DNA from: Nguyenibacter vanlangensis | Lineage (GTDB): Bacteria > Pseudomonadota > Alphaproteobacteria > Acetobacterales > Acetobacteraceae | Length of the DNA: 64,000 bases | Assembly: GCF_038719015.1 (NCBI RefSeq) | Contig: NZ_CP152276.1 | Location: 2,089,501-2,153,500, forward strand | Direction: 5' to 3' | Shown here: one piece after another, positions 1 through 64,000 of the stretch | Position numbering within the stretch: the first letter of the stretch is position 1 | Layout: every line of letters begins with the position of its first letter | Position numbers and translations under genes: made by a program | Notes under the pieces: generated by a model | The model's database searches: none | What the model was told of the DNA's origin: nothing | Seen by the model: only the letters and a program-made list of their open reading frames with translations

Positions 1-1
1 T

Positions 2-106
2 GCCGGCGCCCCCGTCGTGACCGCCGCGCCCGACAGCCCGGCCGGCCAGGCCTATCGCGCGCTGGCCCGCACGGTGGGCGCCACCGTCAGGCGCCTAGTG
101 TCCTGA
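2..106 (+). CDS. C-terminal end of an Mrp/ApbC-type ATP-binding protein (partial)
   Basis: The frame enters from the left edge and ends at TGA 104-106, giving 34 visible residues. The stretch PDSPAGQAYRALA resembles the C-terminal helix of Mrp/NBP35-type P-loop ATPases, which act in iron-sulfur cluster delivery; the ATPase core lies outside the window. The last codons (CTA GTG TCC TGA) are already part of the palindromic element starting at 95, so the present C-terminus and stop appear to be supplied by that insertion. The family call rests on a short tail and is moderate at best. Confidence 0.5.
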   Translation, partial: AGAPVVTAAPDSPAGQAYRALARTVGATVRRLVS

Positions 107-215
107 TTCCGAAATTCGCAAGCGAATTTCGGAATCGAAAGGACACTAGAATCAATATTTTAGTGGCCTGCTGGTCCGAGAAATTCTCATAAGAATTTCT
201 CGGGCAGGACACTAG
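95..215. repeat. Palindromic element, copy A (MITE/REP-like)
   Basis: Two consecutive dyads bounded by CTAG. The first, 95-149, has ends CTAGTGTCC and GGACACTAG around an inner hairpin built on GAAATTCG/CGAATTTC. The second, up to 215, is built on CGAGAAATTCT/AGAATTTCTCG. Outer ends are TAGTGTCCTG and its complement CAGGACACTA. Bases 95-165 recur with one mismatch at 42811-42881. The element lies inside a perfect 12-bp inverted repeat (84-95 and 218-229), as if it had split a terminator hairpin. There is no coding capacity. A small non-autonomous mobile element is likely but no transposase is present here. Confidence 0.75.
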
Positions 216-240
216 CCGGCGCCTGACGGCAGGAGCCGCC

Positions 241-1068
241 TTATATCTTCCGGTCGCGCTTGATGCGGTCCCAGGCGGCGTTGATGCGGGCGATCCGTTC
301 CGCCGCCTCTTCCATCTCGCCGGGGCCGGCGCCGCGCGCGGCCAGGGCGTCGGGATGGTGGGCGCGCACCAGTTGGCGCCAGGTGGCGCGGATTTCCACG
401 TCCGTGGCGTCACGCTTCAGCCCCAGCACCGTATAGGCGTCGATCTCGTTCACCCCCGGCCGGGCGCCGCCCGATTCGGCGCGGTCCCACGCGCCGGGGC
501 TGAGCTTGAAGGCCCGGTGCACGCGGCGCAGGAAGCGGGCTTCCATCGGGTGCAGTTCACCCTCGGGCGCCAAATCCGCCCGGGCGACGGCGAACAGCGC
601 CGCCAGCGCCTCTTCCAGCATGTCGGTCCGGTCGGCATAGGCCCGGCCCAGTTCGGCGGCGAATCCTTCGAAATCGTCCACCCGCTGGCGTGCCTGGTCG
701 AACAGGCGGCCGACATCCCGGGCGTGCTCGCTGGGCACCTGGAAGCGGCGCTTGAAGGCGTCGATCTCGGCCCGGTTCACCGGCGCGTCGCATTTGGCCA
801 GCTTGGCCGACAGCACCACCATCACCAGGCCGTACAATTGCTCACGCTTGCCGGTCACCGCCGCCAGCTTGGCGGCGACGAAGGTTGCCGCCCCGTTGGG
901 GTCGGCGTTCAGGCGCGGGCCCCAGCGATCGGTCCAGCCACCGACCGGCGTTTCCAGGATCGACCCGTTATCGGCCGCGTGGCCCAGCGCCGCGCCGACC
1001 ACGGCACCGAGCGGCCCGCCCATTGCGAACCCCGCCGCGCCGCCGAACAATTTCCCCCAGATCGCCAT
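241..1068 (-). CDS. DjlA-like DnaJ-domain protein with TerB domain
   Basis: A 275-residue protein starting MAIWGKLFGG with a Gly/Ala-rich hydrophobic N-terminus that may be membrane-associated. A helical TerB-like middle domain lies at about residues 55-190 and a C-terminal J domain at about 210-275 with the HPD motif (RAHHPDAL) that stimulates Hsp70 ATPase. The arrangement matches DjlA-type co-chaperones, which recruit DnaK. The gene is convergent with the Mrp-like gene, with the palindromic element between them. It stands alone, with the ribbon-helix-helix gene 75 bp downstream of its start on the same strand. Confidence 0.85.
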   Translation of the reverse strand: MAIWGKLFGGAAGFAMGGPLGAVVGAALGHAADNGSILETPVGGWTDRWGPRLNADPNGAATFVAAKLAAVTGKREQLYGLVMVVLSAKLAKCDAPVNRAEIDAFKRRFQVPSEHARDVGRLFDQARQRVDDFEGFAAELGRAYADRTDMLEEALAALFAVARADLAPEGELHPMEARFLRRVHRAFKLSPGAWDRAESGGARPGVNEIDAYTVLGLKRDATDVEIRATWRQLVRAHHPDALAARGAGPGEMEEAAERIARINAAWDRIKRDRKI

Positions 1069-1143
1069 CAGAAATTCGCCATTATCCTTGCCGGGCCGGC
1101 ATGCGCCGTCCGGTGCCGATCATGCGCCAAGACGCCACCCCCC

Positions 1144-1443
1144 TCAACCCGAATCGCCGGCTGCCCCCCTGCCCTGGCCCCGCCCCCGGTCCCGTGCGTC
1201 CAGCAAGGCCGCCACCCGCAAGGCGGAGGCCAGGGGGCGCGCCGGGTCGCGCGCGGCGTCGAGCCCGGCGATCAGCGCGGGCAGGCCGATCCCGCGCGCG
1301 CGCGCCATCTCGTCCAGCGCCGTCCAGAATTCGGGTTCGAGCGCCACGCTGGTCCGGTGGCCGGACAGCGCCAGGCTGCGCTTGACCAGCGGCCGGCCGC
1401 CCGGCAGGCGGAAGCTTGCGGCGTTCTGGTCCCGGTCGTTCAT
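1144..1443 (-). CDS. Ribbon-helix-helix domain protein
   Basis: A 99-residue protein. The central part (KRSLALSGHRTSVALE, then FWTALDEMARARG) fits the RHH_4 family of small alphaproteobacterial DNA-binding proteins, in which an N-terminal beta strand contacts DNA and two helices dimerise. The start MNDRDQ was chosen because it follows the queG stop by 10 bp; the ten bases ATGAACGACC occur twice in tandem at this junction (the first copy opens a six-codon dead end). It is the last gene of the queA-tgt-queG transcription unit. The C-terminal 15 residues are Arg/Gly-rich and probably disordered. Its regulatory target is unknown. Confidence 0.72.
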   Translation of the reverse strand: MNDRDQNAASFRLPGGRPLVKRSLALSGHRTSVALEPEFWTALDEMARARGIGLPALIAGLDAARDPARPLASALRVAALLDARDRGRGQGRGAAGDSG

Positions 1444-1453
1444 GCCTGGTCGT

Positions 1454-2617
1454 TCATGTCGGCAGGCGTCCGGCCGCCCAGCGCGCGGCCTCGGCCACCA
1501 CCGGATCGGGATCGTCGCACAGCGCCTGCGCCACCGGGCGCAGCGCGGCCAGTCCCGAATTGCCGACGGCCACCAGCACGTTGCGCACGAAGCGGTTGCG
1601 CCCGATCCGCTTGACCGGCGAGCCCGAGAACAGCGCCCGGAAGCCCGCATCGTCCAGCCGCGCCAGGTCCGCGAGGCGCGGCGCGGTGAGGTCGTCGCGG
1701 GCCCGCAGCTTCATCTGCCGCGATTCGGTGGCGAAGCGGTTCCAGGGGCAGACCGCCAGGCAATCGTCGCAGCCATAGATGCGGTTGCCCATCGCGGCCC
1801 GGAATTCCAGCGGGATCGGGCCCGGATTCTCGATCGTCAGGTAGGAAATGCAGCGCCGGGCGTCCATCCGGTACGGTTCGGGAAAGGCGTCGGTCGGGCA
1901 GGCATCCAGGCAGCGCCGGCAGGAGCCGCATTGCCCGCCCGAGGGCGCCGAGCGCGGCAGGTCCAGGGTCGTGTAGATCTCGCCCAGGAACAGCCAGCTT
2001 CCGTGCCGGCGGGACACCAGGTTGGTATGCTTGCCCTGCCAGCCCAGCCCCGCGCGTTCGGCCAGCGGCTTTTCCATGACCGGCGCGGTGTCGACGAAGA
2101 CCTTGACGCCCGGCGCGGCCCCTGCCCCCGCGCCCTGGGCGACACTCCTCCGCGCGCCTTCGGCGGCAATCATCCGCGCGCCTTCGGCGACACTCATCCG
2201 CGCGCCTTCGGCGACACTCATCCGCGCGCCTTCGGCGACGACGAACTGCGCCAGGTGCTTGAGCATGCCCTTGACCACGTCGTGATAGTCGCGGTGCCGC
2301 GCATAGACCGACAGGTTGCCCCGGTCGGGCAGGCGCGTCGTCGCCAGCGGGTCGCCGCCGGGTGCGTAGGACAGGCCCAGCGCGATCACGCTTCGGGCCT
2401 CGGGCCACAGGGCGCGGGGATCGCCGCGCTGTTCGGTGCGTTCGGCCAGCCAGCCCATCGCCCCGTGATGGCCGGCGGCCAGGAAATCGGCCAGCCGCGC
2501 CCGGGCGTCGTCGCCCAGCGCCGCGTCGCAGAACCCCACCGCGTCGAAGCCCAGCGCCAGCGCCTTGTCGCGGATCGCATCGCCCAAGGCGGAAGGGGGC
2601 TCCGGCGGGGGGCGCAT
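1454..2617 (-). CDS. queG: Epoxyqueuosine reductase QueG
   Basis: Reduces epoxyqueuosine to queuosine in tRNA, the last step of queuosine synthesis, using cobalamin and two [4Fe-4S] clusters. About 387 residues. Two ferredoxin-type cysteine clusters are visible ([16 protein letters not shown] and [13 protein letters not shown]), followed by a C-terminal HEAT-repeat-like region. The start [13 protein letters not shown] was chosen because its ATG overlaps the tgt stop by one base (TGATG), indicating translational coupling. Oddity: an in-frame 24-bp tandem repeat near the middle encodes repeats of EGARMSVA, an insertion not expected in the family. Confidence 0.93.
2137..2240. repeat. 24-bp tandem repeat inside queG
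   Basis: Three full units (2150-2173, 2174-2197, 2198-2221) and two partial flanking units of a 24-bp sequence read on the plus strand as CCGCGCGCCTTCGGCGACAC plus TCAT. The length is a multiple of three, so copy changes keep the queG frame and add or remove eight-residue blocks. Confidence 0.85.
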
Positions 2618-3780
2618 CACGGGACCGGTGGGATGTCGGCAGGGGGCATTTCGTCGGGCGTCCAGTCCTCCATCGCCCATTGGGCGCGCAGCCACGCGGC
2701 ATGGACGTCCAGCGATCCGTCGATGATCGCGGCGCGCAGCCCGCGCATCAGCCGCTGGTAATAGGCCAGATTATGCCACGTCAGCAGCATCGGGCCCAGG
2801 ATTTCATTGGCCCGGAACAGGTGGTGCAGATAGGCGCGGCTGTGCCGCGCGCAGGCCAGGCAGTCGCAGTGCGGCGAGATCGGCCGCGTGTCGCCGGCAT
2901 GGCGCGCATTGCGCAGGTTCAGGGTGCCGCGTTCGGTATAGGCGCGGGCGGTGCGGCCCGCCCGGGTCGGCATGACGCAGTCGAACATGTCCACCCCGCG
3001 TTCGACGGCGCCCAGCAGATCGTCGGGGGTGCCGACCCCCATCAGGTAGCGCGGACTGTCGTCGGGGATCAGGGGCACGGTCGCGTCCAGGGTCGCGAAC
3101 ATCAGCTCCTGCCCCTCGCCCACCGCCAGGCCGCCGATCGCGTAGCCCTCGAAGCCGATATCGGTCAGGGCGCGCACACTTTCGGCGCGCAGGTCGGGTT
3201 CGGTGCCGCCCTGGATGATGCCGTACTGGGCATAGCCCTGGCGGGGGACGAATGCCGCGCGGCAGCGCGCGGCCCAGCGCATGGACAGGCGCATGGACTG
3301 CGCGATCGTCTCAGGCGGGGCCGGCAGGGCCGGGCATTCGTCGAAGCACATGGTGATGGTGGCGTCCAGCGCGTGCTGGATGTGGGTCGACCGTTCGGGC
3401 GTCAGCCGGTGCTTCGCGCCGTCGATATGCGAGCTGAACGTCACCCCGTCCTGGTCGAGCTTGCGCAGCGCGCCCAGCGACATGACCTGGAACCCGCCGG
3501 AATCGGTCAGGATCGGCCCCGGCCAGTCCATGAAGCGATGCAGGCCGCCCAGCGCGCGCACCCGTTCGGCCCCCGGACGCAGCATCAGGTGGTAGGTGTT
3601 GCCCAGCACGATGCCCGCGCCGGTCGCGCGCACGGCGTCCATCGTCATGGCCTTGACCGTGCCGGCCGTGCCCACGGGCATGAAGGTCGGGGTGGGCACC
3701 ATGCCGTGCGCGGTATGCAGGTGGCCCGCCCGCGCGCGGCCGAATCGCGCCTGACCGGTCCAGCGGAATGCGGTGCTCAT
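2617..3780 (-). CDS. tgt: tRNA-guanine transglycosylase
   Basis: Exchanges guanine 34 for preQ1 in GUN-anticodon tRNAs. 387 residues, close to the usual bacterial length. A TIM-barrel enzyme with the nucleophile region [10 protein letters not shown], the substrate segment GIIQGG, and the zinc site CDCLAC followed by RAYLHHL. The start MSTAFRWTG overlaps the queA stop by four bases (ATGA), and its own stop overlaps queG, so the three genes form one coupled operon. No preQ1 riboswitch was recognised upstream of queA. Confidence 0.96.
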
Positions 3781-4847
3781 GCGCCCGTCCCTCCTATGGC
3801 CGCGTCCCGCCGGTGGAGCAGGCAGGCATCGCCGTAGGAATAGAAGCGGTATCCCGTCTCGATCGCGTGGGCATAGGCCTGGCGCATCCTGTCATATCCG
3901 GCGAAGGCGCAGACCAGCATGAACAGGGTCGAGCGCGGCAGGTGGAAATTGGTCATCAGCAGGTCCACCGCCCGGAACCGGTAGCCCGGGCGGATGAAGA
4001 TGGCGGTGTCGCCGTCGAAGGGCCGGATCGTGCCGTCCGGATCGGCCGCGCTTTCCAGCAGCCGCAGCGAGGTCGTGCCCACCGCCACGATCCGCCCCCC
4101 GGCGGCGCGGGCCGCGTTGATGGCCTGCGCGGTTTCCGGGGTGATGATGCCGCGTTCGGCATGCATGCGGTGGGAGGCGATGCTTTCGCCCCGCACGGGC
4201 AGGAAGGTCCCGGCCCCCACATGCAGGGTCAGCGTGCGGCGCCCGACGCCGGCCGCATCCAGGGCGGCCAGCAATCCGGGCGTGAAATGCAGCCCCGCCG
4301 TGGGGGCGGCCACCGCCCCGCGATGGGTCGAGAAGATGGTGGCGTAATCCGTGCGGTCCTGTTCGGTCGGTCCCTGGGGCCGCGCGATATAGGGCGGCAG
4401 CGCCAGCGCCCCCGCCACCTGCAGGAAGGCGTCGAACGCCGCGCCCGCGGTATCGAAGCGCAGGATCACGCCGCCCTCGGCGTCGCGGTCGCGGATCTCG
4501 GCCCGGTTGGGGGTGCCGGGGAAGGTCAGGACGTCGCCCGCGCGCAGGCGCCGCGCGTTGCGCGCCAGCGCGTGCCAGGTGCCGTCGGGCAGGATCCGGT
4601 CCAGGGTGATGCCGATCTTCGCCTCGCCCCGCCGCGCCTCGAGCTGTGCCGGGATCACCGCGGTGTCGTTGGCCACCAGCAGGTCGCCCGGCCGCAGCAG
4701 GCCGGGCAGGTCGCGCACCGCCAGGTCCTGGAAGGGGCCGGCCTGGGGGACGTGCAGCAGGCGCGCGGAATCGCGCGGCCGCGCCGGCTGGTCGGCGATC
4801 AGCGCGCCGGGCAGGACGAAATCGAAATCGGAGGCAAGGTCATGCAT
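3777..4847 (-). CDS. queA: S-adenosylmethionine:tRNA ribosyltransferase-isomerase
   Basis: Transfers and isomerises the ribosyl moiety of SAM onto preQ1-tRNA to form epoxyqueuosine, acting between Tgt and QueG. 356 residues, typical for the family. Recognisable segments include [15 protein letters not shown] at the N-terminus, [12 protein letters not shown], and [11 protein letters not shown]. It is the first gene of the queA-tgt-queG-RHH unit and overlaps tgt by four bases. The 114-bp gap to the divergent small gene at 4962 must hold both promoters. Confidence 0.96.
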
Positions 4848-4961
4848 CGGATGCCCCGTTTACGGAATCCCGCGCCGGTTGGACAGTCCCGCCGCCACCC
4901 GGCAGAATGGCGCGGAACCCGATCGGGGGCCCGCCCCCATATCAGCAGACAGGAAGAGACC

Positions 4962-5192
4962 ATGTCCTATGCCGCACTCGACGCCGCGCGCGTCGCCCGG
5001 GCCTGCAAGGTGGCGCTGAGCGTCCTTGAGGCCAATCCCGAAAGCTCGGAGGCCCATGTCCGCAAGACGCTGATGATCGAGCGCATGGCCGCCCTGGCCG
5101 CGGCGGCGGCCGAGTCCGCCGAAGCCACCGGCGGCGGCGGGGTGGTTACCCTGACATCCGAGGAATTCTGGCTGGTCAGCAAGAACTGGTAG
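4962..5192 (+). CDS. Small conserved-looking protein, function unknown
   Basis: A 76-residue protein starting MSYAALDAARVARACK. A good ribosome site (AGGAAGAG) lies seven bases before the ATG. The sequence is mostly helical, with an Ala-rich centre (MAALAAAAAESAEA), a Gly patch (GGGGVV) and a C-terminal aromatic end EEFWLVSKNW. No signal peptide or metal site is visible. It is transcribed divergently from queA and 70 bp before the PEBP gene. I do not recognise the family. Confidence 0.65.
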   Translation: MSYAALDAARVARACKVALSVLEANPESSEAHVRKTLMIERMAALAAAAAESAEATGGGGVVTLTSEEFWLVSKNW

Positions 5193-5262
5193 GGTCGTGC
5201 CACCCGGCCCCGAACACCCATATAGGGGCCGATAGAGGGGCCGAACGCACGAGGAGGCGTCC

Positions 5263-5751
5263 ATGACATTCACCCTGACCAGCCGGGCCTTCGCCGAGGG
5301 CGACCGGCTGCCCGAGGCCCAGGTCTTCGACGGCATGGGCTATCGCGGCGGCAATATCTCGCCGCCCCTGGCCTGGAGCGGCGCGCCCGAGGGCACACGC
5401 AGCTTCGCCGTGACGATGTACGACCCCGACGCCCCCACCGGATCGGGCTGGTGGCACTGGGTGATGGTCAATATCCCCGCCTCGGTCACCAGCCTGCCGG
5501 CCGGCGCCGGGTCGGGCGATGCCGACCTGCCGCCCGGCGCGTTCATGACCCGCACCGATTTCGGCGGCAATGCCTATGGCGGAGCCGCCCCGCCGCCGGG
5601 GCCGGCGCACCGCTACATCTTCACGGTCCACGCGCTGGACACGGCGGTGCTGAGCGTGCCGGCGGACGCGTCGGGGGCGATGGTGGGATACATGATCAAC
5701 AGCCACAGCCTGGGTTCGGCCAGCCTGACCGCCTTGTTCGGCAGGAGCTGA
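5263..5751 (+). CDS. YbhB/YbcL-type Raf kinase inhibitor-like (PEBP) protein
   Basis: 162 residues spanning a complete bacterial PEBP fold. The anion-pocket motifs YDPDAPTGSGWWHWV and the later GPAHRYIFTVHALD are clear. Bacterial members are soluble and of poorly defined role, possibly binding small anionic ligands. The start ATG is preceded by GGAGGCGTCC. There is no signal peptide, so it is probably cytoplasmic. It is convergent with the downstream MIP channel gene, with 39 bp between them. Confidence 0.9.
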   Translation: MTFTLTSRAFAEGDRLPEAQVFDGMGYRGGNISPPLAWSGAPEGTRSFAVTMYDPDAPTGSGWWHWVMVNIPASVTSLPAGAGSGDADLPPGAFMTRTDFGGNAYGGAAPPPGPAHRYIFTVHALDTAVLSVPADASGAMVGYMINSHSLGSASLTALFGRS

Positions 5752-5790
5752 TCCCGACTCTTCCGGCGCCCGATCTTTCGGCAACTGCCG

Positions 5791-6747
5791 CTATGACCCG
5801 CGGCGCCGCCAGGGCAACAGGATGGGGGGCAGCAGGAAGGGCACCCGGCCGTGATGGCCGAAATGCGCCAGCCGGGCCTCGTGCACATGCATGGCGCCGA
5901 AGGTTCCCAGCCGCACCATCAGCACCGTCGACACCACGCCGCAGAACGGTGCGGCGCCATAGATCCAGAAATCCTGCCACTGGCCGGAAAATACCGCCGG
6001 CCCCAGGCTGCGCGCCAGGTTGGTGCTGTCGCCCGACAGCCAGGCCTCGAACGGGTTCAGCGCGAAGAACAGCGGGCCGGCCAGCAGCGGCGTCGCCCAG
6101 CGCAGCGCGGCATGGCCGCCGGTATAGAGCAGCGCGGTGATGAGCAGCGCCGTGGTGCAGACCTCGCCCATGAACACCCAGGAGAGCGGCACCAGGTCGA
6201 AGGGAACGGTCGCCGCGAAACGGGTGGCGTGCGCCCACGCCCCCAGGCGCGGCCACGCCCGCCCGGCCAGCGCGACCAGTCCGGTCCCGAGCACCGCGCC
6301 CGCGAGCTGCGCGGCCCAGTAGCCCAGCAGGTCCCGCCAGGCCAGCCGCCCCAGCAGCGCGAAGGCCAGCGAGACGGACGGGCTGACATGCCCGCCGCTG
6401 ACCCGGCCGAAGGGCGACAGCGCGGCCAGCGAGCCGCCCATGCCGAAGAACAGGCCCTGCAGCGCGACCTGCAGCGCCGGATGGTTCGCCAAACCCCGGC
6501 CGACGGGCGAGTCGCCGGCCCCCAGCAGCACGTTGGTGGTCACGCCGAACAGCATCAGCAGCATCGTGCCCGCGCATTCGCAGGCATAGAGGCGCGGATG
6601 GAGCAGCCGGCCGGGGTGCGGCGCCCCGGCCAGCGGCCGGTCCTGCGGGTGGGGGTACAGGGCCGCGTCGCCGGCGGGCGGCGCGGCGTCCGGGTCCGGG
6701 TTTGGGCCGGGGTTTGGGTCCGGGTTCAGGTTTGGGCGCGCGTCCAT
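5791..6747 (-). CDS. MIP/aquaporin-family channel with altered NPA boxes
   Basis: 318 residues with about six membrane segments after a proline-rich N-terminal tail (repeats of NP/DP) of about 40 residues. The two half-helix loops of aquaporins are recognisable but changed. The first reads SGGHVSPSVSLAFAL, where SPS replaces NPA; the second reads GDSTNLARSLGPA, where NLA replaces NPA. Both asparagine-box regions line the pore in the family, so substrate selectivity is probably unusual. It ends convergently with the PEBP gene, and the VOC gene upstream on the same strand stops 7 bp before its start. Water, glycerol or other small solutes are possible. Confidence 0.8.
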   Translation of the reverse strand: MDARPNLNPDPNPGPNPDPDAAPPAGDAALYPHPQDRPLAGAPHPGRLLHPRLYACECAGTMLLMLFGVTTNVLLGAGDSPVGRGLANHPALQVALQGLFFGMGGSLAALSPFGRVSGGHVSPSVSLAFALLGRLAWRDLLGYWAAQLAGAVLGTGLVALAGRAWPRLGAWAHATRFAATVPFDLVPLSWVFMGEVCTTALLITALLYTGGHAALRWATPLLAGPLFFALNPFEAWLSGDSTNLARSLGPAVFSGQWQDFWIYGAAPFCGVVSTVLMVRLGTFGAMHVHEARLAHFGHHGRVPFLLPPILLPWRRRGS

Positions 6748-6754
6748 GACGCCG

Positions 6755-7147
6755 CTATCCCTGATAGGACGCGATCTCGATCAGGTTGCGATCCGGGTCC
6801 TCGCAATAGACCGAGGTTACGGGCCCCAGCGCGCCGAGCCGCGCCACCGGCCCCTGGATCACCCGCACCCCGCAGCCTTCCAGATGCTCGATCACCTCGG
6901 TGCTGGACACCGCGGTGATGAAGCAGAGATCGTTGGTGCCGGGCAGCGCGTCCTCGGCGCTGGCCCAGCCCTCGGCCCCCTGGGGGCGGAGATTGATCTT
7001 CTGGCCGCCGAATTTCAGCGCGGTGCGGTTGTTGCGGCCATATTCCTCGCGCTCCATGCCCAGGACGCGCTGGTACCAGGATGCCGAGACCTCCTGGTCC
7101 CGGACGGTGATGACGACATGGTCCAGCCGATCGACGGTAAAGCGCAT
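6755..7147 (-). CDS. VOC-family protein (glyoxalase/dioxygenase fold)
   Basis: 130 residues with one VOC module: LDHVVITVRD with a metal-ligand candidate His near the start, and YCEDPDRNLIEIASY with the C-terminal Glu typical of the fold. Members include metal-dependent isomerases, dioxygenases and antibiotic-modifying enzymes, so the substrate cannot be named. Its stop lies only 7 bp before the MIP channel start, suggesting co-transcription. Fumarase lies 58 bp upstream on the same strand. Confidence 0.82.
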   Translation of the reverse strand: MRFTVDRLDHVVITVRDQEVSASWYQRVLGMEREEYGRNNRTALKFGGQKINLRPQGAEGWASAEDALPGTNDLCFITAVSSTEVIEHLEGCGVRVIQGPVARLGALGPVTSVYCEDPDRNLIEIASYQG

Positions 7148-7205
7148 GGAACGCGTATCTCCGTAATGTCCTGATGTGACGAGTGTCCGTGTCCGCCAGG
7201 CCGGT

Positions 7206-8882
7206 TCAGCCTGTCAGGCCATCGTAGAAATCATTGCCCTTGTCGTCGATGACGATGAAGGCCGGGAAGTTCTCCACCTCGATCTTCCAGACCGCCTCCA
7301 TCCCCAGTTCGGGATATTCCAGCACCTCGACCTTGCGGATGCAGTCGCGGGCCAGCCGGGCCGCCGGGCCGCCGACCGAGCCCAGATAGAACCCGCCATA
7401 GGCGCGGCAGGCGTCGCGCACCGCCTTCGACCGGTTGCCCTTGGCCAGCATGACGAACGAGCCGCCGGCCTGCTGCAGCATCGCCACATAGCTGTCCATG
7501 CGTCCCGCCGTGGTGGGGCCGAACGCGCCGGTGGGCATGCCCTCGGGCGTCTTGGCCGGCCCGGCGTAATAGACCGGGTGGTCCTTCAGGTAGTCCGGCA
7601 GGCCCTCGCCGCGTTCGAGCCGTTCGCGGAACCGGGCGTGGGCGATGTCGCGCGCCACCACCATGGTGCCGGTCAGCGACAGGCGGGTGCGCACCGGGTG
7701 GCGCGACAGCAGGGCGCGGATCGCGTCCATCGGCTGGTTGAGGTCCACCCGCACCTCGGTGCCGCCCAGATGGTCGTCCGTCGTCTCGGGCAGGAAGCGT
7801 GCCGGGTCGGTCTCCAGCCGCTCCAGGAAGATCCCCTCGGCGGTGATGCGCGCCTTGACCTGCCGGTCGGCCGAGCACGACACGCCGATCCCCACCGGCA
7901 GGGACGCGCCATGGCGCGGCAGGCGCACCACCCGCACGTCATGGCAGAAATACTTGCCGCCGAACTGCGCGCCGATCCCCAGCCCCTGGGTCAGCTTCAG
8001 GATCTCCTGCTCCATCTCCAGGTCGCGGAAGGCGTGGCCCAGCGCGCTGCCTTCGGTCGGCAGCCCGTCCAGCCAGCGGGTCGAGGCCAGCTTGACCGTC
8101 TCGAGCGTCTGTTCGGCCGACAGGCCGCCGATCACCACCGCCAGGTGGTAGGGGGGGCAGGCCGAGGTGCCCAGCGTGCGCACCTTGCCGTCCAGCCAGG
8201 CCAGCAGGTTTTCCTTGCTGGACAGCAGGGCGCGGGTTTCCTGGAAGAGGAAGGTCTTGTTGGCGGAGCCGCCGCCCTTGGCGACGAACATCAGGTCCAT
8301 CTGCGCGGCATGGTCCTCGCCGGGGGCCGCCGCGATATGGAACTGCACCGGCAGGTTGGTGCCGGTATTCACCTCGTCGAACATCGACAGCGGCGCCATC
8401 TGCGAATAGCGCAGGCTGGTGCGGGTGTAGGTTTCGTACACCCCGCGGGAGAACGCTTCCTCCTCGTTCCCGTCCACCCAGACGCGCTGGCCCTTCTTGC
8501 CGTAGATGATCGCCGTGCCGGTGTCCTGGCACATCGGCAGCACGCCGCCGGCGGCGATGCAGGCATTCTTCAGCAGGTCCAGCGCCACGAACCGGTCATT
8601 GTCCGACGCATCGGGGTCCTGCAGGATCGCCGCAAGCTGCGCCAGGTGGCCCGGCCGCAGCAGGTGGGCGATGTCGTGGAAAGCCTGGGCCGCCAGTTCG
8701 GCCAGGGCCTCGGGGCTGACATGGAGCACGGTCCGCCCGTCGCAGGTGCCGGTGCGCACGCCCGCGATATCCAGCTTTCGCCACGGCGTCCCGGTGTCCT
8801 GCAGCGGAAAGAGCGGCCCGTAGGCGAAGGGCCGCAGAGGAGGCCGGAGCGGGGGCTTGGAGGGTATGGAGGACGCGTTCAC
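7206..8882 (-). CDS. Fumarate hydratase, class I (iron-sulfur)
   Basis: Interconverts fumarate and malate in the TCA cycle. 558 residues, the full FumA/FumB-type fusion of alpha and beta domains. The three [4Fe-4S] cysteines are in [22 protein letters not shown] and GVSCSADRQ. The C-terminal beta domain contains [12 protein letters not shown]. The start appears to be GTG at 8880-8882, preceded by GGAGATTG. The class is oxygen-sensitive, notable in an apparently aerobic organism. It stands alone, 94 bp from sspB. Confidence 0.94.
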
Positions 8883-8976
8883 TCGGACAATCTCCTGCCT
8901 TATCCCCCGGATTGCTTTCCGGGTGGCGGTTCACGGAGCGCCCGGCCGCATCCGGGCGTCCCGGATGGCGTGCGGA

Positions 8977-9558
8977 TCAACTGGGGTTCGGCCCCTTCTT
9001 CCGGAAGGCCGCCAGGCTGACCACCTGGGACGAGGCCGGCGCCTGCCCGTCTGTCGTCTCGCCGGGCGCCTCGCCGGAGGCGGTATCGGAGGACGCATCG
9101 GAGGACGCGGCCGATTCGAGGGCAGCGGGCTCCTCGTCCTGTGCCGGGGCCGGTCCGGGCGGGGTGAAGCGCAGGGCCAGCCGGATATGCGGGTCGGCGA
9201 AGGCGGTGATCGCCGCGACCGGGATCACCAGTGTCGAGCCGACGCCGCCGAAGGACAGGCCGACCGACACGGTGCGCGCAGTGCGGTCCACCCGCAGGTC
9301 CCAGAACTGGTGCTGCAGCACGATGGTGATGTCGTGCGGATATTGCGCCCGCAGGCGCGCCGGGATTTCGACCCCGGGCCAGCCGGTCAGGAAGGTGACG
9401 TAGAAATGGTGCCCGTCGGGCAGTCCCTCGCGCCCCACATGGTCCAGCGCGCGCAGCATCACGTCGCGATACGCGTCCTCGATCCACGAATCGTAGGGGA
9501 GCAGACTGTCGGGGATGGCGGCGTCGAAGCCGTTTTCCCCGTCGTGATCGTCGGACAT
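8977..9558 (-). CDS. sspB: SspB-family ClpXP adaptor
   Basis: 193 residues. The folded domain (about 1-140; YRDVMLRALDHVGREGLPDGHH, split here only for description) matches alphaproteobacterial SspB, which tethers ssrA-tagged proteins to ClpX. The acidic, Ser/Ala-rich linker ends in the basic tail VVSLAAFRKKG, in the position of the ClpX-binding peptide. The start MSDDHDGENG was chosen because GGAG precedes it and conservation begins there. It sits about 220 bp from the ssrA gene, so the tag and its adaptor are neighbours on the same strand. Confidence 0.85.
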   Translation of the reverse strand: MSDDHDGENGFDAAIPDSLLPYDSWIEDAYRDVMLRALDHVGREGLPDGHHFYVTFLTGWPGVEIPARLRAQYPHDITIVLQHQFWDLRVDRTARTVSVGLSFGGVGSTLVIPVAAITAFADPHIRLALRFTPPGPAPAQDEEPAALESAASSDASSDTASGEAPGETTDGQAPASSQVVSLAAFRKKGPNPS

Positions 9559-9779
9559 GCGGAAATCTCCGTTCCGTTGGCCTGGGTGCGTTGCGCCACG
9601 CCGTGCCACAGGTTTCAGCCATGCGTCAAACCGGATCGGCGCGCAAGCCGGATGCGCGGGGGGCCGCTTCACGAAGCGGACACGCCGTCGCAATGAAAAG
9701 CGGCGTGCGGGAGGCCGCCCGGGAATTGGTATCCGGAATTGGGCGCCCGGAATCGGGCGTTGGCGGAGACCGGGTGCCG

Positions 9780-10081
9780 GCGAGTGGGAGGCTTCTGTTG
9801 CCCGGTGCCTCCCGAACCGCGCTTGTCACTTATGCAGCGACAGCGAGCGCCTCGAAGTTATCGTTGGCACTTGTGATTCAGCCCGATGACGGTGGTACAA
9901 TGCCGGGCAAAAGGCAGGTCTTTACCATGCGTGTCGAGCCTGTTTCGTCCCCATAGCCCCCGGCCCCGCGCGGAGCCGAACCGGAAGGATCTGGTGGAGA
10001 CGCCGGGTACTGCCCCCGGGTCCACAACACTTATTCCACGTGCCGTTTATCGCCATAGCCAAGGGGCGAACCCCTCCGGCA
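9780..10081 (-). ncRNA. ssrA: Two-piece (circularly permuted) tmRNA gene
   Basis: Rescues stalled ribosomes. On the minus strand the acceptor piece comes first, with the T-arm CCGGG-GGCAGTA-CCCGG and CGTCTCCACCA ending at 9992. A 39-nt intervening segment (9953-9991) follows, then the coding piece begins GGGGACGAAACAGG at 9952. The seven-pair acceptor stem GGGGACG/CGTCTCC contains a G3-U pair, the alanyl-tRNA synthetase identity element. The tag frame lies in the coding piece, and a GGGAGGC/GCCTCCC hairpin (about 9786-9813) lies near its 3' end. The outer ends are estimates; the mature inner ends at 9952 and 9992 follow from base pairing. Confidence 0.93.
9830..9868 (-). other. tmRNA tag reading frame
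   Basis: Twelve codons and TAA encode ANDNFEALAVAA, with resume codon GCC at 9866-9868. The C-terminal AVAA is the ClpX degron. The sequence is typical of alphaproteobacterial tags (AND...AA). Confidence 0.93.
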
Positions 10082-10087
10082 CCCGGG

Positions 10088-10116
10088 GATATAGGGGGGC
10101 GGCGGCGGTTTGGCAA
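10088..10116 (-). promoter_or_regulatory. Promoter of ssrA
   Basis: Minus-strand -35 box TTGCCA (10111-10116) and -10 box TATATC (10088-10093) are separated by exactly 17 bases of GC-rich spacer. Transcription would start near 10081, just before the acceptor piece. This is the clearest sigma-70-type promoter in the window. Confidence 0.7.
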
Positions 10117-10195
10117 TGGCCGCCGATGCGTTCCGGTCGGGCGCGTTTCATGGTATGCGCCGCCTTTGCAGACACGGAATCGGCGGGGGGCCGCG

Positions 10196-11143
10196 ATGTT
10201 TTCAACAGACCAGAAATCGGAAATCGACGCCGCCCGCGCCGCCTGGAGCCAGACGCGCCGCGATACCGTCCCGGCGGTGGAGGAGGCGCTGTACCAGCCC
10301 GAGCCGGTGCTGGGGAGCGGGTTCGTCCGGCTGATCGACTATATGGGCGGCGACGCGGCCATCGTGCAGGGCGCGCGCGTGTCGTACGGCAAGGGAACGC
10401 GCAGCATTTCCGACGATCGCGGCCTGATCCGCTATCTGATGCGCAACCGCCATACCAGCCCGTTCGAGCTGGCGGTGGCCAAGTTCCACGTGCGCGCGCC
10501 GATCTTCGTCACCCGGCAATGGTTCCGCCACCGCACGGCCAGCATCAACGAATATTCCGCCCGCTATTCGGTGCTGGAGAAGGAGTTCTACTTCCCCCGC
10601 GCCGAGGACATCGCCCGCCAGTCCGCCAGCAACAAGCAGGGACGCGGCGAAAGCCTGCCGCCCGACGCCGCCGAGCACGTGCTGGCGCTGCTGCGCGAGG
10701 ATGCGAGCCGTTGCTACGACCATTACCTGGAGATGCTGAACCAGGACGAGGCCGGCAACGCGATCGACCCCGACCGGCCCGTGGTGGCGCGCGAACTGGC
10801 GCGCATGACCCTGCCGGTCAACGTGATGACGCAGTTCTACTGGCAGATCAATCTGTGGAACCTGCTGCATTTCCTGCGGCTGCGGGCCGATGCGCACGCG
10901 CAGTACGAAATCCGCGCCTATGCGGATGCCATCCTCGGCCTGGTGGAACGCTGGGTGCCCCAGACATTCGAGGCCTTCCGCGACTATATGCAGGAAGCCG
11001 CCCTGCTGTCCGGCCCCGCCCTGCGCGCCCTGCGCGGCGTTCTGGCCGGCGAGCAGGTCGATCTGCAGGCGGCGGGCCTGTCGAAGCGCGAGGCCGCCGA
11101 ACTGCTGGCGCTGCTGCCGGAAATCGGTCCGCGCCTTCGCTGA
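10196..11143 (+). CDS. thyX: Flavin-dependent thymidylate synthase ThyX
   Basis: Makes dTMP from dUMP with methylenetetrahydrofolate, FAD and NADPH. 315 residues. The ThyX signature RHRTASINEYSARYS lies near residue 111, and the C-terminal region has NLLHFLRLRAD. The start MFSTDQKSE was chosen for its G-rich upstream tract (GGGGGG) and because conservation begins there; earlier in-frame starts would run into the ssrA promoter. It is divergent from ssrA, and a double-hairpin terminator follows. Confidence 0.94.
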   Translation: MFSTDQKSEIDAARAAWSQTRRDTVPAVEEALYQPEPVLGSGFVRLIDYMGGDAAIVQGARVSYGKGTRSISDDRGLIRYLMRNRHTSPFELAVAKFHVRAPIFVTRQWFRHRTASINEYSARYSVLEKEFYFPRAEDIARQSASNKQGRGESLPPDAAEHVLALLREDASRCYDHYLEMLNQDEAGNAIDPDRPVVARELARMTLPVNVMTQFYWQINLWNLLHFLRLRADAHAQYEIRAYADAILGLVERWVPQTFEAFRDYMQEAALLSGPALRALRGVLAGEQVDLQAAGLSKREAAELLALLPEIGPRLR

Positions 11144-11165
11144 ACTTGCGCCCCCTGGGTTGGTT

Positions 11166-11219
11166 TTCGGGGCTTTGCCCCGAACCCCACCAAAGGCGGT
11201 GCCTTTGGAAACCGTTTTT
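11166..11219. terminator. Double-hairpin bidirectional terminator
   Basis: Two consecutive perfect 8-bp stems with 3-nt loops: TTCGGGGC-TTT-GCCCCGAA (11166-11184) and CCAAAGGC-GGT-GCCTTTGG (11190-11208), followed by GTTTTTA. It lies between the convergent thyX and MOSC genes. Pairs of short GC hairpins of this kind look like a family of intergenic repeats; a similar pair follows ppa at 36705. Confidence 0.72.
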
Positions 11220-11262
11220 ATCAATGAGTTGGTGACGAGGGGCGTTCCGTAGCCGGGGGGTG

Positions 11263-12144
11263 TTACGCGGGCAGCAGGTTGGATGGGCCTTGTTCCAGCA
11301 CCGTCACCGGGTCGCCCGCGGCGATGCGCCCCGGCCGCACCACCACCGCGTTCTGGCCGAACATCACCCCGCCCTTGGCCCGGCGGGTCCGCGCCAGGGT
11401 GCGCAGCGGTTCCTGCGGGTGGGGAATGTCCGCGCTGTGCTGGTCGATCGTCGTCATGACGCAGCGCGAACAGGGCTTGACGATCAGGATCCTGGCCTGC
11501 CCCACCGCCAGCAGCCGCCATTCGTCCTCGGCCCAGGCGGGGGCGCCCGTCAGCACGATATTGGGACGGAAGCGATTCATCGGCAAAGGCGGCACCGGGG
11601 GCGGCAGGTCCCGGTTCAGCGCGGCCAGCGACTCGGTGGTCGTCACCAGGACGGCGAACCCGTCGGCGAAGCCGACCACCGATCCGGGCGGGGCGTGGTC
11701 GGGATCGGCCGGCCGTGCCGCGACGTCATGCAGATAGGCCAGCCGGCACGGGCGCCCAAGCACGGCGGTCAGCCAGCCGGCCGCCGCCTGGCCGGCATCG
11801 ACCGCCGGAACCGTGTCGCGCCATACCCGCACCGGATGCCGCGCCGCGCCGGCCGGCGGAACGGGAACGGCCAGCGCGCCCCGGCCGGGGCGGGACAGGA
11901 CCAGCCCGCCCGCCCCGTCCGGCGCCGGACGGGGGGACCACGCCACCGACACCAGCGCCATGGACGGGATCTGGCGCTGGGTCAGGAACGTCCCGTCCGG
12001 GTCGGTCACCACCCAGCGCCGGTCGTCCTGCAGCCCGCAGGGGCCCAGCCACCCGTCCGCCACGGCGATGCCCCCCAGCGACTTGACCGGGTAGACATGC
12101 AGGGACGCGACCGAGAGCCCCGCATCCGTCCCCGCGCCCGTCAT
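11263..12144 (-). CDS. MOSC-domain protein (YcbX/mARC-like)
   Basis: 293 residues: an N-terminal beta-barrel domain starting LHVYPVKSLGG and a MOSC domain with MNRFRPNIVLTG and the conserved cysteine segment KPCSRCVMTTID. In relatives the cysteine binds molybdenum cofactor and the enzyme reduces N-hydroxylated compounds with an electron donor; no ferredoxin domain is fused here. The ATG overlaps the stop of the aldose epimerase gene by four bases, so the two are translated in a coupled way. Confidence 0.85.
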   Translation of the reverse strand: MTGAGTDAGLSVASLHVYPVKSLGGIAVADGWLGPCGLQDDRRWVVTDPDGTFLTQRQIPSMALVSVAWSPRPAPDGAGGLVLSRPGRGALAVPVPPAGAARHPVRVWRDTVPAVDAGQAAAGWLTAVLGRPCRLAYLHDVAARPADPDHAPPGSVVGFADGFAVLVTTTESLAALNRDLPPPVPPLPMNRFRPNIVLTGAPAWAEDEWRLLAVGQARILIVKPCSRCVMTTIDQHSADIPHPQEPLRTLARTRRAKGGVMFGQNAVVVRPGRIAAGDPVTVLEQGPSNLLPA

Positions 12145-13334
12145 TTCCCGTGCGGCGCTGCCGGCTGCACGCCGAAGCGGAAGATCGTCGTGTAGTCGAA
12201 CGTCTCGCCGGGGTTCAGCGTCGTGGTCGGGAAGGAGGGGTGGTTGGGCGAATCGGGATAATGCTCGGCCTCGAACGCGATCGCGTCGGTCTGGCGATAG
12301 GCGCGGTGCGACACGCCGGCATAGGCGCCGGTCAGCGAGTTCGAGGTGTAGACCTGCAGCCCCGGCTGGCTGGTCAGCACCTCCATCGTGCGGCCGGTCC
12401 GGGGATCCACGATCCGCGCCGCCGGGCGGGGAGCCGCGCCCGCCTGGCCGTCGACGACCCAGTTGTGGTCGTAGCCGCGCGCGAACATCAATTGCGGATA
12501 ATCGTCGCGCAGATGCTCGCCGATGCGCATCGGCTTGCGGAAATCCAGCGGCGTGCCGGCCACCGGCGCCAGTTCGCCGGTCGGGATCGCGGTCGGATCG
12601 GTCGGCGTGTAGCGCGCGGCGTTGATCTGCAGCACCTCGTTCTCGATCGAGCCCGATCCCTCGCCGCCCAGATTGAAATAGCTGTGGTTGGTCAGGTTGA
12701 GCACCGTCGGCTGGTCGGTCGTCGCCTTGTAGTGCAGGGTGAGCTGGTCATGGTCGTCCAGCGTGTAGGTCACGCTGACCTTCAGCGTGCCGGGGAAGCC
12801 CTGGTCGCCGTCCGGGCTGGTCATCGACAGGGTGGCGCTGGCCGCATGCGCGCCCGCCGCGGTGCCGTCCACCGTCCAGACATATTTGTCGAAGCCCCTG
12901 GTGCCGCCATGCAGCGCGTTCGGCGGCGCGGTCACGGGAACGTGATACGTCTTGCCGCCCAGCGTGAAGGTCCCCTTGGCGATCCGGTTGGCGTACCGGC
13001 CGATCATGGCGCCGAAGAACAGGCCGCCCTGCGCGCTGTCGACCGTGTAGCCCTGCAGGTCCGGAAAGCCGAGGACGATGTCGTCGACATGGCCGGTCCG
13101 GTCGGGCGTGTCGATCGCGGTGATGATGCCGCCATAGGTGATGAAGCGTACCGACACGTTATGCGCGTTGCGCAGAGTCAGGATTTCGATCGGCGTGCCG
13201 TCGGCCATCGTGCCGAATTTCGCGCGGTCCAGCGTGACGGCGGCGGCGGCCGGCCGGGCGGCGAGCGTGCCGCCCAAGGTGGAGGCTGCCAGCAGCAGCG
13301 CGGAAACCGAACGTGCCTTGGTGAGCTTGAACAT
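12141..13334 (-). CDS. galM: Secreted aldose 1-epimerase (mutarotase)
   Basis: 397 residues. Interconverts alpha and beta anomers of aldoses. The start MFKLTKARSVSALLLAAS was chosen because it opens a clear signal peptide ending near ARPAAAA, implying a periplasmic enzyme. Family motifs include NALHGGTRGFDK, LTNHSYFNLGGEG with the catalytic His region, and FEAEHYPDSPNHPSFP with the catalytic Glu region. It overlaps the MOSC gene by four bases. Periplasmic location would suit acetic acid bacteria that oxidise sugars outside the cytoplasm. Confidence 0.9.
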   Translation of the reverse strand: MFKLTKARSVSALLLAASTLGGTLAARPAAAAVTLDRAKFGTMADGTPIEILTLRNAHNVSVRFITYGGIITAIDTPDRTGHVDDIVLGFPDLQGYTVDSAQGGLFFGAMIGRYANRIAKGTFTLGGKTYHVPVTAPPNALHGGTRGFDKYVWTVDGTAAGAHAASATLSMTSPDGDQGFPGTLKVSVTYTLDDHDQLTLHYKATTDQPTVLNLTNHSYFNLGGEGSGSIENEVLQINAARYTPTDPTAIPTGELAPVAGTPLDFRKPMRIGEHLRDDYPQLMFARGYDHNWVVDGQAGAAPRPAARIVDPRTGRTMEVLTSQPGLQVYTSNSLTGAYAGVSHRAYRQTDAIAFEAEHYPDSPNHPSFPTTTLNPGETFDYTTIFRFGVQPAAPHGK

Positions 13335-13648
13335 CGTATCCCATTCATCTGTTGTGGATTTTGTGTCACACTGGACCAGTCTTCGACGATCCGGCAAGCC
13401 CGAAATCCGGCCCGGCAGCGTTGTCCGGTCCGCCATGCGCGGCAGGATGACGCCCATGACGGATTGCGCAACCGCCGGGCCATGCTAGAGAGTTTCCTCG
13501 CGGAAGGACATGGTCCGGTCCGCTTCATTCCATGATGCCCGGGACGCGCCGTGTTCCGGGACGCGGACCGACAACAGGCCCCGGCCGTCCCGCGAGTCGA
13601 CGCGGACCGGGGAACAGGCCTGGAAACAGGCCAGGAACAGGAACGAGT
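13335..13648. other. Intergenic region between galM and mlaA
   Basis: Divergent promoter region of 314 bp. No gene is convincing. Near its right end the octamer-like GGAACAGG recurs (13607-13641, forms GGGAACAGG, GGAAACAGG, GGAACAGG) just before the mlaA ribosome site. TGTGTCACA at about 13361-13369 is a small dyad on the galM side. Confidence 0.5.
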
Positions 13649-14467
13649 ATGCGTGCAATGACAGGATCGAAGCCTCTACCGTCCCGGTCATCCACCCGTA
13701 TGCTCCACCCGCGCATCGCCTCCGTTGCCGCCGGTGCGGGCATGCTGGCGCTGGCGCTGGCGGGATGCGCCGCCCCGCCGCCCAAGGACCCCGAGGCCCT
13801 GGCCGAGTATCGCGAGGCGAACGACCCCTATGAGCCGCTGAACCGCAAGATGTACGGGGTCAGCATGACATTGGACAAATACACGCTGCGCCCGGTCGCC
13901 AAGGCGTGGGTCTGGGCCCTGCCCTATCGCGTCCGGCAATCGCTGGGCGGGCTGGTCCAGACGATGGGCGAGCCGGTGGTGTTCTTCAACGATGTCGGCG
14001 CCGGCAAGCCCCGCCGCGCCGGCGACGCCTTCGTGCGCTGGTGCATCAACATGGTCGCCGGCGTCGGCGGCCTGTTCGACGTGGCGAAATATGCGGGCTA
14101 TCCGCATCACGACAACGACGCGGGGCTGACGCTGGCGACCTGGGGCGTGCCGTCCGGCCCGTACCTGTTCCTGCCCATGATGGGCCCGTCCTCGTTCCGC
14201 GACGCCACGGGCTATGGAATCGATATCGGGCTGCAGCCGCTGAACTACGTGCCGCGCGGCTATGGGCTGCTGACTTTCAACTGGGCCTACAACATCGTCG
14301 GCACGATCAACGGACGCGCCGACCACCTGGACGAGCTGGACCAGTTGCAGCGGGATGCGCTGGACCCGTACGCTACGATCCGCAGCGCCTATCAGCAGCA
14401 GCGCAAGGCGCAGGCCGAGGCGATCCGCAACGATCACCGGGCGACCGTGCCCGATTGGTATAACTGA
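13649..14467 (+). CDS. mlaA: MlaA/VacJ outer-membrane lipoprotein
   Basis: 272 residues. MlaA removes phospholipids from the outer leaflet of the outer membrane and passes them to MlaC. The lipobox LALAGC lies at about residue 40, followed by the family start NDPYEPLNRKMYGVS and later GPSSFRDATGYGID. The ATG at 13649 has AGGAACG upstream; an alternative ATG at 13700 would give a shorter, more typical signal peptide but lacks a visible ribosome site. mlaC follows after 15 bp. The mlaD, mlaE and mlaF genes are not in this window. Confidence 0.92.
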   Translation: MRAMTGSKPLPSRSSTRMLHPRIASVAAGAGMLALALAGCAAPPPKDPEALAEYREANDPYEPLNRKMYGVSMTLDKYTLRPVAKAWVWALPYRVRQSLGGLVQTMGEPVVFFNDVGAGKPRRAGDAFVRWCINMVAGVGGLFDVAKYAGYPHHDNDAGLTLATWGVPSGPYLFLPMMGPSSFRDATGYGIDIGLQPLNYVPRGYGLLTFNWAYNIVGTINGRADHLDELDQLQRDALDPYATIRSAYQQQRKAQAEAIRNDHRATVPDWYN

Positions 14468-14482
14468 GCAAGGGGCACAGAG

Positions 14483-15109
14483 ATGAAGACAGTCCTTTCC
14501 CGTCGTCATGCGCTGGGTCTCGCCCTCGGGACGGCGGTGCTGCCGGTCCTGCGCCCGGCCCGGGCCGACGCCGCCGCCGCCGCGGCCGCCCGCGCCTTCG
14601 TCAACGATTTCGGCCAGCAACTGATCGCCATCGTCAATTCCAACCGCTCGCTGGCGGACAAGAAGGCGGCGATGCTGCCGCTGCTGCAGGCCCATGTGGA
14701 CATGGATGCGATCGCGCGGTACTGCCTGGGCCGCTACTGGCGCGTGGCCACCCCCCAGCAGCAGGCCCAGTACCTGGACCTGTTCCACCATGTCCTGGTC
14801 AATGCCATCACCGACAAGATCGGCGATTATCGCGGCGTGACCTTCACCATCGGCGGTACGGCGCAGGTCGGCACGGACCAGGCGGTGGATACGGTGATCA
14901 ACCGCCCCGAACAGCCGGCGGCCAATACCCAGTGGATCATCAGCAACAGCAGCGGCCAGCCCAAGGTGGTCGACGTGGTAGGCGAAGGCACGAGCCTGCG
15001 CCTGACCCAGCGGCAGGATTACGCGTCGTTCATCGCGCGCCATAACGGCAGCGTCGACGCGCTGCTTCAGGCTCTGGACCACCAGGTGGCGGCGCACAAC
15101 ATGCATTGA
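14483..15109 (+). CDS. mlaC: MlaC/Ttg2D-type phospholipid-binding protein
   Basis: 208 residues. A periplasmic carrier that shuttles phospholipid between MlaA and the inner-membrane MlaFEDB transporter. The N-terminus carries SRRHALGLALG, resembling a twin-arginine signal. The mature part shows ARAFVNDFGQQLIAIV, KAAMLPLLQAHVDMDAIARY and FHHVLVNAITDKIGDY as in the family. It lies 15 bp after mlaA and is surely in the same operon. It is convergent with the CapA-like gene that opens the accessory region. Confidence 0.9.
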   Translation: MKTVLSRRHALGLALGTAVLPVLRPARADAAAAAAARAFVNDFGQQLIAIVNSNRSLADKKAAMLPLLQAHVDMDAIARYCLGRYWRVATPQQQAQYLDLFHHVLVNAITDKIGDYRGVTFTIGGTAQVGTDQAVDTVINRPEQPAANTQWIISNSSGQPKVVDVVGEGTSLRLTQRQDYASFIARHNGSVDALLQALDHQVAAHNMH

Positions 15110-15148
15110 CGCGGCGTCCGGCGCGCGGGGGGAGCCCGGGCGCCGGCG

Positions 15149-16462
15149 TCACAGCATGACGGTGGACAACGCGCCGTCATCGCGCAGGCGCGTGCCGTAA
15201 CGGCCAGACAGGTCCGCGAAACGGCGCAGGATCGCAGTCCCCTCGTGCCCCTCGGCGAGGAAGGGCACGCCCCTTTTATGGGCGGCCTTCCCCAGGCCCA
15301 GGGACACGGGAAGGATCTCGATCGCCGACAGGGCGCCGTCCTCATCGAAGCGGCAGATCGGCACGATCGTTTCCCAGAAACGCCGATCGGCCGGGAAGCC
15401 TTTCCTGTCGTTTTCCGTCCGCGCCCGATAAACCATGTGGGTCGTCGTTTCCATGGGCACCTTGTAGAATTCGTACGATTCCCTGGGCAGGGCCTCGATC
15501 AGTTCGTTCTGCCCGATGAAATTTCCCAATCCGTAAAAGATTACCTTGCCCTTGTGGATTTCCATTCCTTTCAGAAGATGCTGGCCATGACACACCACGA
15601 TATCGGCCCCGGCATCGACGATCCGCCTGGCGAATTCCTCGACGAAGGCAGCCGGTGTCTCCCAGTTTGTTTCGCCGTCGTCCCCATATCCCACGTCATG
15701 GGTATGCAGGCTGACGATCACGACATCCGACACGTGGGCGGCCTCGCGCGTCCAGCGTTCGATATCCTGGACGTCGCGTTCATCGGGCAGGGTTTCCATC
15801 CGGCAGGATTCGCCCATCACGAAATCGAGTCCCGCGAACGGCAACGTACCGGCCGGCGGCGGATATTCGAAACCCAGCCGCACCTGCTGTTCCTTGATGC
15901 TGGCCAGGCCCAGCCGTTCATACATTTCCCGCAGCACGGCCATGTCGCCGGGCGTCACCCTGAAGCGCCGCTTGTGACGCAGCGGGTTCAGGCCCGGACG
16001 TCCCTGCATGCTACGCGTCTGGTCTGCGGCTTCCTGCCCGCGCGCGAAGGTCGAGCAGCACGATATCATCGCCACCGTCCCCTGGGGATGGGTCGCATAG
16101 ACCGGGCGGCGCGCGGCCTCCAGCGTCCGCCCGACGCCCGCGAACAGGATGCCGCGTGCCTCCAGACAATCCAGGGCGGCGCGGACACCCGCGACGCCGT
16201 AATCCAGGCTGTGGTTCGTCGCCGCAGCGAACAGCGAAAATCCCGCCTCGGACAGGTCGTCCAGCACCCACGGACGCGCGCTGAAATGTGACCCACCATG
16301 ATCGAACACCGGGTCGCCCTCGAAATTGCTTGGCAGCATTTCCAGATTCGTGAACGAAACGTCGCAGGCCCGGATCTTGTCGAACAGGCCGCGACAGGTC
16401 GGATCCGATAGGCTGTTCAGCCGCCGGAACAGGATACTGTCCCCGGTCAGGGAAATCTTCAT
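15149..16462 (-). CDS. CapA-family metallophosphatase-fold protein
   Basis: 437 residues. The start KISLTGDSILFRRL and later TNLEMLPS, AATNHSLDYG, VSLHTHDVGYGDD and VVCHGQHLLKGMEIHKGKVIFYGLGN match the CapA (PGA_cap) fold, a calcineurin-like sheet with metal ligands Asp, Asn and His. CapA itself is needed for poly-gamma-glutamate capsule, but many homologues sit in catabolic clusters and may hydrolyse amide or phosphate bonds. No signal peptide is seen, so it is probably cytoplasmic. It is the last gene of the minus-strand array, 39 bp after the PuuE-like gene. Confidence 0.75.
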   Translation of the reverse strand: MKISLTGDSILFRRLNSLSDPTCRGLFDKIRACDVSFTNLEMLPSNFEGDPVFDHGGSHFSARPWVLDDLSEAGFSLFAAATNHSLDYGVAGVRAALDCLEARGILFAGVGRTLEAARRPVYATHPQGTVAMISCCSTFARGQEAADQTRSMQGRPGLNPLRHKRRFRVTPGDMAVLREMYERLGLASIKEQQVRLGFEYPPPAGTLPFAGLDFVMGESCRMETLPDERDVQDIERWTREAAHVSDVVIVSLHTHDVGYGDDGETNWETPAAFVEEFARRIVDAGADIVVCHGQHLLKGMEIHKGKVIFYGLGNFIGQNELIEALPRESYEFYKVPMETTTHMVYRARTENDRKGFPADRRFWETIVPICRFDEDGALSAIEILPVSLGLGKAAHKRGVPFLAEGHEGTAILRRFADLSGRYGTRLRDDGALSTVML

Positions 16463-16501
16463 GTCATCCTCATAAAAGCATGTAAAAAACGGTCGCGGCG
16501 G

Positions 16502-17404
16502 TCAGGATTTCATGAACGCATCGGCTATCTGGCCCCGCGTCGCAACCCACACATTGTCGATGCCGCCAATATATTCGACGAATCTGCGCAGGCCTTCGGC
16601 CCGACCGGGCCGGCCCGCGATCCGGCAATGCAGGCTGATCGTCATCATCTTCGGGTGCGTGGCGCCCTCGCGGTACAGGCAGTCGAACGTGTCCTTGAGA
16701 TAGGCGAAGAAATCATCACCTTTCGCGAACCCGCCGCGCCAGAACTTGATGTCGTTCGCATCCAGGGCGTGGGGGACCACGCACCATTCGCGCCCGTTGA
16801 CGGAGACGACGTACGGCAGGTCGTCGGCGTAGGAATCACAATCGTAGTGAAACCCGCCATGTTCGACCAACAGCGCCCGCGTGCGCGCGCTGGGCGCGTA
16901 GCGGCAGTACCAGCCGGACGGTGCCCGCCCGGTCAGCACCTTCAGCAGGTCGTAGGCGCGGTGGATATGGTCCCGTTCGAGGTCCGGCGTCAGCCGGGAT
17001 ACCTCTTCCCAACGATAGCCGTGACAGACGATTTCATGCTGGGCGGCACCCGACAGATAGTTCGCCAGTTGCGGCGTGCGCCGCAACGCCACCGGGCAGG
17101 CATACATCGAGACCGGCAGCCCGAACTGGTCGAACAGGTCGATCAGGCGCCAGACCCCGGCTCGGCTACCGTATTCGAAGAACGACTCCATGGCCAGGTC
17201 ACGTTCGCCCGCCGCCGGCGCGCGGGACACCTCGCCCAGGGTCTCGCCATGCGAATCCCCGTCCAGCACGCTCTGCTCGGACCCTTCCTCCAGATTGATG
17301 ACGAAGGACACCGCGATGCGCGCGCCGCCTGGCCACCGGACAACGGGGGGCCGTCCGCCATACCCGACAAAATCGCGTCCGTTCGTTTCATCAGCAGCCG
17401 TCAT
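16502..17404 (-). CDS. PuuE-type polysaccharide-deacetylase-fold hydrolase (allantoinase or cyclic imidase)
   Basis: 300 residues. The NodB-like barrel carries VSFVINLEEGSE at the N-terminus and HEIVCHGYRWEE in the middle, both hallmarks of the PuuE/cyclic imide hydrolase branch; GWYCRYAPSARTRALLVEHG follows. PuuE opens allantoin without the usual cofactor, and relatives open cyclic imides. The start MTAADETNG was chosen because GGAGGGG lies about nine bases upstream. It lies 103 bp after the cyclic amidohydrolase gene, so two unrelated ring-opening enzymes are adjacent. Confidence 0.8.
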   Translation of the reverse strand: MTAADETNGRDFVGYGGRPPVVRWPGGARIAVSFVINLEEGSEQSVLDGDSHGETLGEVSRAPAAGERDLAMESFFEYGSRAGVWRLIDLFDQFGLPVSMYACPVALRRTPQLANYLSGAAQHEIVCHGYRWEEVSRLTPDLERDHIHRAYDLLKVLTGRAPSGWYCRYAPSARTRALLVEHGGFHYDCDSYADDLPYVVSVNGREWCVVPHALDANDIKFWRGGFAKGDDFFAYLKDTFDCLYREGATHPKMMTISLHCRIAGRPGRAEGLRRFVEYIGGIDNVWVATRGQIADAFMKS

Positions 17405-17507
17405 CGTCCAGATCCCCTCCGATCCTCGATATGTCGCGCCACCGGTCGGCAAAGGCATGTTCCCCCTGCGCCGACCGGCGGCAGGCGCCGTCGGCCCCGG
17501 CGCACCC

Positions 17508-18875
17508 TCATTGCGGAATACGGCCTGTCCACGGCCTGACACGCCGGCCGGAACCGGGCTGCGCCATCACGGTGTCGCCGTCATAGACCATGCGGCCGCG
17601 CAGGTAGGTCGCGGCGACCTTCCAGTCGATTTCCCGCCCGTCATAGGGGCTCCAGTCCGCGAAGGCGTTCGTGCTTGCCTGGGCGTCGTACGTCCAGCGT
17701 TCACGCTTCATGACCGTGATATCGGCGTCCAGCCCCGGCCGTAGCGCGCCCTTCTGCCCGGAAATCCGGAAAAGACGCGACGGATTGCAGGCCAGAAGAC
17801 GCGGCCCCCAGCTCAGGGACAGGCCCCGCCTGCCCAGCTCCGTCAGGAACAGCGGATAGATCACCTCCAACGATGGCACGCCCGACGCGTTGGCGAGCAT
17901 GTCGTCGTTCAGCTTGCGGTCCAGCGACCACGATACATGGTCGGTCGAGACGATGGTCACGTTCCCTGCGGCCAGGTGGTGCCATAGCCCTTCGACATCG
18001 CGTCGCGGGCGGATGGGCGGATTGACCTTCGCCTTGCCCGCCAGCCGGGCGACGTCGCCTTCCTCGTCCAGCAGCAGGTAATGGATGCAGGCCTCGATGG
18101 TCGTATCCGCGCCCTGCTGGCGATAGGCCGCGCAGAGTTCGTAGCCGCGGGGGATCGAGGCATGCACGACATGCGCCGAACAGCCCGTCGCCACCCCGAT
18201 TTCATAGATCTGGGTGATCGCCAGCGCCTCCGCCAAGGCGGGGCGGGACAGCCCGTGCGCCGACCAGTCGGACAGCCCCTTCTTCTTCACGTCCGCGATC
18301 GCGGACTTGACGTATTCGTCGTCCTCGTTGTGGACGCCGGCGGCCAAGCCGTATTGCGCGATCTCCGCAAAGCATTCGGCCAGCAGGGCGGAGGGAATCC
18401 GCGGGAAACGCTCGGGATGCGTCTCGAAAGTCGAGAATTTGAAACCCACGGCCCCCGCTTGCACCATACCGGCAATATCGCCGGCGCCGACGCGCGGGTC
18501 GATCGTCCCCCATAGGCCGAAATCGGTCCGGACCTGGGCGGCGGCCTCATTCGCCTTCTGCATCAGTCGGTCGGCATTGCAGACCAGGAAGCCGTCGTCA
18601 TAGGGCATGTCCATGATGGTCGTCACGCCGCCCGCCGCCGCCGCGCGCGTGGTCCAGACGAAATCCTCCTGCCCGGCCTGAGTGCGGGAATGGACCTGAG
18701 CGTCGATCCCGCCGGGCAGCAGCAGCGCGTCGCCGTAATCGACCAAGTTGTCGCAGGCGGGCGACGTGCCCTGCCCGATCTGGACGATCCTTTCGTCCGC
18801 GACCGCCACCCAGCCGTCCCCGATAACCGCGCTTTCGGTCACGACCGTACCCTTGAGAACAAAATCGATTTTCAT
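17508..18875 (-). CDS. Cyclic amidohydrolase (allantoinase/dihydropyrimidinase superfamily)
   Basis: 455 residues of the urease-like amidohydrolase superfamily. Visible metal-site residues are GGIDAQVHSRTQ (the first His of HxH is Gln, as in some dihydroorotase-like members), GAVGFKFSTF with the lysine that is carboxylated in the family, GVHNEDDEY, SAHVVHAS, and STDHVSWSL with the final Asp. Substrates of relatives are allantoin, hydantoins, dihydropyrimidines and dihydroorotate; sequence alone does not decide. It lies between the MFS carrier and the PuuE-like gene on the same strand. Confidence 0.85.
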   Translation of the reverse strand: MKIDFVLKGTVVTESAVIGDGWVAVADERIVQIGQGTSPACDNLVDYGDALLLPGGIDAQVHSRTQAGQEDFVWTTRAAAAGGVTTIMDMPYDDGFLVCNADRLMQKANEAAAQVRTDFGLWGTIDPRVGAGDIAGMVQAGAVGFKFSTFETHPERFPRIPSALLAECFAEIAQYGLAAGVHNEDDEYVKSAIADVKKKGLSDWSAHGLSRPALAEALAITQIYEIGVATGCSAHVVHASIPRGYELCAAYRQQGADTTIEACIHYLLLDEEGDVARLAGKAKVNPPIRPRRDVEGLWHHLAAGNVTIVSTDHVSWSLDRKLNDDMLANASGVPSLEVIYPLFLTELGRRGLSLSWGPRLLACNPSRLFRISGQKGALRPGLDADITVMKRERWTYDAQASTNAFADWSPYDGREIDWKVAATYLRGRMVYDGDTVMAQPGSGRRVRPWTGRIPQ

Positions 18876-18952
18876 GCCTTATCTCCATAGTCTCGACAAA
18901 CGCGATCGGACGACCGCTTAATGCGCCGCGTCGTTCCGCCCGTCATGACGCG

Positions 18953-20188
18953 TCATCCGTGTTCGCAGGACACCGCCCCCGTTCCACGCGGGGCCGGCGC
19001 CGCGCCGGGTCGACCGGGCAGGACAAACACGGTCACGACCAGATCGACGACATAGATGAACGCCAGGAATGCCAGCGCGCCGCCGAAGCTCAGTCGCGCG
19101 GCGGCGTACCCGATAACAAGCGGCGCCAGCCCCCCGCACGCCCGGCCGATGCTCCACAATACGCTCTGTGCCGTACTGCGGTTTTCCGAGGGATAATACG
19201 CGCCGACCAGTTCGCCATATCCGCCCATCATCCCGTTGACGAAGATGCCGGCGACGATACCCAGCAGCATAAGCGTCTGGCCGGACTGGACGCATGCGTA
19301 CAGCAGCACGATCATCGCGGCGCCAAGCTGATAGGACACGAAGGCCAGTCTGTAGCCGATCCTCGCCGATAGGCGCCCGAATAACAGGACCCCCACGATC
19401 ATCCCGACGACCATCAGCGCCGCAGCGAATCCCGAATGGATCATGCTGAACCCGCGTTCCTTCGTCAGATAGGAAGGAAGCCAGATCATCAGGCCGTAAT
19501 AACCAAAGTTCTGTATGAAGGCCATCGTGCAGATCGCAACGGAACTGCGTCGCCGGACCGGCGGATACCACAGTCCCTTCACCGGGTTTTCGCCCGCGGG
19601 ACGCAGCGCGCGCGCCGTCCGGAATTCGTCGGAATCCCGCACCCCGCGCCGGATGAAGAACGCCGCCAGCGCCGGCAGTCCCCCCACCACGAAGGCCCCA
19701 CGCCAGCCGACGACCGGCAGAAGCAGCGGCGTCACCAGCGACGCCAGCAACACCCCGATCTGCCAGCTCAAACCCACATAGGACGCGATGCGCGGCCGTT
19801 GCGCGATGGGATACGCCTCGGTCGCCAGCACCACGCCGACGCCGAATTCACAACCCATGCCAAGGCCCGCGCAGAACCTGTAGAACAGAAGATCGTAGAA
19901 CCCCGTTGAAAAAGCGGAAAGGATCGAAAATACAGAAAACACCAAGATCGAAAACGACAAGACCCTGGCCCGGCCGATATAGTCTGCCAGGATACCGAAT
20001 CCAGACCCGCCGATCGCACCGCCTACCAGCGTCCACGTCACCAAGACGCCGCTGTCGGTCGGCGACAACGCCAGGTCGTGCGACAGCGACGGCAGCATGA
20101 AGCTGAGCATCAGCATGTCGAAGCCGTCCAGGGCAAACCCCGCCATCGCCGCGATCAGGGCGCGCCGCGGATTGTCGTTTGCGTTCAT
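18953..20188 (-). CDS. MFS transporter (AAHS-like)
   Basis: 411 residues with about twelve membrane segments. The early motif ALDGFDMLMLSFMLPSL and the loop GILADYIGRARV resemble aromatic-acid:proton symporters and related organic-acid carriers. The start MNANDNPRR is preceded by AAGAGGCATG. It probably imports or exports a polar acid linked to the neighbouring hydrolases. It is the second inner-membrane transport system in this array, in addition to the ABC importer. Confidence 0.87.
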   Translation of the reverse strand: MNANDNPRRALIAAMAGFALDGFDMLMLSFMLPSLSHDLALSPTDSGVLVTWTLVGGAIGGSGFGILADYIGRARVLSFSILVFSVFSILSAFSTGFYDLLFYRFCAGLGMGCEFGVGVVLATEAYPIAQRPRIASYVGLSWQIGVLLASLVTPLLLPVVGWRGAFVVGGLPALAAFFIRRGVRDSDEFRTARALRPAGENPVKGLWYPPVRRRSSVAICTMAFIQNFGYYGLMIWLPSYLTKERGFSMIHSGFAAALMVVGMIVGVLLFGRLSARIGYRLAFVSYQLGAAMIVLLYACVQSGQTLMLLGIVAGIFVNGMMGGYGELVGAYYPSENRSTAQSVLWSIGRACGGLAPLVIGYAAARLSFGGALAFLAFIYVVDLVVTVFVLPGRPGAAPAPRGTGAVSCEHG

Positions 20189-20359
20189 ATGGCATGCCTC
20201 TTTCCAAAGATGACCGTCATGAAGCACCTGTCCGGCACGCGCCGAACGATGCAATATTTGCGCTGGTGATCCGCGCCGGTCGTCGTGGCCTTCATCCGAT
20301 GTCCTCGCCGGTCTCGTGACGGATCGCGTCGGTACGGACGCACGGGACTTTTGTGGGGC

Positions 20360-21130
20360 CTACTGGGCCATCCATCCCCCATCCACCATCAGGTTGTGGC
20401 CCGCGATATAGGTGGCATCGTCACTGGCCAGGAACAGAACCGCGTACGCCACGTCCCGGGGCGTTCCCAGGCGCGGCATCGGGGTACGCCGCCTGGAATA
20501 GTCAAGACACTCGGGATCAACGGCGGCGCCCGTCTTGCCGGTCAGGATCTTGCCCGGCGCCACGGCGTTGCAGACGATGAAGTCCCTTGCGTAATCGGTG
20601 GCGACCTGCCTGGTCATATAGACAAGCCCCGCCTTACTAACGCCATAAGCGAAATCGCGCGGCGCGCCGATCATGCCGTGCTGGGACGTGATGTTGACGA
20701 TCCGCCCCCGGGCGTCGTTCACGATGTCCTGCGTCAGCATCTGGCGCACGGCTTCCCGCAGGCAGAGATAGGCACCCTTCAGGTTGACGTCCATGACACG
20801 GTCCCAGTCTGCCTCGGTCGTCTCCGCCAGGGGCAACCCGCCGCGGACCATCGCGTTGTTGACCAGGATATCGACACGACCGTACCGTGCTACGACCTGA
20901 TGAAACAGCGATCGAACATCAGCTTCTTTCGAAACGTCGGCCCTGACGAACATGGTCTTGTCCGTCAGTCGGCGCAGGACATCGATGACGGGTTCGCCGC
21001 CCTCCACGACGTCTTCGGTAATGTCGGCGGCGATGACGGCCGCGCCCTCCTGGGCGAAAAGCAGGGCGATGGCCCGGCCGATGCCGGAGGACGCTCCCGT
21101 GACGATCGCGATCTTGTCTGGCAGGCGCAT
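20360..21130 (-). CDS. SDR-family NAD(P)-dependent oxidoreductase
   Basis: 256 residues, a complete classical short-chain dehydrogenase: TGASSGIGRA cofactor loop, DVSK, LVNNAMV, ITSQHG with the catalytic Ser, YGVSK with the catalytic Tyr and Lys, and the C-terminal GGWMAQ. The substrate is not predictable. Its start lies nine bases after the ABC ATPase stop, so it is the gene following the importer. A 171-bp gap separates it from the MFS gene. Confidence 0.9.
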   Translation of the reverse strand: MRLPDKIAIVTGASSGIGRAIALLFAQEGAAVIAADITEDVVEGGEPVIDVLRRLTDKTMFVRADVSKEADVRSLFHQVVARYGRVDILVNNAMVRGGLPLAETTEADWDRVMDVNLKGAYLCLREAVRQMLTQDIVNDARGRIVNITSQHGMIGAPRDFAYGVSKAGLVYMTRQVATDYARDFIVCNAVAPGKILTGKTGAAVDPECLDYSRRRTPMPRLGTPRDVAYAVLFLASDDATYIAGHNLMVDGGWMAQ

Positions 21131-21139
21131 GGCGAACCC

Positions 21140-21913
21140 TCAGTGACGGATAATCTGTTGCAGGAAGGCGCGGGTGCGGTCGTGCGCCGGTGCCTGGAAA
21201 AAGACGTCCGGCACGTTCCGTTCCACGATCCGGCCGGCGTCCATGAAAATGACCTCATCCGCGACGCTGCGGGCAAAACCCATTTCATGGGTCACGCAGA
21301 CCATCGTCATGCCGTCCCCGGCCAGACCGACCATGACATCCAGGACCTCCCGCGTCATTTCCGGGTCCAGGGCGGATGTCGGCTCGTCAAAGAGCATGAT
21401 CCTGGGCTCCATGCACAGGGCGCGCGCAATGGCGACGCGCTGCTGCTGCCCGCCTGAAATCGCCAACGGACGCTTGTCCGCATGGGCCGAAAGCTTGACC
21501 CGCTCCAGATAGAACCGGGCCAGGCTTTCGGCCTCGGCCTTCGATTTCCCGCGCACTTTCATCGGCGCGATCATCAGGTTTTCCAGGATGCTAACATGCG
21601 GAAACAGGTTGAAATGCTGGAACACCATCCCGACATCCCGCCGAATCAGGTCCAGCCTTCTGGCTTTCCCGTTGATGGCCAGGCCGTTGATATGCAGTTC
21701 GCCGCCGTCGAATCGTTCCAGTCCGTTCATGCAGCGGATCAGCGTGGACTTCCCCGAGCCCGATGGACCGCAGATGACGACGCGCCTGCCCGGCGCGATC
21801 GAAAGGGTGACATCCTTCAGGACCTGAAAACTGCCGTAATGTTTCTGGAGCGCGCGCACGTCGATGGCGGGGACGCCGTCGGTACGCTTCGGCGCATGAG
21901 TGTTACATGTCAT
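21140..21913 (-). CDS. Polar amino-acid type ABC transporter, ATP-binding protein
   Basis: 257 residues: Walker [11 protein letters not shown]-loop [12 protein letters not shown], signature [15 protein letters not shown], Walker [15 protein letters not shown], and switch [13 protein letters not shown]. This is the GlnQ/HisP type that pairs with two HisM/GlnP-like permeases and a family 3 binding protein, all encoded just upstream. Its ATG overlaps the end of the inserted epimerase gene by eleven bases. Confidence 0.93.
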
Positions 21914-22880
21914 CGGGATATTGCTCCAGCCAGCCAAGAAAGTCGGCGACGGCCGCTGTGCCCGCGAATCGCGGTTCATGCCCCGTGTCCCGCACCAGGC
22001 GGTCGATCGAAAGCGGGGCGCGGTCGCGCTGTAGTGCCGAGCGGATATTGCTGTCCTCACCCGGGCCGGCCAGGACGACGGACGCGCCACGCAGGGCGGT
22101 CGCCATGGCGCGTCCCCATTCGACGACGGTGCTGGTGTCGCCGCTTCCTATATTATAGATGTCGTGCGTCAGTCCCGGGGCCAGCGCAAGCGCCGCGATC
22201 CCCGCGCCGGCATCGCGGCTGTACAGCCAGTCTCCCGCCATGGGCCTGTCCAGAACGGCTGGCTTGCCGCGCAGCAGCAGCGCCAGAAGCTGCGCGTGGG
22301 GGCTGAGCATGGGGCGTACCGCCGTGCCATGTTCCCAAGGGCCATAGACCGGCCCGATGCGGGCGACCCGAACATCCAGTCCATAAATTTCCCCGAGCCG
22401 AAGCGCCGTTCTTTCCGCCGCCGCCTTGCTGATGCCGTACAGGGTGGACGGCGCGAGCGGCCGGCTTTCCGGAATCTCTCCTTCTGCCGGATCCACGGGG
22501 CCATAGACCGCCACGCTGCTCGCGATCACGACGCGCTGCAGACCCGGGACGGCCCGCGCCGCCGCCATCAGCGATGCGACGCCCGAGATATTGATCTCGG
22601 TCACGCGCGCCGGCGCGGCCCGTTCCGCGTCCGGATCGGGGGTGACGGCCGCCAGATGGATGACGATATCCGGCCGGCTGGCCCCCAGCGCACGGTCAAG
22701 GTCATATGCCGAACCGATATCGCCCTGGATAAAGCCCATGCCCCGAAAGGGCGCCCTTTCCCCGAACCGTGGCGGAACGGCCGTCGTCGCGAACAGGACC
22801 GGCATATGCCCCTGCGCGAGAAGCGCTTCCGCCACGGCCAGTCCGATGGAGCCGGTGCCGCCTGTCACGAAGATTTTCAA
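21903..22880 (-). CDS. NAD-dependent epimerase/dehydratase family protein
   Basis: 325 residues of the extended SDR class: [17 protein letters not shown], the catalytic YGISK segment, and [10 protein letters not shown] near the substrate side. The start appears to be TTG at 22878-22880, within TTGA where it overlaps the permease stop by four bases, with GGGAGGG upstream. The unusual start was preferred because the Rossmann fold begins exactly there and no ATG is near. The product may be a UDP-sugar-like epimerase or act on the imported compound. Its position inside an ABC importer operon is odd. Confidence 0.85.
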
Positions 22881-23557
22881 ATATCGGCCCTCCCCAACAG
22901 CGCCGCTCGCTCCATGCGCGAGACGAGGTGGGAAAACGGCCATAGCAGGACGAAAAAGATGACACCCACAGCGGTCAGGGGCGTGGGATTGTAGATCTGT
23001 TCCTGCGCGATCTGGGCGGAACGGATCAGTTCCGGAATCGCGACCAGCCCGGCGATCGACGTGGTCTTGACCAGTTCCAGGGCGTTGCTGGCCAACGGCG
23101 CGGCGACCTTGCGCAGGACCTGCGGCAGAATGAGATGGAGTGTGGCCTGCGCGCGACGAAATCCCAGGGCCAAGGCTGCTTCCATCTGCGCCGGCGGCAC
23201 CGATTCGAGCCCGGCGCGGAATATTTCGCTGAAATAGCCGGTATTGTTGAGGACGATCGCAGTCACGACGGCGGAAAAGCCGCCGAGCGTGATCCCCAGA
23301 AACGGCAGGCCATAATAGATCAGGATCAACATCATCAGGACCGGAAAAGCCCTCATCAGGTCGATCAGCACCAGCATCACCCGCCGGACCCTCTGTCCCG
23401 AGAAACTGTAGAAAAGCGCGACGCAGAGCCCGCACAGCACGGCCATCGGCAACGCGGCGGCGGACAGTAGAAGCGTAAGCCGAAGCCCCTGCCACAGCAG
23501 ATACCGGACCGTCGCGAGCGACGAAATATTGAAGAAATCCGTCAGGAACAGGTGCAT
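22877..23557 (-). CDS. ABC amino-acid type permease (second)
   Basis: 226 residues with about five membrane segments, HisM/GlnP type. The EAA loop reads EAALALGFRRAQATLHLILP and contacts the ATPase. The upstream part has LIDLMRAFPVLMMLILIYY. It is paired with the permease encoded 12 bp upstream and coupled by overlap to the epimerase gene. Confidence 0.92.
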   Translation of the reverse strand: MHLFLTDFFNISSLATVRYLLWQGLRLTLLLSAAALPMAVLCGLCVALFYSFSGQRVRRVMLVLIDLMRAFPVLMMLILIYYGLPFLGITLGGFSAVVTAIVLNNTGYFSEIFRAGLESVPPAQMEAALALGFRRAQATLHLILPQVLRKVAAPLASNALELVKTTSIAGLVAIPELIRSAQIAQEQIYNPTPLTAVGVIFFVLLWPFSHLVSRMERAALLGRADI

Positions 23558-23569
23558 TCCGGGTGGTCC

Positions 23570-24235
23570 TTAGCGCGAGAAATGCCGTTCCGTATATCGG
23601 CTGAACATGACAAGCGGAAAGAAGAACAGCAGGTAGAAGCCGGCCGCCAGTGTCAGCGGAGACGCGTTCGCCTTCATCGACATGACGCTTTGCGCGCTGC
23701 CCAGCGTTTCCTGCAGGGAAACCGCGACCCCGAACGCCGTTCCCTTCGTGATGGCGATCGTCCTGTTGGTGACGAGGGGAAGGGCCAGCCGGATCGCCTG
23801 GGGCAGGATGAAGACGAACAAGGCCCGCGGACGCCGGAATCCGAGTGCCAGGGCCGCCTCCCACTGCCCGCGCGGCACGGCGACGATGGAGGTCCAGAAG
23901 ATCTCGGCCGAAAACGCGGCCAGAACCGCAGCGAGGGCCACCACCGTCGAAAAAAGGGCCGACAGGCGAATGCCCGCGTAAGGCAGCCCGAAATAGATGA
24001 AGATCAGGATCACCAACTGCGGCATGGTCCGGAAAATTTCCACATAGACGCGTATCAGTCCGCTCAGGACACGACTGGGCACGCATCGCAGCAGGGCCAG
24101 GCCGAGACCCGTTCCCAGGCCCAGGACGATGATGCACGACGCGGCACGGACCGTCACCCAGAAACCTTGAAGGACCTCCGGAAATGCCGCCCCTATGACC
24201 TGGGCATTGAAATAATTCTCGAGAATCTGATGCAT
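23570..24235 (-). CDS. ABC amino-acid type permease (first)
   Basis: 221 residues with about five membrane segments, HisQ/GlnP type: VYVEIFRTMPQLVILIFIYF and the EAA loop WEAALALGFRRPRALFVFIL. It lies 12 bp before its partner permease and 60 bp after the binding-protein gene. Together the two form the heterodimeric channel of a polar solute importer. Confidence 0.92.
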   Translation of the reverse strand: MHQILENYFNAQVIGAAFPEVLQGFWVTVRAASCIIVLGLGTGLGLALLRCVPSRVLSGLIRVYVEIFRTMPQLVILIFIYFGLPYAGIRLSALFSTVVALAAVLAAFSAEIFWTSIVAVPRGQWEAALALGFRRPRALFVFILPQAIRLALPLVTNRTIAITKGTAFGVAVSLQETLGSAQSVMSMKANASPLTLAAGFYLLFFFPLVMFSRYTERHFSR

Positions 24236-24295
24236 GCATCGTCCGGCGCGGGAAAACGTGTTGATTGCGGTCTGGCCGGATTTCCGACAGACCGT

Positions 24296-25162
24296 TCAAC
24301 GACAATTGAGATCATGCGGCCTGGCGTCGTACCCCGAAAATCCCGGAGGCCCGAAACCCGGATAGATGGTGGTCAGGGGATTGTCCTTTGGAGGAGCCGA
24401 CCCGTACCATCTGGTATAGAGCCTGGCCAGGACGCCCTTCCGTTTCAGGCATTCGATGGCCCGTTCGGCCCGGTCGCGCAGCGCCACGTCGCCTCGGCGG
24501 AAGGCATAGGCGAAATTCCGGCCGTCGAAATCCCTGTAGGCGACTTCGATCAGCGGATTTCTGCTGGCGGCATAAATGGTGGTCGGGATTTCGTTCAGGG
24601 CCGTAAAGGCCCGCCCGGTCAAAACGGCCAGCACGGAATCAGGAAATGTCTCATAACGCTGGACCGTGAAGCCGTATCGGTTCTGGTTCTGTGCCGCCCA
24701 TATGTCGGACAGAGTGCCGCGATTCACCGCCAGAATTTTTCCCCGGAGATCTTCCAGCCCCGCCATCCTTTCCCCCTTGAGCACGATGAAGCCGTTGCCC
24801 GTCGCAAAGATGGGCTCGCTGAATAGCAGCCGCTCGCTACGCTCCCGCGTTATGTTGAGGGGATTAACCGTCATGTCGATCCGGGCGGAGAACAGCGCCG
24901 GGAACAGCCCGGAAAAATTGATATCCTCGATATCGACCGCGCCGTAGCCCATGTCCCGGGCAACCGCGCGGATCAGATCGACCCCGAAGCCTTCCGGACC
25001 GTCGCGCCCCCGGACGATCCACGGTGCCACGCCGAAATCCGACCCGACCGTCAAGGTCCCGGAAGGCGACGACGACGGCGATGGCGCGGCCCCGCGCACC
25101 GTTCCCGAAACCATGACCAGCACCGCAGACAGGACAGCACCGTACAATTTCATCATCTGCAT
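24296..25162 (-). CDS. Periplasmic solute-binding protein, family 3
   Basis: 288 residues. A signal peptide (MQMMKLYGAVLSAVLVMVSG) precedes a two-lobed SBP_bac_3 domain: TLTVGSDFGVAPW, EGFGVDLIRAVARDMGY, IDMTVNPLNITRERS. Family 3 proteins bind amino acids, opines and related zwitterions; the ligand is not identifiable by eye. It directly follows the large inverted repeat that separates it from the TonB receptor gene, and starts the ABC importer set. Confidence 0.9.
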   Translation of the reverse strand: MQMMKLYGAVLSAVLVMVSGTVRGAAPSPSSSPSGTLTVGSDFGVAPWIVRGRDGPEGFGVDLIRAVARDMGYGAVDIEDINFSGLFPALFSARIDMTVNPLNITRERSERLLFSEPIFATGNGFIVLKGERMAGLEDLRGKILAVNRGTLSDIWAAQNQNRYGFTVQRYETFPDSVLAVLTGRAFTALNEIPTTIYAASRNPLIEVAYRDFDGRNFAYAFRRGDVALRDRAERAIECLKRKGVLARLYTRWYGSAPPKDNPLTTIYPGFGPPGFSGYDARPHDLNCR

Positions 25163-25222
25163 GCCCCTGGATCTTCACGGCATATCGCTAATTTCTTTCA
25201 GCGATGCCTTCCGCGCCGGCGT

Positions 25223-25275
25223 GGCCGGCACGTCCCGAACGGCGCGGCGGATAGCATGTTCGGGACGTGCCGGCC
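25223..25275. terminator. Perfect 18-bp inverted repeat between TonB receptor and ABC genes
   Basis: GGCCGGCACGTCCCGAAC (25223-25240) and its exact complement (25258-25275) flank a 17-nt loop. On the minus strand the hairpin forms about ten bases after the receptor stop and 61 bp before the binding-protein ATG. There is no T-run, so it may act as an mRNA 3'-end stabiliser or partial terminator that sets receptor expression apart from the importer. Confidence 0.75.
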
Positions 25276-25285
25276 GGCCCTGGCG

Positions 25286-28210
25286 TCAGAAGGCCACGCC
25301 GGCCTGCAGCCAGACATAGCGTCCAATCATTTCTTCACCGTAAAGTCCGCTGGCCGTATTGTAAACGGCTGTCGGGATATAGGGGGGTGCCTTGTTGAAC
25401 AGGTTGTTGACCCCGCCATCCAGATGCCATTTGCCGAAATCATATCCGACCGTGACGTCATGGGACGTGATCGGACTGACTCGGTAAACCGTATTGGTCT
25501 TGGCGGTCAGGTCGGTGGTGCCATTGTTTAGCACCATGCCACCCGTGAAGTTCATCATATAGCTGGCACGAAAATTCCCGTGATACCAGTTGGCGGCGAA
25601 GTAGTCCTTCACGCGCGGAAAGCCGTACCCGGCGGAATAGATCATGCGGCCGTTATAATTCAACCATGGGCCGCCCGGGCTGTTCTGCTGCTGGTAGCTG
25701 ATGATTTCCTGCATATTGTTGGAAATCACCACGGTATCGTCCATCGTCAGGCGAATGGGATAGCTGAGGTCGAAGTCGATGCCGCCCGTCCGGACGCCGC
25801 CGAGATTCTGATAGACTGACGAGACCTGCGTGATCTGTCCCGAGGAACTGCGCGGCGCGACGTCGCTGCAATAGGCTGTGTTCAGCCCTTCGTAGCATTG
25901 ATCAAGGATATATTGCGGATTAACGGTGCTGATGGCGTTCTTGATCGTATAATGCCAGTATTCCACAGAGATGTTCAGCCCGGGAAGGATACGCGGCGTG
26001 ATGACGGTGCCGAACGTATAAGTCCGCCCCTGTTCGGGCTTCAACGCCTTGTTGCCGCCGGACAGAACCGGAAGCTGCCCCGACCAGGCCGACGTAAAGT
26101 GGTTCGCGTCCACGCCGGCCTTGGCGCAGTTCTGAACGACGGCGGAGCTGAGCCCGCCATAGGTGCGCGCTTGCGAGCAGGGATCGATCGCCGATGTCAG
26201 CGCCAGGGTATTACCGCCATACAGTTCGTAGATGCTCGGCTGGCGATAGGACGTCCCGAGCGTGGCCCGGAAACGGATATCGCGTGTGGGTGCCCAGTTG
26301 ATGCTGCTTTTCCAATTCTGCGTCGAACCAAACGTGTTGTAGGACGACCAGCGGCCCTGCGCGCCCACGGTCAGATCCTTGGCGAAGGCGGCATTCTGCA
26401 GAAGGGGCACGCGCAGTTCGCCATAGACTTCGTTGGCATTGAAGCCGCCGCCGGTCGGGGCCGCGCTTTCGCCCGCAATCTGCCCGGCCGCGATCAGCGG
26501 ATCGGGATGAAAGCTGCCCTGCTCGCCGCGATGTTCCATGCCGAACGCCAGGCCGACATTGCCGCCATTCTGGTACGGCAACTTGACCAGATTGTTGTTG
26601 TGAATCCGCAGGTTGAAGTCCCGGAGCTGGTAGCTGGCACTGCTGTGCTGCGTATAGCTGATGTAATGGGCGCCCTGTCCGGACCACGGCACGAAGGGAT
26701 TGACGAGTTGGCAGCCGGCGGAACCCGCGCAGACGGACGGGTTATATATGATGGGGCCCGACGAGCTGCCCGGGTTGAGCTGTTCGACACCCAGTTCCTG
26801 CAGAAGATGGGCGTAATTGATGTCGTTGGTCGTCTGGAAGGCCGACTGGCTGGAACCATACGCCATGGACGCGTCGTAGTGCCAGTCGCCGAAAATCTGC
26901 CCGCGCGCGCCGGACGTCACCTGATAGGTATCGACGGCGGCACTCAGTTCGCGCGGCCCGAGTTCGGCGAAGCGCTTGTACAGGCCGACATTTTCCCCCC
27001 AGATATTGTAGGGATTCCCCGCCGGAAGCGTCAGGGAACTCAGCAGCGTGGATTCGGGATTGCCGCTGCCGGGCACACCCAGCCCCGTGATGCCGGACGT
27101 GGTGCGATGGGCATAGTTGACCTGGCTGTAAATCGTCATGTGGCGGTTGATATCGTAATGGAAGTCGCCATTCAGATTGGAGGACTGCGTATAGCCCACC
27201 ATCGTCTGATCCATGCCATAATTATAGTTGTCCGACGAATTGTATTTTGAAAAGGTACCGTTGTTATTGCTGATAAGGTTCATTCCGGCCGGATCGACGC
27301 GGGTGCGGGACGTGATGGACGATCCGAAAATCGCGGCTGCGCCGGGTGCGGGGTTGTTGCTGGACGCATCGCGCGACCAGGAACGGTCGCGCTGATACGT
27401 CCCCCCCTGGGTCATGTACTGGCCGAAGAACGAGATGTTCCCCCGGTCATGATCGAAATTGAAACCCTTGTGCGCCGAAATCCGTCCCGTCCGGTCGTCG
27501 CCCACATCCGTAATGCCGCCACGCACGGAAATCGCCGCGTCGTTGACGTCGTGTCTGAGCTTGATATTGACCACGCCCGAGACGGCATCCGCGCCATAGA
27601 GTTCCGAACCGCCATCCTTCAGGATTTCGACCGACGCGATCTGGTCCGTCGCAATGGCGTTCAGGTCTACGCAGGACGTGGACGCACCCATCGTCTGGAC
27701 CATCCTTTTCCCGTCAACAAGGACAAGAACGCGGGACTGTCCCAGGTTCCGCAGATCTACGCAGGACAAGCCGTTTCCCGCAATCGATTTCGCGTTGGAG
27801 GTACCTGTGGACCCGATGGACGGCAGGCGCAGCAGGTAGTCCCCGATCGTCGTCGCCGACGTGTTCTGAATATCGGCGGCCTTGACGGTCTGGACGGGGT
27901 TGGGGTCGGAGTTACGCGCGACGCCAAGGTAGGATCCGGTCACGACCACGGCCTCCGCCTCCACGGGTGCGGCCGGCTGAGATGACGGGATCGCCATCGT
28001 GCGGCTTGTCGCGGGCCTTGTCGCGGTCGCGATCCTGGCGTCCCTTTCCACGCGGGGCGACGGCACCGGGACCTTGCGGGCCACGACCGTCTTGCCGCGG
28101 GCAGGCTTGTGCGTGGGCGCATCCGATGCGGCATGCGCACCGCCGCCGCCCATCGCGACCAAGACGCATACGCCGCATAGAAGCCGGAACCGTGTTTTCG
28201 TGATGATCAT
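25286..28210 (-). CDS. TonB-dependent outer-membrane receptor
   Basis: About 974 residues. A signal peptide (LLCGVCVLVAMGGGGAHA) is followed by a low-complexity linker, a TonB-box-like AEAVVVTGS, and the plug domain (YLLRLPSIGSTGTSNAKS, VLVDGKRMV, VEILKDGGSELYGADAVSG). The barrel ends GRYVWLQAGVAF with a terminal Phe. The start was chosen at MIITKTRF because TTTGGAGGGG precedes it. There is no STN domain, so no sigma/anti-sigma signalling is expected. It heads the minus-strand array and probably imports the island's substrate across the outer membrane. Confidence 0.92.
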   Translation of the reverse strand: MIITKTRFRLLCGVCVLVAMGGGGAHAASDAPTHKPARGKTVVARKVPVPSPRVERDARIATATRPATSRTMAIPSSQPAAPVEAEAVVVTGSYLGVARNSDPNPVQTVKAADIQNTSATTIGDYLLRLPSIGSTGTSNAKSIAGNGLSCVDLRNLGQSRVLVLVDGKRMVQTMGASTSCVDLNAIATDQIASVEILKDGGSELYGADAVSGVVNIKLRHDVNDAAISVRGGITDVGDDRTGRISAHKGFNFDHDRGNISFFGQYMTQGGTYQRDRSWSRDASSNNPAPGAAAIFGSSITSRTRVDPAGMNLISNNNGTFSKYNSSDNYNYGMDQTMVGYTQSSNLNGDFHYDINRHMTIYSQVNYAHRTTSGITGLGVPGSGNPESTLLSSLTLPAGNPYNIWGENVGLYKRFAELGPRELSAAVDTYQVTSGARGQIFGDWHYDASMAYGSSQSAFQTTNDINYAHLLQELGVEQLNPGSSSGPIIYNPSVCAGSAGCQLVNPFVPWSGQGAHYISYTQHSSASYQLRDFNLRIHNNNLVKLPYQNGGNVGLAFGMEHRGEQGSFHPDPLIAAGQIAGESAAPTGGGFNANEVYGELRVPLLQNAAFAKDLTVGAQGRWSSYNTFGSTQNWKSSINWAPTRDIRFRATLGTSYRQPSIYELYGGNTLALTSAIDPCSQARTYGGLSSAVVQNCAKAGVDANHFTSAWSGQLPVLSGGNKALKPEQGRTYTFGTVITPRILPGLNISVEYWHYTIKNAISTVNPQYILDQCYEGLNTAYCSDVAPRSSSGQITQVSSVYQNLGGVRTGGIDFDLSYPIRLTMDDTVVISNNMQEIISYQQQNSPGGPWLNYNGRMIYSAGYGFPRVKDYFAANWYHGNFRASYMMNFTGGMVLNNGTTDLTAKTNTVYRVSPITSHDVTVGYDFGKWHLDGGVNNLFNKAPPYIPTAVYNTASGLYGEEMIGRYVWLQAGVAF

Positions 28211-28674
28211 CAACCCCTCCAAATCGTACCCGCCGTCCGGACGCCCACCCGATCCCGCACACGCACGTGACCGGCTATTCATTCATATTCGGGTCCCTGC
28301 CCGGATCGTCCTCGGACGATGCCGCCCCGGCATGGTTGTCCGTCGCATTGTTGTCCCGTTGCATTTCGTTATCATAGCGGAAGGGACACAACACGAAACG
28401 AAAACTATGTTCTGGCTATATAAAAACTCCCCTTCCCGTCTTGCGCACAATGTCCGGCGTTCATTCATGACGGGAAGATCCGGTATATGGAGAGAAAATC
28501 CTGCCACGATATGAGATATTACGCTTGACGAGCAATGCACGACGGGTACGCGGGATGCGTGCCGCCATCCGCGCGACCCACTAGTTTTTCTATCGTATCA
28601 AGAAACAAAATCATGCTTAACCAGCGATGGACAGCGACATAAGAGACTGAACGCACGACGTACGAGGAAAACCC
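28211..28674. other. Divergent control region of the accessory island
   Basis: 464 bp between the TonB receptor and the VOC gene, visibly richer in A and T than the flanking genes. It must hold both promoters. On the minus strand TATGAT (28371-28376) is a possible -10 for the receptor; TATATAAAA at 28417-28425 marks the most AT-rich part. TTGACG at about 28514 may be a -35 toward the VOC gene, but no convincing -10 matches. No ORF is believable here. Confidence 0.45.
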
Positions 28675-29094
28675 ATGCCCAATCCGTTTCATATCGCCTT
28701 TCCCGTCGACGACCTGGAGGCAGCCAGGCGTTTTTACGGCGAATTGCTGGGATGTCCGGAGGGACGAAGCTCCGATACGTGGATCGATTTCGATCTTTTC
28801 GGACATCAGATCGTGGCTCACCGGGTCGGCGACGATTCCAAAAACGATAGGTGCGGACTGGTCGATGCCAAAGAGGTGCAGATCCCGCATTTCGGCGTCG
28901 TTCTGGACATGGAAGATTGGAAGGCGCTGGCCGAAAAACTGACGGCCCGTGGCACCGAATTCGTCATGCCGCCGCAGATCCGCTTCGTGGGCATGCCAGG
29001 CGAGCAGGCAACGATGTTCCTTCTCGATCCGGCCGGCAATGCCATCGAGTTCAAGGCGTTCGCCGACATGAAGCAGCTCTTCGCGAAACATTAG
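28675..29094 (+). CDS. VOC-family protein
   Basis: 139 residues with a glyoxalase/bleomycin-resistance fold: [20 protein letters not shown] at the start, [14 protein letters not shown] in the middle, and [15 protein letters not shown] with the metal-ligand Glu position near the end. It lies 56 bp before the M20 hydrolase gene and probably shares its transcript. In such pathways VOC proteins may be epimerases, lyases or dioxygenases; none can be chosen here. Confidence 0.85.
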
Positions 29095-29150
29095 TTCCGC
29101 GTCCGGACGGATGCGTCGCCCCGGGTATCGCGATGTGGAAGGGAAAATCG

Positions 29151-30443
29151 ATGGAACAGACCATACATCACCCGGCAGGCGACGGCGCGCATGCCCTGGA
29201 CCGAAAGGTCGCCGAATATCTGTTCTCCGCGCTTCACGATATCGGCTTCGACGGCCAGGGCATCACGCGCGCCACCTACGGGGCCGGCGAGAACGCCGCC
29301 CACCTGTTGATCGAAACCACGGCGCGCGGGATGGGTCTTGAAATCCGCCACGACTGGGCGGCCAATCTCTATGTCACCCTGCCGGGCCGCGATCGCTCCC
29401 TGCCCGCCGTCATGACCGGCTCGCACATGGACAGCGTGCCCGGTGGAGGGAACTATGATGGCGCCGCCGGCGTGGTGGCGGGTCTGACCGTCCTGGCGGC
29501 GTGGAAGACGGCGGGCTTCATCCCCGACCGCGATGTGACGGTGATGGCGATCCGGGCAGAAGAAAGCGCGTGGTTTCCTATTTCCTATCTCGGCAGCAAG
29601 GCGGCCTTCGGGCTGCTGGGCGAAAGCGACCTTGAAACCCCGCGCAATGACGGTGCCGGCACGCTGGCGGACATGATCCGCCTGGCCGGTGGCCGACCCG
29701 ACGACCTGGCGCAGCCGGCGCTGCATCCGGCGGCGATCGACAGCTTCATCGAACTGCATATCGAACAAGGCCCCGTCCTGCTGGAGCGGGATTACCCGGT
29801 CGGAATCGTCAGCGGGATCTGTGGCAGCATACGCTACCGTTCGGCAGCCATTCACGGGCAATATGCCCATTCCGGCGCGACGCCCCGGAATTACCGCGCC
29901 GACACCGTCATCGCCGGCGCGGCGTTCATGCTGGCCATACAGCGGGAATGGATCCGGCGCGAAGACGCCGGTCAGGAAATGACCCTGACGTTCGGCGTCT
30001 GCCGTACCGAAGCCGACCTGGCGCATTTCAGCGCCGTGGCCGGGCGGCTTGATTTTTCGATCGACGTGCGCTCGCGCGATACGCGCCTGCTACGCGAGGT
30101 CGATGACTTCATCCATGCCCAGGCCCGCGCGATCGGACAGGCGCATCATGTCCGCATCGCCCTGGGCCAGCAGACGTCTACCACCCCTTCGGTATCGGAT
30201 GACGCGCTGGTGCAGCGCGCGATGGACAGCGCCACGGGCATGGGCATTCCGGCGATCGGCATGCCCAGCGGTGCGGGCCATGACACCGCGCTGTTCGCCA
30301 CGCAGGGCATTCCGACCCTCATGATCTTCGTCCGCAACGAACACGGAAGCCATAATCCCATGGAAAGCATGGAACTTTCTGATTTCATGCAAGGCTGCGC
30401 CGTTCTGGAAGCCGTCCTGCGCGGCCGCGCCACGACCAGCTGA
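29151..30443 (+). CDS. M20-family amidohydrolase (N-carbamoylase/allantoate hydrolase type)
   Basis: 430 residues. Metal-site segments TGSHMDSVPGGGNYDGAAGV, RAEESAWF, HIEQGPVLLE and SGAGHDTALFA place it with the hydantoinase/carbamoylase/AllC branch, which removes carbamoyl groups from N-carbamoyl amino acids or allantoate using two divalent metals. The start MEQTIHHPAG was chosen because GGAAGGG precedes it; MWKGKS six codons earlier is possible. The enzyme would act naturally after a ring-opening amidohydrolase, and one is encoded in the opposite array. Confidence 0.88.
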   Translation: MEQTIHHPAGDGAHALDRKVAEYLFSALHDIGFDGQGITRATYGAGENAAHLLIETTARGMGLEIRHDWAANLYVTLPGRDRSLPAVMTGSHMDSVPGGGNYDGAAGVVAGLTVLAAWKTAGFIPDRDVTVMAIRAEESAWFPISYLGSKAAFGLLGESDLETPRNDGAGTLADMIRLAGGRPDDLAQPALHPAAIDSFIELHIEQGPVLLERDYPVGIVSGICGSIRYRSAAIHGQYAHSGATPRNYRADTVIAGAAFMLAIQREWIRREDAGQEMTLTFGVCRTEADLAHFSAVAGRLDFSIDVRSRDTRLLREVDDFIHAQARAIGQAHHVRIALGQQTSTTPSVSDDALVQRAMDSATGMGIPAIGMPSGAGHDTALFATQGIPTLMIFVRNEHGSHNPMESMELSDFMQGCAVLEAVLRGRATTS

Positions 30444-30459
30444 ACCGGGCGGATCGACG

Positions 30460-31404
30460 ATGCTGTGCTGTTTCGTGACCCAGCCGATCGACGACCATGC
30501 CGTCGCGTTCCTGCGCGAACATGGCGTCGCGGTGCGGTTCGCGTCACGCGCCACGATGGAATGCGTTGCGGCGGAAATAGGCGATGCGCAGGCGGTCATT
30601 ACACGCGATCTCGGCCTGGACGGCGCTGCGATCCGTAGCGCGTCCGCGCTGCGCATCATCGCCTCGCACGGCGCGGGCACGAACAACATCGCGATCGCCG
30701 AGGCCAGGGCGCGTGGGATCGTCGTCACGCGGACCCCAGGCGCGAACAGCCGTTCGGTGGCTGAACTGACGATCGGGCTGATGCTCGCCGCCGCCCGACG
30801 ACTTTGCGATGCCGACAGGGCGGTCCGCGCGGGACACTGGGATTTTCGCTATGATAGCGGCGGCGTCGAACTGCATGGCCGCACGCTCGGCCTGGTCGGA
30901 TTCGGCGCCGTGGCCCGGCATGTGGCGTGGATCGCGGGCCACGGCTTCGGCATGACCGTCCATGCCTGGTCCCCCAGCGTGCCCGATTGCGTCTTCGCCG
31001 ACCATGACGTCCGGCGTGCGCCCGACCTGCCGTCCCTGGCCGGCGCGTCGGACATCCTGTCGCTGCACAGGCCGTCCGACCCGGGCCAGCCGCCGATTTT
31101 CGACGCCGGACTGGCCCAGGTCCTTCGTCCCGGCACCATCCTGGTCAATACCAGCCGCGGCTCTGCCATCGACAGCCGGACCCTGCTGGCGGCGCTGGCA
31201 GACGGTCGAGTTGGCGCGGCGGGGCTGGACGTCCTGCCGCAGGAGCCCCCATCCGCGCACGAGCCACTGCTGGCAAGCGACCGCGTCGCGCTGTCACCCC
31301 ATATCGGCGGCGCGACGGCCGAGGCCCTGCGCCGTACGGCGATGACTTGCGCCCGTCAGGTCCTGGACGTCCTGTCGGGCCGCGCGCCGCCCGACAGGCT
31401 GTAG
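30460..31404 (+). CDS. D-isomer-specific 2-hydroxyacid dehydrogenase
   Basis: 314 residues. The catalytic triad is visible: Arg in NTSRGSAID, Glu in GLDVLPQEPP, His in SPHIGGAT. The NAD loop reads GFGAVARHV, with Ala replacing the third Gly of GxGxxG. Reduces 2-keto acids or oxidises D-2-hydroxy acids. It follows the M20 hydrolase by 16 bp, suggesting that a hydroxy- or keto-acid arises in the pathway. Convergent with the SDR gene 7 bp away. Confidence 0.88.
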   Translation: MLCCFVTQPIDDHAVAFLREHGVAVRFASRATMECVAAEIGDAQAVITRDLGLDGAAIRSASALRIIASHGAGTNNIAIAEARARGIVVTRTPGANSRSVAELTIGLMLAAARRLCDADRAVRAGHWDFRYDSGGVELHGRTLGLVGFGAVARHVAWIAGHGFGMTVHAWSPSVPDCVFADHDVRRAPDLPSLAGASDILSLHRPSDPGQPPIFDAGLAQVLRPGTILVNTSRGSAIDSRTLLAALADGRVGAAGLDVLPQEPPSAHEPLLASDRVALSPHIGGATAEALRRTAMTCARQVLDVLSGRAPPDRL

Positions 31405-31411
31405 GCACCCG

Positions 31412-32185
31412 TCAGAGCGACCCCACCAGGCCGCCGTCGACGCGGACGAGCGTCCCCGTTACATAACCGGCGCGCGCGCTGGCCAGAAACGTCACCATAT
31501 CCGCGAATTCGGCCGGGTCGCCGTACCGTTTCATCGGAATGGCGTCCCGCGACGCGCGGGATACGTCCTCGACCGGCCGGCCCTGGCGGGCCGCCGCCGC
31601 CACGTTCAGGCTATCGACCCGCCGCGTGTGGATGCGCCCCGGCACGACCGAATTCACGGTGACGCCGTCCGCCGCCACTTCCACCGACAGGGTCTTGGCC
31701 CATCCGACAAGCGCGGGGCGCAGCGTATTGGACAACGCGAGATTCGCGATCGGCTGCAGCACGCCGGACGAGATGATATTGATGATCCTGCCGAACTTCC
31801 TCTGCCGCATGCCGGGAAGGTACATTTCGACCGTGGCGATCGGCACGCGCACCATGGCGGTGAAATACCGGTCCAGATCCGCCATGTCGATATGGGCGGC
31901 ATCGCCCGGCGGCGGGCCGCCGCAATTCGTCACGACGATATCGACGTCGGCGATATCCTTTTTTATGCCGAAGAGCGGCGTCATGTCCTGAAAGTCGGCG
32001 ACATGGATCGACGCCCGGCCGCCCGCGGCGCGGATGGCGTCGCACGATGCCTCAAGCGACTGGCGATGCCGGCCGGTCAGAACGACATGCGCGCCCTCGC
32101 GGGCAAGGCTGGCGGCACAGGCATAGCCCAGTCCCTGGCTCGACCCCATGACCAGGGCGACCCGCCCCGCAAGACCCAGATCCAT
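31412..32185 (-). CDS. SDR-family protein of the GGPP type, lacking the usual YxxxK
   Basis: 257 residues with MGSSQGLGYACAASLA at the nucleotide loop, TNCGGPPPGDAA, and IINIISSGVLQPIANLALSN. In place of the classical Tyr-x3-Lys the sequence reads LALSNTLRPAL, so the normal proton-relay residues are absent. This variant recurs in a recognised SDR subgroup annotated as 3-oxoacyl reductases. Its chemistry is uncertain. It lies between the 2-hydroxyacid dehydrogenase and the LysR gene and is cotranscribed with neither for certain, although LysR (35 bp upstream) is on the same strand. Confidence 0.85.
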   Translation of the reverse strand: MDLGLAGRVALVMGSSQGLGYACAASLAREGAHVVLTGRHRQSLEASCDAIRAAGGRASIHVADFQDMTPLFGIKKDIADVDIVVTNCGGPPPGDAAHIDMADLDRYFTAMVRVPIATVEMYLPGMRQRKFGRIINIISSGVLQPIANLALSNTLRPALVGWAKTLSVEVAADGVTVNSVVPGRIHTRRVDSLNVAAAARQGRPVEDVSRASRDAIPMKRYGDPAEFADMVTFLASARAGYVTGTLVRVDGGLVGSL

Positions 32186-32220
32186 CCCGTCCTCCCGATT
32201 TCATCCCATCCCGTGGCGCG

Positions 32221-33090
32221 TCAGAACGCGCAGCTTTCGAGATTTTCCCTGAACTTGCGGATCGCGTCGCTGTTGGACGACGACAATGTCCAGAGAAATC
32301 CGATATGCCGCTGCGGACAATCGTCGGGCAGCGCCAGCTTACGCACGGACAGTCCCGATGGCCATGGCGGCGCCCAGTCCGGCAGCAGTGCCACGCCGAT
32401 ATTGTGGCTGACCATGATGCTGATCGCCTCCAGCGCGTCCATGTCGAGCTGACTTTTGGGAACGATTCCGTTCTGGCGCATGAAATTATCGACGATGCGT
32501 CCTCCCCACTGGCTTCTGTCGTAGCGCAGGAAAAGGTGATTCTTCAGCACCTCGATCGGGTCCGTCATCGCGCACTTGTCCGACGTCAGCACGATCATGG
32601 GTTCGGAACGCAGCCTGACCCATCCGCATGACTTGGGAACGGGAAAGGGCGGTTCCACGATGACCGCGCCATCCAAGCGGCCCATGAAGACGTCGTCATA
32701 TAGCTTCAGCGACTGGCCTGGCGTCACCTGCAGCTCGACATTGGGATTTTCCGCAAGGAAGCTCTTGATCGCCTGGGGAAACAGTCCCGTCAGGGCGGAG
32801 GATATCGCACCGATATGCAGGTTGCCGGCCAGCGTGTCGTGACTTGCGATCCGCTTGAGTTCCATGGCGGCGGAAATGATCTCGCGGCTCTTGTCCAGGA
32901 TCGCGCAGCCCGACGGCGTGGGCACGACCGTGCGCCCCACCCGCATCAGCAAAGGCTGCCGGATCTGGTCTTCCAGGGCCTTGATCCGCTGGGACACGGC
33001 GGCGGGCGTAATGCCGAGCTGCCTTGCCGCATCGGCGATCGAGCCACGCTCGACGACGGACAGGAAACTTTCAAGGAACCTGATGTCCAT
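32221..33090 (-). CDS. LysR-family transcriptional regulator
   Basis: 289 residues: N-terminal winged helix (FLESFLSVVERGSIADAARQ, AAVSQRIKALEDQI) and a ligand-binding domain beginning near GNLHIGAIS. The start MDIRFLESF follows AGGGAGAG. It lies at the border of the accessory island and is the only regulator in it, so it is the natural candidate for controlling the transport and hydrolase genes in response to the substrate. Confidence 0.92.
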   Translation of the reverse strand: MDIRFLESFLSVVERGSIADAARQLGITPAAVSQRIKALEDQIRQPLLMRVGRTVVPTPSGCAILDKSREIISAAMELKRIASHDTLAGNLHIGAISSALTGLFPQAIKSFLAENPNVELQVTPGQSLKLYDDVFMGRLDGAVIVEPPFPVPKSCGWVRLRSEPMIVLTSDKCAMTDPIEVLKNHLFLRYDRSQWGGRIVDNFMRQNGIVPKSQLDMDALEAISIMVSHNIGVALLPDWAPPWPSGLSVRKLALPDDCPQRHIGFLWTLSSSNSDAIRKFRENLESCAF

Positions 33091-33242
33091 ACTCTCTCCC
33101 TGGCGGATGCACGGCGGCACGATTCGGCCGTGTGGGCGACGACACGCGGACAAGGCGCCCATCAGGATGGCTGGATATCCGGTGGAACTCAAATGCCGAC
33201 CGGCGCCGGCGTGCCTCCTCGCCTGTCGGGGATCGGTCCCTT

Positions 33243-33980
33243 CTATTCCACCAGCCTGACCGGCCGGCGCGGCGGCAGGGGCGGCAGCGGGTCGGGGCGC
33301 TGTTCGCGCACGCTTTCATAGACCAGCATCTGGTGCCCGTCGCGCATGAAGCTGTCGCACAGGGTCATGCCGATTCCGCCCAGGATGGTGCGCGAGGCGA
33401 TATTGGTTTCGCGCGCCACCGCGATGATCCGGCGTATGCCGTTGTCGTGCGCGAAATTCAGCACCGCCCATGCGGCCTCGCTCGCCAGGCCGCGCCCGGC
33501 GGCCCAGGGCCATAGCGCGAAGCGCAGCCCCAGCCCGCGCCCGTCCGGGCGTTCATGCAGTCCCGTCATGCCGATGAAGCGGCCGTCCTCGCGAATCGCG
33601 AAGATGCCCACGCCGTTCCGCGCCCAGCAGGCCAGGTCGTCGGCCATTTCCATTTCGGCCTGCTGGCGGCCGCGCACGCCGCCCAGCATCATGCCGAACG
33701 CCCCGGCATCGGCCTTGAGCCGCGCCATGTCGTCCATGTCGCGCCAGGCGATCGGCTCCAGCACCAGCCGGCCGGTGCGGATATGGCCGCCGGGAACGGG
33801 CGAGCGCGCCGCCCAGCCGATCGGGGCGGCGGGCTGGCCCCAGGGGCCGCGCCGCGGGTGACGGGCGGCGGGCGCGGCCTCGGCGCCGTCCCCACGCCCC
33901 GGCCCGGCATCGCGCCCCTGCCCGGCATCGTACACAGGCGGCGCGCCCGCCCCCTGCGGCGGCGGCGCCCCGTCGCTCAT
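33243..33980 (-). CDS. GNAT-family N-acetyltransferase
   Basis: 245 residues. A Gly/Pro/Ala-rich N-terminal tail of about 65 residues precedes an Acetyltransf_3 domain: IRTGRLVLEPIAWRD, FALWPWAAGRGLASEAAW (acetyl-CoA loop) and VARETNIASRTILGGIGM. Similar to RimJ/RimL-type enzymes that acetylate protein N-termini or small molecules. The start MSDGAPPPQG follows GGAGGCGGGC. It lies 61 bp after ettA on the same strand and may be cotranscribed. Confidence 0.85.
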   Translation of the reverse strand: MSDGAPPPQGAGAPPVYDAGQGRDAGPGRGDGAEAAPAARHPRRGPWGQPAAPIGWAARSPVPGGHIRTGRLVLEPIAWRDMDDMARLKADAGAFGMMLGGVRGRQQAEMEMADDLACWARNGVGIFAIREDGRFIGMTGLHERPDGRGLGLRFALWPWAAGRGLASEAAWAVLNFAHDNGIRRIIAVARETNIASRTILGGIGMTLCDSFMRDGHQMLVYESVREQRPDPLPPLPPRRPVRLVE

Positions 33981-34041
33981 GCCCGCCTCCGGGCCGCCGG
34001 GCGGGCGCGCCGGGGCCGCCCGGCCCGCTTCTCCCGCGGGG

Positions 34042-35721
34042 TCAGCGCGCCAGCGGGCGGTACTTGATCCGCCCGGGCTCGGTCGCGTCAGGCCCGAGTC
34101 GACGTCGCTTGTCCTCTTCATAGGCCTGGAAATTACCCTCGAACCATTCGACGTGGCTGTCGCCCTCGAAGGCCAGGATATGGGTGGCCAGGCGGTCCAG
34201 GAACCAGCGGTCATGGCTGATGATCACGGCGCAGCCGGCGAATTCCGCCAGGGCGTCTTCCAGCGCGCGCAGCGTATCGACATCGAGGTCGTTGGTCGGT
34301 TCGTCCAGCAGGATGACGTTGCTTTCCTGGCGCAGCATCTTCGCCAGGTGCACGCGGTTGCGCTCGCCGCCCGACAGGATGCCGACCTTCTTCTGCTGGT
34401 CCGGGCCCTTGAAGTTGAAGGCGCCGACATAGGCGCGCGACGGCACCGCGCGCTTGCCCAGATAGATGACGTCGGTGCCACCCGAGATTTCCTCCCAGAC
34501 GGTCTTGTCGTCGTCCAGGCTGTCGCGCGACTGATCGACATAGCCGAGCTTGACCGTGTCGCCGACCTTCAGCGATCCGGCATCGGGCTGCTCCTGCCCC
34601 ACGATCATGCGGAACAGGGTGGACTTGCCCGCGCCGTTCGGCCCGATCACGCCGACGATGCCGCCGGGCGGCAGCTTGAAGCTGAGATCGTCGATCAGCA
34701 GCCGGTTGCCGAACGCCTTGCGCAGATCCTCGGCCTCGATGACCGTGCCGCCCAGGCGGGGGCCCGGCGGGATGACGATGTCGGCGGTGCCGCCCGCGCG
34801 CTCGGCGTTCTGGGCCAGCATTTCCTCGTACCGGGCGATACGCGACTTGCTCTTGGCCTGGCGCGCCTTGGGGCTGGAGCCGATCCATTCCTGCTCGGCG
34901 GCCAGGGCGCGCTGGCGGGCGCTCTCTTCCTTTTCCTCCTGGGCCAGGCGCTTGCGCTTCTGCTCGAGCCAGGAGGAGTAGTTGCCCTGGAACGGGAAGC
35001 CCCGGCCACGCTCCAGCTCGAGGATCCAGTTGGTGACGTTGTCGAGGAAGTAGCGGTCATGGGTGATGACCATCACCGTGCCCTGGTAGTCGCGCAGCGT
35101 GCGTTCCAGCCAGGCGACGCTTTCGGCGTCGAGATGGTTGGTCGGCTCGTCCAGCAGCAGCAGGTCGGGCTTTTCCAGCAGCAGGCGGCACAGCGCCACG
35201 CGCCGGCGCTCGCCGCCCGACAGGCGGGTCACCGCGCTGTCGGCCGGGGGGCAGCGCAGCGCGTCCAGCGCGATGTCGATCTTGCGGTCCAGTTCCCAGC
35301 CGTCGCCGGCATCGATCTTTTCCTGCAGCTCGGCCTGTTCGGCCAGGAGGGCGGTCATCTCGTCGTCCGACATCGGCTCGGCGAACGCCATCGAGATCTC
35401 GTTGAAGCGGTCGACCGCGCGCTTCAGCTCGCCGAAGCCCAGGGCCACGTTCTCGCCGACGGTCAGCGATTCGTCCAGCTTCGGCTCCTGCTCCAGATAG
35501 CCGATCTTCATGCCCTCGGCGGCCCAGGCCTCGCCGCCAAACTCCTTCTCGATTCCCGCCATGATCTTCAGCAGGGTGGATTTGCCGGCGCCGTTGACGC
35601 CCAGCACGCCGATCTTCACCCCCGGCAGGAAGGAGAGGGTGATGCCCTTGAAGACCTCGCGCCCGCCCGGATACGCCTTGGTCAGGTCCTTCATCACATA
35701 GACATATTGCGTGGCGGCCAT
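34042..35721 (-). CDS. ettA: Energy-dependent translational throttle protein EttA (ABC-F)
   Basis: 559 residues, the family length. Two ABC domains without membrane segments: Walker [10 protein letters not shown] and GPNGAGKST, signatures [15 protein letters not shown] and [15 protein letters not shown], and Walker [13 protein letters not shown] and [11 protein letters not shown]. The linker between them ([20 protein letters not shown] region) matches the P-site tRNA interaction motif of EttA. It binds the ribosomal E site and gates elongation by ATP/ADP ratio. The start [13 protein letters not shown] was chosen on conservation. A tRNA gene lies just upstream. Confidence 0.95.
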
Positions 35722-35805
35722 GACGAAGGCTCCCGATATCCGAACAAGGTGAAGAGGGTCGTGCGGACCGCGCCCCCGAACCGGGGGACGGGCCGTGCGA
35801 CGGCC

Positions 35806-35879
35806 TGCGCCCGGCAGGACTTGAACCCGCAACCAAGCCGTTATGAGCGGCCCGCTCTGACCAATTGAGCTACGGGCGC
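35806..35879 (-). tRNA. tRNA with anticodon CAU, probably tRNA-Ile2 (lysidine-modified)
   Basis: Acceptor stem GCGCCCG/CGGGCGC, D-arm with AGCTCAATTGGTCAGAGC, anticodon loop CTCATAA on a GGCCG/CGGCT stem, T-arm GCGGG-TTCAAGT-CCTGC, discriminator A; no encoded CCA. The CAU anticodon could be Met, but the segment CTTGGTTGCGGGTTCAAGTCC closely follows the isoleucine-2 tRNA pattern (as in E. coli ileX) rather than elongator Met. If so, C34 must be converted to lysidine by TilS to read AUA. Confidence 0.9.
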
Positions 35880-36046
35880 GCAGGCCGGTCCTGACTTCGC
35901 GCATGTGCGGCGGTTTGGCAAGGTCCGGCGTGCCGGGCGGCCGCGAATTCGTCCCGAGCCGGCGCAATTCGGCCCGTGCTTGGCAAGGCCCGCGCGCCCC
36001 GATAGGGTCGGCGACGTCTTCCCATGCCGTGAAAAGGAACGCCGCC

Positions 36047-36571
36047 ATGGACGTATCGAAACTGTCGCCCGGCAAGGACGTGCCGTTCGACATCAACGTC
36101 GTCATCGAGATCCCCCAGGGCTCGTCGGTCAAATACGAGATCGACAAGGAGAGCGGCGCCATCGTGGTCGACCGCGTTCTCTTCACGCCCATGGCCTATC
36201 CGGCGGCATATGGCTTCATCCCCGGCACGCTGGCCGCCGACGGCGACCCGGCCGACGCGCTGGTGCTGATCCCGGCCCCGGTGGTGCCCGGCGCGGTGAT
36301 CCGCGCGCGGCCGATCGGCATGCTGCGCATGGAGGACGAAAGCGGCCAGGACGAGAAGATCGTCTGCGTGCCGCATGACAAGGTGCACCCGCACTATGCC
36401 ACGGTCGAGAAGATCGCCGACCTGCCTGAGATCACCATCCAGGCGATCGAGCATTTCTTCACCCGCTACAAGGACCTGGAGAAGGGCAAGTGGGTCAAGG
36501 TGGCCGGCTGGGCCGGGCGCGAGGAAGCCGGCGAGGTGATCACCGCCGCGATCGCCGCGGCCCAGAAGTAA
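36047..36571 (+). CDS. ppa: Inorganic pyrophosphatase (family I)
   Basis: 174 residues. Hydrolyses pyrophosphate and so drives biosynthesis. Active-site segments include [24 protein letters not shown], the signature DGDPADAL, and [19 protein letters not shown] with metal-binding aspartates. The start [11 protein letters not shown] follows AAAAGGAACG. Single gene, divergent from the tRNA; a double hairpin follows at 36705-36743. Confidence 0.96.
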
Positions 36572-36704
36572 GGCGCGGGGACAGCGCGCCGAAATAGCCT
36601 TTCAGGCAGTTTCCCGGATCCGGCGGCCATTGGATTTCGGATTCGGGGAACGCGGCCCCGCCAGAGGCCTCGGCCCTTGGAACCCGTATTTTAGGTCTTG
36701 GGGT

Positions 36705-36743
36705 GCAGGGCATCATGCCCTGCCGGGTCCGGGCGGCGCCCGG
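36705..36743. terminator. Double hairpin downstream of ppa
   Basis: GCAGGGC-ATCAT-GCCCTGC (36705-36723) and CCGGGC-GGC-GCCCGG (36729-36743) follow ppa by about 130 bp. The paired architecture resembles 11166-11219. There is no T-run. On the minus strand, just beyond, a short frame (about 36715-36830) reads LDDIASRMHRIGEAKIAC and may be a gene remnant. Confidence 0.45.
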
Positions 36744-36848
36744 CTGTAGAGCAGATCGCTGCCGATGACGCAGGCGATCTTCGCCTCGCCAATGCGATGC
36801 ATGCGGCTTGCTATATCGTCCAGAAAATTCTAACTTTAGAAGTGAATC

Positions 36849-37274
36849 TTATTTTTCATAAAATAAAATTCGCCGGACGGCTATTCTTACTGGACTTTCC
36901 CCGGCTGTTAACGCAGCCGTAAGCGACCCTTCTATTTTGGTTTTATGGCCAACCATTCGGCACAGATCGCTATAGACTACTCTTTGCGTGCTGCCTGGCC
37001 GTCTCATACTCTTGCTGTCAAGAATAATATCAAGAGCGCGAACATGCCGTTCCGGCACATCCATCTCCGGACCGTTTGATGTCGAGATCGGCGCGCTGAG
37101 GCGCAGCAAAACTTCTCGGCAGCCGCCTTGATCGATCGAGCCCTCGCGCTCAGCCTTGGCTTCCTCAAGCACTCCCGAGACGGTTACTATTGCCGGCTCA
37201 TAGGGGAGGACCGGCTCCCTGCATAGCGCCGGCTGAGTCGCCAACTGCAATGGCAGGATGGCCCAAAAGCTCAT
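36849..37274 (-). CDS. AT-richer hypothetical protein, probably secreted
   Basis: 141 residues from MSFWAILPLQLATQPALC, which looks like a short signal peptide. The mature part has YEPAIVTVSGVLEEAKAE, three to four cysteines, and ends ESPVRIAVRRILFYEK, reminiscent of DUF4431-type small extracellular domains, though I am not sure. The frame is open up to an ATG at 37346 that overlaps the MNT gene stop (ATGA); that longer start would bury the signal sequence. Base composition is clearly more AT-rich than its neighbours, which suggests transfer. Confidence 0.6.
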   Translation of the reverse strand: MSFWAILPLQLATQPALCREPVLPYEPAIVTVSGVLEEAKAEREGSIDQGGCREVLLRLSAPISTSNGPEMDVPERHVRALDIILDSKSMRRPGSTQRVVYSDLCRMVGHKTKIEGSLTAALTAGESPVRIAVRRILFYEK

Positions 37275-37342
37275 CAGGCGCGTTCGGTTCGAGCGGATTT
37301 TAGATCTTCCAATGTAGATGTCCACGATGCCAGCGTCGTCGT

Positions 37343-37633
37343 TCATACCGGGTGGGCTTCCGCCAGCACGCGGTCACGAAAGCGGGCGGGCAGGTCGCCG
37401 GCCGTCAGCACGTCGATCCGGATCCCCAGCAGGTCCTCGAGATCGCTTTGCAATGCCCCCAGGTCGAACAGCGTCGTGCCGGCCGGCGCATCGACCAGAA
37501 GATCGAGATCACTGCCCTCGCGATCCTCTCCGCGCAGCACGGAGCCAAAAATGCGGGGATTGCCCAGACGGTGCGCCGCGGTCAGCGCCAGGATATGCGC
37601 GCGATGCGTCGTCAGGGCGACTGAAGGCTTCAT
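37343..37633 (-). CDS. MntA-type minimal nucleotidyltransferase (antitoxin-like)
   Basis: 96 residues with the nucleotidyltransferase core: RIFGSVLRGEDREGSDLDLLVD gives GS-x-x-RG and the DxD metal site; RIDVLTAGDLP supplies the third acid. MntA proteins AMPylate HEPN toxins (HepT), normally encoded next to them with overlap. Here the overlapping downstream frame is not HEPN-like but runs into the secreted AT-rich gene. The ATG follows GGAGAG. It therefore looks like an orphan antitoxin. Confidence 0.82.
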   Translation of the reverse strand: MKPSVALTTHRAHILALTAAHRLGNPRIFGSVLRGEDREGSDLDLLVDAPAGTTLFDLGALQSDLEDLLGIRIDVLTAGDLPARFRDRVLAEAHPV

Positions 37634-37752
37634 CTGCCGTCTCTCCGCCTGCCGTTGCCGTCCGCCGTTACCGTGCGCCGTTGCCGTTTGCCATCATAGC
37701 AGCCCGACTTCATTTCATCGGTTTCAATTCGTTTTTTAGCGCTTTTTCGTCC

Positions 37753-38112
37753 TTATCGCCCCGGCGCGCGGCCGGCGGAGAGGATGAGAGCGGCGCCGGC
37801 CAGGCACAACGCCGCCCCGGCCAGGTCGCGCGCCGTGACGGGCCGTCCTTCGGCCAGGCGCAGCCAGGCCAGCGCGGCCACGATATAGATCCCGCCATAG
37901 GCGGCGAAGGCCCGTCCCGCCGCGTCGCTGTCCGCCAGGGTCAGCAGCCAGCCGAACAGCGCCAGGCAGGCCATGCCCGGCAGCAGCACCCAGGCCCCCG
38001 CCCCTTCGCGCCGCCAGCACCACCAGGCATAGCATCCGCCGATCTCGCACAGCGCGGCCGCGCCGAAGAGGGCGAGCGAGACCGCGATTGCCCGCGTGCC
38101 GGAGTCCTGCAT
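37753..38112 (-). CDS. YnfA/UPF0060-family membrane protein
   Basis: 119 residues with four membrane segments: LALFGAAALCEIGGCYAWW, WVLLPGMACLALFGWLLT, GRAFAAYGGIYIVAALAWL and AGAALCLAGAALIL. The conserved AAYGGIYI block is diagnostic. Members are inner-membrane proteins related to small multidrug resistance transporters; function is not settled. It follows the CxCC gene by 42 bp on the same strand. Confidence 0.92.
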   Translation of the reverse strand: MQDSGTRAIAVSLALFGAAALCEIGGCYAWWCWRREGAGAWVLLPGMACLALFGWLLTLADSDAAGRAFAAYGGIYIVAALAWLRLAEGRPVTARDLAGAALCLAGAALILSAGRAPGR

Positions 38113-38154
38113 GTCAGACCCAGCCCATCAGATCCAACCCCTCAGATCCATCCA

Positions 38155-38595
38155 TCAGACCCAATCGGGGCGAAAGCGCGCGGCGACGATCCGGTTTTCC
38201 GCGAGTTCCTGCCGCATTCCCTCGCGCAGGGCCGCCGGCACCACCGCCACCACCCGGTCGAACCACCGGCTCTGCCCCGTCACCCGCGCGCGGAACAGGT
38301 CCGCCAGCGCGGCCGACAGCCCCCCGCCCGGCAGGCAGCAGGCGCAGCCCGCGCCGTGCGCGCCGCCGGATGCGAAGGGGCCCGGCGCCGGCAGGGGCAC
38401 GATATCCAGCCAGCCGTCTTCCCAGCCGTCTTCCTGGCCGCCGGCTTTCTCGGCCGGCGTGCCGCAGGCCAGCACGATGGCAGCCGGGTCCGGCGCCGTC
38501 GCGGCGAATTCGGCCTCGTCCAGCAGGTCCAGCCTGATGCGTCCCGTATCGGCGCCCCTATCCGCGCCCCTGTCCGCGTCCCTATCCGCGCCCAT
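38155..38595 (-). CDS. CxCC protein resembling a COG0523 (CobW-type) fragment without P-loop
   Basis: 146 residues from MGADRDADRG (AAGGAG upstream). The N-terminus is built from tandem GADR/GADRD repeats. The centre reads AGCACCLPGGGLSAALADLF, then FDRVVAVVP, which parallels the metal-binding CxCC, L-x-x-AL-x-x-L and FDRVV segments of COG0523 GTPases. The Walker A and B motifs are absent, so it is not a GTPase. It is divergent from metH, which encodes a zinc- and cobalamin-dependent enzyme; a metal or cofactor link is tempting but unproven. Confidence 0.55.
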   Translation of the reverse strand: MGADRDADRGADRGADTGRIRLDLLDEAEFAATAPDPAAIVLACGTPAEKAGGQEDGWEDGWLDIVPLPAPGPFASGGAHGAGCACCLPGGGLSAALADLFRARVTGQSRWFDRVVAVVPAALREGMRQELAENRIVAARFRPDWV

Positions 38596-38737
38596 TTCCC
38601 GCTCCTTCATCCGTCCTGTGCCGCCCTGTGCCGCGTGGCCCGGCACCCCATATCGGTATGGAATGCTGGACATGCATCGTGCCTGCATGAATAACAGCCC
38701 CCCACCCGCCCAATACAAGCCGGACGCCAGAACCGCC

Positions 38738-41700
38738 ATGACCAGCCGCCCCCATCTTCTCGACGCGCTTCGCGACCAGGTCTTGCTGTGTGACGGCGGC
38801 ATGGGGTCGCGCGTGCAGGTGCTGGACCTGGATGTCGAGCGCGACTATTGGGGCCAGGAGAACTGCACCGAGATCCTGAACCTGTCGCGCCCCGAACTGG
38901 TGCGCGAGATCCATCGCGGCTATTTCGAGGCCGGGGCGGACATGGTCGAGACCAATTCGTTCGGTGGCTCGCCCATCACGCTGGGCGAGTTCGGCCTGTC
39001 GGACCGGGCGCGCGAGATCAACCGCATTGCCGCCCATCTGGCGCGCGAGGCGGCCGAGAGCTTCGCCGACGGGCGCCATCGCTATGTCGTGGGCTCGGTG
39101 GGGCCGGGGACCAAGCTGCCGTCGCTGGGCAATATCGATTACGACACGCTGGAAGCCGGGCTGACCGAGCAGTGCCGCGGCCTGATCGAGGGCGGGGTCG
39201 ACGCGCTGCTGATCGAGACCTGCCAGGACACGCTGCAGATCAAGGCCGCGGTGAACGGCGCGAAGATCGCCCGGGCCGAGCTGGGGACCGACACGCCGGT
39301 CTTCGTGCAGGTCACGGTGGAGACCACCGGCACCCTGCTGGTCGGCCCCGACATCGCCGCCGCCGCCACCGCGATCCATGCGCTGGACGTGCCGCTGATG
39401 GGGCTGAACTGCGCCACCGGCCCGCAGGAGATGGCCGAGCATGTGCGCTGGCTGGCCGGCAACTGGCCGGGCCTGGTCTCGATCCAGCCCAATGCCGGCC
39501 TGCCCGAACTGGTGGACGGGCAGACCCATTATCCGCTGTCGCCGGCCGACATGGCCGTCTGGGTCGAGCGCTTCATCGCCGAGGACGGGCTGAACCTGGT
39601 GGGCGGCTGCTGCGGCACCTCGACCCCGCATATCGCGGCGCTGGACGCGATGCTGCGCCGCCGCGCCGAGGGCACGGGCCGCCGCCGCCCGGCCCCCGTC
39701 GCGCGCCGCCCGGTGTGGGTTCCGTCGGTCGCCAGCCTCTACACCCAGGTGCCGCTGCGCCAGGAAAACAGCTATTTCTCGATCGGCGAGCGCTGCAACG
39801 CCAACGGTTCGAAGAAATGGCGCAGCCTGCAGGAAGAGGCGGACTGGGACGGCTGCGTCGCCGTGGGCCGCGAGCAGGTGGCCGAAGGATCGAACGCGCT
39901 GGATGTCTGCACCGCCTTCGTCGGCCGCGACGAGATGGCCGAGATGAATGCGGTGGTCACCCGCTTCACCGGTTCGGTCAACGCGCCGCTGGTGATCGAT
40001 TCCACCGAGACCCCGGTGATCGAGGCGGCGCTGAAGCTGTATGGCGGCAAGGCGATCATCAATTCGATCAATTTCGAGGATGGCGAGCAGCACGCCCATG
40101 ACCGCATGGTGCTGGCGCGCAAGTTCGGCGCCGCCGTGGTGGCGCTGACGATCGACGAAGTCGGCATGGCCAAGACCGCCGAGGACAAGCTGCGCATCGC
40201 CACCCGCCTGGTCGCATTCGCCTGCGACCGCCATGGGCTGCCGCAATCCGACCTGATGATCGACCCGCTGACCTTTACCATCGGCACGGGGGTCGAGGAC
40301 GACCGCAAGCTGGGGTTGTGGACGCTGGAGGGCATCCGCCTGATCCGCGAGCGTTTCCCGGACATCCAGATCGTGCTGGGGCTGTCGAACATCTCGTTCG
40401 GCCTGAACCCGGCGGCGCGGGCGGTGCTGAACTCGGTCTTCCTGGACCACGCGGTGCGTGCCGGGATGACGGCGGCGATCGTCCATGTGTCCAAGATCCG
40501 TCCGCTGCACCTGATCCCCGAGGAAGAGGTGCGGGTGGCCGAGGACCTGATCTTCGACCGCCGCAGCGAGGGCTATGACCCGCTGCAGCGCCTGCTGGAA
40601 CTGTTCGCCGACCGCAAGGCCAGCGATGCCGCGCGGAAGACCCGCGCCGAGACGGTCGAGGGGCGGCTGAAGGACCGCATCGTCGACGGCGACCGCAAGG
40701 GGCTGGAAGCCGACCTGGACGAGGCGATGCGGAGCATTCCGCCGCTGGACATCATCAACACCATCCTGCTGGACGGGATGAAGGTCGTGGGCGAGCTGTT
40801 CGGCGCCGGCAAGATGCAACTGCCCTTCGTGCTGCAATCGGCCGAGACCATGAAGGCCGCCGTCGCGCATCTGGAACCGCACATGGAGCGCGTCGACGGC
40901 CAGGCCCGCGGCACCATCGTGCTGGCGACCGTCAAGGGCGACGTGCATGACATCGGCAAGAACCTGGTCGATATCATCCTGACCAACAACGGCTATCGCG
41001 TCGTCAATCTGGGCATCAAGGTGCCGGTGGCCGAGATGATCGCCGCCGCCCGCGACCATCGGGCGGATGCGGTGGGCATGTCCGGCCTGCTGGTGAAATC
41101 CACCGTCATCATGCGCGAGAACCTGGAAGAGATGGCTCGCCAGGGGATGGACGTGCCGGTCCTGCTGGGCGGCGCGGCCCTGACCCGCAATTACGTCGAG
41201 GAAGACTGCGCCGCCGCGTACGGCGCCGACGGCCGCGTGGCCTATGCCCGCGACGCGTTCGACGGGCTGTCGCTGATGGACCAGGTGACGCAGGGCGAAT
41301 TCGACAATTACCTGGCCGCGGTGCGCGCCCGCCGCGCCGGCAAGGCCACCCGGTCGCGCCCGCGCGACATGGAACAGGCGGAGACGCGCGGATTCGCCCC
41401 GGTCGATCCGGCCGCCGCGCGCGCGCGTCGCCGGCGCCTGACCCAGGACGAGCCGGCTGTCGTGCCGCCCTTCTGGGGGGCCAGGGTCATCGAAGCCACG
41501 CCGGATGCGGTGCTGCCCTTTCTGAATGAGCGCTCGCTGTACCAGTTCCAGTGGGGCTTCAGGAAACAGGGCCGCTCGCTGGACGATTTCATGGTCTGGG
41601 CCCGGCAGGAACTGCGCCCCGTGCTGCGCCGCATGCTGGCGCTGGCGGCCGAGCAGGATATCCTGCGGCCGCAAGCCTGCTATGGCTACTGGAAGGCCGC

Positions 41701-42244
41701 CGGCGAGGGCAATGACCTGATCCTGTTCGAAGAGGACGGCGCCACCGAGGCCGCGCGCTTCACCCTGCCGCGCCAGCCGCGCGAGGACGGCGCGTGCATC
41801 GCCGATTTCGTCCGCGACGTCGATGACGCGCGGCGCGACGTGATCGGGCTGCAGGTCGTGACCGTCGGCCAGACCGCGTCGGACATGGCGCGCGAATGGT
41901 TCGAGGCCAACCGCTATAAGGATTACCTGTACCTGCACGGGCTGTCGGTCGAAATGGCCGAGGCGATGGCCGAATATACCCACAAGCGCATCCGCGCCGA
42001 GCTGGGCTTCGCCGCCGAGGACGACCGCGACATGGCGAAATTGCTGCAGCAGGGCTATCGCGGCTCGCGCTATTCGTTCGGCTATCCGGCCTGCCCGCGC
42101 CTGGAGGACCAGGAGCCGATCCTGACGCTGCTGGATGCCGGGCGAATCGGCGTGTCGCTGACCGACGGCTATCAACTGCATCCGGAACAATCGACCTCGG
42201 CGCTGGTGGTGCTGAACCGGCAGGCAAAATATTTCTCGATCTGA
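38738..42244 (+). CDS. metH: Cobalamin-dependent methionine synthase MetH
   Basis: 1168 residues, a full four-module enzyme. Homocysteine module (about 1-320) with zinc cysteines in LNCATGP and GGCCGTST; methyltetrahydrofolate barrel (about 340-610; NSYFSIGERCNANGSKK at its start); cobalamin cap and B12 domain with DVHDIGKNLVD near residue 735; SAM-binding reactivation domain (about 860-1168) with YSFGYPACPRLEDQ. The start MTSRPHLLDALRDQ was chosen because the homocysteine barrel begins there. I see no SAM or cobalamin riboswitch in the 142 bp upstream. Confidence 0.97.
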   Translation: MTSRPHLLDALRDQVLLCDGGMGSRVQVLDLDVERDYWGQENCTEILNLSRPELVREIHRGYFEAGADMVETNSFGGSPITLGEFGLSDRAREINRIAAHLAREAAESFADGRHRYVVGSVGPGTKLPSLGNIDYDTLEAGLTEQCRGLIEGGVDALLIETCQDTLQIKAAVNGAKIARAELGTDTPVFVQVTVETTGTLLVGPDIAAAATAIHALDVPLMGLNCATGPQEMAEHVRWLAGNWPGLVSIQPNAGLPELVDGQTHYPLSPADMAVWVERFIAEDGLNLVGGCCGTSTPHIAALDAMLRRRAEGTGRRRPAPVARRPVWVPSVASLYTQVPLRQENSYFSIGERCNANGSKKWRSLQEEADWDGCVAVGREQVAEGSNALDVCTAFVGRDEMAEMNAVVTRFTGSVNAPLVIDSTETPVIEAALKLYGGKAIINSINFEDGEQHAHDRMVLARKFGAAVVALTIDEVGMAKTAEDKLRIATRLVAFACDRHGLPQSDLMIDPLTFTIGTGVEDDRKLGLWTLEGIRLIRERFPDIQIVLGLSNISFGLNPAARAVLNSVFLDHAVRAGMTAAIVHVSKIRPLHLIPEEEVRVAEDLIFDRRSEGYDPLQRLLELFADRKASDAARKTRAETVEGRLKDRIVDGDRKGLEADLDEAMRSIPPLDIINTILLDGMKVVGELFGAGKMQLPFVLQSAETMKAAVAHLEPHMERVDGQARGTIVLATVKGDVHDIGKNLVDIILTNNGYRVVNLGIKVPVAEMIAAARDHRADAVGMSGLLVKSTVIMRENLEEMARQGMDVPVLLGGAALTRNYVEEDCAAAYGADGRVAYARDAFDGLSLMDQVTQGEFDNYLAAVRARRAGKATRSRPRDMEQAETRGFAPVDPAAARARRRRLTQDEPAVVPPFWGARVIEATPDAVLPFLNERSLYQFQWGFRKQGRSLDDFMVWARQELRPVLRRMLALAAEQDILRPQACYGYWKAAGEGNDLILFEEDGATEAARFTLPRQPREDGACIADFVRDVDDARRDVIGLQVVTVGQTASDMAREWFEANRYKDYLYLHGLSVEMAEAMAEYTHKRIRAELGFAAEDDRDMAKLLQQGYRGSRYSFGYPACPRLEDQEPILTLLDAGRIGVSLTDGYQLHPEQSTSALVVLNRQAKYFSI

Positions 42245-42322
42245 AACGAAATCGCCGGAAATGCCGGGCGGACCGGGAACGGGAGATTGACCGGCGGTGG
42301 CCGCCGCCGCCATCATGCCGCC

Positions 42323-42814
42323 ATGCCCCGCCTGCCGCCTGCCCCGCCCGATCCGCATGACGCGTCCCACCGGAACGCGGCCGCCTTGGATGCCCGGGCG
42401 GCGCTGGATGGGCTGTGGCGCAGGCTGGCCGGGTCGGATCCGGCGTCCCTCGACGGGCCGTCCGCCGCGGCATCCGGCGACGCGGGGGGCGTTTCGCTCC
42501 CTGACCCGCTGGCCGAACTGCGCCTGCGCCGCCTGCTGCGCAGTTTCGGCCTGCATGCCGAGCATTGCGTGGCGGCGCTGGTGGCCGACGACCGTGCCGC
42601 GCTGATCCGCGAAAGCGCCGACACGCTGAAACGGCTGATGGAAATCTGGGTCGCCTGCGACATCCCTGCCGCCTCGGTCTGGACCGAACTGGACCGCCGC
42701 ACCCAGGTCGGCGAATTGCTGGCCAGCCTGAACCGCACGCCCGGCGGCCGGACCGGGCGGGCCGGCCGGGCCATCCCCCACCCCTGGCGCATCCGCACGA
42801 CCAAGCTGCCCTAG
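42323..42814 (+). CDS. Hypothetical protein with a MazG/HisE-like helical pattern
   Basis: 163 residues from MPRLPPAPPDP. The middle (ALVADDRAALIRESADTLKR, then DIPAASVWTELDRRTQ) follows the spacing of MazG/HisE-like pyrophosphohydrolases (E...AD...L and VxxELxxR), but the EExxE metal motif is not intact, so catalysis is doubtful. It begins 78 bp after metH on the same strand. Its stop codon TAG is provided by the CTAG end of the palindromic element copy B. The first 25 residues are Pro/Ala-rich; the exact start is uncertain. Confidence 0.55.
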   Translation: MPRLPPAPPDPHDASHRNAAALDARAALDGLWRRLAGSDPASLDGPSAAASGDAGGVSLPDPLAELRLRRLLRSFGLHAEHCVAALVADDRAALIRESADTLKRLMEIWVACDIPAASVWTELDRRTQVGELLASLNRTPGGRTGRAGRAIPHPWRIRTTKLP

Positions 42815-42887
42815 TGTCCTGATTCCGAAATTCGCAAGCGAATTTTGGAATCGAAAGGACACTAGAATCAATATTTTAGTGTCCTGA
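42811..42887. repeat. Palindromic element, copy B (truncated)
   Basis: Matches copy A (95-165) at 70 of 71 positions, including CTAGTGTCC, the inner GAAATTCG dyad and the trailing AATCAATATTTTAGTG, then diverges where copy A continues into its second dyad. As with copy A, it sits exactly at a gene's 3' end and supplies the stop. AT-rich sequence and an unrelated acyltransferase gene follow. Confidence 0.78.
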
Positions 42888-43074
42888 TGTCGTCGCGGCC
42901 CGTTATGCAGCCGCCTTGACGTATTCCGCGTTCGAATTGACGAAAAACAAGAACGTTTCGCGGGGTGGAAATCACAATCACGACAAGTCTCATTATGTGT
43001 CGGAATGTTAAAAATTTAGTAATACCATATTGTTTTTAATACAGACATGGCCATTCCGGTACCGGGTTCGGACG

Positions 43075-44169
43075 ATGTCAATTCATAAAAAACAATATTA
43101 CAGATTTATCGAGCCAATGCGATTTATATGCTCAATATTTATAATGACGCATCATTGCTTTATTTATCTGACGAATTATAATTTTCTTAATCATACACAT
43201 GTATTGGTCGACTTTTTCTTTCTGTTGAGCGGGTTTGTCGCAGGCAATGCGGATGAACAGAAAATAGTTTCGGGAACGACGACATTCGGGGGCTATGCCC
43301 GGCATCGGCTTCTGCGCCTGGCGCCGCTGATGATACTCGGCGTGGCCGTCGGCTCTGTCGTTCTGATCATGAGACATCCTCATGCGGGGGCCGCATTTAC
43401 TGCCCAGGTCGTGCTGTTCGGGGTTCTGAACCTTCTTCTTCTGCCGAAATTCTGGTCGGCGTCGGGTTTTCCGGACTATGCCGTCGTCTCGGATCCGCCC
43501 CTCTATACCGTGTTGTATCAGACCGCGGTCACCTTGTTCTGGGCCCGGTTCCTGGCAGGGGCTTCGACCCGGTGGCTCGTCTGCCTGGCCATCGTCCTGG
43601 GGATCGCGCTGGGGGGCGTCGCGCATCGCGTTGGCGGCTTCAATATCGGCTGGGGGAGTTCAGGCGCCGGCTGGGGGTATCTGAGAACGGGCTATGATTT
43701 CGTCGCCGGGCTGGTGGTCTTCAGGTTCAGCCGCGCGATTCTTGGGCGCATGCCCTGGCATCCCGCCTTTGCGGTGCTGGCTGTCGGGACGATCCTGCTG
43801 ATCGTCTTTCCGCCCTTCTCCTCGCTTCCCTGGCGGCTGGCCACTTTCTACGTCCTGCCGCCGGCCGCGCTGATCCTGGGCCTCTCGGCGGGGGATCGCC
43901 GGCTGGTACCGGGCGATGTGTGGCTGGGCCGGCTGTCCTATGCCAATTACGTCGTCCACACGCCCATCCTGTTCTTTGTCGCGCTGCTCATCGGGAGTAC
44001 GTCGAATCTTGTCGTGATCGCCCTGGTGGCATGCCTCTGCGTGGCCGTCGCGGCCCTGGCGATGACCTGTTACGACCAGCCGGTCTCCGGCTGGCTGCGA
44101 AAGCGGGCAAGCCTGTCGCTTGTCGCGCGTCCGGTATCGGGCGAGGTGAAAGAGACCGGGGCCGCCTGA
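43075..44169 (+). CDS. Acyltransferase 3 family membrane protein
   Basis: 364 residues with about ten membrane segments. The N-terminal block YYRFIEPMRFICSIFIMTHH and VDFFFLLSGFVAG contain the Arg and His motifs of acyltransferase-3 enzymes, which O-acylate polysaccharides or other envelope glycans. The first about 80 codons and the upstream 200 bp are strikingly AT-rich, while the C-terminal half is closer to host composition. The start MSIHKKQYY was preferred; an earlier start at 43030 is possible. It stands alone between copy B of the palindromic element and cvpA. Confidence 0.85.
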   Translation: MSIHKKQYYRFIEPMRFICSIFIMTHHCFIYLTNYNFLNHTHVLVDFFFLLSGFVAGNADEQKIVSGTTTFGGYARHRLLRLAPLMILGVAVGSVVLIMRHPHAGAAFTAQVVLFGVLNLLLLPKFWSASGFPDYAVVSDPPLYTVLYQTAVTLFWARFLAGASTRWLVCLAIVLGIALGGVAHRVGGFNIGWGSSGAGWGYLRTGYDFVAGLVVFRFSRAILGRMPWHPAFAVLAVGTILLIVFPPFSSLPWRLATFYVLPPAALILGLSAGDRRLVPGDVWLGRLSYANYVVHTPILFFVALLIGSTSNLVVIALVACLCVAVAALAMTCYDQPVSGWLRKRASLSLVARPVSGEVKETGAA

Positions 44170-44363
44170 CGCCCCTGCATGGTCCGACACGTTACCCCTT
44201 GCCCTCCGGTACGGCCGACATGCCGGCCGGGCTCTTTTCCCCGTCCTCGTGCGCTGGCATAAGCGGCCACATCCGCGCCACATGTCGGGCCGATCCTTTC
44301 CGGCCCCCAGCCCGAGGAGCGTTCCTGCCTGATGCCGCACGGCAAACCGACGAGCGATCGCCG

Positions 44364-44876
44364 ATGAACTGGCCACCGACGGGCCCGGAATGGGTCGATC
44401 TGTCGGCCGGGCTGGTGGTGATCGTCTCGGCCCTGTTCGGCTATGGCCGGGGGTTGGTGCGCGAGTTGCTGGGCCTGGGCACCTGGGCCGGGGCGCTGCT
44501 GCTGGCCGCGCGCTGGACGGCGCCGGTCGAACGGGTGCTGGCCCCGCATCTCGGCAATCCGCTGCTGGCCAATACGCTTGGCTTCGCGCTGCCGTTCATC
44601 GGCTTGCTGATCGTCTTCACCCTGGTCGCGCAGGCCTGCGGCCGGATCGTCCGCGACTCCCTGCTGGGCGGGCTGAACAGCATGCTGGGGCTGCTGTTCG
44701 GCGGGCTGCGCGGCTATGGGCTGCTGGTCGTGGCCTATCTGCTGGCCAGCCTGGTGAGCGCGCCGTCCGACTGGCCCGCGCCGGTGCACATGGCGCGCGT
44801 CACCCCCCTGGTCGAGCAGGGGGCCTTCTTTCTGCGGCGCTGCCTGCCCATCTTCCTGCAGCCGAAGCTTGCGTAA
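44364..44876 (+). CDS. cvpA: CvpA-family membrane protein
   Basis: 170 residues with four membrane segments; the pattern FGYGRGLVRELLGLGTWAGA is typical for CvpA. In many proteobacteria cvpA precedes purF, as here (141 bp away). CvpA is linked to envelope integrity and colicin V export, with an unclear mechanism. Confidence 0.87.
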   Translation: MNWPPTGPEWVDLSAGLVVIVSALFGYGRGLVRELLGLGTWAGALLLAARWTAPVERVLAPHLGNPLLANTLGFALPFIGLLIVFTLVAQACGRIVRDSLLGGLNSMLGLLFGGLRGYGLLVVAYLLASLVSAPSDWPAPVHMARVTPLVEQGAFFLRRCLPIFLQPKLA

Positions 44877-45017
44877 GATGCTTGCGTCGGACGGGCGGAC
44901 GCGTCATGACGCCCCGGACCGGACCCGTTTGGGATCTCGCCCGCGCCCATATGCCGACCACGCGCCCCGCCCCCGATGCCACCCCCGGGCGCCCGTCGAG
45001 GAAAGAGAGTGCCGACC

Positions 45018-46586
45018 ATGCCGACCCGTTACCCGCCCCAGGAAGACGCCGCGCACGACGCCACGCACGACGCCACGCACGACGCCGGCGATGCCGCATA
45101 CGAATCCTGGCATGATGACGACAAGCCGCATGAGGAATGCGGCGTCTTCGGCGTCTGGAACGTCAACGACGCCTCGGCCCTGACCGCGCTGGGCCTGCAT
45201 GCCCTGCAGCATCGCGGGCAGGAGGCGACGGGCATCGTGTCCTATGACGGCGCGCGCTTCCATACGCACAAGGGGCTGGGCCTGGTCGGCGACGTGTTCG
45301 GCGACGCGCGGGTGATGACCACGCTGCCCGGCCATCGCGCGGTGGGGCACAACCGCTATGCCACCACCGGCGCCACCTTGATCCGCAACGTGCAGCCGCT
45401 GTTCGCCGATTTCGAGTTCGGCGGCCTGGCCGTCGCCCATAACGGGAACCTGACCAATGCCGAGGCGCTGCGCCGGGCGCTGGTGCGTCGGGGCTGCATC
45501 TTCCAGTCCACCACCGACAGCGAGGTCTTCATCCATCTGATCGCGATCTCGCTTTATTCCAACGTGGTGGACCGGCTGATCGACGCGCTGAAGCAGGTGC
45601 TGGGCGCCTATTCGCTGGTGGCGCTGTCGCGCGACGCGCTGATCGGCGTGCGCGATCCGCTGGGTGTCCGCCCGCTGATCCTGGGCCGCATCGCCGGCGA
45701 CAACGGTGCCGCGCCGTCATGGGTGCTGGCCAGCGAGACCTGCGCGCTGGACATCGTGGGCGCCGAATTCGTCCGCGACGTCGAACCGGGCGAGATCGTC
45801 ATCATCGACAATGACGGCGTGCGCTCGGTCAAGCCGTTCGGCGCGCAGGAGCCGCGCTTCTGCGTGTTCGAATATATCTATTTCGCCCGCCCGGACTCGG
45901 TGCTGGACGGCAAGCCGGTCTATGAGGCCCGCAAGCGCATCGGCATGGAACTGGCCCGCGAGAGCGCGGTCGAGGCCGACGTCATCGTCCCGGTGCCGGA
46001 TTCCGGCGTGCCCTCGGCCATGGGCTATGCGGCGGCCAGCGGCATTCCCTTCGAGCTTGGCATCATCCGCAACCATTATGTCGGCCGCACCTTCATCGAG
46101 CCGACCGACCAGATCCGCCATCTGGGCGTCAAGCTGAAACACTCGACCAACCGGCCGGTGCTGGACGGCAAGCGCGTGGTGCTGGTCGACGATTCGATCG
46201 TGCGCGGCACGACCTCGCGCAAGATCGTCGACATGGTCCGCGCCGCCGGCGCGCGCGAGGTGCATATGCGCATCTCCTCGCCGCCCACCACGCATTCCTG
46301 CTTCTACGGCATCGATACGCCCGAGCGCAGCAAGCTGCTGGCCGCGCAGCACGACCTGAAGGAAATGGCCGAACTGATCGGCGTCGACAGCCTGGCCTTC
46401 ATCTCGTTCGACGGGCTGTATCGCGCGCTGGGCCATGCCGACCGCAAGGCCGCCGAAGGCCGTTACTGCGACGCGTGCTTTACCGGCGATTATCCGATCC
46501 GGCTGGTGGACCAGGAGGAGGCCGAAGCGGGGGCTGGGACTGGGACTGGGGCCACGACTGGGGCCACGCTGCCCGGCGCCGCGTGA
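45018..46586 (+). CDS. purF: Amidophosphoribosyltransferase
   Basis: 522 residues. Catalyses the first committed step of purine synthesis, PRPP plus glutamine to phosphoribosylamine. The catalytic cysteine is Cys41 in EECGVFGVW, so the leader removed during maturation is 40 residues, lengthened by a 12-bp tandem repeat that encodes HDAT units. Further motifs: HRGQEATGIVS, HNRYATTG and the PRPP loop VLVDDSIVRGTTS. The C-terminal tail is a Gly/Thr/Ala-rich repeat. The following SDR gene starts within the stop codon region (GTGA). Confidence 0.96.
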   Translation: MPTRYPPQEDAAHDATHDATHDAGDAAYESWHDDDKPHEECGVFGVWNVNDASALTALGLHALQHRGQEATGIVSYDGARFHTHKGLGLVGDVFGDARVMTTLPGHRAVGHNRYATTGATLIRNVQPLFADFEFGGLAVAHNGNLTNAEALRRALVRRGCIFQSTTDSEVFIHLIAISLYSNVVDRLIDALKQVLGAYSLVALSRDALIGVRDPLGVRPLILGRIAGDNGAAPSWVLASETCALDIVGAEFVRDVEPGEIVIIDNDGVRSVKPFGAQEPRFCVFEYIYFARPDSVLDGKPVYEARKRIGMELARESAVEADVIVPVPDSGVPSAMGYAAASGIPFELGIIRNHYVGRTFIEPTDQIRHLGVKLKHSTNRPVLDGKRVVLVDDSIVRGTTSRKIVDMVRAAGAREVHMRISSPPTTHSCFYGIDTPERSKLLAAQHDLKEMAELIGVDSLAFISFDGLYRALGHADRKAAEGRYCDACFTGDYPIRLVDQEEAEAGAGTGTGATTGATLPGAA

Positions 46587-47323
46587 CGGCACGCCTGCCG
46601 CCCTGCCTGCCCGAGGGCAGCGTGGCGCTGGTCACCGGGGCCAGCCGCGGCATCGGCCGCGCCACGGCCCTGGCCCTGGCCGAGGACGGCGCGCACTGCA
46701 TCCTGACCGCCCGCAGCCAGGGCGGGCTTGAGGAAACCGACGACCTGATCGCCCGCCGCACCGGGCGGAGCGCCACCTTGCTGCCGATGGACCTGCGCGA
46801 GGGGGCGGCGATCGACGCGCTGGGTCCGTCGATCGCCGCCCGCTTCGGCCGGCTGGACATCCTGGTGCATTGCGCCGCGACGCTGGGGGTGCTGACCCCC
46901 ATCACCCACATGCGCGCCGAGGATTGGGAGGCGGCCCTGGCGATCAACGCCACCGCCGCCTGGCGGCTGATCCGCACGGCGGCGCCGCTGCTGGACCGCG
47001 CCCCGGCCGGACGGGCGGTCTTCCTGACCGACGGCCATGCCGTCCGCCCTGCCAGCTTCTGGGGCATGATGGCGGCGTCGAAGGCGGCGATGGAGGCCGC
47101 GGTCCTGAGCTGGGCCGACGAAATCGCGCCGGGCAGCGCGCTGCGCGTCAATCTCTACGATCCGGGTCCGGTTGCCACCCGGCTGCGGGTCCAGGCCATG
47201 CCGGCCGCCGACCTTGCCCCGCTGCCCCGCCCGGACGCGGTCGCTCCGGCGATCGCCGCGCTGTGCCGGCCCGGCGAAACCCGGCATGGCCAGCGCATCG
47301 TCGGCCAGCACATCGCCGGGTAG
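46583..47323 (+). CDS. SDR-family oxidoreductase coupled to purF
   Basis: 246 residues with TGASRGIGRATALALAEDG, LVHCAATLG, and a C-terminal half in which the catalytic Tyr position is unclear: MMAASKAAMEAAV keeps the Lys (ASK) while the Tyr is replaced by Met or Ala. The GTG start overlaps the purF stop by four bases. The order cvpA-purF-SDR recurs in alphaproteobacteria, but its physiological link to purines is not known. Confidence 0.87.
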   Translation: MTARLPPCLPEGSVALVTGASRGIGRATALALAEDGAHCILTARSQGGLEETDDLIARRTGRSATLLPMDLREGAAIDALGPSIAARFGRLDILVHCAATLGVLTPITHMRAEDWEAALAINATAAWRLIRTAAPLLDRAPAGRAVFLTDGHAVRPASFWGMMAASKAAMEAAVLSWADEIAPGSALRVNLYDPGPVATRLRVQAMPAADLAPLPRPDAVAPAIAALCRPGETRHGQRIVGQHIAG

Positions 47324-47364
47324 CGCCGCGGGATACCCCCCGCCGGGACGTCGGGGCGGGAATG

Positions 47365-48132
47365 TTATCCCTGCTGGCCCGGGTCGCTCATCTGGACCGG
47401 CGCGGTCGGGAACTTGCCCGATTTGGCCACCACTTCCGGGTCCTCGTTCGCCGCCGGCAGGTAGACATGCGGCAGGATCGTGTTCAACTGCGCGATCACC
47501 TGGTCGGTGATGTCCACCTGCGGCCCGTGCAGCACCGCCCCGCCCGACTGCATCACCAGGGTCAGGCCGCGCGATTTGGACACCGAGGCGACGACCTGCC
47601 CGACCTCGCGCTGTACCTGGTTCATCGCGATCTGGATGTCTTCCTGCAGGATCCGGTTGCGGTTGCCGAATTTCCGCTGGTCGGCCGCCACGCGCTGCTG
47701 CAGCGCGCGCTGCTGGGCCTCGGCCTTGTCGCGCGGCGCGGACATCATGCGCTGGCGCAGGGTCTGGACCTCGGTCTCCTCGGCGCGGACGTCGTGGATC
47801 AGCGCGTCGCGCCGGCCGGCCATCTCCTGCTCGACCTGCTGCACGGCGACCGATTGGCGCATGATCTCGGCCGGGTCGAACAGGCCGATCACCGGCGCCG
47901 GCGGCCGCGGGCCGGCGGGCAGCGGACCGAAGACCGGCACGGCCGGCGCCGGCAGGACGGGCGCCGCCCCGGCCGGGGCCTCGCCGTCCGAAGCGGCGGG
48001 GGCGGCAGCGGCGGCCGGGCGGGCCGGCGCGGCATGGGCGGCCCCGGCGCACAGCACGGCGCACAGGCCGAACAGGGTCGGCCGGAAGGTCGGAACGACG
48101 CCACGGGCAGCGGCACGGATAAGATCGGTCAT
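47365..48132 (-). CDS. OmpH/Skp-family periplasmic protein
   Basis: 255 residues. A signal peptide (LFGLCAVLCAGAAHA) precedes an Ala/Pro-rich linker of about 50 residues and an OmpH domain (IGLFDPAEIMRQSVAVQQ, then a long coiled-coil to QIAMNQVQREVGQVV). Skp-type proteins chaperone unfolded outer-membrane proteins. The gene is not next to bamA or lpxD here, so it may be a paralogue. Convergent with the SDR gene. Confidence 0.83.
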   Translation of the reverse strand: MTDLIRAAARGVVPTFRPTLFGLCAVLCAGAAHAAPARPAAAAAPAASDGEAPAGAAPVLPAPAVPVFGPLPAGPRPPAPVIGLFDPAEIMRQSVAVQQVEQEMAGRRDALIHDVRAEETEVQTLRQRMMSAPRDKAEAQQRALQQRVAADQRKFGNRNRILQEDIQIAMNQVQREVGQVVASVSKSRGLTLVMQSGGAVLHGPQVDITDQVIAQLNTILPHVYLPAANEDPEVVAKSGKFPTAPVQMSDPGQQG

Positions 48133-48317
48133 ACTCGCGGTCCGGGTCCTATGCGCGGGCCGGGCCCAGGCGCGGTGCGGAAAAAACATGCCTCGTTGCC
48201 TAGCCGATCAGGCGAGGCATGACCAGCCCCCGCCCGGAGGGAAAACCGTCCACGACCGGTGAACGCCGCAGCTTCCCATGCGATACTGGGTCAGCCACAA
48301 CAGGCAAGGGTTTTCCC

Positions 48318-48755
48318 ATGACTGACCATGTCCCACCCAATCGGCGCGCCGGCCTGGCGATCGCATGCGTGGTGCTGGCGATGTCCGCCCTGGTGATGTC
48401 CACGCGGGTGATGCCCGCCTTGGCCGCGCCGCCGCGCGGTGCGCAGATGGCCATCCCGCATTCGGCCTATCCGGACGGGACGGGGGATTCGCTGATCGAC
48501 CGGCTGAACGCCGCGCAACTGGCGCCGAATTATCGCGGCCCGGTCTATTATCCCGGTCAGCCGGCCCCGCCGGCGCAGCCCCTGAATCCGCAGGACCTGC
48601 CCCCCAACGTGCCGCAGGTCGTCCCGCCGCCGTCACCGGGCATGGGGGCGCCGCAACCATCGATGCAACCACTGATGCGGGCGCCGATGGGGGCACCGAT
48701 GAGGGCGCCGATGGGGCCGTCGGCCCCGCCCTGCGCGGCGGGTAAGCTGTGCTGA
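48318..48755 (+). CDS. Small proline-rich exported protein
   Basis: 145 residues. The N-terminal segment IACVVLAMSALVMSTRVMPALA is a signal sequence or anchor. The mature part has DSLIDRLNAAQLAPNYRGPVYYPG and then a Pro/Gln-rich region. Near the end MRAPMGAP is repeated, encoded by a 24-bp tandem repeat (about 48677-48718). No enzymatic motif is visible. Divergent from the OmpH-like gene across 185 bp. Confidence 0.65.
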   Translation: MTDHVPPNRRAGLAIACVVLAMSALVMSTRVMPALAAPPRGAQMAIPHSAYPDGTGDSLIDRLNAAQLAPNYRGPVYYPGQPAPPAQPLNPQDLPPNVPQVVPPPSPGMGAPQPSMQPLMRAPMGAPMRAPMGPSAPPCAAGKLC

Positions 48756-48878
48756 GTGGATCGCCTGTCATGGCGTCCGTCATAATTTCGCTATAATTCG
48801 GATCGAGACAGGTCTGTGTGGCGTCGGTGCGTGATGCAAAATGTTCCCGGCGCCACACTTTCTTTTCTTCCGCCCGCG

Positions 48879-49352
48879 TTACAGCCGCCACAGCAGCGGG
48901 GTATGCGACAGGAAGATCACCCCCAGACCGGCGACGAACAGCGTCTTGAGCGCCAGCGGGCCGCCTGCCTCGACCAGTGCGTCCAGGGTCGCGATCCGCA
49001 TGAACGGATCGACCGGCGGCACGGGCCGGCCGCGCGCGTCGAGCGGCATGGGGCCGGCGGCGCGCACCTGCCATTCCTGGCGCTGGCGGGCCTGCTCGGC
49101 GGACGAGATCCGGGCCCGGGCATAGAGCGCATCGACATAGCGATCCAGATCGTCGATCGGGTACAGCGGCGTTCGCCCCAGCCGCCGTGTCGGGCGCGGC
49201 CCGGCCTTCAGCATGCCCAGGGCGCGCAGGCGGCGCGCCGGAATCCCCAGATGGGATGCGGCGTCGCGCAGCGGCAGCAGCCGCCGCATCGGAAAGAGGT
49301 GGACGGTCGCCGTGCCGTCGTCGGCGTCATCCAGAGGGGTGCGGCCGGTCAT
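48879..49352 (-). CDS. Helix-turn-helix protein (MerR/excisionase-like) with C-terminal hydrophobic segment
   Basis: 157 residues. The region RRLLPLRDAASHLGIPARRL looks like a HTH_17/MerR helix-turn-helix, followed by TPLYPIDDLDRYVDAL. The C-terminus LKTLFVAGLGVIFLSHTPLL could be a single membrane segment, unusual for a DNA-binding protein. The start MTGRTPLDDADDG was preferred over an earlier one at 49388. Standalone; function unknown. Confidence 0.6.
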   Translation of the reverse strand: MTGRTPLDDADDGTATVHLFPMRRLLPLRDAASHLGIPARRLRALGMLKAGPRPTRRLGRTPLYPIDDLDRYVDALYARARISSAEQARQRQEWQVRAAGPMPLDARGRPVPPVDPFMRIATLDALVEAGGPLALKTLFVAGLGVIFLSHTPLLWRL

Positions 49353-49441
49353 GCCCCAACGATGTTGCGGCGAGGCGCGCAAAGTCAATCACAACCTGCC
49401 GGGCCGTGCGATGCGCCGTGCATAAGCCTTATGCTTATGCT

Positions 49442-49855
49442 TTAGCGGCAGATGTGCCGGTTGCCGTCCGCCCCGATATAGGTGCCGGTCAGCGGCTCGA
49501 AACAGGCGCTCATCACGCAGCTATTGCCGGAGGCCAGCGGTGCGGGATTGATCCGTGCCGCCACCGCCATGTCCTCGCGCGCCGCGGCGCCGCATAAGGG
49601 CGTATCGGCCGGCGCCGACGGGTCATTGACCAGTTGCGCCGCGTTCGCCGGGGGCGGTTCCTCGCCGGTGACGCCGGGCGCGAATTGCAGCGGTGGCCGG
49701 CGCGTCGCTGTCGGCGCGGAGCGGGCCACGGGCTGAGGCTGCGCCGCGCAGCCGGCCAGCGCCAGCATCGCGGCTCCGCCCAACAGCCGCGCCCAGAAGC
49801 GCCAGGGGAAGCGCAGGGGGGAGCGCACGGAAAGGGGCCGGGGCGCTGCGTTCAT
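49442..49855 (-). CDS. Small lipoprotein, function unknown
   Basis: 137 residues. The signal ends with the lipobox LALAGC near residue 36. The mature part is Pro/Ala-rich, then contains three spaced cysteines (CGAAAREDM, SCVMSACFEP, ending HICR) that could form disulfides. DGNRHICR closes the protein. It follows xseA by 69 bp on the same strand. Unrecognised family. Confidence 0.7.
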   Translation of the reverse strand: MNAAPRPLSVRSPLRFPWRFWARLLGGAAMLALAGCAAQPQPVARSAPTATRRPPLQFAPGVTGEEPPPANAAQLVNDPSAPADTPLCGAAAREDMAVAARINPAPLASGNSCVMSACFEPLTGTYIGADGNRHICR

Positions 49856-49924
49856 GACTGCATCCTTTGTGTCCTCTTGTGTCCTCTGCCGATCTGGCGT
49901 CGCGCGATCAGATATCCAATGTTC

Positions 49925-51418
49925 CTAGATATCCAATGTCCCCTGGCCGTCCCTGGCCGGCCGTTCGGCCCGGACCGGCACCTCGGCATCCGCGAAGGTC
50001 AGGACCAGGCGGCCGCCCGGCCGTACCTCGCCCGCGCGCGTCACGGGCGTGCCGGCCGGGTCGCGCACCAGCACATAGCCGCGTTGCAGCACCGCCATCG
50101 GCGACAGCGATTCGAGCCGTCCCTCCAGGCCCGTCAGGTGGGCCCGCCGCTCGCGCAGCATGGCGGCCAGCGGCGCCGGCGACAGTCGGGCCCGGTCGGC
50201 CCGCGACCGTCCGTCGCGCAGCGCGTGGCGCAGGCCCGATTCCAGCCGGCTGGCCAGCAGGTCCAGCCGCGCCCGCGCCGGGCCGGTCAGCAGCGCCGGC
50301 GCGGGCAGCGCCCGCCCGGCCGCCAGCAGCGCCGCCCGTCGCCGCTCGACCAGGGCCGGCAGCGCCAGGCCCAGCCGGTGTCCGCGATCGTCCAGCCGCA
50401 TCCGCGCGGTGCCCAGCAGCGACGGCAGGTCCGGCAGCCGGCCCGCCGTGCGGTCCAGGCGCAGGCGCAGCATCTGCGTCAGTCGCGCCAGCCCGCTGGT
50501 CAGCCGCGCGCCCCGGTGCGCCAGGTCGGCGACCAGTTCCGCCCGGGCCGGCGCCGCCAGTTCGGCCGCCGCCGTGGGCGTCGGCGCCCGCCGGTCGGAC
50601 ACGAAATCGATCAGGGTGGTATCGGTCTCGTGCCCCACGGCGGAGATCAGCGGAATCCGGCACGCGGCCGCCGCGCGCAGCACGTCTTCGTCGTTGAAGG
50701 CCATCAGGTCCTCGAGCGACCCGCCGCCCCGCGCGACGATCAGCACGTCGGGCCGCGGGATGCGTCCCTGTCCGTCGATCGCGTCGAACCCGGCGATCGC
50801 CGCGGCGATCCGGGCCGCCGCGCCCTCGCCCTGCACCGGCACGGGCCAGACCAGCAGCGGCAGCGGGAAGCGCCGGGCGATGGTGGTGCGGATGTCGTGC
50901 AGCACCGCCCCCTGCGCCGAGGTCACGACCCCGATCACCGACGGCAGGAACGGCAGGGGCCGCTTGCGCCCGGCGTCGAACAGCCCCTCGGCCGCCAGTT
51001 TCTGGCGCAGCCCCTCGATGCGCGCCAGCAGCGCACCCTCGCCCGCGTAATCCAGCCGGTCGATGATCAGTTGATAGGACGAGCGTTCGCCGTAGGACGA
51101 GATCTTGCCGGTGGCCACGACCTCGACGCCGTTCTCGGGCTTCAGCCCCAGGCGCGCGACCGAGCCGCGCCAGACCACGGCGGCGATCTTGCCGCCCTCG
51201 TCCTTCAGCGAGAAATAGAGATGGCCTGACGGGTAGCGCTTGAATTCGGTGATCTCGCCGCGCACCCGCACCCGGCCGAACGTGCCCTCGAGCGTGCGGC
51301 GGATCGCCCCCGAGATTTCGGAGACCGTGTATTCCGGCACGTTGCCCGGTCCTGCATGACCAGGTCCCGCGTTACCGGGTGTGGGGCCCTGCCCTGGGTC
51401 GCGAAGCGTTTCGTCCAT
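49925..51418 (-). CDS. xseA: Exodeoxyribonuclease VII large subunit
   Basis: 497 residues. The N-terminal OB fold (about 28-125; EYTVSEISGAIRRTLE) is followed by the catalytic domain with GVVTSAQGAVLHDI, VARGGGSLEDLMAFNDE and ISAVGHETDTTLIDF. With XseB it degrades single-stranded DNA. The start MDETLRDPGQ was chosen on conservation; it is preceded by a short Gly/Pro-rich tail. xseB is not seen in the window. Divergent from purD across 64 bp. Confidence 0.95.
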   Translation of the reverse strand: MDETLRDPGQGPTPGNAGPGHAGPGNVPEYTVSEISGAIRRTLEGTFGRVRVRGEITEFKRYPSGHLYFSLKDEGGKIAAVVWRGSVARLGLKPENGVEVVATGKISSYGERSSYQLIIDRLDYAGEGALLARIEGLRQKLAAEGLFDAGRKRPLPFLPSVIGVVTSAQGAVLHDIRTTIARRFPLPLLVWPVPVQGEGAAARIAAAIAGFDAIDGQGRIPRPDVLIVARGGGSLEDLMAFNDEDVLRAAAACRIPLISAVGHETDTTLIDFVSDRRAPTPTAAAELAAPARAELVADLAHRGARLTSGLARLTQMLRLRLDRTAGRLPDLPSLLGTARMRLDDRGHRLGLALPALVERRRAALLAAGRALPAPALLTGPARARLDLLASRLESGLRHALRDGRSRADRARLSPAPLAAMLRERRAHLTGLEGRLESLSPMAVLQRGYVLVRDPAGTPVTRAGEVRPGGRLVLTFADAEVPVRAERPARDGQGTLDI

Positions 51419-51482
51419 CGGGCCAAGGTATGATAGAGACGGCCCGGCCGAAAGGGCGTGGATCGAAACTGGGAGCGAATGA

Positions 51483-52763
51483 ATGCGGGTTCTGCTGGTC
51501 GGATCGGGCGGACGGGAACATGCCATGGCGGCGGCGATCGCGCGCTCGCCCAGGCTGGACGCCCTGTTCATCGCCCCCGGCAACCCGGGCACCGCCGCCC
51601 TGGGCACCAACGTGGCGATCGCCGCCGACGACGTGCCGGCCCTGGTCGCCCTGGCCCGGGCCGAGCGGATCGACCTGGTCGTACCAGGCCCCGAGGCGCC
51701 GCTGGTCGCGGGCCTGGCCGATGCCTGCGCCGCCGCCGGCATCCCCTGCGCCGGGCCCAGCCTGGCCGCCGCGGCGTTGGAGGGCAGCAAGAGCTTCACC
51801 AAGGAAATCTGTGACGCCGCGCGCATTCCGACCGCGAAATGGGAACGGTTCGACGCCATCGCGCCGGCGCTGGAGTTCGTCCGCCGCCGGGGCGCGCCGA
51901 TCGTGATCAAGGCCGACGGCCTGGCGGCCGGCAAGGGCGTGGTGGTGGCGCAGAGTGTGGCCGAGGCCGAGGACGCCATCCGCGCGATGATGGAGGACGA
52001 GACCCTGGGCGCGGCCGGCCGGTCGGTGGTGATCGAGGAATGCCTGACCGGCGACGAGGTGTCGCTGTTCGCCTTCTGCGCCGGGGAAACCGCCGTGCTG
52101 ATCGGCGCGGCGCAGGACCACAAGCGCATCGGCGAGGGCGATACCGGCCCCAATACCGGCGGCATGGGCGCGGTCTCGCCGCCCGCCGGATTCGACCGCG
52201 CGACGCAGGACGCGGCGCTGGACCTGCTGGTCCGCCCCATGCTGGCGGAGATGGTCCGCCGTGGCACGCCCTTTCGCGGCGTGATCTTCGCCGGGCTGAT
52301 GCTGACCGAGGACGGGCCGAAACTGATCGAATACAATGTGCGCTTCGGCGACCCCGAGGCCCAGGCGCTGCTGATCCGGCTGCAATCCGATCTGCTGCCG
52401 GCCCTGGCGTCGGTCGCCGACGGCACGCTGGATGCCGCCGACATCCGCTTCTCGGACGAGCATTCCGTCAGCATCGTGCTGGCCGCGCGCGGCTATCCCG
52501 GCCGGCCGGCCGCCGGCGGGGTGATCGAGGATATCGAAGCCGCCGCGGCGCTGCCCGGCGTCGCCGTCTTCCATGCCGGCACCCGGCGGGACGATGCGGG
52601 CCGGCTGGTCGCGGCCGGCGGCCGTGTCCTGACCGTGTGCGCCACGGGGGCGACGTTGCAGGAGGCCCGCGCGCGTGCCTATGGCGGCGTGGCGCGGATC
52701 CGCTGGCCGGATGCGGTCTGGCGCCGCGACATCGGCGTGCGCGCCCTGCGCGCGGGCGGCTGA
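51483..52763 (+). CDS. purD: Phosphoribosylamine-glycine ligase
   Basis: 426 residues. Second step of purine synthesis. Motifs: VGSGGREHAMA at the N-terminus, ADGLAAGKGVVVA of the ATP-grasp, NTGGMGAVSPP and YNVRFGDPEAQALL. Full length. It stands across from xseA, an arrangement common in acetic acid bacteria and relatives (from memory). The 219 bp to the next gene show no feature. Confidence 0.97.
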   Translation: MRVLLVGSGGREHAMAAAIARSPRLDALFIAPGNPGTAALGTNVAIAADDVPALVALARAERIDLVVPGPEAPLVAGLADACAAAGIPCAGPSLAAAALEGSKSFTKEICDAARIPTAKWERFDAIAPALEFVRRRGAPIVIKADGLAAGKGVVVAQSVAEAEDAIRAMMEDETLGAAGRSVVIEECLTGDEVSLFAFCAGETAVLIGAAQDHKRIGEGDTGPNTGGMGAVSPPAGFDRATQDAALDLLVRPMLAEMVRRGTPFRGVIFAGLMLTEDGPKLIEYNVRFGDPEAQALLIRLQSDLLPALASVADGTLDAADIRFSDEHSVSIVLAARGYPGRPAAGGVIEDIEAAAALPGVAVFHAGTRRDDAGRLVAAGGRVLTVCATGATLQEARARAYGGVARIRWPDAVWRRDIGVRALRAGG

Positions 52764-52982
52764 CGCCGGCCCGGCTGCGCCGCGATGGCCGGGATTGGGG
52801 AACAGGCGTGATTCGATCCGGCCGGCCGGTCCGCGCGGGCGATCGGTTCGGGCCGGGCGTGCATGGAAGGCGCAATCGCCGGGTCATGTCCCGTCGCCGG
52901 CACCGGCCCAGCGCTGGCGCGACGAAAACGTCCCGGCCCGCGCCGCAGCAAGCTGGCCGCTCTCGCGAACAGGGTGATTTTA

Positions 52983-53972
52983 TCACCCCCCGAAGTGGTC
53001 GCGGTAATCGCCCGGTGTTGTCGACAGACAACGAAGAAAACCACGCCGAAGGGTTTCCTCTGAACCGAATCCGCACCGTTCGGCGATACGTTTGATGGGG
53101 GCGGTTTCGGCCAGCAGGCGACAGGCAGCCTCCACGCGCAATTCCTCGACAGCCCGCAATGGTGTCCGGCCCGTGGCCCGGACATAGTGTCGGCTGAAAC
53201 TGCGTTCGCTCATGCCTGCCTGTTCAGCCAGGCGTGATAATGTCAGGTCGCTGGCGAGATTCGTCGCCATCCAGCTATGCAGAGTATCGAACCTGCCTCC
53301 GCCCATCTGCAGGGCGAGCAGTGTGCTGAACTGGGCCTGGCCACCAGGGCGTTTGAGAAACACGACCAGATCTCGTGCCACCGCCAGCGCGACATCGCGT
53401 CCAAGGTCGGATTCCACCTGAGCCAGGGCTAGATCGATCCCGGCCGTAACGCCGGCCGACGTCCATGTCGTGCCGTCCCGAATGAAAATCGGATCGGGCT
53501 CGACGCTTATGGCGGGAAAGCGCTGGGCCAGTTCGGCGCAGCGCGACCAATGCGTGACGGCACGCCTGTTGTCGAGCAATCCTGCCTCCGCCAATAGAAA
53601 GGCGCCCGTGCAGATCGAGGCCACGCGCCGGGCCGCTTGTGCGCGATTGCGCAGCCAGTTCACCAGAATGGGGTTGGCGGCGGCCTCATTCACACCGATC
53701 CCGCCTGCGACCAGGAGCGTGTCGACGGGCAGGGTCATGGGCGGCAACGGTTGCGCCACCAACCCCAGTCCGGAGGAACTGGTCACGACCGATTGCGCCG
53801 CGATCATGACCGGGGCGTAAAAAGCGGCCGCACGGCCGGAATGTCTGACGGCGATATTCGCGGATCCAAAGACCTGAAGCGGACCGGTGACGTCGAGCAG
53901 TTGCACGTTCGGAAAGGCCAGGATCTCGACACGGCGAGGGAAGTTTGGCGGAAAATGAGGATCATCTGGCAT
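52983..53972 (-). CDS. GlxA-type AraC-family regulator with DJ-1/PfpI domain
   Basis: 329 residues from MPDDPHFPPNFPRR. The N-terminal DJ-1/PfpI-like domain (about 14-180; LLDVTGPLQVF, ASICTGAFLLAEAGLL) acts as sensor, and the C-terminal double HTH (RLAEQAGMSERSFSRHY, KRIAERCGFGSEETLRRGF) binds DNA. It is divergent from the isonitrile-hydratase-like gene (60 bp), whose product has the same DJ-1 fold, so the regulator probably controls that enzyme gene and may sense the same ligand. Confidence 0.9.
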   Translation of the reverse strand: MPDDPHFPPNFPRRVEILAFPNVQLLDVTGPLQVFGSANIAVRHSGRAAAFYAPVMIAAQSVVTSSSGLGLVAQPLPPMTLPVDTLLVAGGIGVNEAAANPILVNWLRNRAQAARRVASICTGAFLLAEAGLLDNRRAVTHWSRCAELAQRFPAISVEPDPIFIRDGTTWTSAGVTAGIDLALAQVESDLGRDVALAVARDLVVFLKRPGGQAQFSTLLALQMGGGRFDTLHSWMATNLASDLTLSRLAEQAGMSERSFSRHYVRATGRTPLRAVEELRVEAACRLLAETAPIKRIAERCGFGSEETLRRGFLRCLSTTPGDYRDHFGG

Positions 53973-54032
53973 GGCCGCCAGATCCTGCACCGGTAGAGTG
54001 ATTTCATTCAACCATAGAAAGACATGATCACC

Positions 54033-54722
54033 ATGGCGCTGCGTATTGGATTGATGCTGTTTCCACGGGTACAGCAACTGGATCTGACCGGACCCTATGA
54101 AGTTTTTGCCATGCTTCCGGATTGCCAAGTCGATCTGGTGGCGCGAACCATGCAGCCGGTGGCGACCGCAACCGGGCTGACCCTGATGCCGACGACAACA
54201 TTTGAGACGTGTGGTGCCTATGACGTCCTGTGCGTGCCGGGCGGGGTGGGAATTACACCGCTGCTGAAAGATGGGGATGCCTTGGATTTCGTGCGACGAC
54301 AGGCTGGGACGGCACGCTATGTCACGTCCGTCTGCACCGGTGCGCTATTGCTGGGTGCTGCGGGATTACTGCGCGGGCGGCGCGCCACGACGCATTGGAA
54401 TGCGCTGGATCTGCTGCCGCTCTATGGAGCCGAGGCCGTTCGTGAACGGGTCGTGCAGGACGGGAACCTGATTACGGGAGGCGGGGTAACGGCGGGGATC
54501 GATTTCGCGCTGACGCTGGCGGGAGAAATTTTCGGACATGAGGCCGCGCAGGCCGTTCAGTTGCAGTTGGAATATGCCCCGGCTCCCCCATACAATGCCG
54601 GGACGCCGGACGGTGCGCCCCTGACGGTGGTGGCGAAGGTTCGTGCGCGACTGGAGGGGGTACGGGCGGAACGAGAAGATATCGTGCGACGGAAGCGTCG
54701 GCTGACAGATATCATTGAATAG
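54033..54722 (+). CDS. DJ-1/PfpI-family protein, isonitrile-hydratase-like
   Basis: 229 residues, near the length of isonitrile hydratase InhA. LMLFPRVQQLDLTGPYEVFA at the start and VTSVCTGALLLGAAGLL with the candidate catalytic Cys match that group, which hydrates isonitriles to N-formamides; THWNALDLLPLYGA follows. The family contains other hydratases, so the substrate is tentative. The start MALRIG was preferred; MITMALRIG three codons earlier is also possible. Confidence 0.8.
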   Translation: MALRIGLMLFPRVQQLDLTGPYEVFAMLPDCQVDLVARTMQPVATATGLTLMPTTTFETCGAYDVLCVPGGVGITPLLKDGDALDFVRRQAGTARYVTSVCTGALLLGAAGLLRGRRATTHWNALDLLPLYGAEAVRERVVQDGNLITGGGVTAGIDFALTLAGEIFGHEAAQAVQLQLEYAPAPPYNAGTPDGAPLTVVAKVRARLEGVRAEREDIVRRKRRLTDIIE

Positions 54723-55056
54723 ATATTGTTCATTACGTCTTTGCATATGAGGTGTTTACCGCTTTCGCCACCATCAAGAACGCCAGAAGGTCCGCAACGG
54801 CCAGACAAGCCACCCCGATTGTCGACGCAGCAAGTTGCGTCACCGGAAAGCAGGAGGTCGAGAGCGAACCCGACAATTGGATGACCAGATATGCGCTCTC
54901 ACCCGTTGGGCGGGATGAATGCCCAAGAGGCCGGGCGGCCGGACCAAAAGAATGGTCTCGCAACAGAAACGGCCACACTCGACCTCCGGAACGAACACCG
55001 ACCGGTCCCGACATCTGAAAGCCGGACGGCGTTCGAACTGGGCCATGGGCAAAGGG
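54723..55056. other. Intergenic region, possible gene remnant
   Basis: 334 bp between the isonitrile-hydratase-like gene and the end of the second TonB receptor. On the minus strand a frame ending at 54733 contains a hydrophobic segment (ASTIGVACLAVADLLAFLMV) that could be the last helix of a lost membrane protein, but the frame upstream is not convincing. No terminator with a T-run was found. Confidence 0.35.
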
Positions 55057-57426
55057 TCAGAACGCCAGGGACAGCGTCCCGGTTACGTTGAAGCGCGGAT
55101 AGAGGTAATAGGTCGGCGAACCGCTGGCGGCAATCATGCTGCCACGAACGCCGCGGGTAGCGATGGCATTATTGTCCAGCCCGTTGACGCCAGTGCGAAC
55201 GAACCCGCCGCCCAGATTGTTGAAGTTCAGCCGGAACGTCGGCGCCTTGACGAACCCGAAGGACGGGAAATGATAACCGATCGCCAGCGAGTCCGTGACG
55301 AAACCCGGCATCTTCTCGTCATTCATGAAGGTCGCGTACTGAGAGGACGTGTAATGAACGCCGACATTCCCGAAGAATTTTCCATCGTCATAGGTCAGCC
55401 CGAAATTCGCCAGTACGTGCGGCGCCTGGACCGCCGTCTTGCCCCTGGTGGGCAGGTAGTCGGCAATCGTCTGGCCGTTCGCGAGCACCCCTGTCGCCGG
55501 CAAATTGGAATCCATGGTCGCGTCGAGATATTCGACCGACGCATAGGGGCTCCAGTGATGGAACGGATGCCCCGCAATCATCGCATCGAAGCCGCGCGCC
55601 GTCTGGTTGCCAGCGTTGATCGTGGAACCGATGGACTGGTTGTTCACATAGACGTTTGTCGAAACCAGGCGTTCGGTGATCGCATAGTTGAAGAATTCCA
55701 GGTCGGTCATGAAATAACGGTTGTCGTAGCGCCAGCCCAGCTCTTCCTTGATGGAATATTGCGGCTTCGCGTTATAGGGATTCCCGATATATTTGCCGGT
55801 TTGCGCATCGAAGACCTGTGACAGCGATCCTGGATCCGGCATGCGATAATCGCCTTCGGCGTTCACATAGATCTGGTTATGCGTGTCGATCTGATAACCG
55901 ATGGAAAGCTGCGGCAGCGGCACGACGAAATTGCTCTGGACCATCGGCGCCGTGGACGCGAAATTCTGGCTCCAGCGGTTGATCATCGAGACCTTGAAGC
56001 CCGCAGTCACCACAAGCTTCTTGTTGAAGAATTTGGACGTATCCTGAAGGAACAGGGAATGATTCTTCCATCCGGAATCACCCTGGTAAGGCATATACCG
56101 GGAGCCGTCCTGAAAGAGCCCGGTGGACGCCGCATACGGGAACGGCTGCTGCCCGGTCGCGGACAGGACCGAATAGCGATTGACGACCTGGTTGTCCTGA
56201 TAGTCGAACCAGTATCCGAGTTCGATGTGATGCTGCTTGCCGATATCGTAGTTGAGCTTGGCGACGGCCCCCGCATGCGGACGGAAGACGCTGTAATAGG
56301 ACGCAGCCGGCACATGGCCGCTCAAGGCATTCCCATCCGCCCCCAGCGTCACGGGCGTGACGTCGGCGTTAAACAACGTGCCGTTGTAGGTGTAGCCGCC
56401 GTTATAGACGTAATAGGGCTTGAAATCGAACGAGAAATTATATGGCAGATGCAGGTGGACCGGCGTCGTGATGAAGACCTGGTCCCACATATTTCCATCA
56501 AGGCCGCCGTACGTCGAAGGATTCGACGGATCGTAGGTCGCCTGGTAGTTGTAGGTTCCAAGCCCGTGCTTCTTGTTGAAGAACTGGCTGGCCGTCGGGT
56601 AGAGAGGCGCCGCGGTGAACTGATGATTCCAGGAGACGAAAACGTTGACGGAGGACCCGTCATCGAAATCCTTCACCGCGCCGAAATCGAGATGACGCCG
56701 CGCGTTCGTCCAGGGACCGGTCCAGTTCCGGGCATGCTCATGCGAGAACGAGAAATAGCCACGAATACCGCTATTGCCGATGTCACCGCTTTCGACGCGC
56801 ATGAATTCACGCGACAGATTGTTCGTGCCGTACGAAAAATCCATCAGGCCACCGAACTTATGTCCGGGCGTATAGGTCTGCGCATCCATGACGCCGACCG
56901 CGGCAGACGTTACGGGCAGTTCGATCGCGGCCGACCCCGGGGTCACCGTAACATGATCCAGATCTTCGGAATCGACATTCTGGTTCAGATAATAAGCGGT
57001 TGCGACGGGAACACCGTTGAGCAGGATGCCCATGTCGGAATCGGTCAGGCTGCGGCTGTTGATCTGTCCACCCAGAATACCCGAGGAATCGACGGTCGAG
57101 ACACTGATGCTCGGCAGATTCTTGACAAGGTCCAGTGCCGTATTCGTCGGACTCTGCATTTCGATATACTGCTTGGTCACGGTCTGCACCGAATGCGGCG
57201 CGGTTTCGTGACGCATCATGCCGCCGCCGCCGGAATGGAAGGCGGAAACACTGATTTCTTCTCCGGGCTTGGGCGCCGGCGCCGAGGGTGCGTTCTTATG
57301 CGCACTTATCGCAGCAAATCGCCGCGCCTGAGGCGCGTCCGCCTGCGACGCCACAGGCAACATAACGGCACAACCTCCCAGCATTGTTGCCGCGAGCAAG
57401 CACACACGAAATCTCTGATCCACCAC
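55057..57426 (-). CDS. TonB-dependent receptor (second locus)
   Basis: 789 residues. Signal region LLAATMLGGCAVMLPVASQA, a TonB-box-like EEISVSAF, plug domain (LDLVKNLPSISVSTVDSSG, MGILLNGVPV), and a barrel ending FNVTGTLSLAF with the terminal Phe. The start is GTG (57424-57426) preceded by GGGGGA. Plug and barrel resemble receptors of the ferrichrome/unknown-nutrient type; no siderophore genes are nearby. It lies downstream of the NUP gene on the same strand, 652 bp apart. Confidence 0.9.
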   Translation of the reverse strand: MVDQRFRVCLLAATMLGGCAVMLPVASQADAPQARRFAAISAHKNAPSAPAPKPGEEISVSAFHSGGGGMMRHETAPHSVQTVTKQYIEMQSPTNTALDLVKNLPSISVSTVDSSGILGGQINSRSLTDSDMGILLNGVPVATAYYLNQNVDSEDLDHVTVTPGSAAIELPVTSAAVGVMDAQTYTPGHKFGGLMDFSYGTNNLSREFMRVESGDIGNSGIRGYFSFSHEHARNWTGPWTNARRHLDFGAVKDFDDGSSVNVFVSWNHQFTAAPLYPTASQFFNKKHGLGTYNYQATYDPSNPSTYGGLDGNMWDQVFITTPVHLHLPYNFSFDFKPYYVYNGGYTYNGTLFNADVTPVTLGADGNALSGHVPAASYYSVFRPHAGAVAKLNYDIGKQHHIELGYWFDYQDNQVVNRYSVLSATGQQPFPYAASTGLFQDGSRYMPYQGDSGWKNHSLFLQDTSKFFNKKLVVTAGFKVSMINRWSQNFASTAPMVQSNFVVPLPQLSIGYQIDTHNQIYVNAEGDYRMPDPGSLSQVFDAQTGKYIGNPYNAKPQYSIKEELGWRYDNRYFMTDLEFFNYAITERLVSTNVYVNNQSIGSTINAGNQTARGFDAMIAGHPFHHWSPYASVEYLDATMDSNLPATGVLANGQTIADYLPTRGKTAVQAPHVLANFGLTYDDGKFFGNVGVHYTSSQYATFMNDEKMPGFVTDSLAIGYHFPSFGFVKAPTFRLNFNNLGGGFVRTGVNGLDNNAIATRGVRGSMIAASGSPTYYLYPRFNVTGTLSLAF

Positions 57427-58078
57427 TCTATCCCCCGTATTTCAAGATTTCAGAGCGCAGCCCAGTGATGCGCCCCGCATGCAAGAAGCTGCCCCGACCA
57501 CCCCCCGGTCGATCGGTAGCAGTGCCCCTGGGGGGTTATCGCATCCGACGCGATTGCGACTTTTCCCAGTGCTTGCACCATTGGATCACCAGCGCGACAA
57601 AGAATCACACGGTGCGGCATCGAAATATGCTGACGTGGAGATGAATTTAGAAGCAGAAAAAACTCAGCGAACCGTTGCGTTAAATGCTACGCCTCTGCGT
57701 TTCCGCCGCGCCCGGATTCGCCTAAGACGTCGCGACAGAGTGTTGCAACGATCTGTCGCAAAGGACGCCCGGAAGGGATTATCCCCCGAGCGATGATCGA
57801 CGCGGGATGAATCGAATGGATCAAGTCGAACAGCATTCCACTACCAACGCCTGGTTGAACCGGACCTTTCGTTTGCCGGCACGCCGCACGGCGGCAATTT
57901 TCCCGAATCCATCCCCACGGCATTCATTTCGCCATCCGTGCCCTCATCGCGCGCATCGGTATGGCGAGGCGGCCTGGCTGCTCCCTTGCATCAGGCCTTG
58001 CATTCGGGTCATTGTCGGGTCGTTCGACCCGGATGGTTGATCGGCGTTCGGTGCGGCCGGATATCAAACAAAACGAGG
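57427..58078. other. Long intergenic region upstream of the second TonB receptor
   Basis: 652 bp. It must contain the receptor promoter. I found no RNA gene, no riboswitch pattern and no protein frame with family resemblance on either strand; a 77-codon plus-strand frame at 57807 is Arg/His-rich and probably spurious. The left 250 bp include a G/C palindrome-like CCACCCCCCGGT/CCCTGGGGGG area. Confidence 0.4.
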
Positions 58079-59209
58079 TCAAGGGGCCGACGGGACATGA
58101 TCACGATAGCGCTCCCAATGATCGAGTATTTCCGCGACCACCGGCGCGCCGGCCCGTTCATTGTTGTCGAACGCGACCGCCTGGCCCGGTCCCTCGTCCC
58201 CCATGGATTGGGTTACGTCGGTCCCCGGTGGCGGCATGGAGAAATTGGAGCCCGATCGCAGCACCATGATCCGGTTCGCATCCACGAAGCCCAGTGAGGC
58301 CAGGGTGCGCATTTCACCCTGACGGGTCTGGCTTTCCTCGTTCGTCATCACGAACAGGCCCTGCCCCTTCGTCCAGAGCTTCACCCAGTTCTCGGCCCAG
58401 CGATTGCGCGGCGCGCCGTGCCAGTAGCGTTTCGCCCCCAGCGTCTCGCCCATCAGGACGGATGGCGGCTTCTGCGCCGCCGGGAAGCCCACCCAAGCCT
58501 TGCGACGTACCGCGACCTCCGGATCGTCGCTCAGCACGACGGTGCGGCTGATCCGATAGGCCCAGCGTGCCAGCCCCTGGTTCAGCGGATAGGCCTTGCT
58601 CAGTTCCGCGACATCGGTCACCGACCCGTAATGGTTGGGATTCGCGGGCAACGTGTCGGGGCGCGAGGCGCCTATCGCATACAGCCCATAGGGCCAGTCC
58701 TTCGGGATCGTGCGGTCGTCGATCTCTCGCAGCGCGTCGCCGTCGACCACCCAGCGCGCCCAGGCGACACTGCCGACAGAGGCGACATTCGGATCGACGC
58801 CCGAAATCCCGGTGAACAGCCAATAGGTGTGATGAAAGTCGAAGCGTGGATCCAGAACGAATGCCACAAGGTCCATCACCCCATGGCGCAGGACGACTCC
58901 ATACAGCCCCGCCTTGTTGCGTCGAACGACATCTGGCGCACCCCGGACCGATACCCTCTCGTCAAGGTGTTCCCGCTCCACCCAATTCTGATACTCGCCC
59001 GGCGCGTCGCCGCGATCCGCGCCGTTCTCCCAGTTGGCAACGACAACGAACTTCACCTCCTCCGCCGCGTGCGCCGGGGCCGGGGCCGGGGCCGGGGCCG
59101 GGGCCGGGGCCGGGGCCGGGGCCGCGCAGGCTGACAAACCCGCCGCTCCTGCAAGAAGGACGGAGGCGAATCGCGTCACGTACCACCCGCTCCGATCTTG
59201 TTTGCTCAT
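58079..59209 (-). CDS. Purine nucleoside permease (NUP) family lipoprotein
   Basis: 376 residues. The lipobox LSAC near residue 28 follows a signal sequence, then an Ala-Pro dipeptide linker. The body fits the NUP family (PF06516), related in fold to nucleoside phosphorylases: FHHTYWLFTGISGVDPNVAS, WARWVVDGDALREID, IPKDWPYG, and FVMTNEESQTRQGEM. In fungi NUP was described as a purine nucleoside transporter; in bacteria the role is open, perhaps nucleoside binding or cleavage in the periplasm. It is divergent from a LysR gene and upstream of a TonB receptor. Confidence 0.8.
   Translation of the reverse strand: MSKQDRSGWYVTRFASVLLAGAAGLSACAAPAPAPAPAPAPAPAPAHAAEEVKFVVVANWENGADRGDAPGEYQNWVEREHLDERVSVRGAPDVVRRNKAGLYGVVLRHGVMDLVAFVLDPRFDFHHTYWLFTGISGVDPNVASVGSVAWARWVVDGDALREIDDRTIPKDWPYGLYAIGASRPDTLPANPNHYGSVTDVAELSKAYPLNQGLARWAYRISRTVVLSDDPEVAVRRKAWVGFPAAQKPPSVLMGETLGAKRYWHGAPRNRWAENWVKLWTKGQGLFVMTNEESQTRQGEMRTLASLGFVDANRIMVLRSGSNFSMPPPGTDVTQSMGDEGPGQAVAFDNNERAGAPVVAEILDHWERYRDHVPSAP
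59076..59123. repeat. Eight GGGGCC hexamers in the NUP gene
   Basis: Exactly eight tandem copies of GGGGCC (plus strand) encode the Ala-Pro linker just behind the lipobox on the minus strand. Copy changes preserve the frame. The tract could form G-quadruplexes on the plus strand and is prone to slippage. Confidence 0.95.
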
Positions 59210-59541
59210 ACGATATTCCGCTTCGTTTTTCCAGATTTTTCATCGCGATGGCGCACTGATGACGCATCAACAGGCGACGAAAAAAGCGTGATGCGCCCCA
59301 TCAGTCCCCCGCGACCACGGCAGATCCGCAGAGCAGTGCTAGTGACTGTATGACAACATAAAATCGCCGATATCGAACCGCTCGTCCAACACAAAGAAAG
59401 TGACAGGTCGTTGCATTTTTGTCGACGCCGGCGCAACCGCCAGTTCGCCTTGACGTTTCTTGATAAAATCCGTCAAGCTGGAATTCGAAACGTGCCGCGT
59501 TAAGCCACATACCGTGAACAAGGGTCTCATTAACCAGTCCG
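59210..59541. promoter_or_regulatory. Divergent control region of NUP and LysR with dyads
   Basis: 332 bp. Three related palindromes: CATCGCGATG (59241-59250), TGATG-ACG-CATCA (59257-59269) and TGATG-CGCCC-CATCA (59289-59303). The shared half-site TGATG makes them candidate binding sites of the adjacent LysR regulator, close to the NUP start. The rest is without recognisable genes. Confidence 0.5.
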
Positions 59542-60510
59542 ATGCCCACTATAAAAACCAGACCACCCGGCAGTCGTAACGCGAGCCGAATTTTTACGTT
59601 GTCCCGCTTTTCGATTTATTTCGAGATGGTGGCACAAACGGGTTCCATTCGACAGGCCGCGAGTGCGCTGAACGTCTCGGCATCGGCGGTCAATCGACAG
59701 ATTCTGGCTGTGGAACAGGAGATGCGGCTCCTGCTGTTTCACCGGCATAGTGCGGGCCTGACCCTGACGGCAGCCGGGGAGTTGCTGCTGGCGGCGATCA
59801 TGTCGGGAAAACGCGATTTCGAATCGTTCCGCACGCGCCTCGAAGATTTATCCGGTCTTCGCCGCGGCCTGGTGGAAATGGCTGTGGTCGAAGCCGTCAG
59901 CGATCGTTTCATTCCGGAAATTCTTCTGGAGGTCCACAAACTCTATCCCCGTGTCGAATTCAACATCCGGACACTGGATATCGCGGAAATCTGGGAAGCG
60001 GTCACCAGTAACGAAGTGGATTTCGGCATCTCAATCCGCAAAGGCGCATCGAAGAAGGTCCATACAGTCGCCACCCTCAATTCACCCGTCGGTCTGGTCG
60101 TGCGATCCGACCATCCGCTCGCCGACCTGCGGGAAACCAGACTAAGCCATGCGGTGGGATTGAAACTCATTCTTCCCAGCGGCACCTTGGCAATCGGCGC
60201 CAATATTCGCGAAACCCTGGCGCGGCATAGCGTCAACCTGCACGCTGCGATCACCAGCAACCGTATCGTCAGCATCAAGTCGCTCGTCAGAAGCGGCCTG
60301 GGAGCAGGCCTCCTGACGCTTGCCGACGTCATGAACGAAGTGAAGGCCGGAGAATTCAGCTTCGTCCGGTTGATCGATACCGGCATCACACCCCTGAATT
60401 TCTCTCTCTTCTACCATGTCCAACGTAGCATTTCTCCTGCCGCGCAGACGGTGATCGACTTGATCTCGGATAAATTCAACTCAATCCTCGACGATACGGA
60501 TCAGACGTAA
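59542..60510 (+). CDS. LysR-family transcriptional regulator
   Basis: 322 residues. The winged helix includes YFEMVAQTGSIRQAASALNV and SASAVNRQILAVEQ; the effector domain starts near GLVEMAVVEAVSD. The N-terminal extension of about 20 residues before the HTH is longer than usual. Divergent from the NUP gene, it probably controls NUP and perhaps the TonB receptor. Confidence 0.9.
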   Translation: MPTIKTRPPGSRNASRIFTLSRFSIYFEMVAQTGSIRQAASALNVSASAVNRQILAVEQEMRLLLFHRHSAGLTLTAAGELLLAAIMSGKRDFESFRTRLEDLSGLRRGLVEMAVVEAVSDRFIPEILLEVHKLYPRVEFNIRTLDIAEIWEAVTSNEVDFGISIRKGASKKVHTVATLNSPVGLVVRSDHPLADLRETRLSHAVGLKLILPSGTLAIGANIRETLARHSVNLHAAITSNRIVSIKSLVRSGLGAGLLTLADVMNEVKAGEFSFVRLIDTGITPLNFSLFYHVQRSISPAAQTVIDLISDKFNSILDDTDQT

Positions 60511-60805
60511 CTGCCTCGATCGAGTGCATCGGCACCAAGAAAGGTCGCTCGGGGAAATGCGCAATCGCCTGGCGCAGGATTGGAAACGCCCGCCACGTGA
60601 ATGGGCCGAGGCCAAAACGTAGTTCGCCATCATCTTCGGCGAATGCTTCACCCTCTGAGTGAAACAGGCCCTGCGCAAAATCCTGGATAAGCTCGAACAT
60701 GTTTGGAAAAACAGGGACAGGCGATTTTTCGGGCGAGAAAAATGTGTCCTCCACAGCCTGGATCACCGACCGGCCACACCGAAAACCTCGATCTCGGACT
60801 TATAC
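60511..60805. other. Decayed sequence between LysR and the GFA pseudogene
   Basis: No intact gene. On the minus strand a GTG-initiated frame (60476-60766) reads MFELIQDFAQGLFHSEGEAF and SEIEVFGVAGR appears in another frame; both may be pieces of decayed genes. It overlaps the LysR 3' end by 35 bases, so I do not call it a gene. Confidence 0.35.
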
Positions 60806-61040
60806 CGGTCTCTTGTCCGAGGCGTGATTGCGCATAGCGCATGAGATTCCCCGTTATCTGGTCCCAGTCAAGCGCCTCGCCCGTTCAGACATGGAAGGTT
60901 GGACGGATCGTGTTCGGGTTATCCAAGCTCACCGTCATGACGTCGAGTTCACCAGGGGTATCGTCCCGGCGATAGGCCGGAGGGGACCCGCACCGGTCGC
61001 TGAAGCTGCGGGTGACGCCGGGTTGAGAGAGGACGACTCG
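60806..61040 (-). pseudogene. GFA/CENP-V family pseudogene (C-terminal half)
   Basis: Minus-strand translation gives VTRSFSDRCGSPPAYRR, ELDVMTVSLDNP and RPTFHV, then TGA (60885-60887), then TGEALDWDQI and RYAQSRLG in the same frame. This is the second half of a GFA-type zinc protein (FCxxCGSP, then LDxP and RPTFHxW). The stop stands where Trp is expected (TGG to TGA), a zinc Cys is Ser (FSDRCG), and the N-terminal half is missing behind an upstream TGA at 61041-61043. So the gene is dead, truncated next to the end of the following LysR gene. Confidence 0.75.
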
Positions 61041-61064
61041 TCACCTGGGTCTGTGAACGAAGAG

Positions 61065-61931
61065 TCAACTCTGTTGGTACGACGCACGCAATTCGGTGGC
61101 AAGGCTTTCAACCGCCAGATCACGGTCTCCGCCCGAACCAAACACCAGCCCGATCGGTAATGATGGAAGGATCGGCACTCCTGCGTCATCATCGAGAACC
61201 CGTATATCCTTGGGAATGGAGCAAAGAGGCAATGGAGAAATTGCCAGGCCAGCCCTGACGACCGCAATGAGGCTGGAAATACTCGGGCTGGAATAGGCAA
61301 TGCGATAGGGACGGCCAGTATGTCCCCAAGCATCCAGTGCCATAGCCCTGCCGATGCAACCTGGCTGGAACAGAGCCAAAGGCACCGTCGGCTGTTCATG
61401 AAGAGCATGTTTGGTTGCGCATATCCACCGCATGGGCTCCTTCCGGAGCACTTCCACGCCATGATCGGATCCCGTCGTCGTAACGATGCCGATATCGATC
61501 TTTCGGTCGCGTGCCAGTCGGGACAAAGTCCCGCTCGGCTCGCACACGACATCGACCTGCGTATGGGGGAATCTATTCGAGAATGATTCAAGAGCAGAGC
61601 CGAGACGATCGCCAACATAATCCTCCGGCACGCCCAATTTTATTTTCGCGGTGCAGGATTTTATCCTCATTTGCATCGCAGCTTCTTCCTGCAAGGTCAG
61701 AATCCTGCGCGCATAGGACAGCAGGATTTCACCTCGTTCCGTCAGGATCATACAGCGTCCTGTTTTCCGGAAGAGCGGTGGTTGGCCCACCATCTCCTCG
61801 AGTTTTCTCACCTGCATGCTTACGGCGGACAACGTTCGACCGACGCGGTCGGCGGCGGCCGAAAACGAACCGGTTTCCGCAATGGCGACCAGCGTCGCCA
61901 GAAGCTGACTTTCAAAGGCGTCCTTCATCAA
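61065..61931 (-). CDS. LysR-family transcriptional regulator
   Basis: 288 residues: LLATLVAIAETGSFSAAADR and SAVSMQVRKLEEMVG form the winged helix; the effector domain begins near AKIKLGVPEDYVGDRL as in regulators of the PecT/HexA-like or CynR-type groups. Divergent from the 36-codon ORF and EamA gene. A dyad TTGAAC-N6-GTTCAA lies 29 bp before its start. Confidence 0.92.
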   Translation of the reverse strand: MMKDAFESQLLATLVAIAETGSFSAAADRVGRTLSAVSMQVRKLEEMVGQPPLFRKTGRCMILTERGEILLSYARRILTLQEEAAMQMRIKSCTAKIKLGVPEDYVGDRLGSALESFSNRFPHTQVDVVCEPSGTLSRLARDRKIDIGIVTTTGSDHGVEVLRKEPMRWICATKHALHEQPTVPLALFQPGCIGRAMALDAWGHTGRPYRIAYSSPSISSLIAVVRAGLAISPLPLCSIPKDIRVLDDDAGVPILPSLPIGLVFGSGGDRDLAVESLATELRASYQQS

Positions 61932-61959
61932 GGTCCCTTCCCCGAATGCTCCAATTCTA

Positions 61960-61977
61960 TTGAACGAAACGGTTCAA
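61960..61977. promoter_or_regulatory. Candidate operator 1 (TTGAAC-N6-GTTCAA)
   Basis: Perfect dyad TTGAACGAAACGGTTCAA, 29-46 bp upstream of the LysR start. It fits a LysR recognition site (T-N11-A) and autoregulation. Confidence 0.5.
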
Positions 61978-62086
61978 GCCAATTCGATTGTTTATCTACC
62001 ATCCGGTATCGAAACATAGGGAAGTCATGCGACACCCCTGGCCAGCCTGTCTTCATACGTAAAAACCCCATAGAGAGGAACGTACC

Positions 62087-62197
62087 ATGTCGAATATGCA
62101 CCATTTTCGGGATACAGACGACAGGACATTCAAGGCGTTTCCGGGTGGCAATTTCTTCAAGGCGAACGCCTCGAACGTTTCAAACGAAATCGTTTGA
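62087..62197 (+). CDS. 36-residue ORF of unknown function
   Basis: Encodes MSNMHHFRDTDDRTFKAFPG and 16 more residues, without cysteine or membrane segment. AGAGAGGAACG precedes the ATG, an excellent ribosome site. It lies between a divergent LysR gene and an EamA transporter, 78 bp before the latter. Its 3' end overlaps the palindrome at 62176-62200. It may be a leader or signalling peptide, or a fortuitous frame; no precedent is known to me. Confidence 0.4.
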   Translation: MSNMHHFRDTDDRTFKAFPGGNFFKANASNVSNEIV

Positions 62198-62200
62198 ACG
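62176..62200. promoter_or_regulatory. Candidate operator 2, 25-bp palindrome
   Basis: CGTTTCAAACGA and TCGTTTGAACG are complementary except for one extra T. It shares the half-site TTGAAC with the dyad at 61960. Located 76 bp before the EamA ATG; either a regulator site or a terminator of the small ORF. Confidence 0.5.
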
Positions 62201-62275
62201 GATGAAGGTGCTCGCCTAAATAATAGTTTAGAGCATTTTCACTGAAACAATACTATCGTGATCCAGAGGGTAACC

Positions 62276-63229
62276 ATGACGGGAACAGGCGACGGAAATG
62301 ACCTGACATTGAGAGGCGTCTGCATTCTGGTTCTTGTATCATTCATCTGGGGCCTGAACTTTGTCGTCATTCATCTTGGCTTGAGGCATTTTCCACCGCT
62401 GTTGTTTTCCGCGCTTCGTTTTTTGTTTTGCGCGCTGCCATGGATTTTTATTGTTCCGAAGCCAAAGATATCGCTGCGATCTCTACTTTCTCTCGGAATT
62501 GTTCTTGGAATACTTGTATTCGTGGGACTTTTCGTGGGAATGCATGAAGGCGTCCCAGCAGGAATTGCGTCATTAACGATGCAGGCTCAGGTCTTTTTCA
62601 CCGTAATTCTCGGGAAATTCTTTCTATCTGAAAAACCCGGACCACTACAGATCCTGTCAGTGTTTATCGGCATGTTCGCCATCTTCGCGATGATCGTTAT
62701 CCAGGGGACTGTCGGGACCTATGACGGGATAGTTCTGGTACTCGGTGGCGCTTTGTCATGGGGCGTGGCCAACATCATGATGAAGAAACTTCCCCGGGTG
62801 AATATGCTCGGTCTGATGGTATGGATCAGCCTGATCCCGCCCGTTCCCTTGTTTCTGATGTCGATCGCCGTCGACGGATGGCCGACGGTTGCGGCCTCAC
62901 TGAGAGCTTTTGACGCATCCGGCTTCATGGCAGTCGCCTATACCGGCCTGCTATCCACGATATTTGCATATGGAATGTGGGGAAGCATGCTGCAGCGTTT
63001 TCCGACCACGTCTGTTGCTCCCTTCGCGCTCCTCGTGCCTGTTTTTGCACTTCTGACAGCCTATCTGTTCCTGGGTGAACATTATACGGCAGTACAACTC
63101 TGCGCATCTGCCGTGATCATCGGTGCGCTTGCAGCGAACATCTGGCACAAGAAAATTGAGAAAGCTATTTTAAATAAAAAATTTCCAAAAAATATCATAG
63201 ATACTGAAACGGCGGGTCATGTAAAATAG
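62276..63229 (+). CDS. EamA/DMT-family transporter
   Basis: 317 residues with ten membrane segments in two EamA repeats: LVLVSFIWGLNFVVIHLG at the start and GGALSWGVANIMMKKLP at the start of the second half; SVAPFALLVPVFALLTAYLF near the end. Members export amino acids, metabolites or purines. The start MTGTGDGN was chosen because CAGAGGGTAACC precedes it. It is 13 bp before the outer-membrane channel gene, suggesting one export unit. Confidence 0.9.
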   Translation: MTGTGDGNDLTLRGVCILVLVSFIWGLNFVVIHLGLRHFPPLLFSALRFLFCALPWIFIVPKPKISLRSLLSLGIVLGILVFVGLFVGMHEGVPAGIASLTMQAQVFFTVILGKFFLSEKPGPLQILSVFIGMFAIFAMIVIQGTVGTYDGIVLVLGGALSWGVANIMMKKLPRVNMLGLMVWISLIPPVPLFLMSIAVDGWPTVAASLRAFDASGFMAVAYTGLLSTIFAYGMWGSMLQRFPTTSVAPFALLVPVFALLTAYLFLGEHYTAVQLCASAVIIGALAANIWHKKIEKAILNKKFPKNIIDTETAGHVK

Positions 63230-63242
63230 ATAAAAATCATAC

Positions 63243-64000
63243 ATGCGGAATTATATTTCGTTCATCGCTATATCAAGTTTCTTCGTTTGTGGATTTTTTA
63301 ATCCTGCGCATGGAGGTTCTTGGGATCAATGGTATACAGGATCGTTATTGTCGCCGTCCGGAGCCCTGTTTCATAAAGGTGACATAGCGATAGAGCCGTA
63401 TTTTTCTATCCAATTGTCAAGCGTATATTTTGACAATACAGGCGGAAGACAAAATGCTGGCAGCCATTCCCAACGTATCTTAAACAATACGCTCTACAAA
63501 TACGCCATTACCGACAACCTGAGTATACAGACCATACCAGAAATCGCGCTCCGGCAGTCAGACGGAACGCACCGTCATACTGGTTTGTCCCTGGGGGATA
63601 TGCCTGTCGACGCAGTTTTGAGGTTTCTCGATATCAGGCATGGGATTCTGCATCCGGCTTTCAATCTTTTTATGGGAGTCGGTTTTCCAACGGGACAATA
63701 TGACAGATTGCGCTCCGCGAGCTTCGCGACCGGGAGCGGAACCTATGTTGCGCGTTTCGCCTTGACGGAACAATCGGCTTATCGCCTGACCGCCAGGCAC
63801 GAATTACGCATCAGAATGTGGTTGAACCTGCGCCAGCCGCTTGATCGCGTACGGACCAATGATCTGTCCTCTTATGGATCACAGTCCAGTCATGTTATTG
63901 TCGGCATGACGGCCGAAGCCGGCGTGTCAGGAGAATTGGCCTTGACGCGACAGTTCGTTCTTGCGTTCGATATCGCTCGTGATTTCTCGGCATCGTCGGT
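63243..64000 (+). CDS. Outer-membrane channel protein, MetA-pathway-of-phenol-degradation type (partial)
   Basis: At least 252 residues; the gene runs off the right edge. A signal peptide (ISFIAISSFFVCGFFNPAHG) is followed by alternating polar/hydrophobic strands. VGFPTGQYDRLRSASF resembles the conserved FPTG segment of PF13557-type barrels, which are thought to pass hydrophobic or aromatic compounds. It lies 13 bp after the EamA gene. Codon use is AT-richer than in the core genes. Confidence 0.72.
   Translation, partial: MRNYISFIAISSFFVCGFFNPAHGGSWDQWYTGSLLSPSGALFHKGDIAIEPYFSIQLSSVYFDNTGGRQNAGSHSQRILNNTLYKYAITDNLSIQTIPEIALRQSDGTHRHTGLSLGDMPVDAVLRFLDIRHGILHPAFNLFMGVGFPTGQYDRLRSASFATGSGTYVARFALTEQSAYRLTARHELRIRMWLNLRQPLDRVRTNDLSSYGSQSSHVIVGMTAEAGVSGELALTRQFVLAFDIARDFSASS

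Follow-up and report, generated by a model that had tools for sequence, protein, structure and literature searches.

An acquired island of Nguyenibacter vanlangensis with a likely role in ureide catabolism and a suspected epimerase related to MslH

Introduction

The hydantoinase process, as set out in a passage of PMC7431475, comprises a hydantoinase, a racemase and a carbamoylase; the racemases named there are hydantoin racemase and an N-succinyl-amino acid racemase with promiscuous N-carbamoyl activity. The locus described here lies in a window (the whole stretch of DNA analysed, 64,000 nucleotides, positions 2089501–2153500) of the 4.75 Mb genome of Nguyenibacter vanlangensis and likewise combines a hydantoinase-type enzyme (ErtD) and an M20 carbamoylase-family enzyme with a suspected epimerase. 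The difference lies in the racemase: hydantoin racemase, a member of the Asp/Glu superfamily, has no counterpart by domain among the 16 island proteins (Pfam), and the island's candidate is a calcineurin-fold CapA protein.

Ergothioneine utilisation offers a second comparison, for which the chemistry of the pathway is taken as background beyond the NCBIfam names of its enzymes (thiourocanate hydratase, thiohydantoin desulfurase, ErtD and ErtE). The island amidohydrolase is an ErtD by the curated cut-off, and its sister in the tree is the copy that the genome carries in its ergothioneine locus. In contrast to that pathway, thiourocanate hydratase and thiohydantoin desulfurase are absent from the 16 island proteins (Pfam), the island M20 enzyme does not pass the ErtE cut-off (266.3 against 520), and PuuE, CapA, dehydrogenase, ABC and TonB genes are present in addition.

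A third comparison is an operon, here called module A, found in rhizobia, Bosea, Thioclava, Paroceanicella and a comamonad. Like the island, it holds co-directional genes for a PuuE-like enzyme, a solute-binding protein (SBP), two permeases, an NAD epimerase and a short-chain dehydrogenase (SDR1). In the operon a ureidoglycolate lyase (AllA) homologue precedes PuuE and PuuE precedes the SBP; in the island, by contrast, PuuE lies downstream of SDR1, an MFS carrier and ErtD, there is no lyase homologue, and the set is extended by CapA, M20 and D-2-hydroxyacid dehydrogenase (D2HDH) genes.

Finally, the lasso-peptide epimerase MslH binds Ca(II) through Glu44, Asn87, His259 and His261 and carries the dyads His88/Asp91 and His295/Asp11 (PMC10406935). 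The island CapA protein differs from it in its catabolic context and in scoring below the MslH cut-off. Titles and abstract starts of the open-licence literature yielded no published account of the island or of a CapA-type catabolic racemase.

An inserted and maintained block of genes

A first-pass annotation, made from the letters alone, had described an accessory island in the window. Pfam and NCBIfam scans (the latter of ten of the island's proteins) found every protein class that it named in its place, in 16 genes between 15149 and 33090:

15149–16462, minus strand: CapA/PGA_cap protein, MslH-like, proposed Cα epimerase of an N-carbamoyl (or N-acyl) amino acid (MslH comparison)
16502–17404, minus strand: PuuE-like ring-opening amidase, polysaccharide-deacetylase family (TIGR03212, 351 bits, cut-off 424.6; PDB 3cl6, a PuuE allantoinase, E 7e-89)
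17508–18875, minus strand: ErtD paralogue, cyclic amidohydrolase of hydantoinase type (NF058538, 727.9 bits, cut-off 600; tree)
18953–20188, minus strand: MFS carrier, MFS_1; best NCBIfam subfamily aromatic acid/H+ symport, below cut-off (Pfam, NCBIfam)
20360–21130, minus strand: SDR1, short-chain dehydrogenase of module A (58–74% identity across seven module A loci)
21140–21913, minus strand: ABC importer ATPase, polar amino acid type (Pfam and locus comparison)
21903–22880, minus strand: NAD-dependent epimerase/dehydratase-family oxidoreductase of module A, TTG start at 22880 assumed (PF01370, 131 bits; 37–48% identity across seven module A loci)
22877–23557, minus strand: ABC permease 1 (Pfam and locus comparison)
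23570–24235, minus strand: ABC permease 2 (Pfam and locus comparison)
24296–25162, minus strand: family 3 solute-binding protein, SBP (PF00497; nearest solved relatives include glutamine-type binding proteins)
25286–28282, minus strand: TonB-dependent receptor (PF00593 and PF07715)
28283–28674, no strand: intergenic region between two divergent gene groups (conserved blocks and inverted repeat)
28675–29094, plus strand: VOC-family protein of module B (PF00903; adjoins M20/CapA/D2HDH elsewhere)
29151–30443, plus strand: M20 hydantoinase/carbamoylase-family amidase, proposed N-carbamoyl-amino-acid hydrolase (PRK12891, 472 bits, cut-off 461; TIGR01879, 269 bits, cut-off 204)
30460–31404, plus strand: D2HDH of module B (PF02826 and PF00389; nearest solved PGDH 1wwk and McyI)
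31412–32185, minus strand: SDR2, short-chain dehydrogenase (47% identity to an SDR of the R. johnstonii pRL12 cluster)
32221–33090, minus strand: LysR-type regulator (PF03466 and PF00126)

The interval is an insertion. Among named genomes, Gluconacetobacter dulcium LMG 1728 resembles the region most closely (89% identity in the amidohydrolase), and in both genomes the whole block sits between MlaC and GNAT genes. In seven of 11 other congeneric loci GNAT, EttA and pyrophosphatase (PPase) genes with a tRNA-Met come after MlaC, the distance between match edges being 87–416 bp; the stretches fetched for the remaining four contain no GNAT/EttA match. The NAD epimerase occurs in two of 14 genomes of the genus (E≤1e-30), one of the 12 without it being a fragmented assembly. 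G+C content is 0.634 in the island as against 0.700 in positions 1–15148 and 0.688 in 33091–54000, so that an empty site in relatives and divergent composition, the two marks of a genomic island, are both present. Among the 16 island proteins Pfam returned no integrase or transposase.

Values of dN/dS between the window and G. dulcium range from 0.055 to 0.224 across the 16 genes: selection is purifying, and the genes have therefore been maintained. Because the block occupies the same site in G. dulcium, shows low dN/dS and has parts that recur elsewhere as conserved modules, it is more than a chance assembly. The island is real, acquired and maintained.

A general role in ureide catabolism is likely. 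Our more specific reading, on which we stand close to evenly divided, is of a single pathway: an acquired and selectively maintained island for the catabolism of a small 5-substituted hydantoin-type ureide. The TonB receptor and the polar-amino-acid ABC importer, with the MFS carrier, would import the compound. Ring opening, by the ErtD paralogue, by the PuuE-like enzyme (which may act on a second ureide) or by both, would yield an N-carbamoyl amino acid whose side chain is probably acidic, as in N-carbamoyl-glutamate. The alpha carbon of this product would be epimerised by the MslH-like CapA protein, making both stereoisomers usable; the M20 enzyme would then take off the carbamoyl group; and SDR1, the NAD epimerase-family enzyme, SDR2, D2HDH and the VOC protein could act on hydroxyl groups or the carbon skeleton. 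The LysR protein would govern both divergent gene groups. Three blocks of the region between these groups are conserved with G. dulcium (28389–28414, 28597–28622 and 28630–28647), and an inverted repeat (28587–28605) adjoins them; our guess is that a putative LysR site lies in 28283–28674. Even if the substrate is wrongly guessed, two conserved modules and an empty site make the question testable.

Two modules at one site

In the island, module A runs SBP, two permeases, NAD epimerase, SDR1, with PuuE further downstream on the same strand. Seven plasmid loci, chosen non-randomly as best matches to SDR1 or the NAD epimerase, share the order AllA homologue, PuuE, SBP, two permeases, NAD epimerase, SDR1: they come from Neorhizobium petrolearium, Bosea, a comamonad, Thioclava, Rhizobium SSA_523, Rhizobium WYJ-E13 and Paroceanicella. 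Seven looser variants carry a dihydropyrimidinase, an AllB-like enzyme, a TPP enzyme or Asp/Glu-type racemases, and ErtD was not seen with module A elsewhere among the loci read. The common thread of these loci is a cyclic ureide. If the single-pathway reading is true, this recurrent operon gains an entry point for substrate discovery.

The AllA homologue of the N. petrolearium locus, the one that was scanned, is below the AllA cut-offs among the matches listed. With one module A homologue as query, the best match in the island's genome has an E value of 0.149; as the homologue accompanies module A elsewhere but has no close match here, module A may act on another compound in the island.

SDR1 was considered as a marker of the pathway and dropped. 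It occurs in 19 of 385 genomes of the class (E≤1e-60), and among 19 loci examined (the window's own is not one of them) a PuuE relative is present in four (two at 49–51% identity, two at 29–33%) and module A SBP and permeases, at 55–62%, in one. Racemase-like genes are found in two of the loci, one of which also has a PuuE relative at 29–33%.

The first-pass annotation had treated the block as one gene set. The whole block does recur in G. dulcium, but M20, D2HDH, VOC and 'CapA' form a second module (B), apart from module A. In other Acetobacteraceae with CapA relatives of 54–63% identity, some loci carry M20, D2HDH and VOC genes: CapA-VOC-M20-D2HDH in one (L141); M20-CapA-D2HDH, with VOC further off, in another (L142); LysR-M20-CapA-D2HDH-VOC in two (L143, L144); and LysR-M20-CapA, with a D2HDH relative ∼9 kb away, in a fifth (L145). 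The last three also hold 5-oxoprolinase genes. In two rhizobial plasmids and in Salipiger the stretch read shows an M20-D2HDH pair but no CapA; genes for 5-oxoprolinase and D-amino-acid transaminase accompany the pair, a neighbourhood which hints that D-configured intermediates need handling. The N. vanlangensis genome itself has, at 2.50 Mb, a TonB-MFS-5-oxoprolinase locus without M20, CapA, D2HDH or VOC (16 kb read).

It is possible that the two modules merely share an insertion site, module A (PuuE and dehydrogenases) serving an allantoin-like or hydroxylated ureide and module B N-acyl amino acids or small peptides, with ErtD a loosely linked third element and no single pathway. This is the main rival, and we think it rather unlikely. 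Among the loci read, only the window and G. dulcium have both modules in one locus, the nearest others being the Thioclava locus (module A with VOC and LysR) and one looser variant, L112 (NAD epimerase, PuuE-like and M20); module B travels elsewhere with oligopeptide ABC systems or 5-oxoprolinase genes; and the AllA homologue, which accompanies PuuE in each of the seven module A loci, has no close match in the genome (one module A homologue as query). Against separate modules stand the retention of A, B and ErtD together in two species, the single intergenic region with conserved blocks that both modules face, the single LysR gene, and L142, where an ErtD-like gene is joined to module B. That gene, at 502 bits, is below the cut-off and belongs to a branch of the tree other than that of the island ErtD; a PatB-type C-S lyase over its cut-off is found in the same locus.

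The ErtD paralogue

The profile passed by the island amidohydrolase is that of hydantoin-5-propionate amidohydrolase, for which matches over the cut-off occur in five of 385 genomes of the class. A second copy lies at 3.78 Mb in the same genome, ∼1.7 Mb from the island, beside a thiohydantoin desulfurase (592.6, cut-off 440) and a thiourocanate hydratase (988.7, cut-off 930); this ergothioneine locus also has its own M20 gene, and its HutH-like lyase gene is below every cut-off among the matches listed. The presence of this separate locus with those enzymes rules out that the island is the genome's ergothioneine operon.

In the tree the island and G. dulcium copies form the sister group to the ErtD of the ergothioneine locus (support 99/99). 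The two island proteins show 28 fixed differences, four of them terminal gaps, from five Ert-operon ErtDs, which agree among themselves in 219 columns, some of them all-gap. One difference (Ala239 for Cys) falls inside the HVVHA stretch and none in the four other stretches examined. The island enzyme has thus probably retained ring opening of a small hydantoin that carries an acidic side chain. The 'larger cyclic amide' suggested at first finds no support here; kinship with ErtD would rather suggest a small hydantoin whose side chain is short and acidic.

Could the island instead be an accessory to ergothioneine use, finishing hydantoin-5-propionate delivered by the ergothioneine locus or by histidine breakdown? 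The ErtD paralogue, the desulfurase and hydratase in the same genome, and a HutI over its cut-off are all consistent with such a role, but we consider it improbable: the distant locus is already equipped with ErtD and an M20 gene, the island lacks the hydratase and desulfurase and has a separate importer set, and module A is found elsewhere with other ring-openers. Least credible, and very improbable, is an allantoin utilisation island in which PuuE opens allantoin and the M20 enzyme is an allantoate amidohydrolase: both belong to the appropriate families, but PuuE and AllC scores (the latter 208.8 against 597.75) are below the cut-offs, a close AllA was not found in the genome with one module A homologue as query, and CapA, TonB and the dehydrogenases would go unexplained.

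The pathway reading keeps much of what the first-pass annotation had proposed. Import and opening of a cyclic ureide agree with the company of module A elsewhere (PuuE, AllA homologue, dihydropyrimidinase, Asp/Glu-type racemases) and with an ErtD-type amidohydrolase over the cut-off. Its view that the set matches no standard allantoin or hydantoin operon is supported as well. The annotation would have yielded to a lack of co-occurrence or to orthology with a described pathway; the genes co-occur as modules, and ErtD alone is over an equivalog cut-off (ten proteins, matches listed).

CapA as a suspected epimerase

The most interesting part of the island is CapA. The 'CapA-like' protein first reported is present, but its fold and residues recast it as a relative of the MslH-type epimerases, and for it we propose Cα epimerase activity. 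It matches the MslH fold (PDB 8GQ9) over its full length and keeps all eight metal and catalytic residues, with a score of 353.7 against the MslH cut-off of 700 (NCBIfam NF038314). The same eight residues are also kept in relatives of 35–38% identity and therefore may mark a wide metallophosphatase-like family. Of the MslH pocket residues, Ile319 is replaced by Asn and Leu348 by Arg in 31 of 32 aligned rows, and Leu355 by Gly in 32 of 32, so that a Trp pocket is improbable and CapA probably has a non-Trp pocket. The polar residues Asn319 and Arg348 hint at an acidic substrate, a hint we give little weight because the model is weak there (pLDDT <50 at 316–323 and 351–361) and an MslH Arg lies one position away in the alignment.

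M20 genes lie near CapA in 12 of 26 loci as against 0 of 30 (Fisher p 1.7e-5, a nominal figure rather than a genuine probability, because related loci enter it as if independent), as judged with a profile of eight M20 proteins, several from CapA loci themselves; in 13 of the 26, M20 and D-aminoacylase-like neighbours are both lacking. CapA was considered as a plain substitute for an Asp/Glu-type hydantoin racemase, an idea weakened by L142, which has both CapA and a racemase-like gene (39% identity to the comamonad one); because that locus holds both, we prefer epimerisation of the N-carbamoyl acid.

More broadly, and tentatively, with the balance somewhat against it, a branch of the 'CapA / poly-gamma-glutamate synthesis' family could be an unrecognised class of catabolic, metal-dependent, PLP-independent racemases for N-carbamoyl and N-acyl amino acids, working in bacteria, and perhaps in haloarchaea, alongside M20 amidases, D-aminoacylases and hydantoinases; in the island its member would complete a hydantoin pathway that is sufficient in itself and has active transport across the outer membrane. 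If so, a catabolic role open to testing would fall to proteins now annotated as capsule enzymes, and the hydantoinase process would acquire a dedicated N-carbamoyl-amino-acid racemase of new fold.

These neighbourhoods were drawn from 37 CapA places (the window's own included), of which 20 were fetched, and from six plasmid records among the 286 that gave a CapA match. Four loci of 35–38% identity (L051, L052, L139, L140) were kept out of the proximity count; in L051 the annotation places M20, M55 and M28 peptidase-family genes near CapA.

Insertion site and history of the island

Between the window and Gluconacetobacter dulcium, which carries the same 16-gene block, dS is 0.63-1.17 across the proposed ureide/hydantoin island (15149-33090), compared with 0.37-0.58 for three flanking genes. 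The higher values in the island could reflect separate gains or a different codon bias. At the insertion site, which is bordered by MlaC and GNAT-EttA, no GNAT-EttA match follows MlaC within the fetched stretch in four congeners (L179, L180, L182 and L189), so rearrangements may have occurred here repeatedly.

Related loci

Clusters with components in common with the island were found on an enterobacterial plasmid, in another member of the Acetobacteraceae and elsewhere in the window's own genome:

L058:8400-16700, Klebsiella oxytoca plasmid pIron_OXY: ABC, NAD epimerase, SDR1, racemase-like, dihydropyrimidinase and FAH-family genes
L142:1000-19400, Acetobacteraceae: racemase-like, ErtD-like (hydantoinase-type), PatB C-S lyase, peptide ABC, M20, CapA, D-2-hydroxyacid dehydrogenase and VOC genes
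G000:C1:3775000-3790000, same contig as the window (L037 with L038), likely ergothioneine-type: thiohydantoin desulfurase, thiourocanate hydratase, ErtD, M20 and HutH-like lyase genes

The plasmid locus is a ureide cluster related to that of the island. The L142 cluster may act on a sulfur-bearing hydantoin. The third, a second ErtD locus with upstream genes judged by eye to be MFS-like and TonB-receptor-like, is likely an ergothioneine utilisation locus; its HutH-like lyase, which scores under all cut-offs among the matches listed, may substitute for ergothionase.

In a congener (L146:7362-12626) the CapA gene is overlapped by a gene for a D-aminoacylase-like amidohydrolase, and an apparent TonB receptor gene adjoins the pair.

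Other features of the window

9739-10088: tmRNA gene, minus strand, tag ANDNFEALAVAA
53000-64000: second low-G+C stretch (G+C 0.49-0.61 beyond position 54000); judged by eye, its genes encode GlxA/DJ-1-like proteins, a DMT-type carrier, LysR regulators and a TonB receptor
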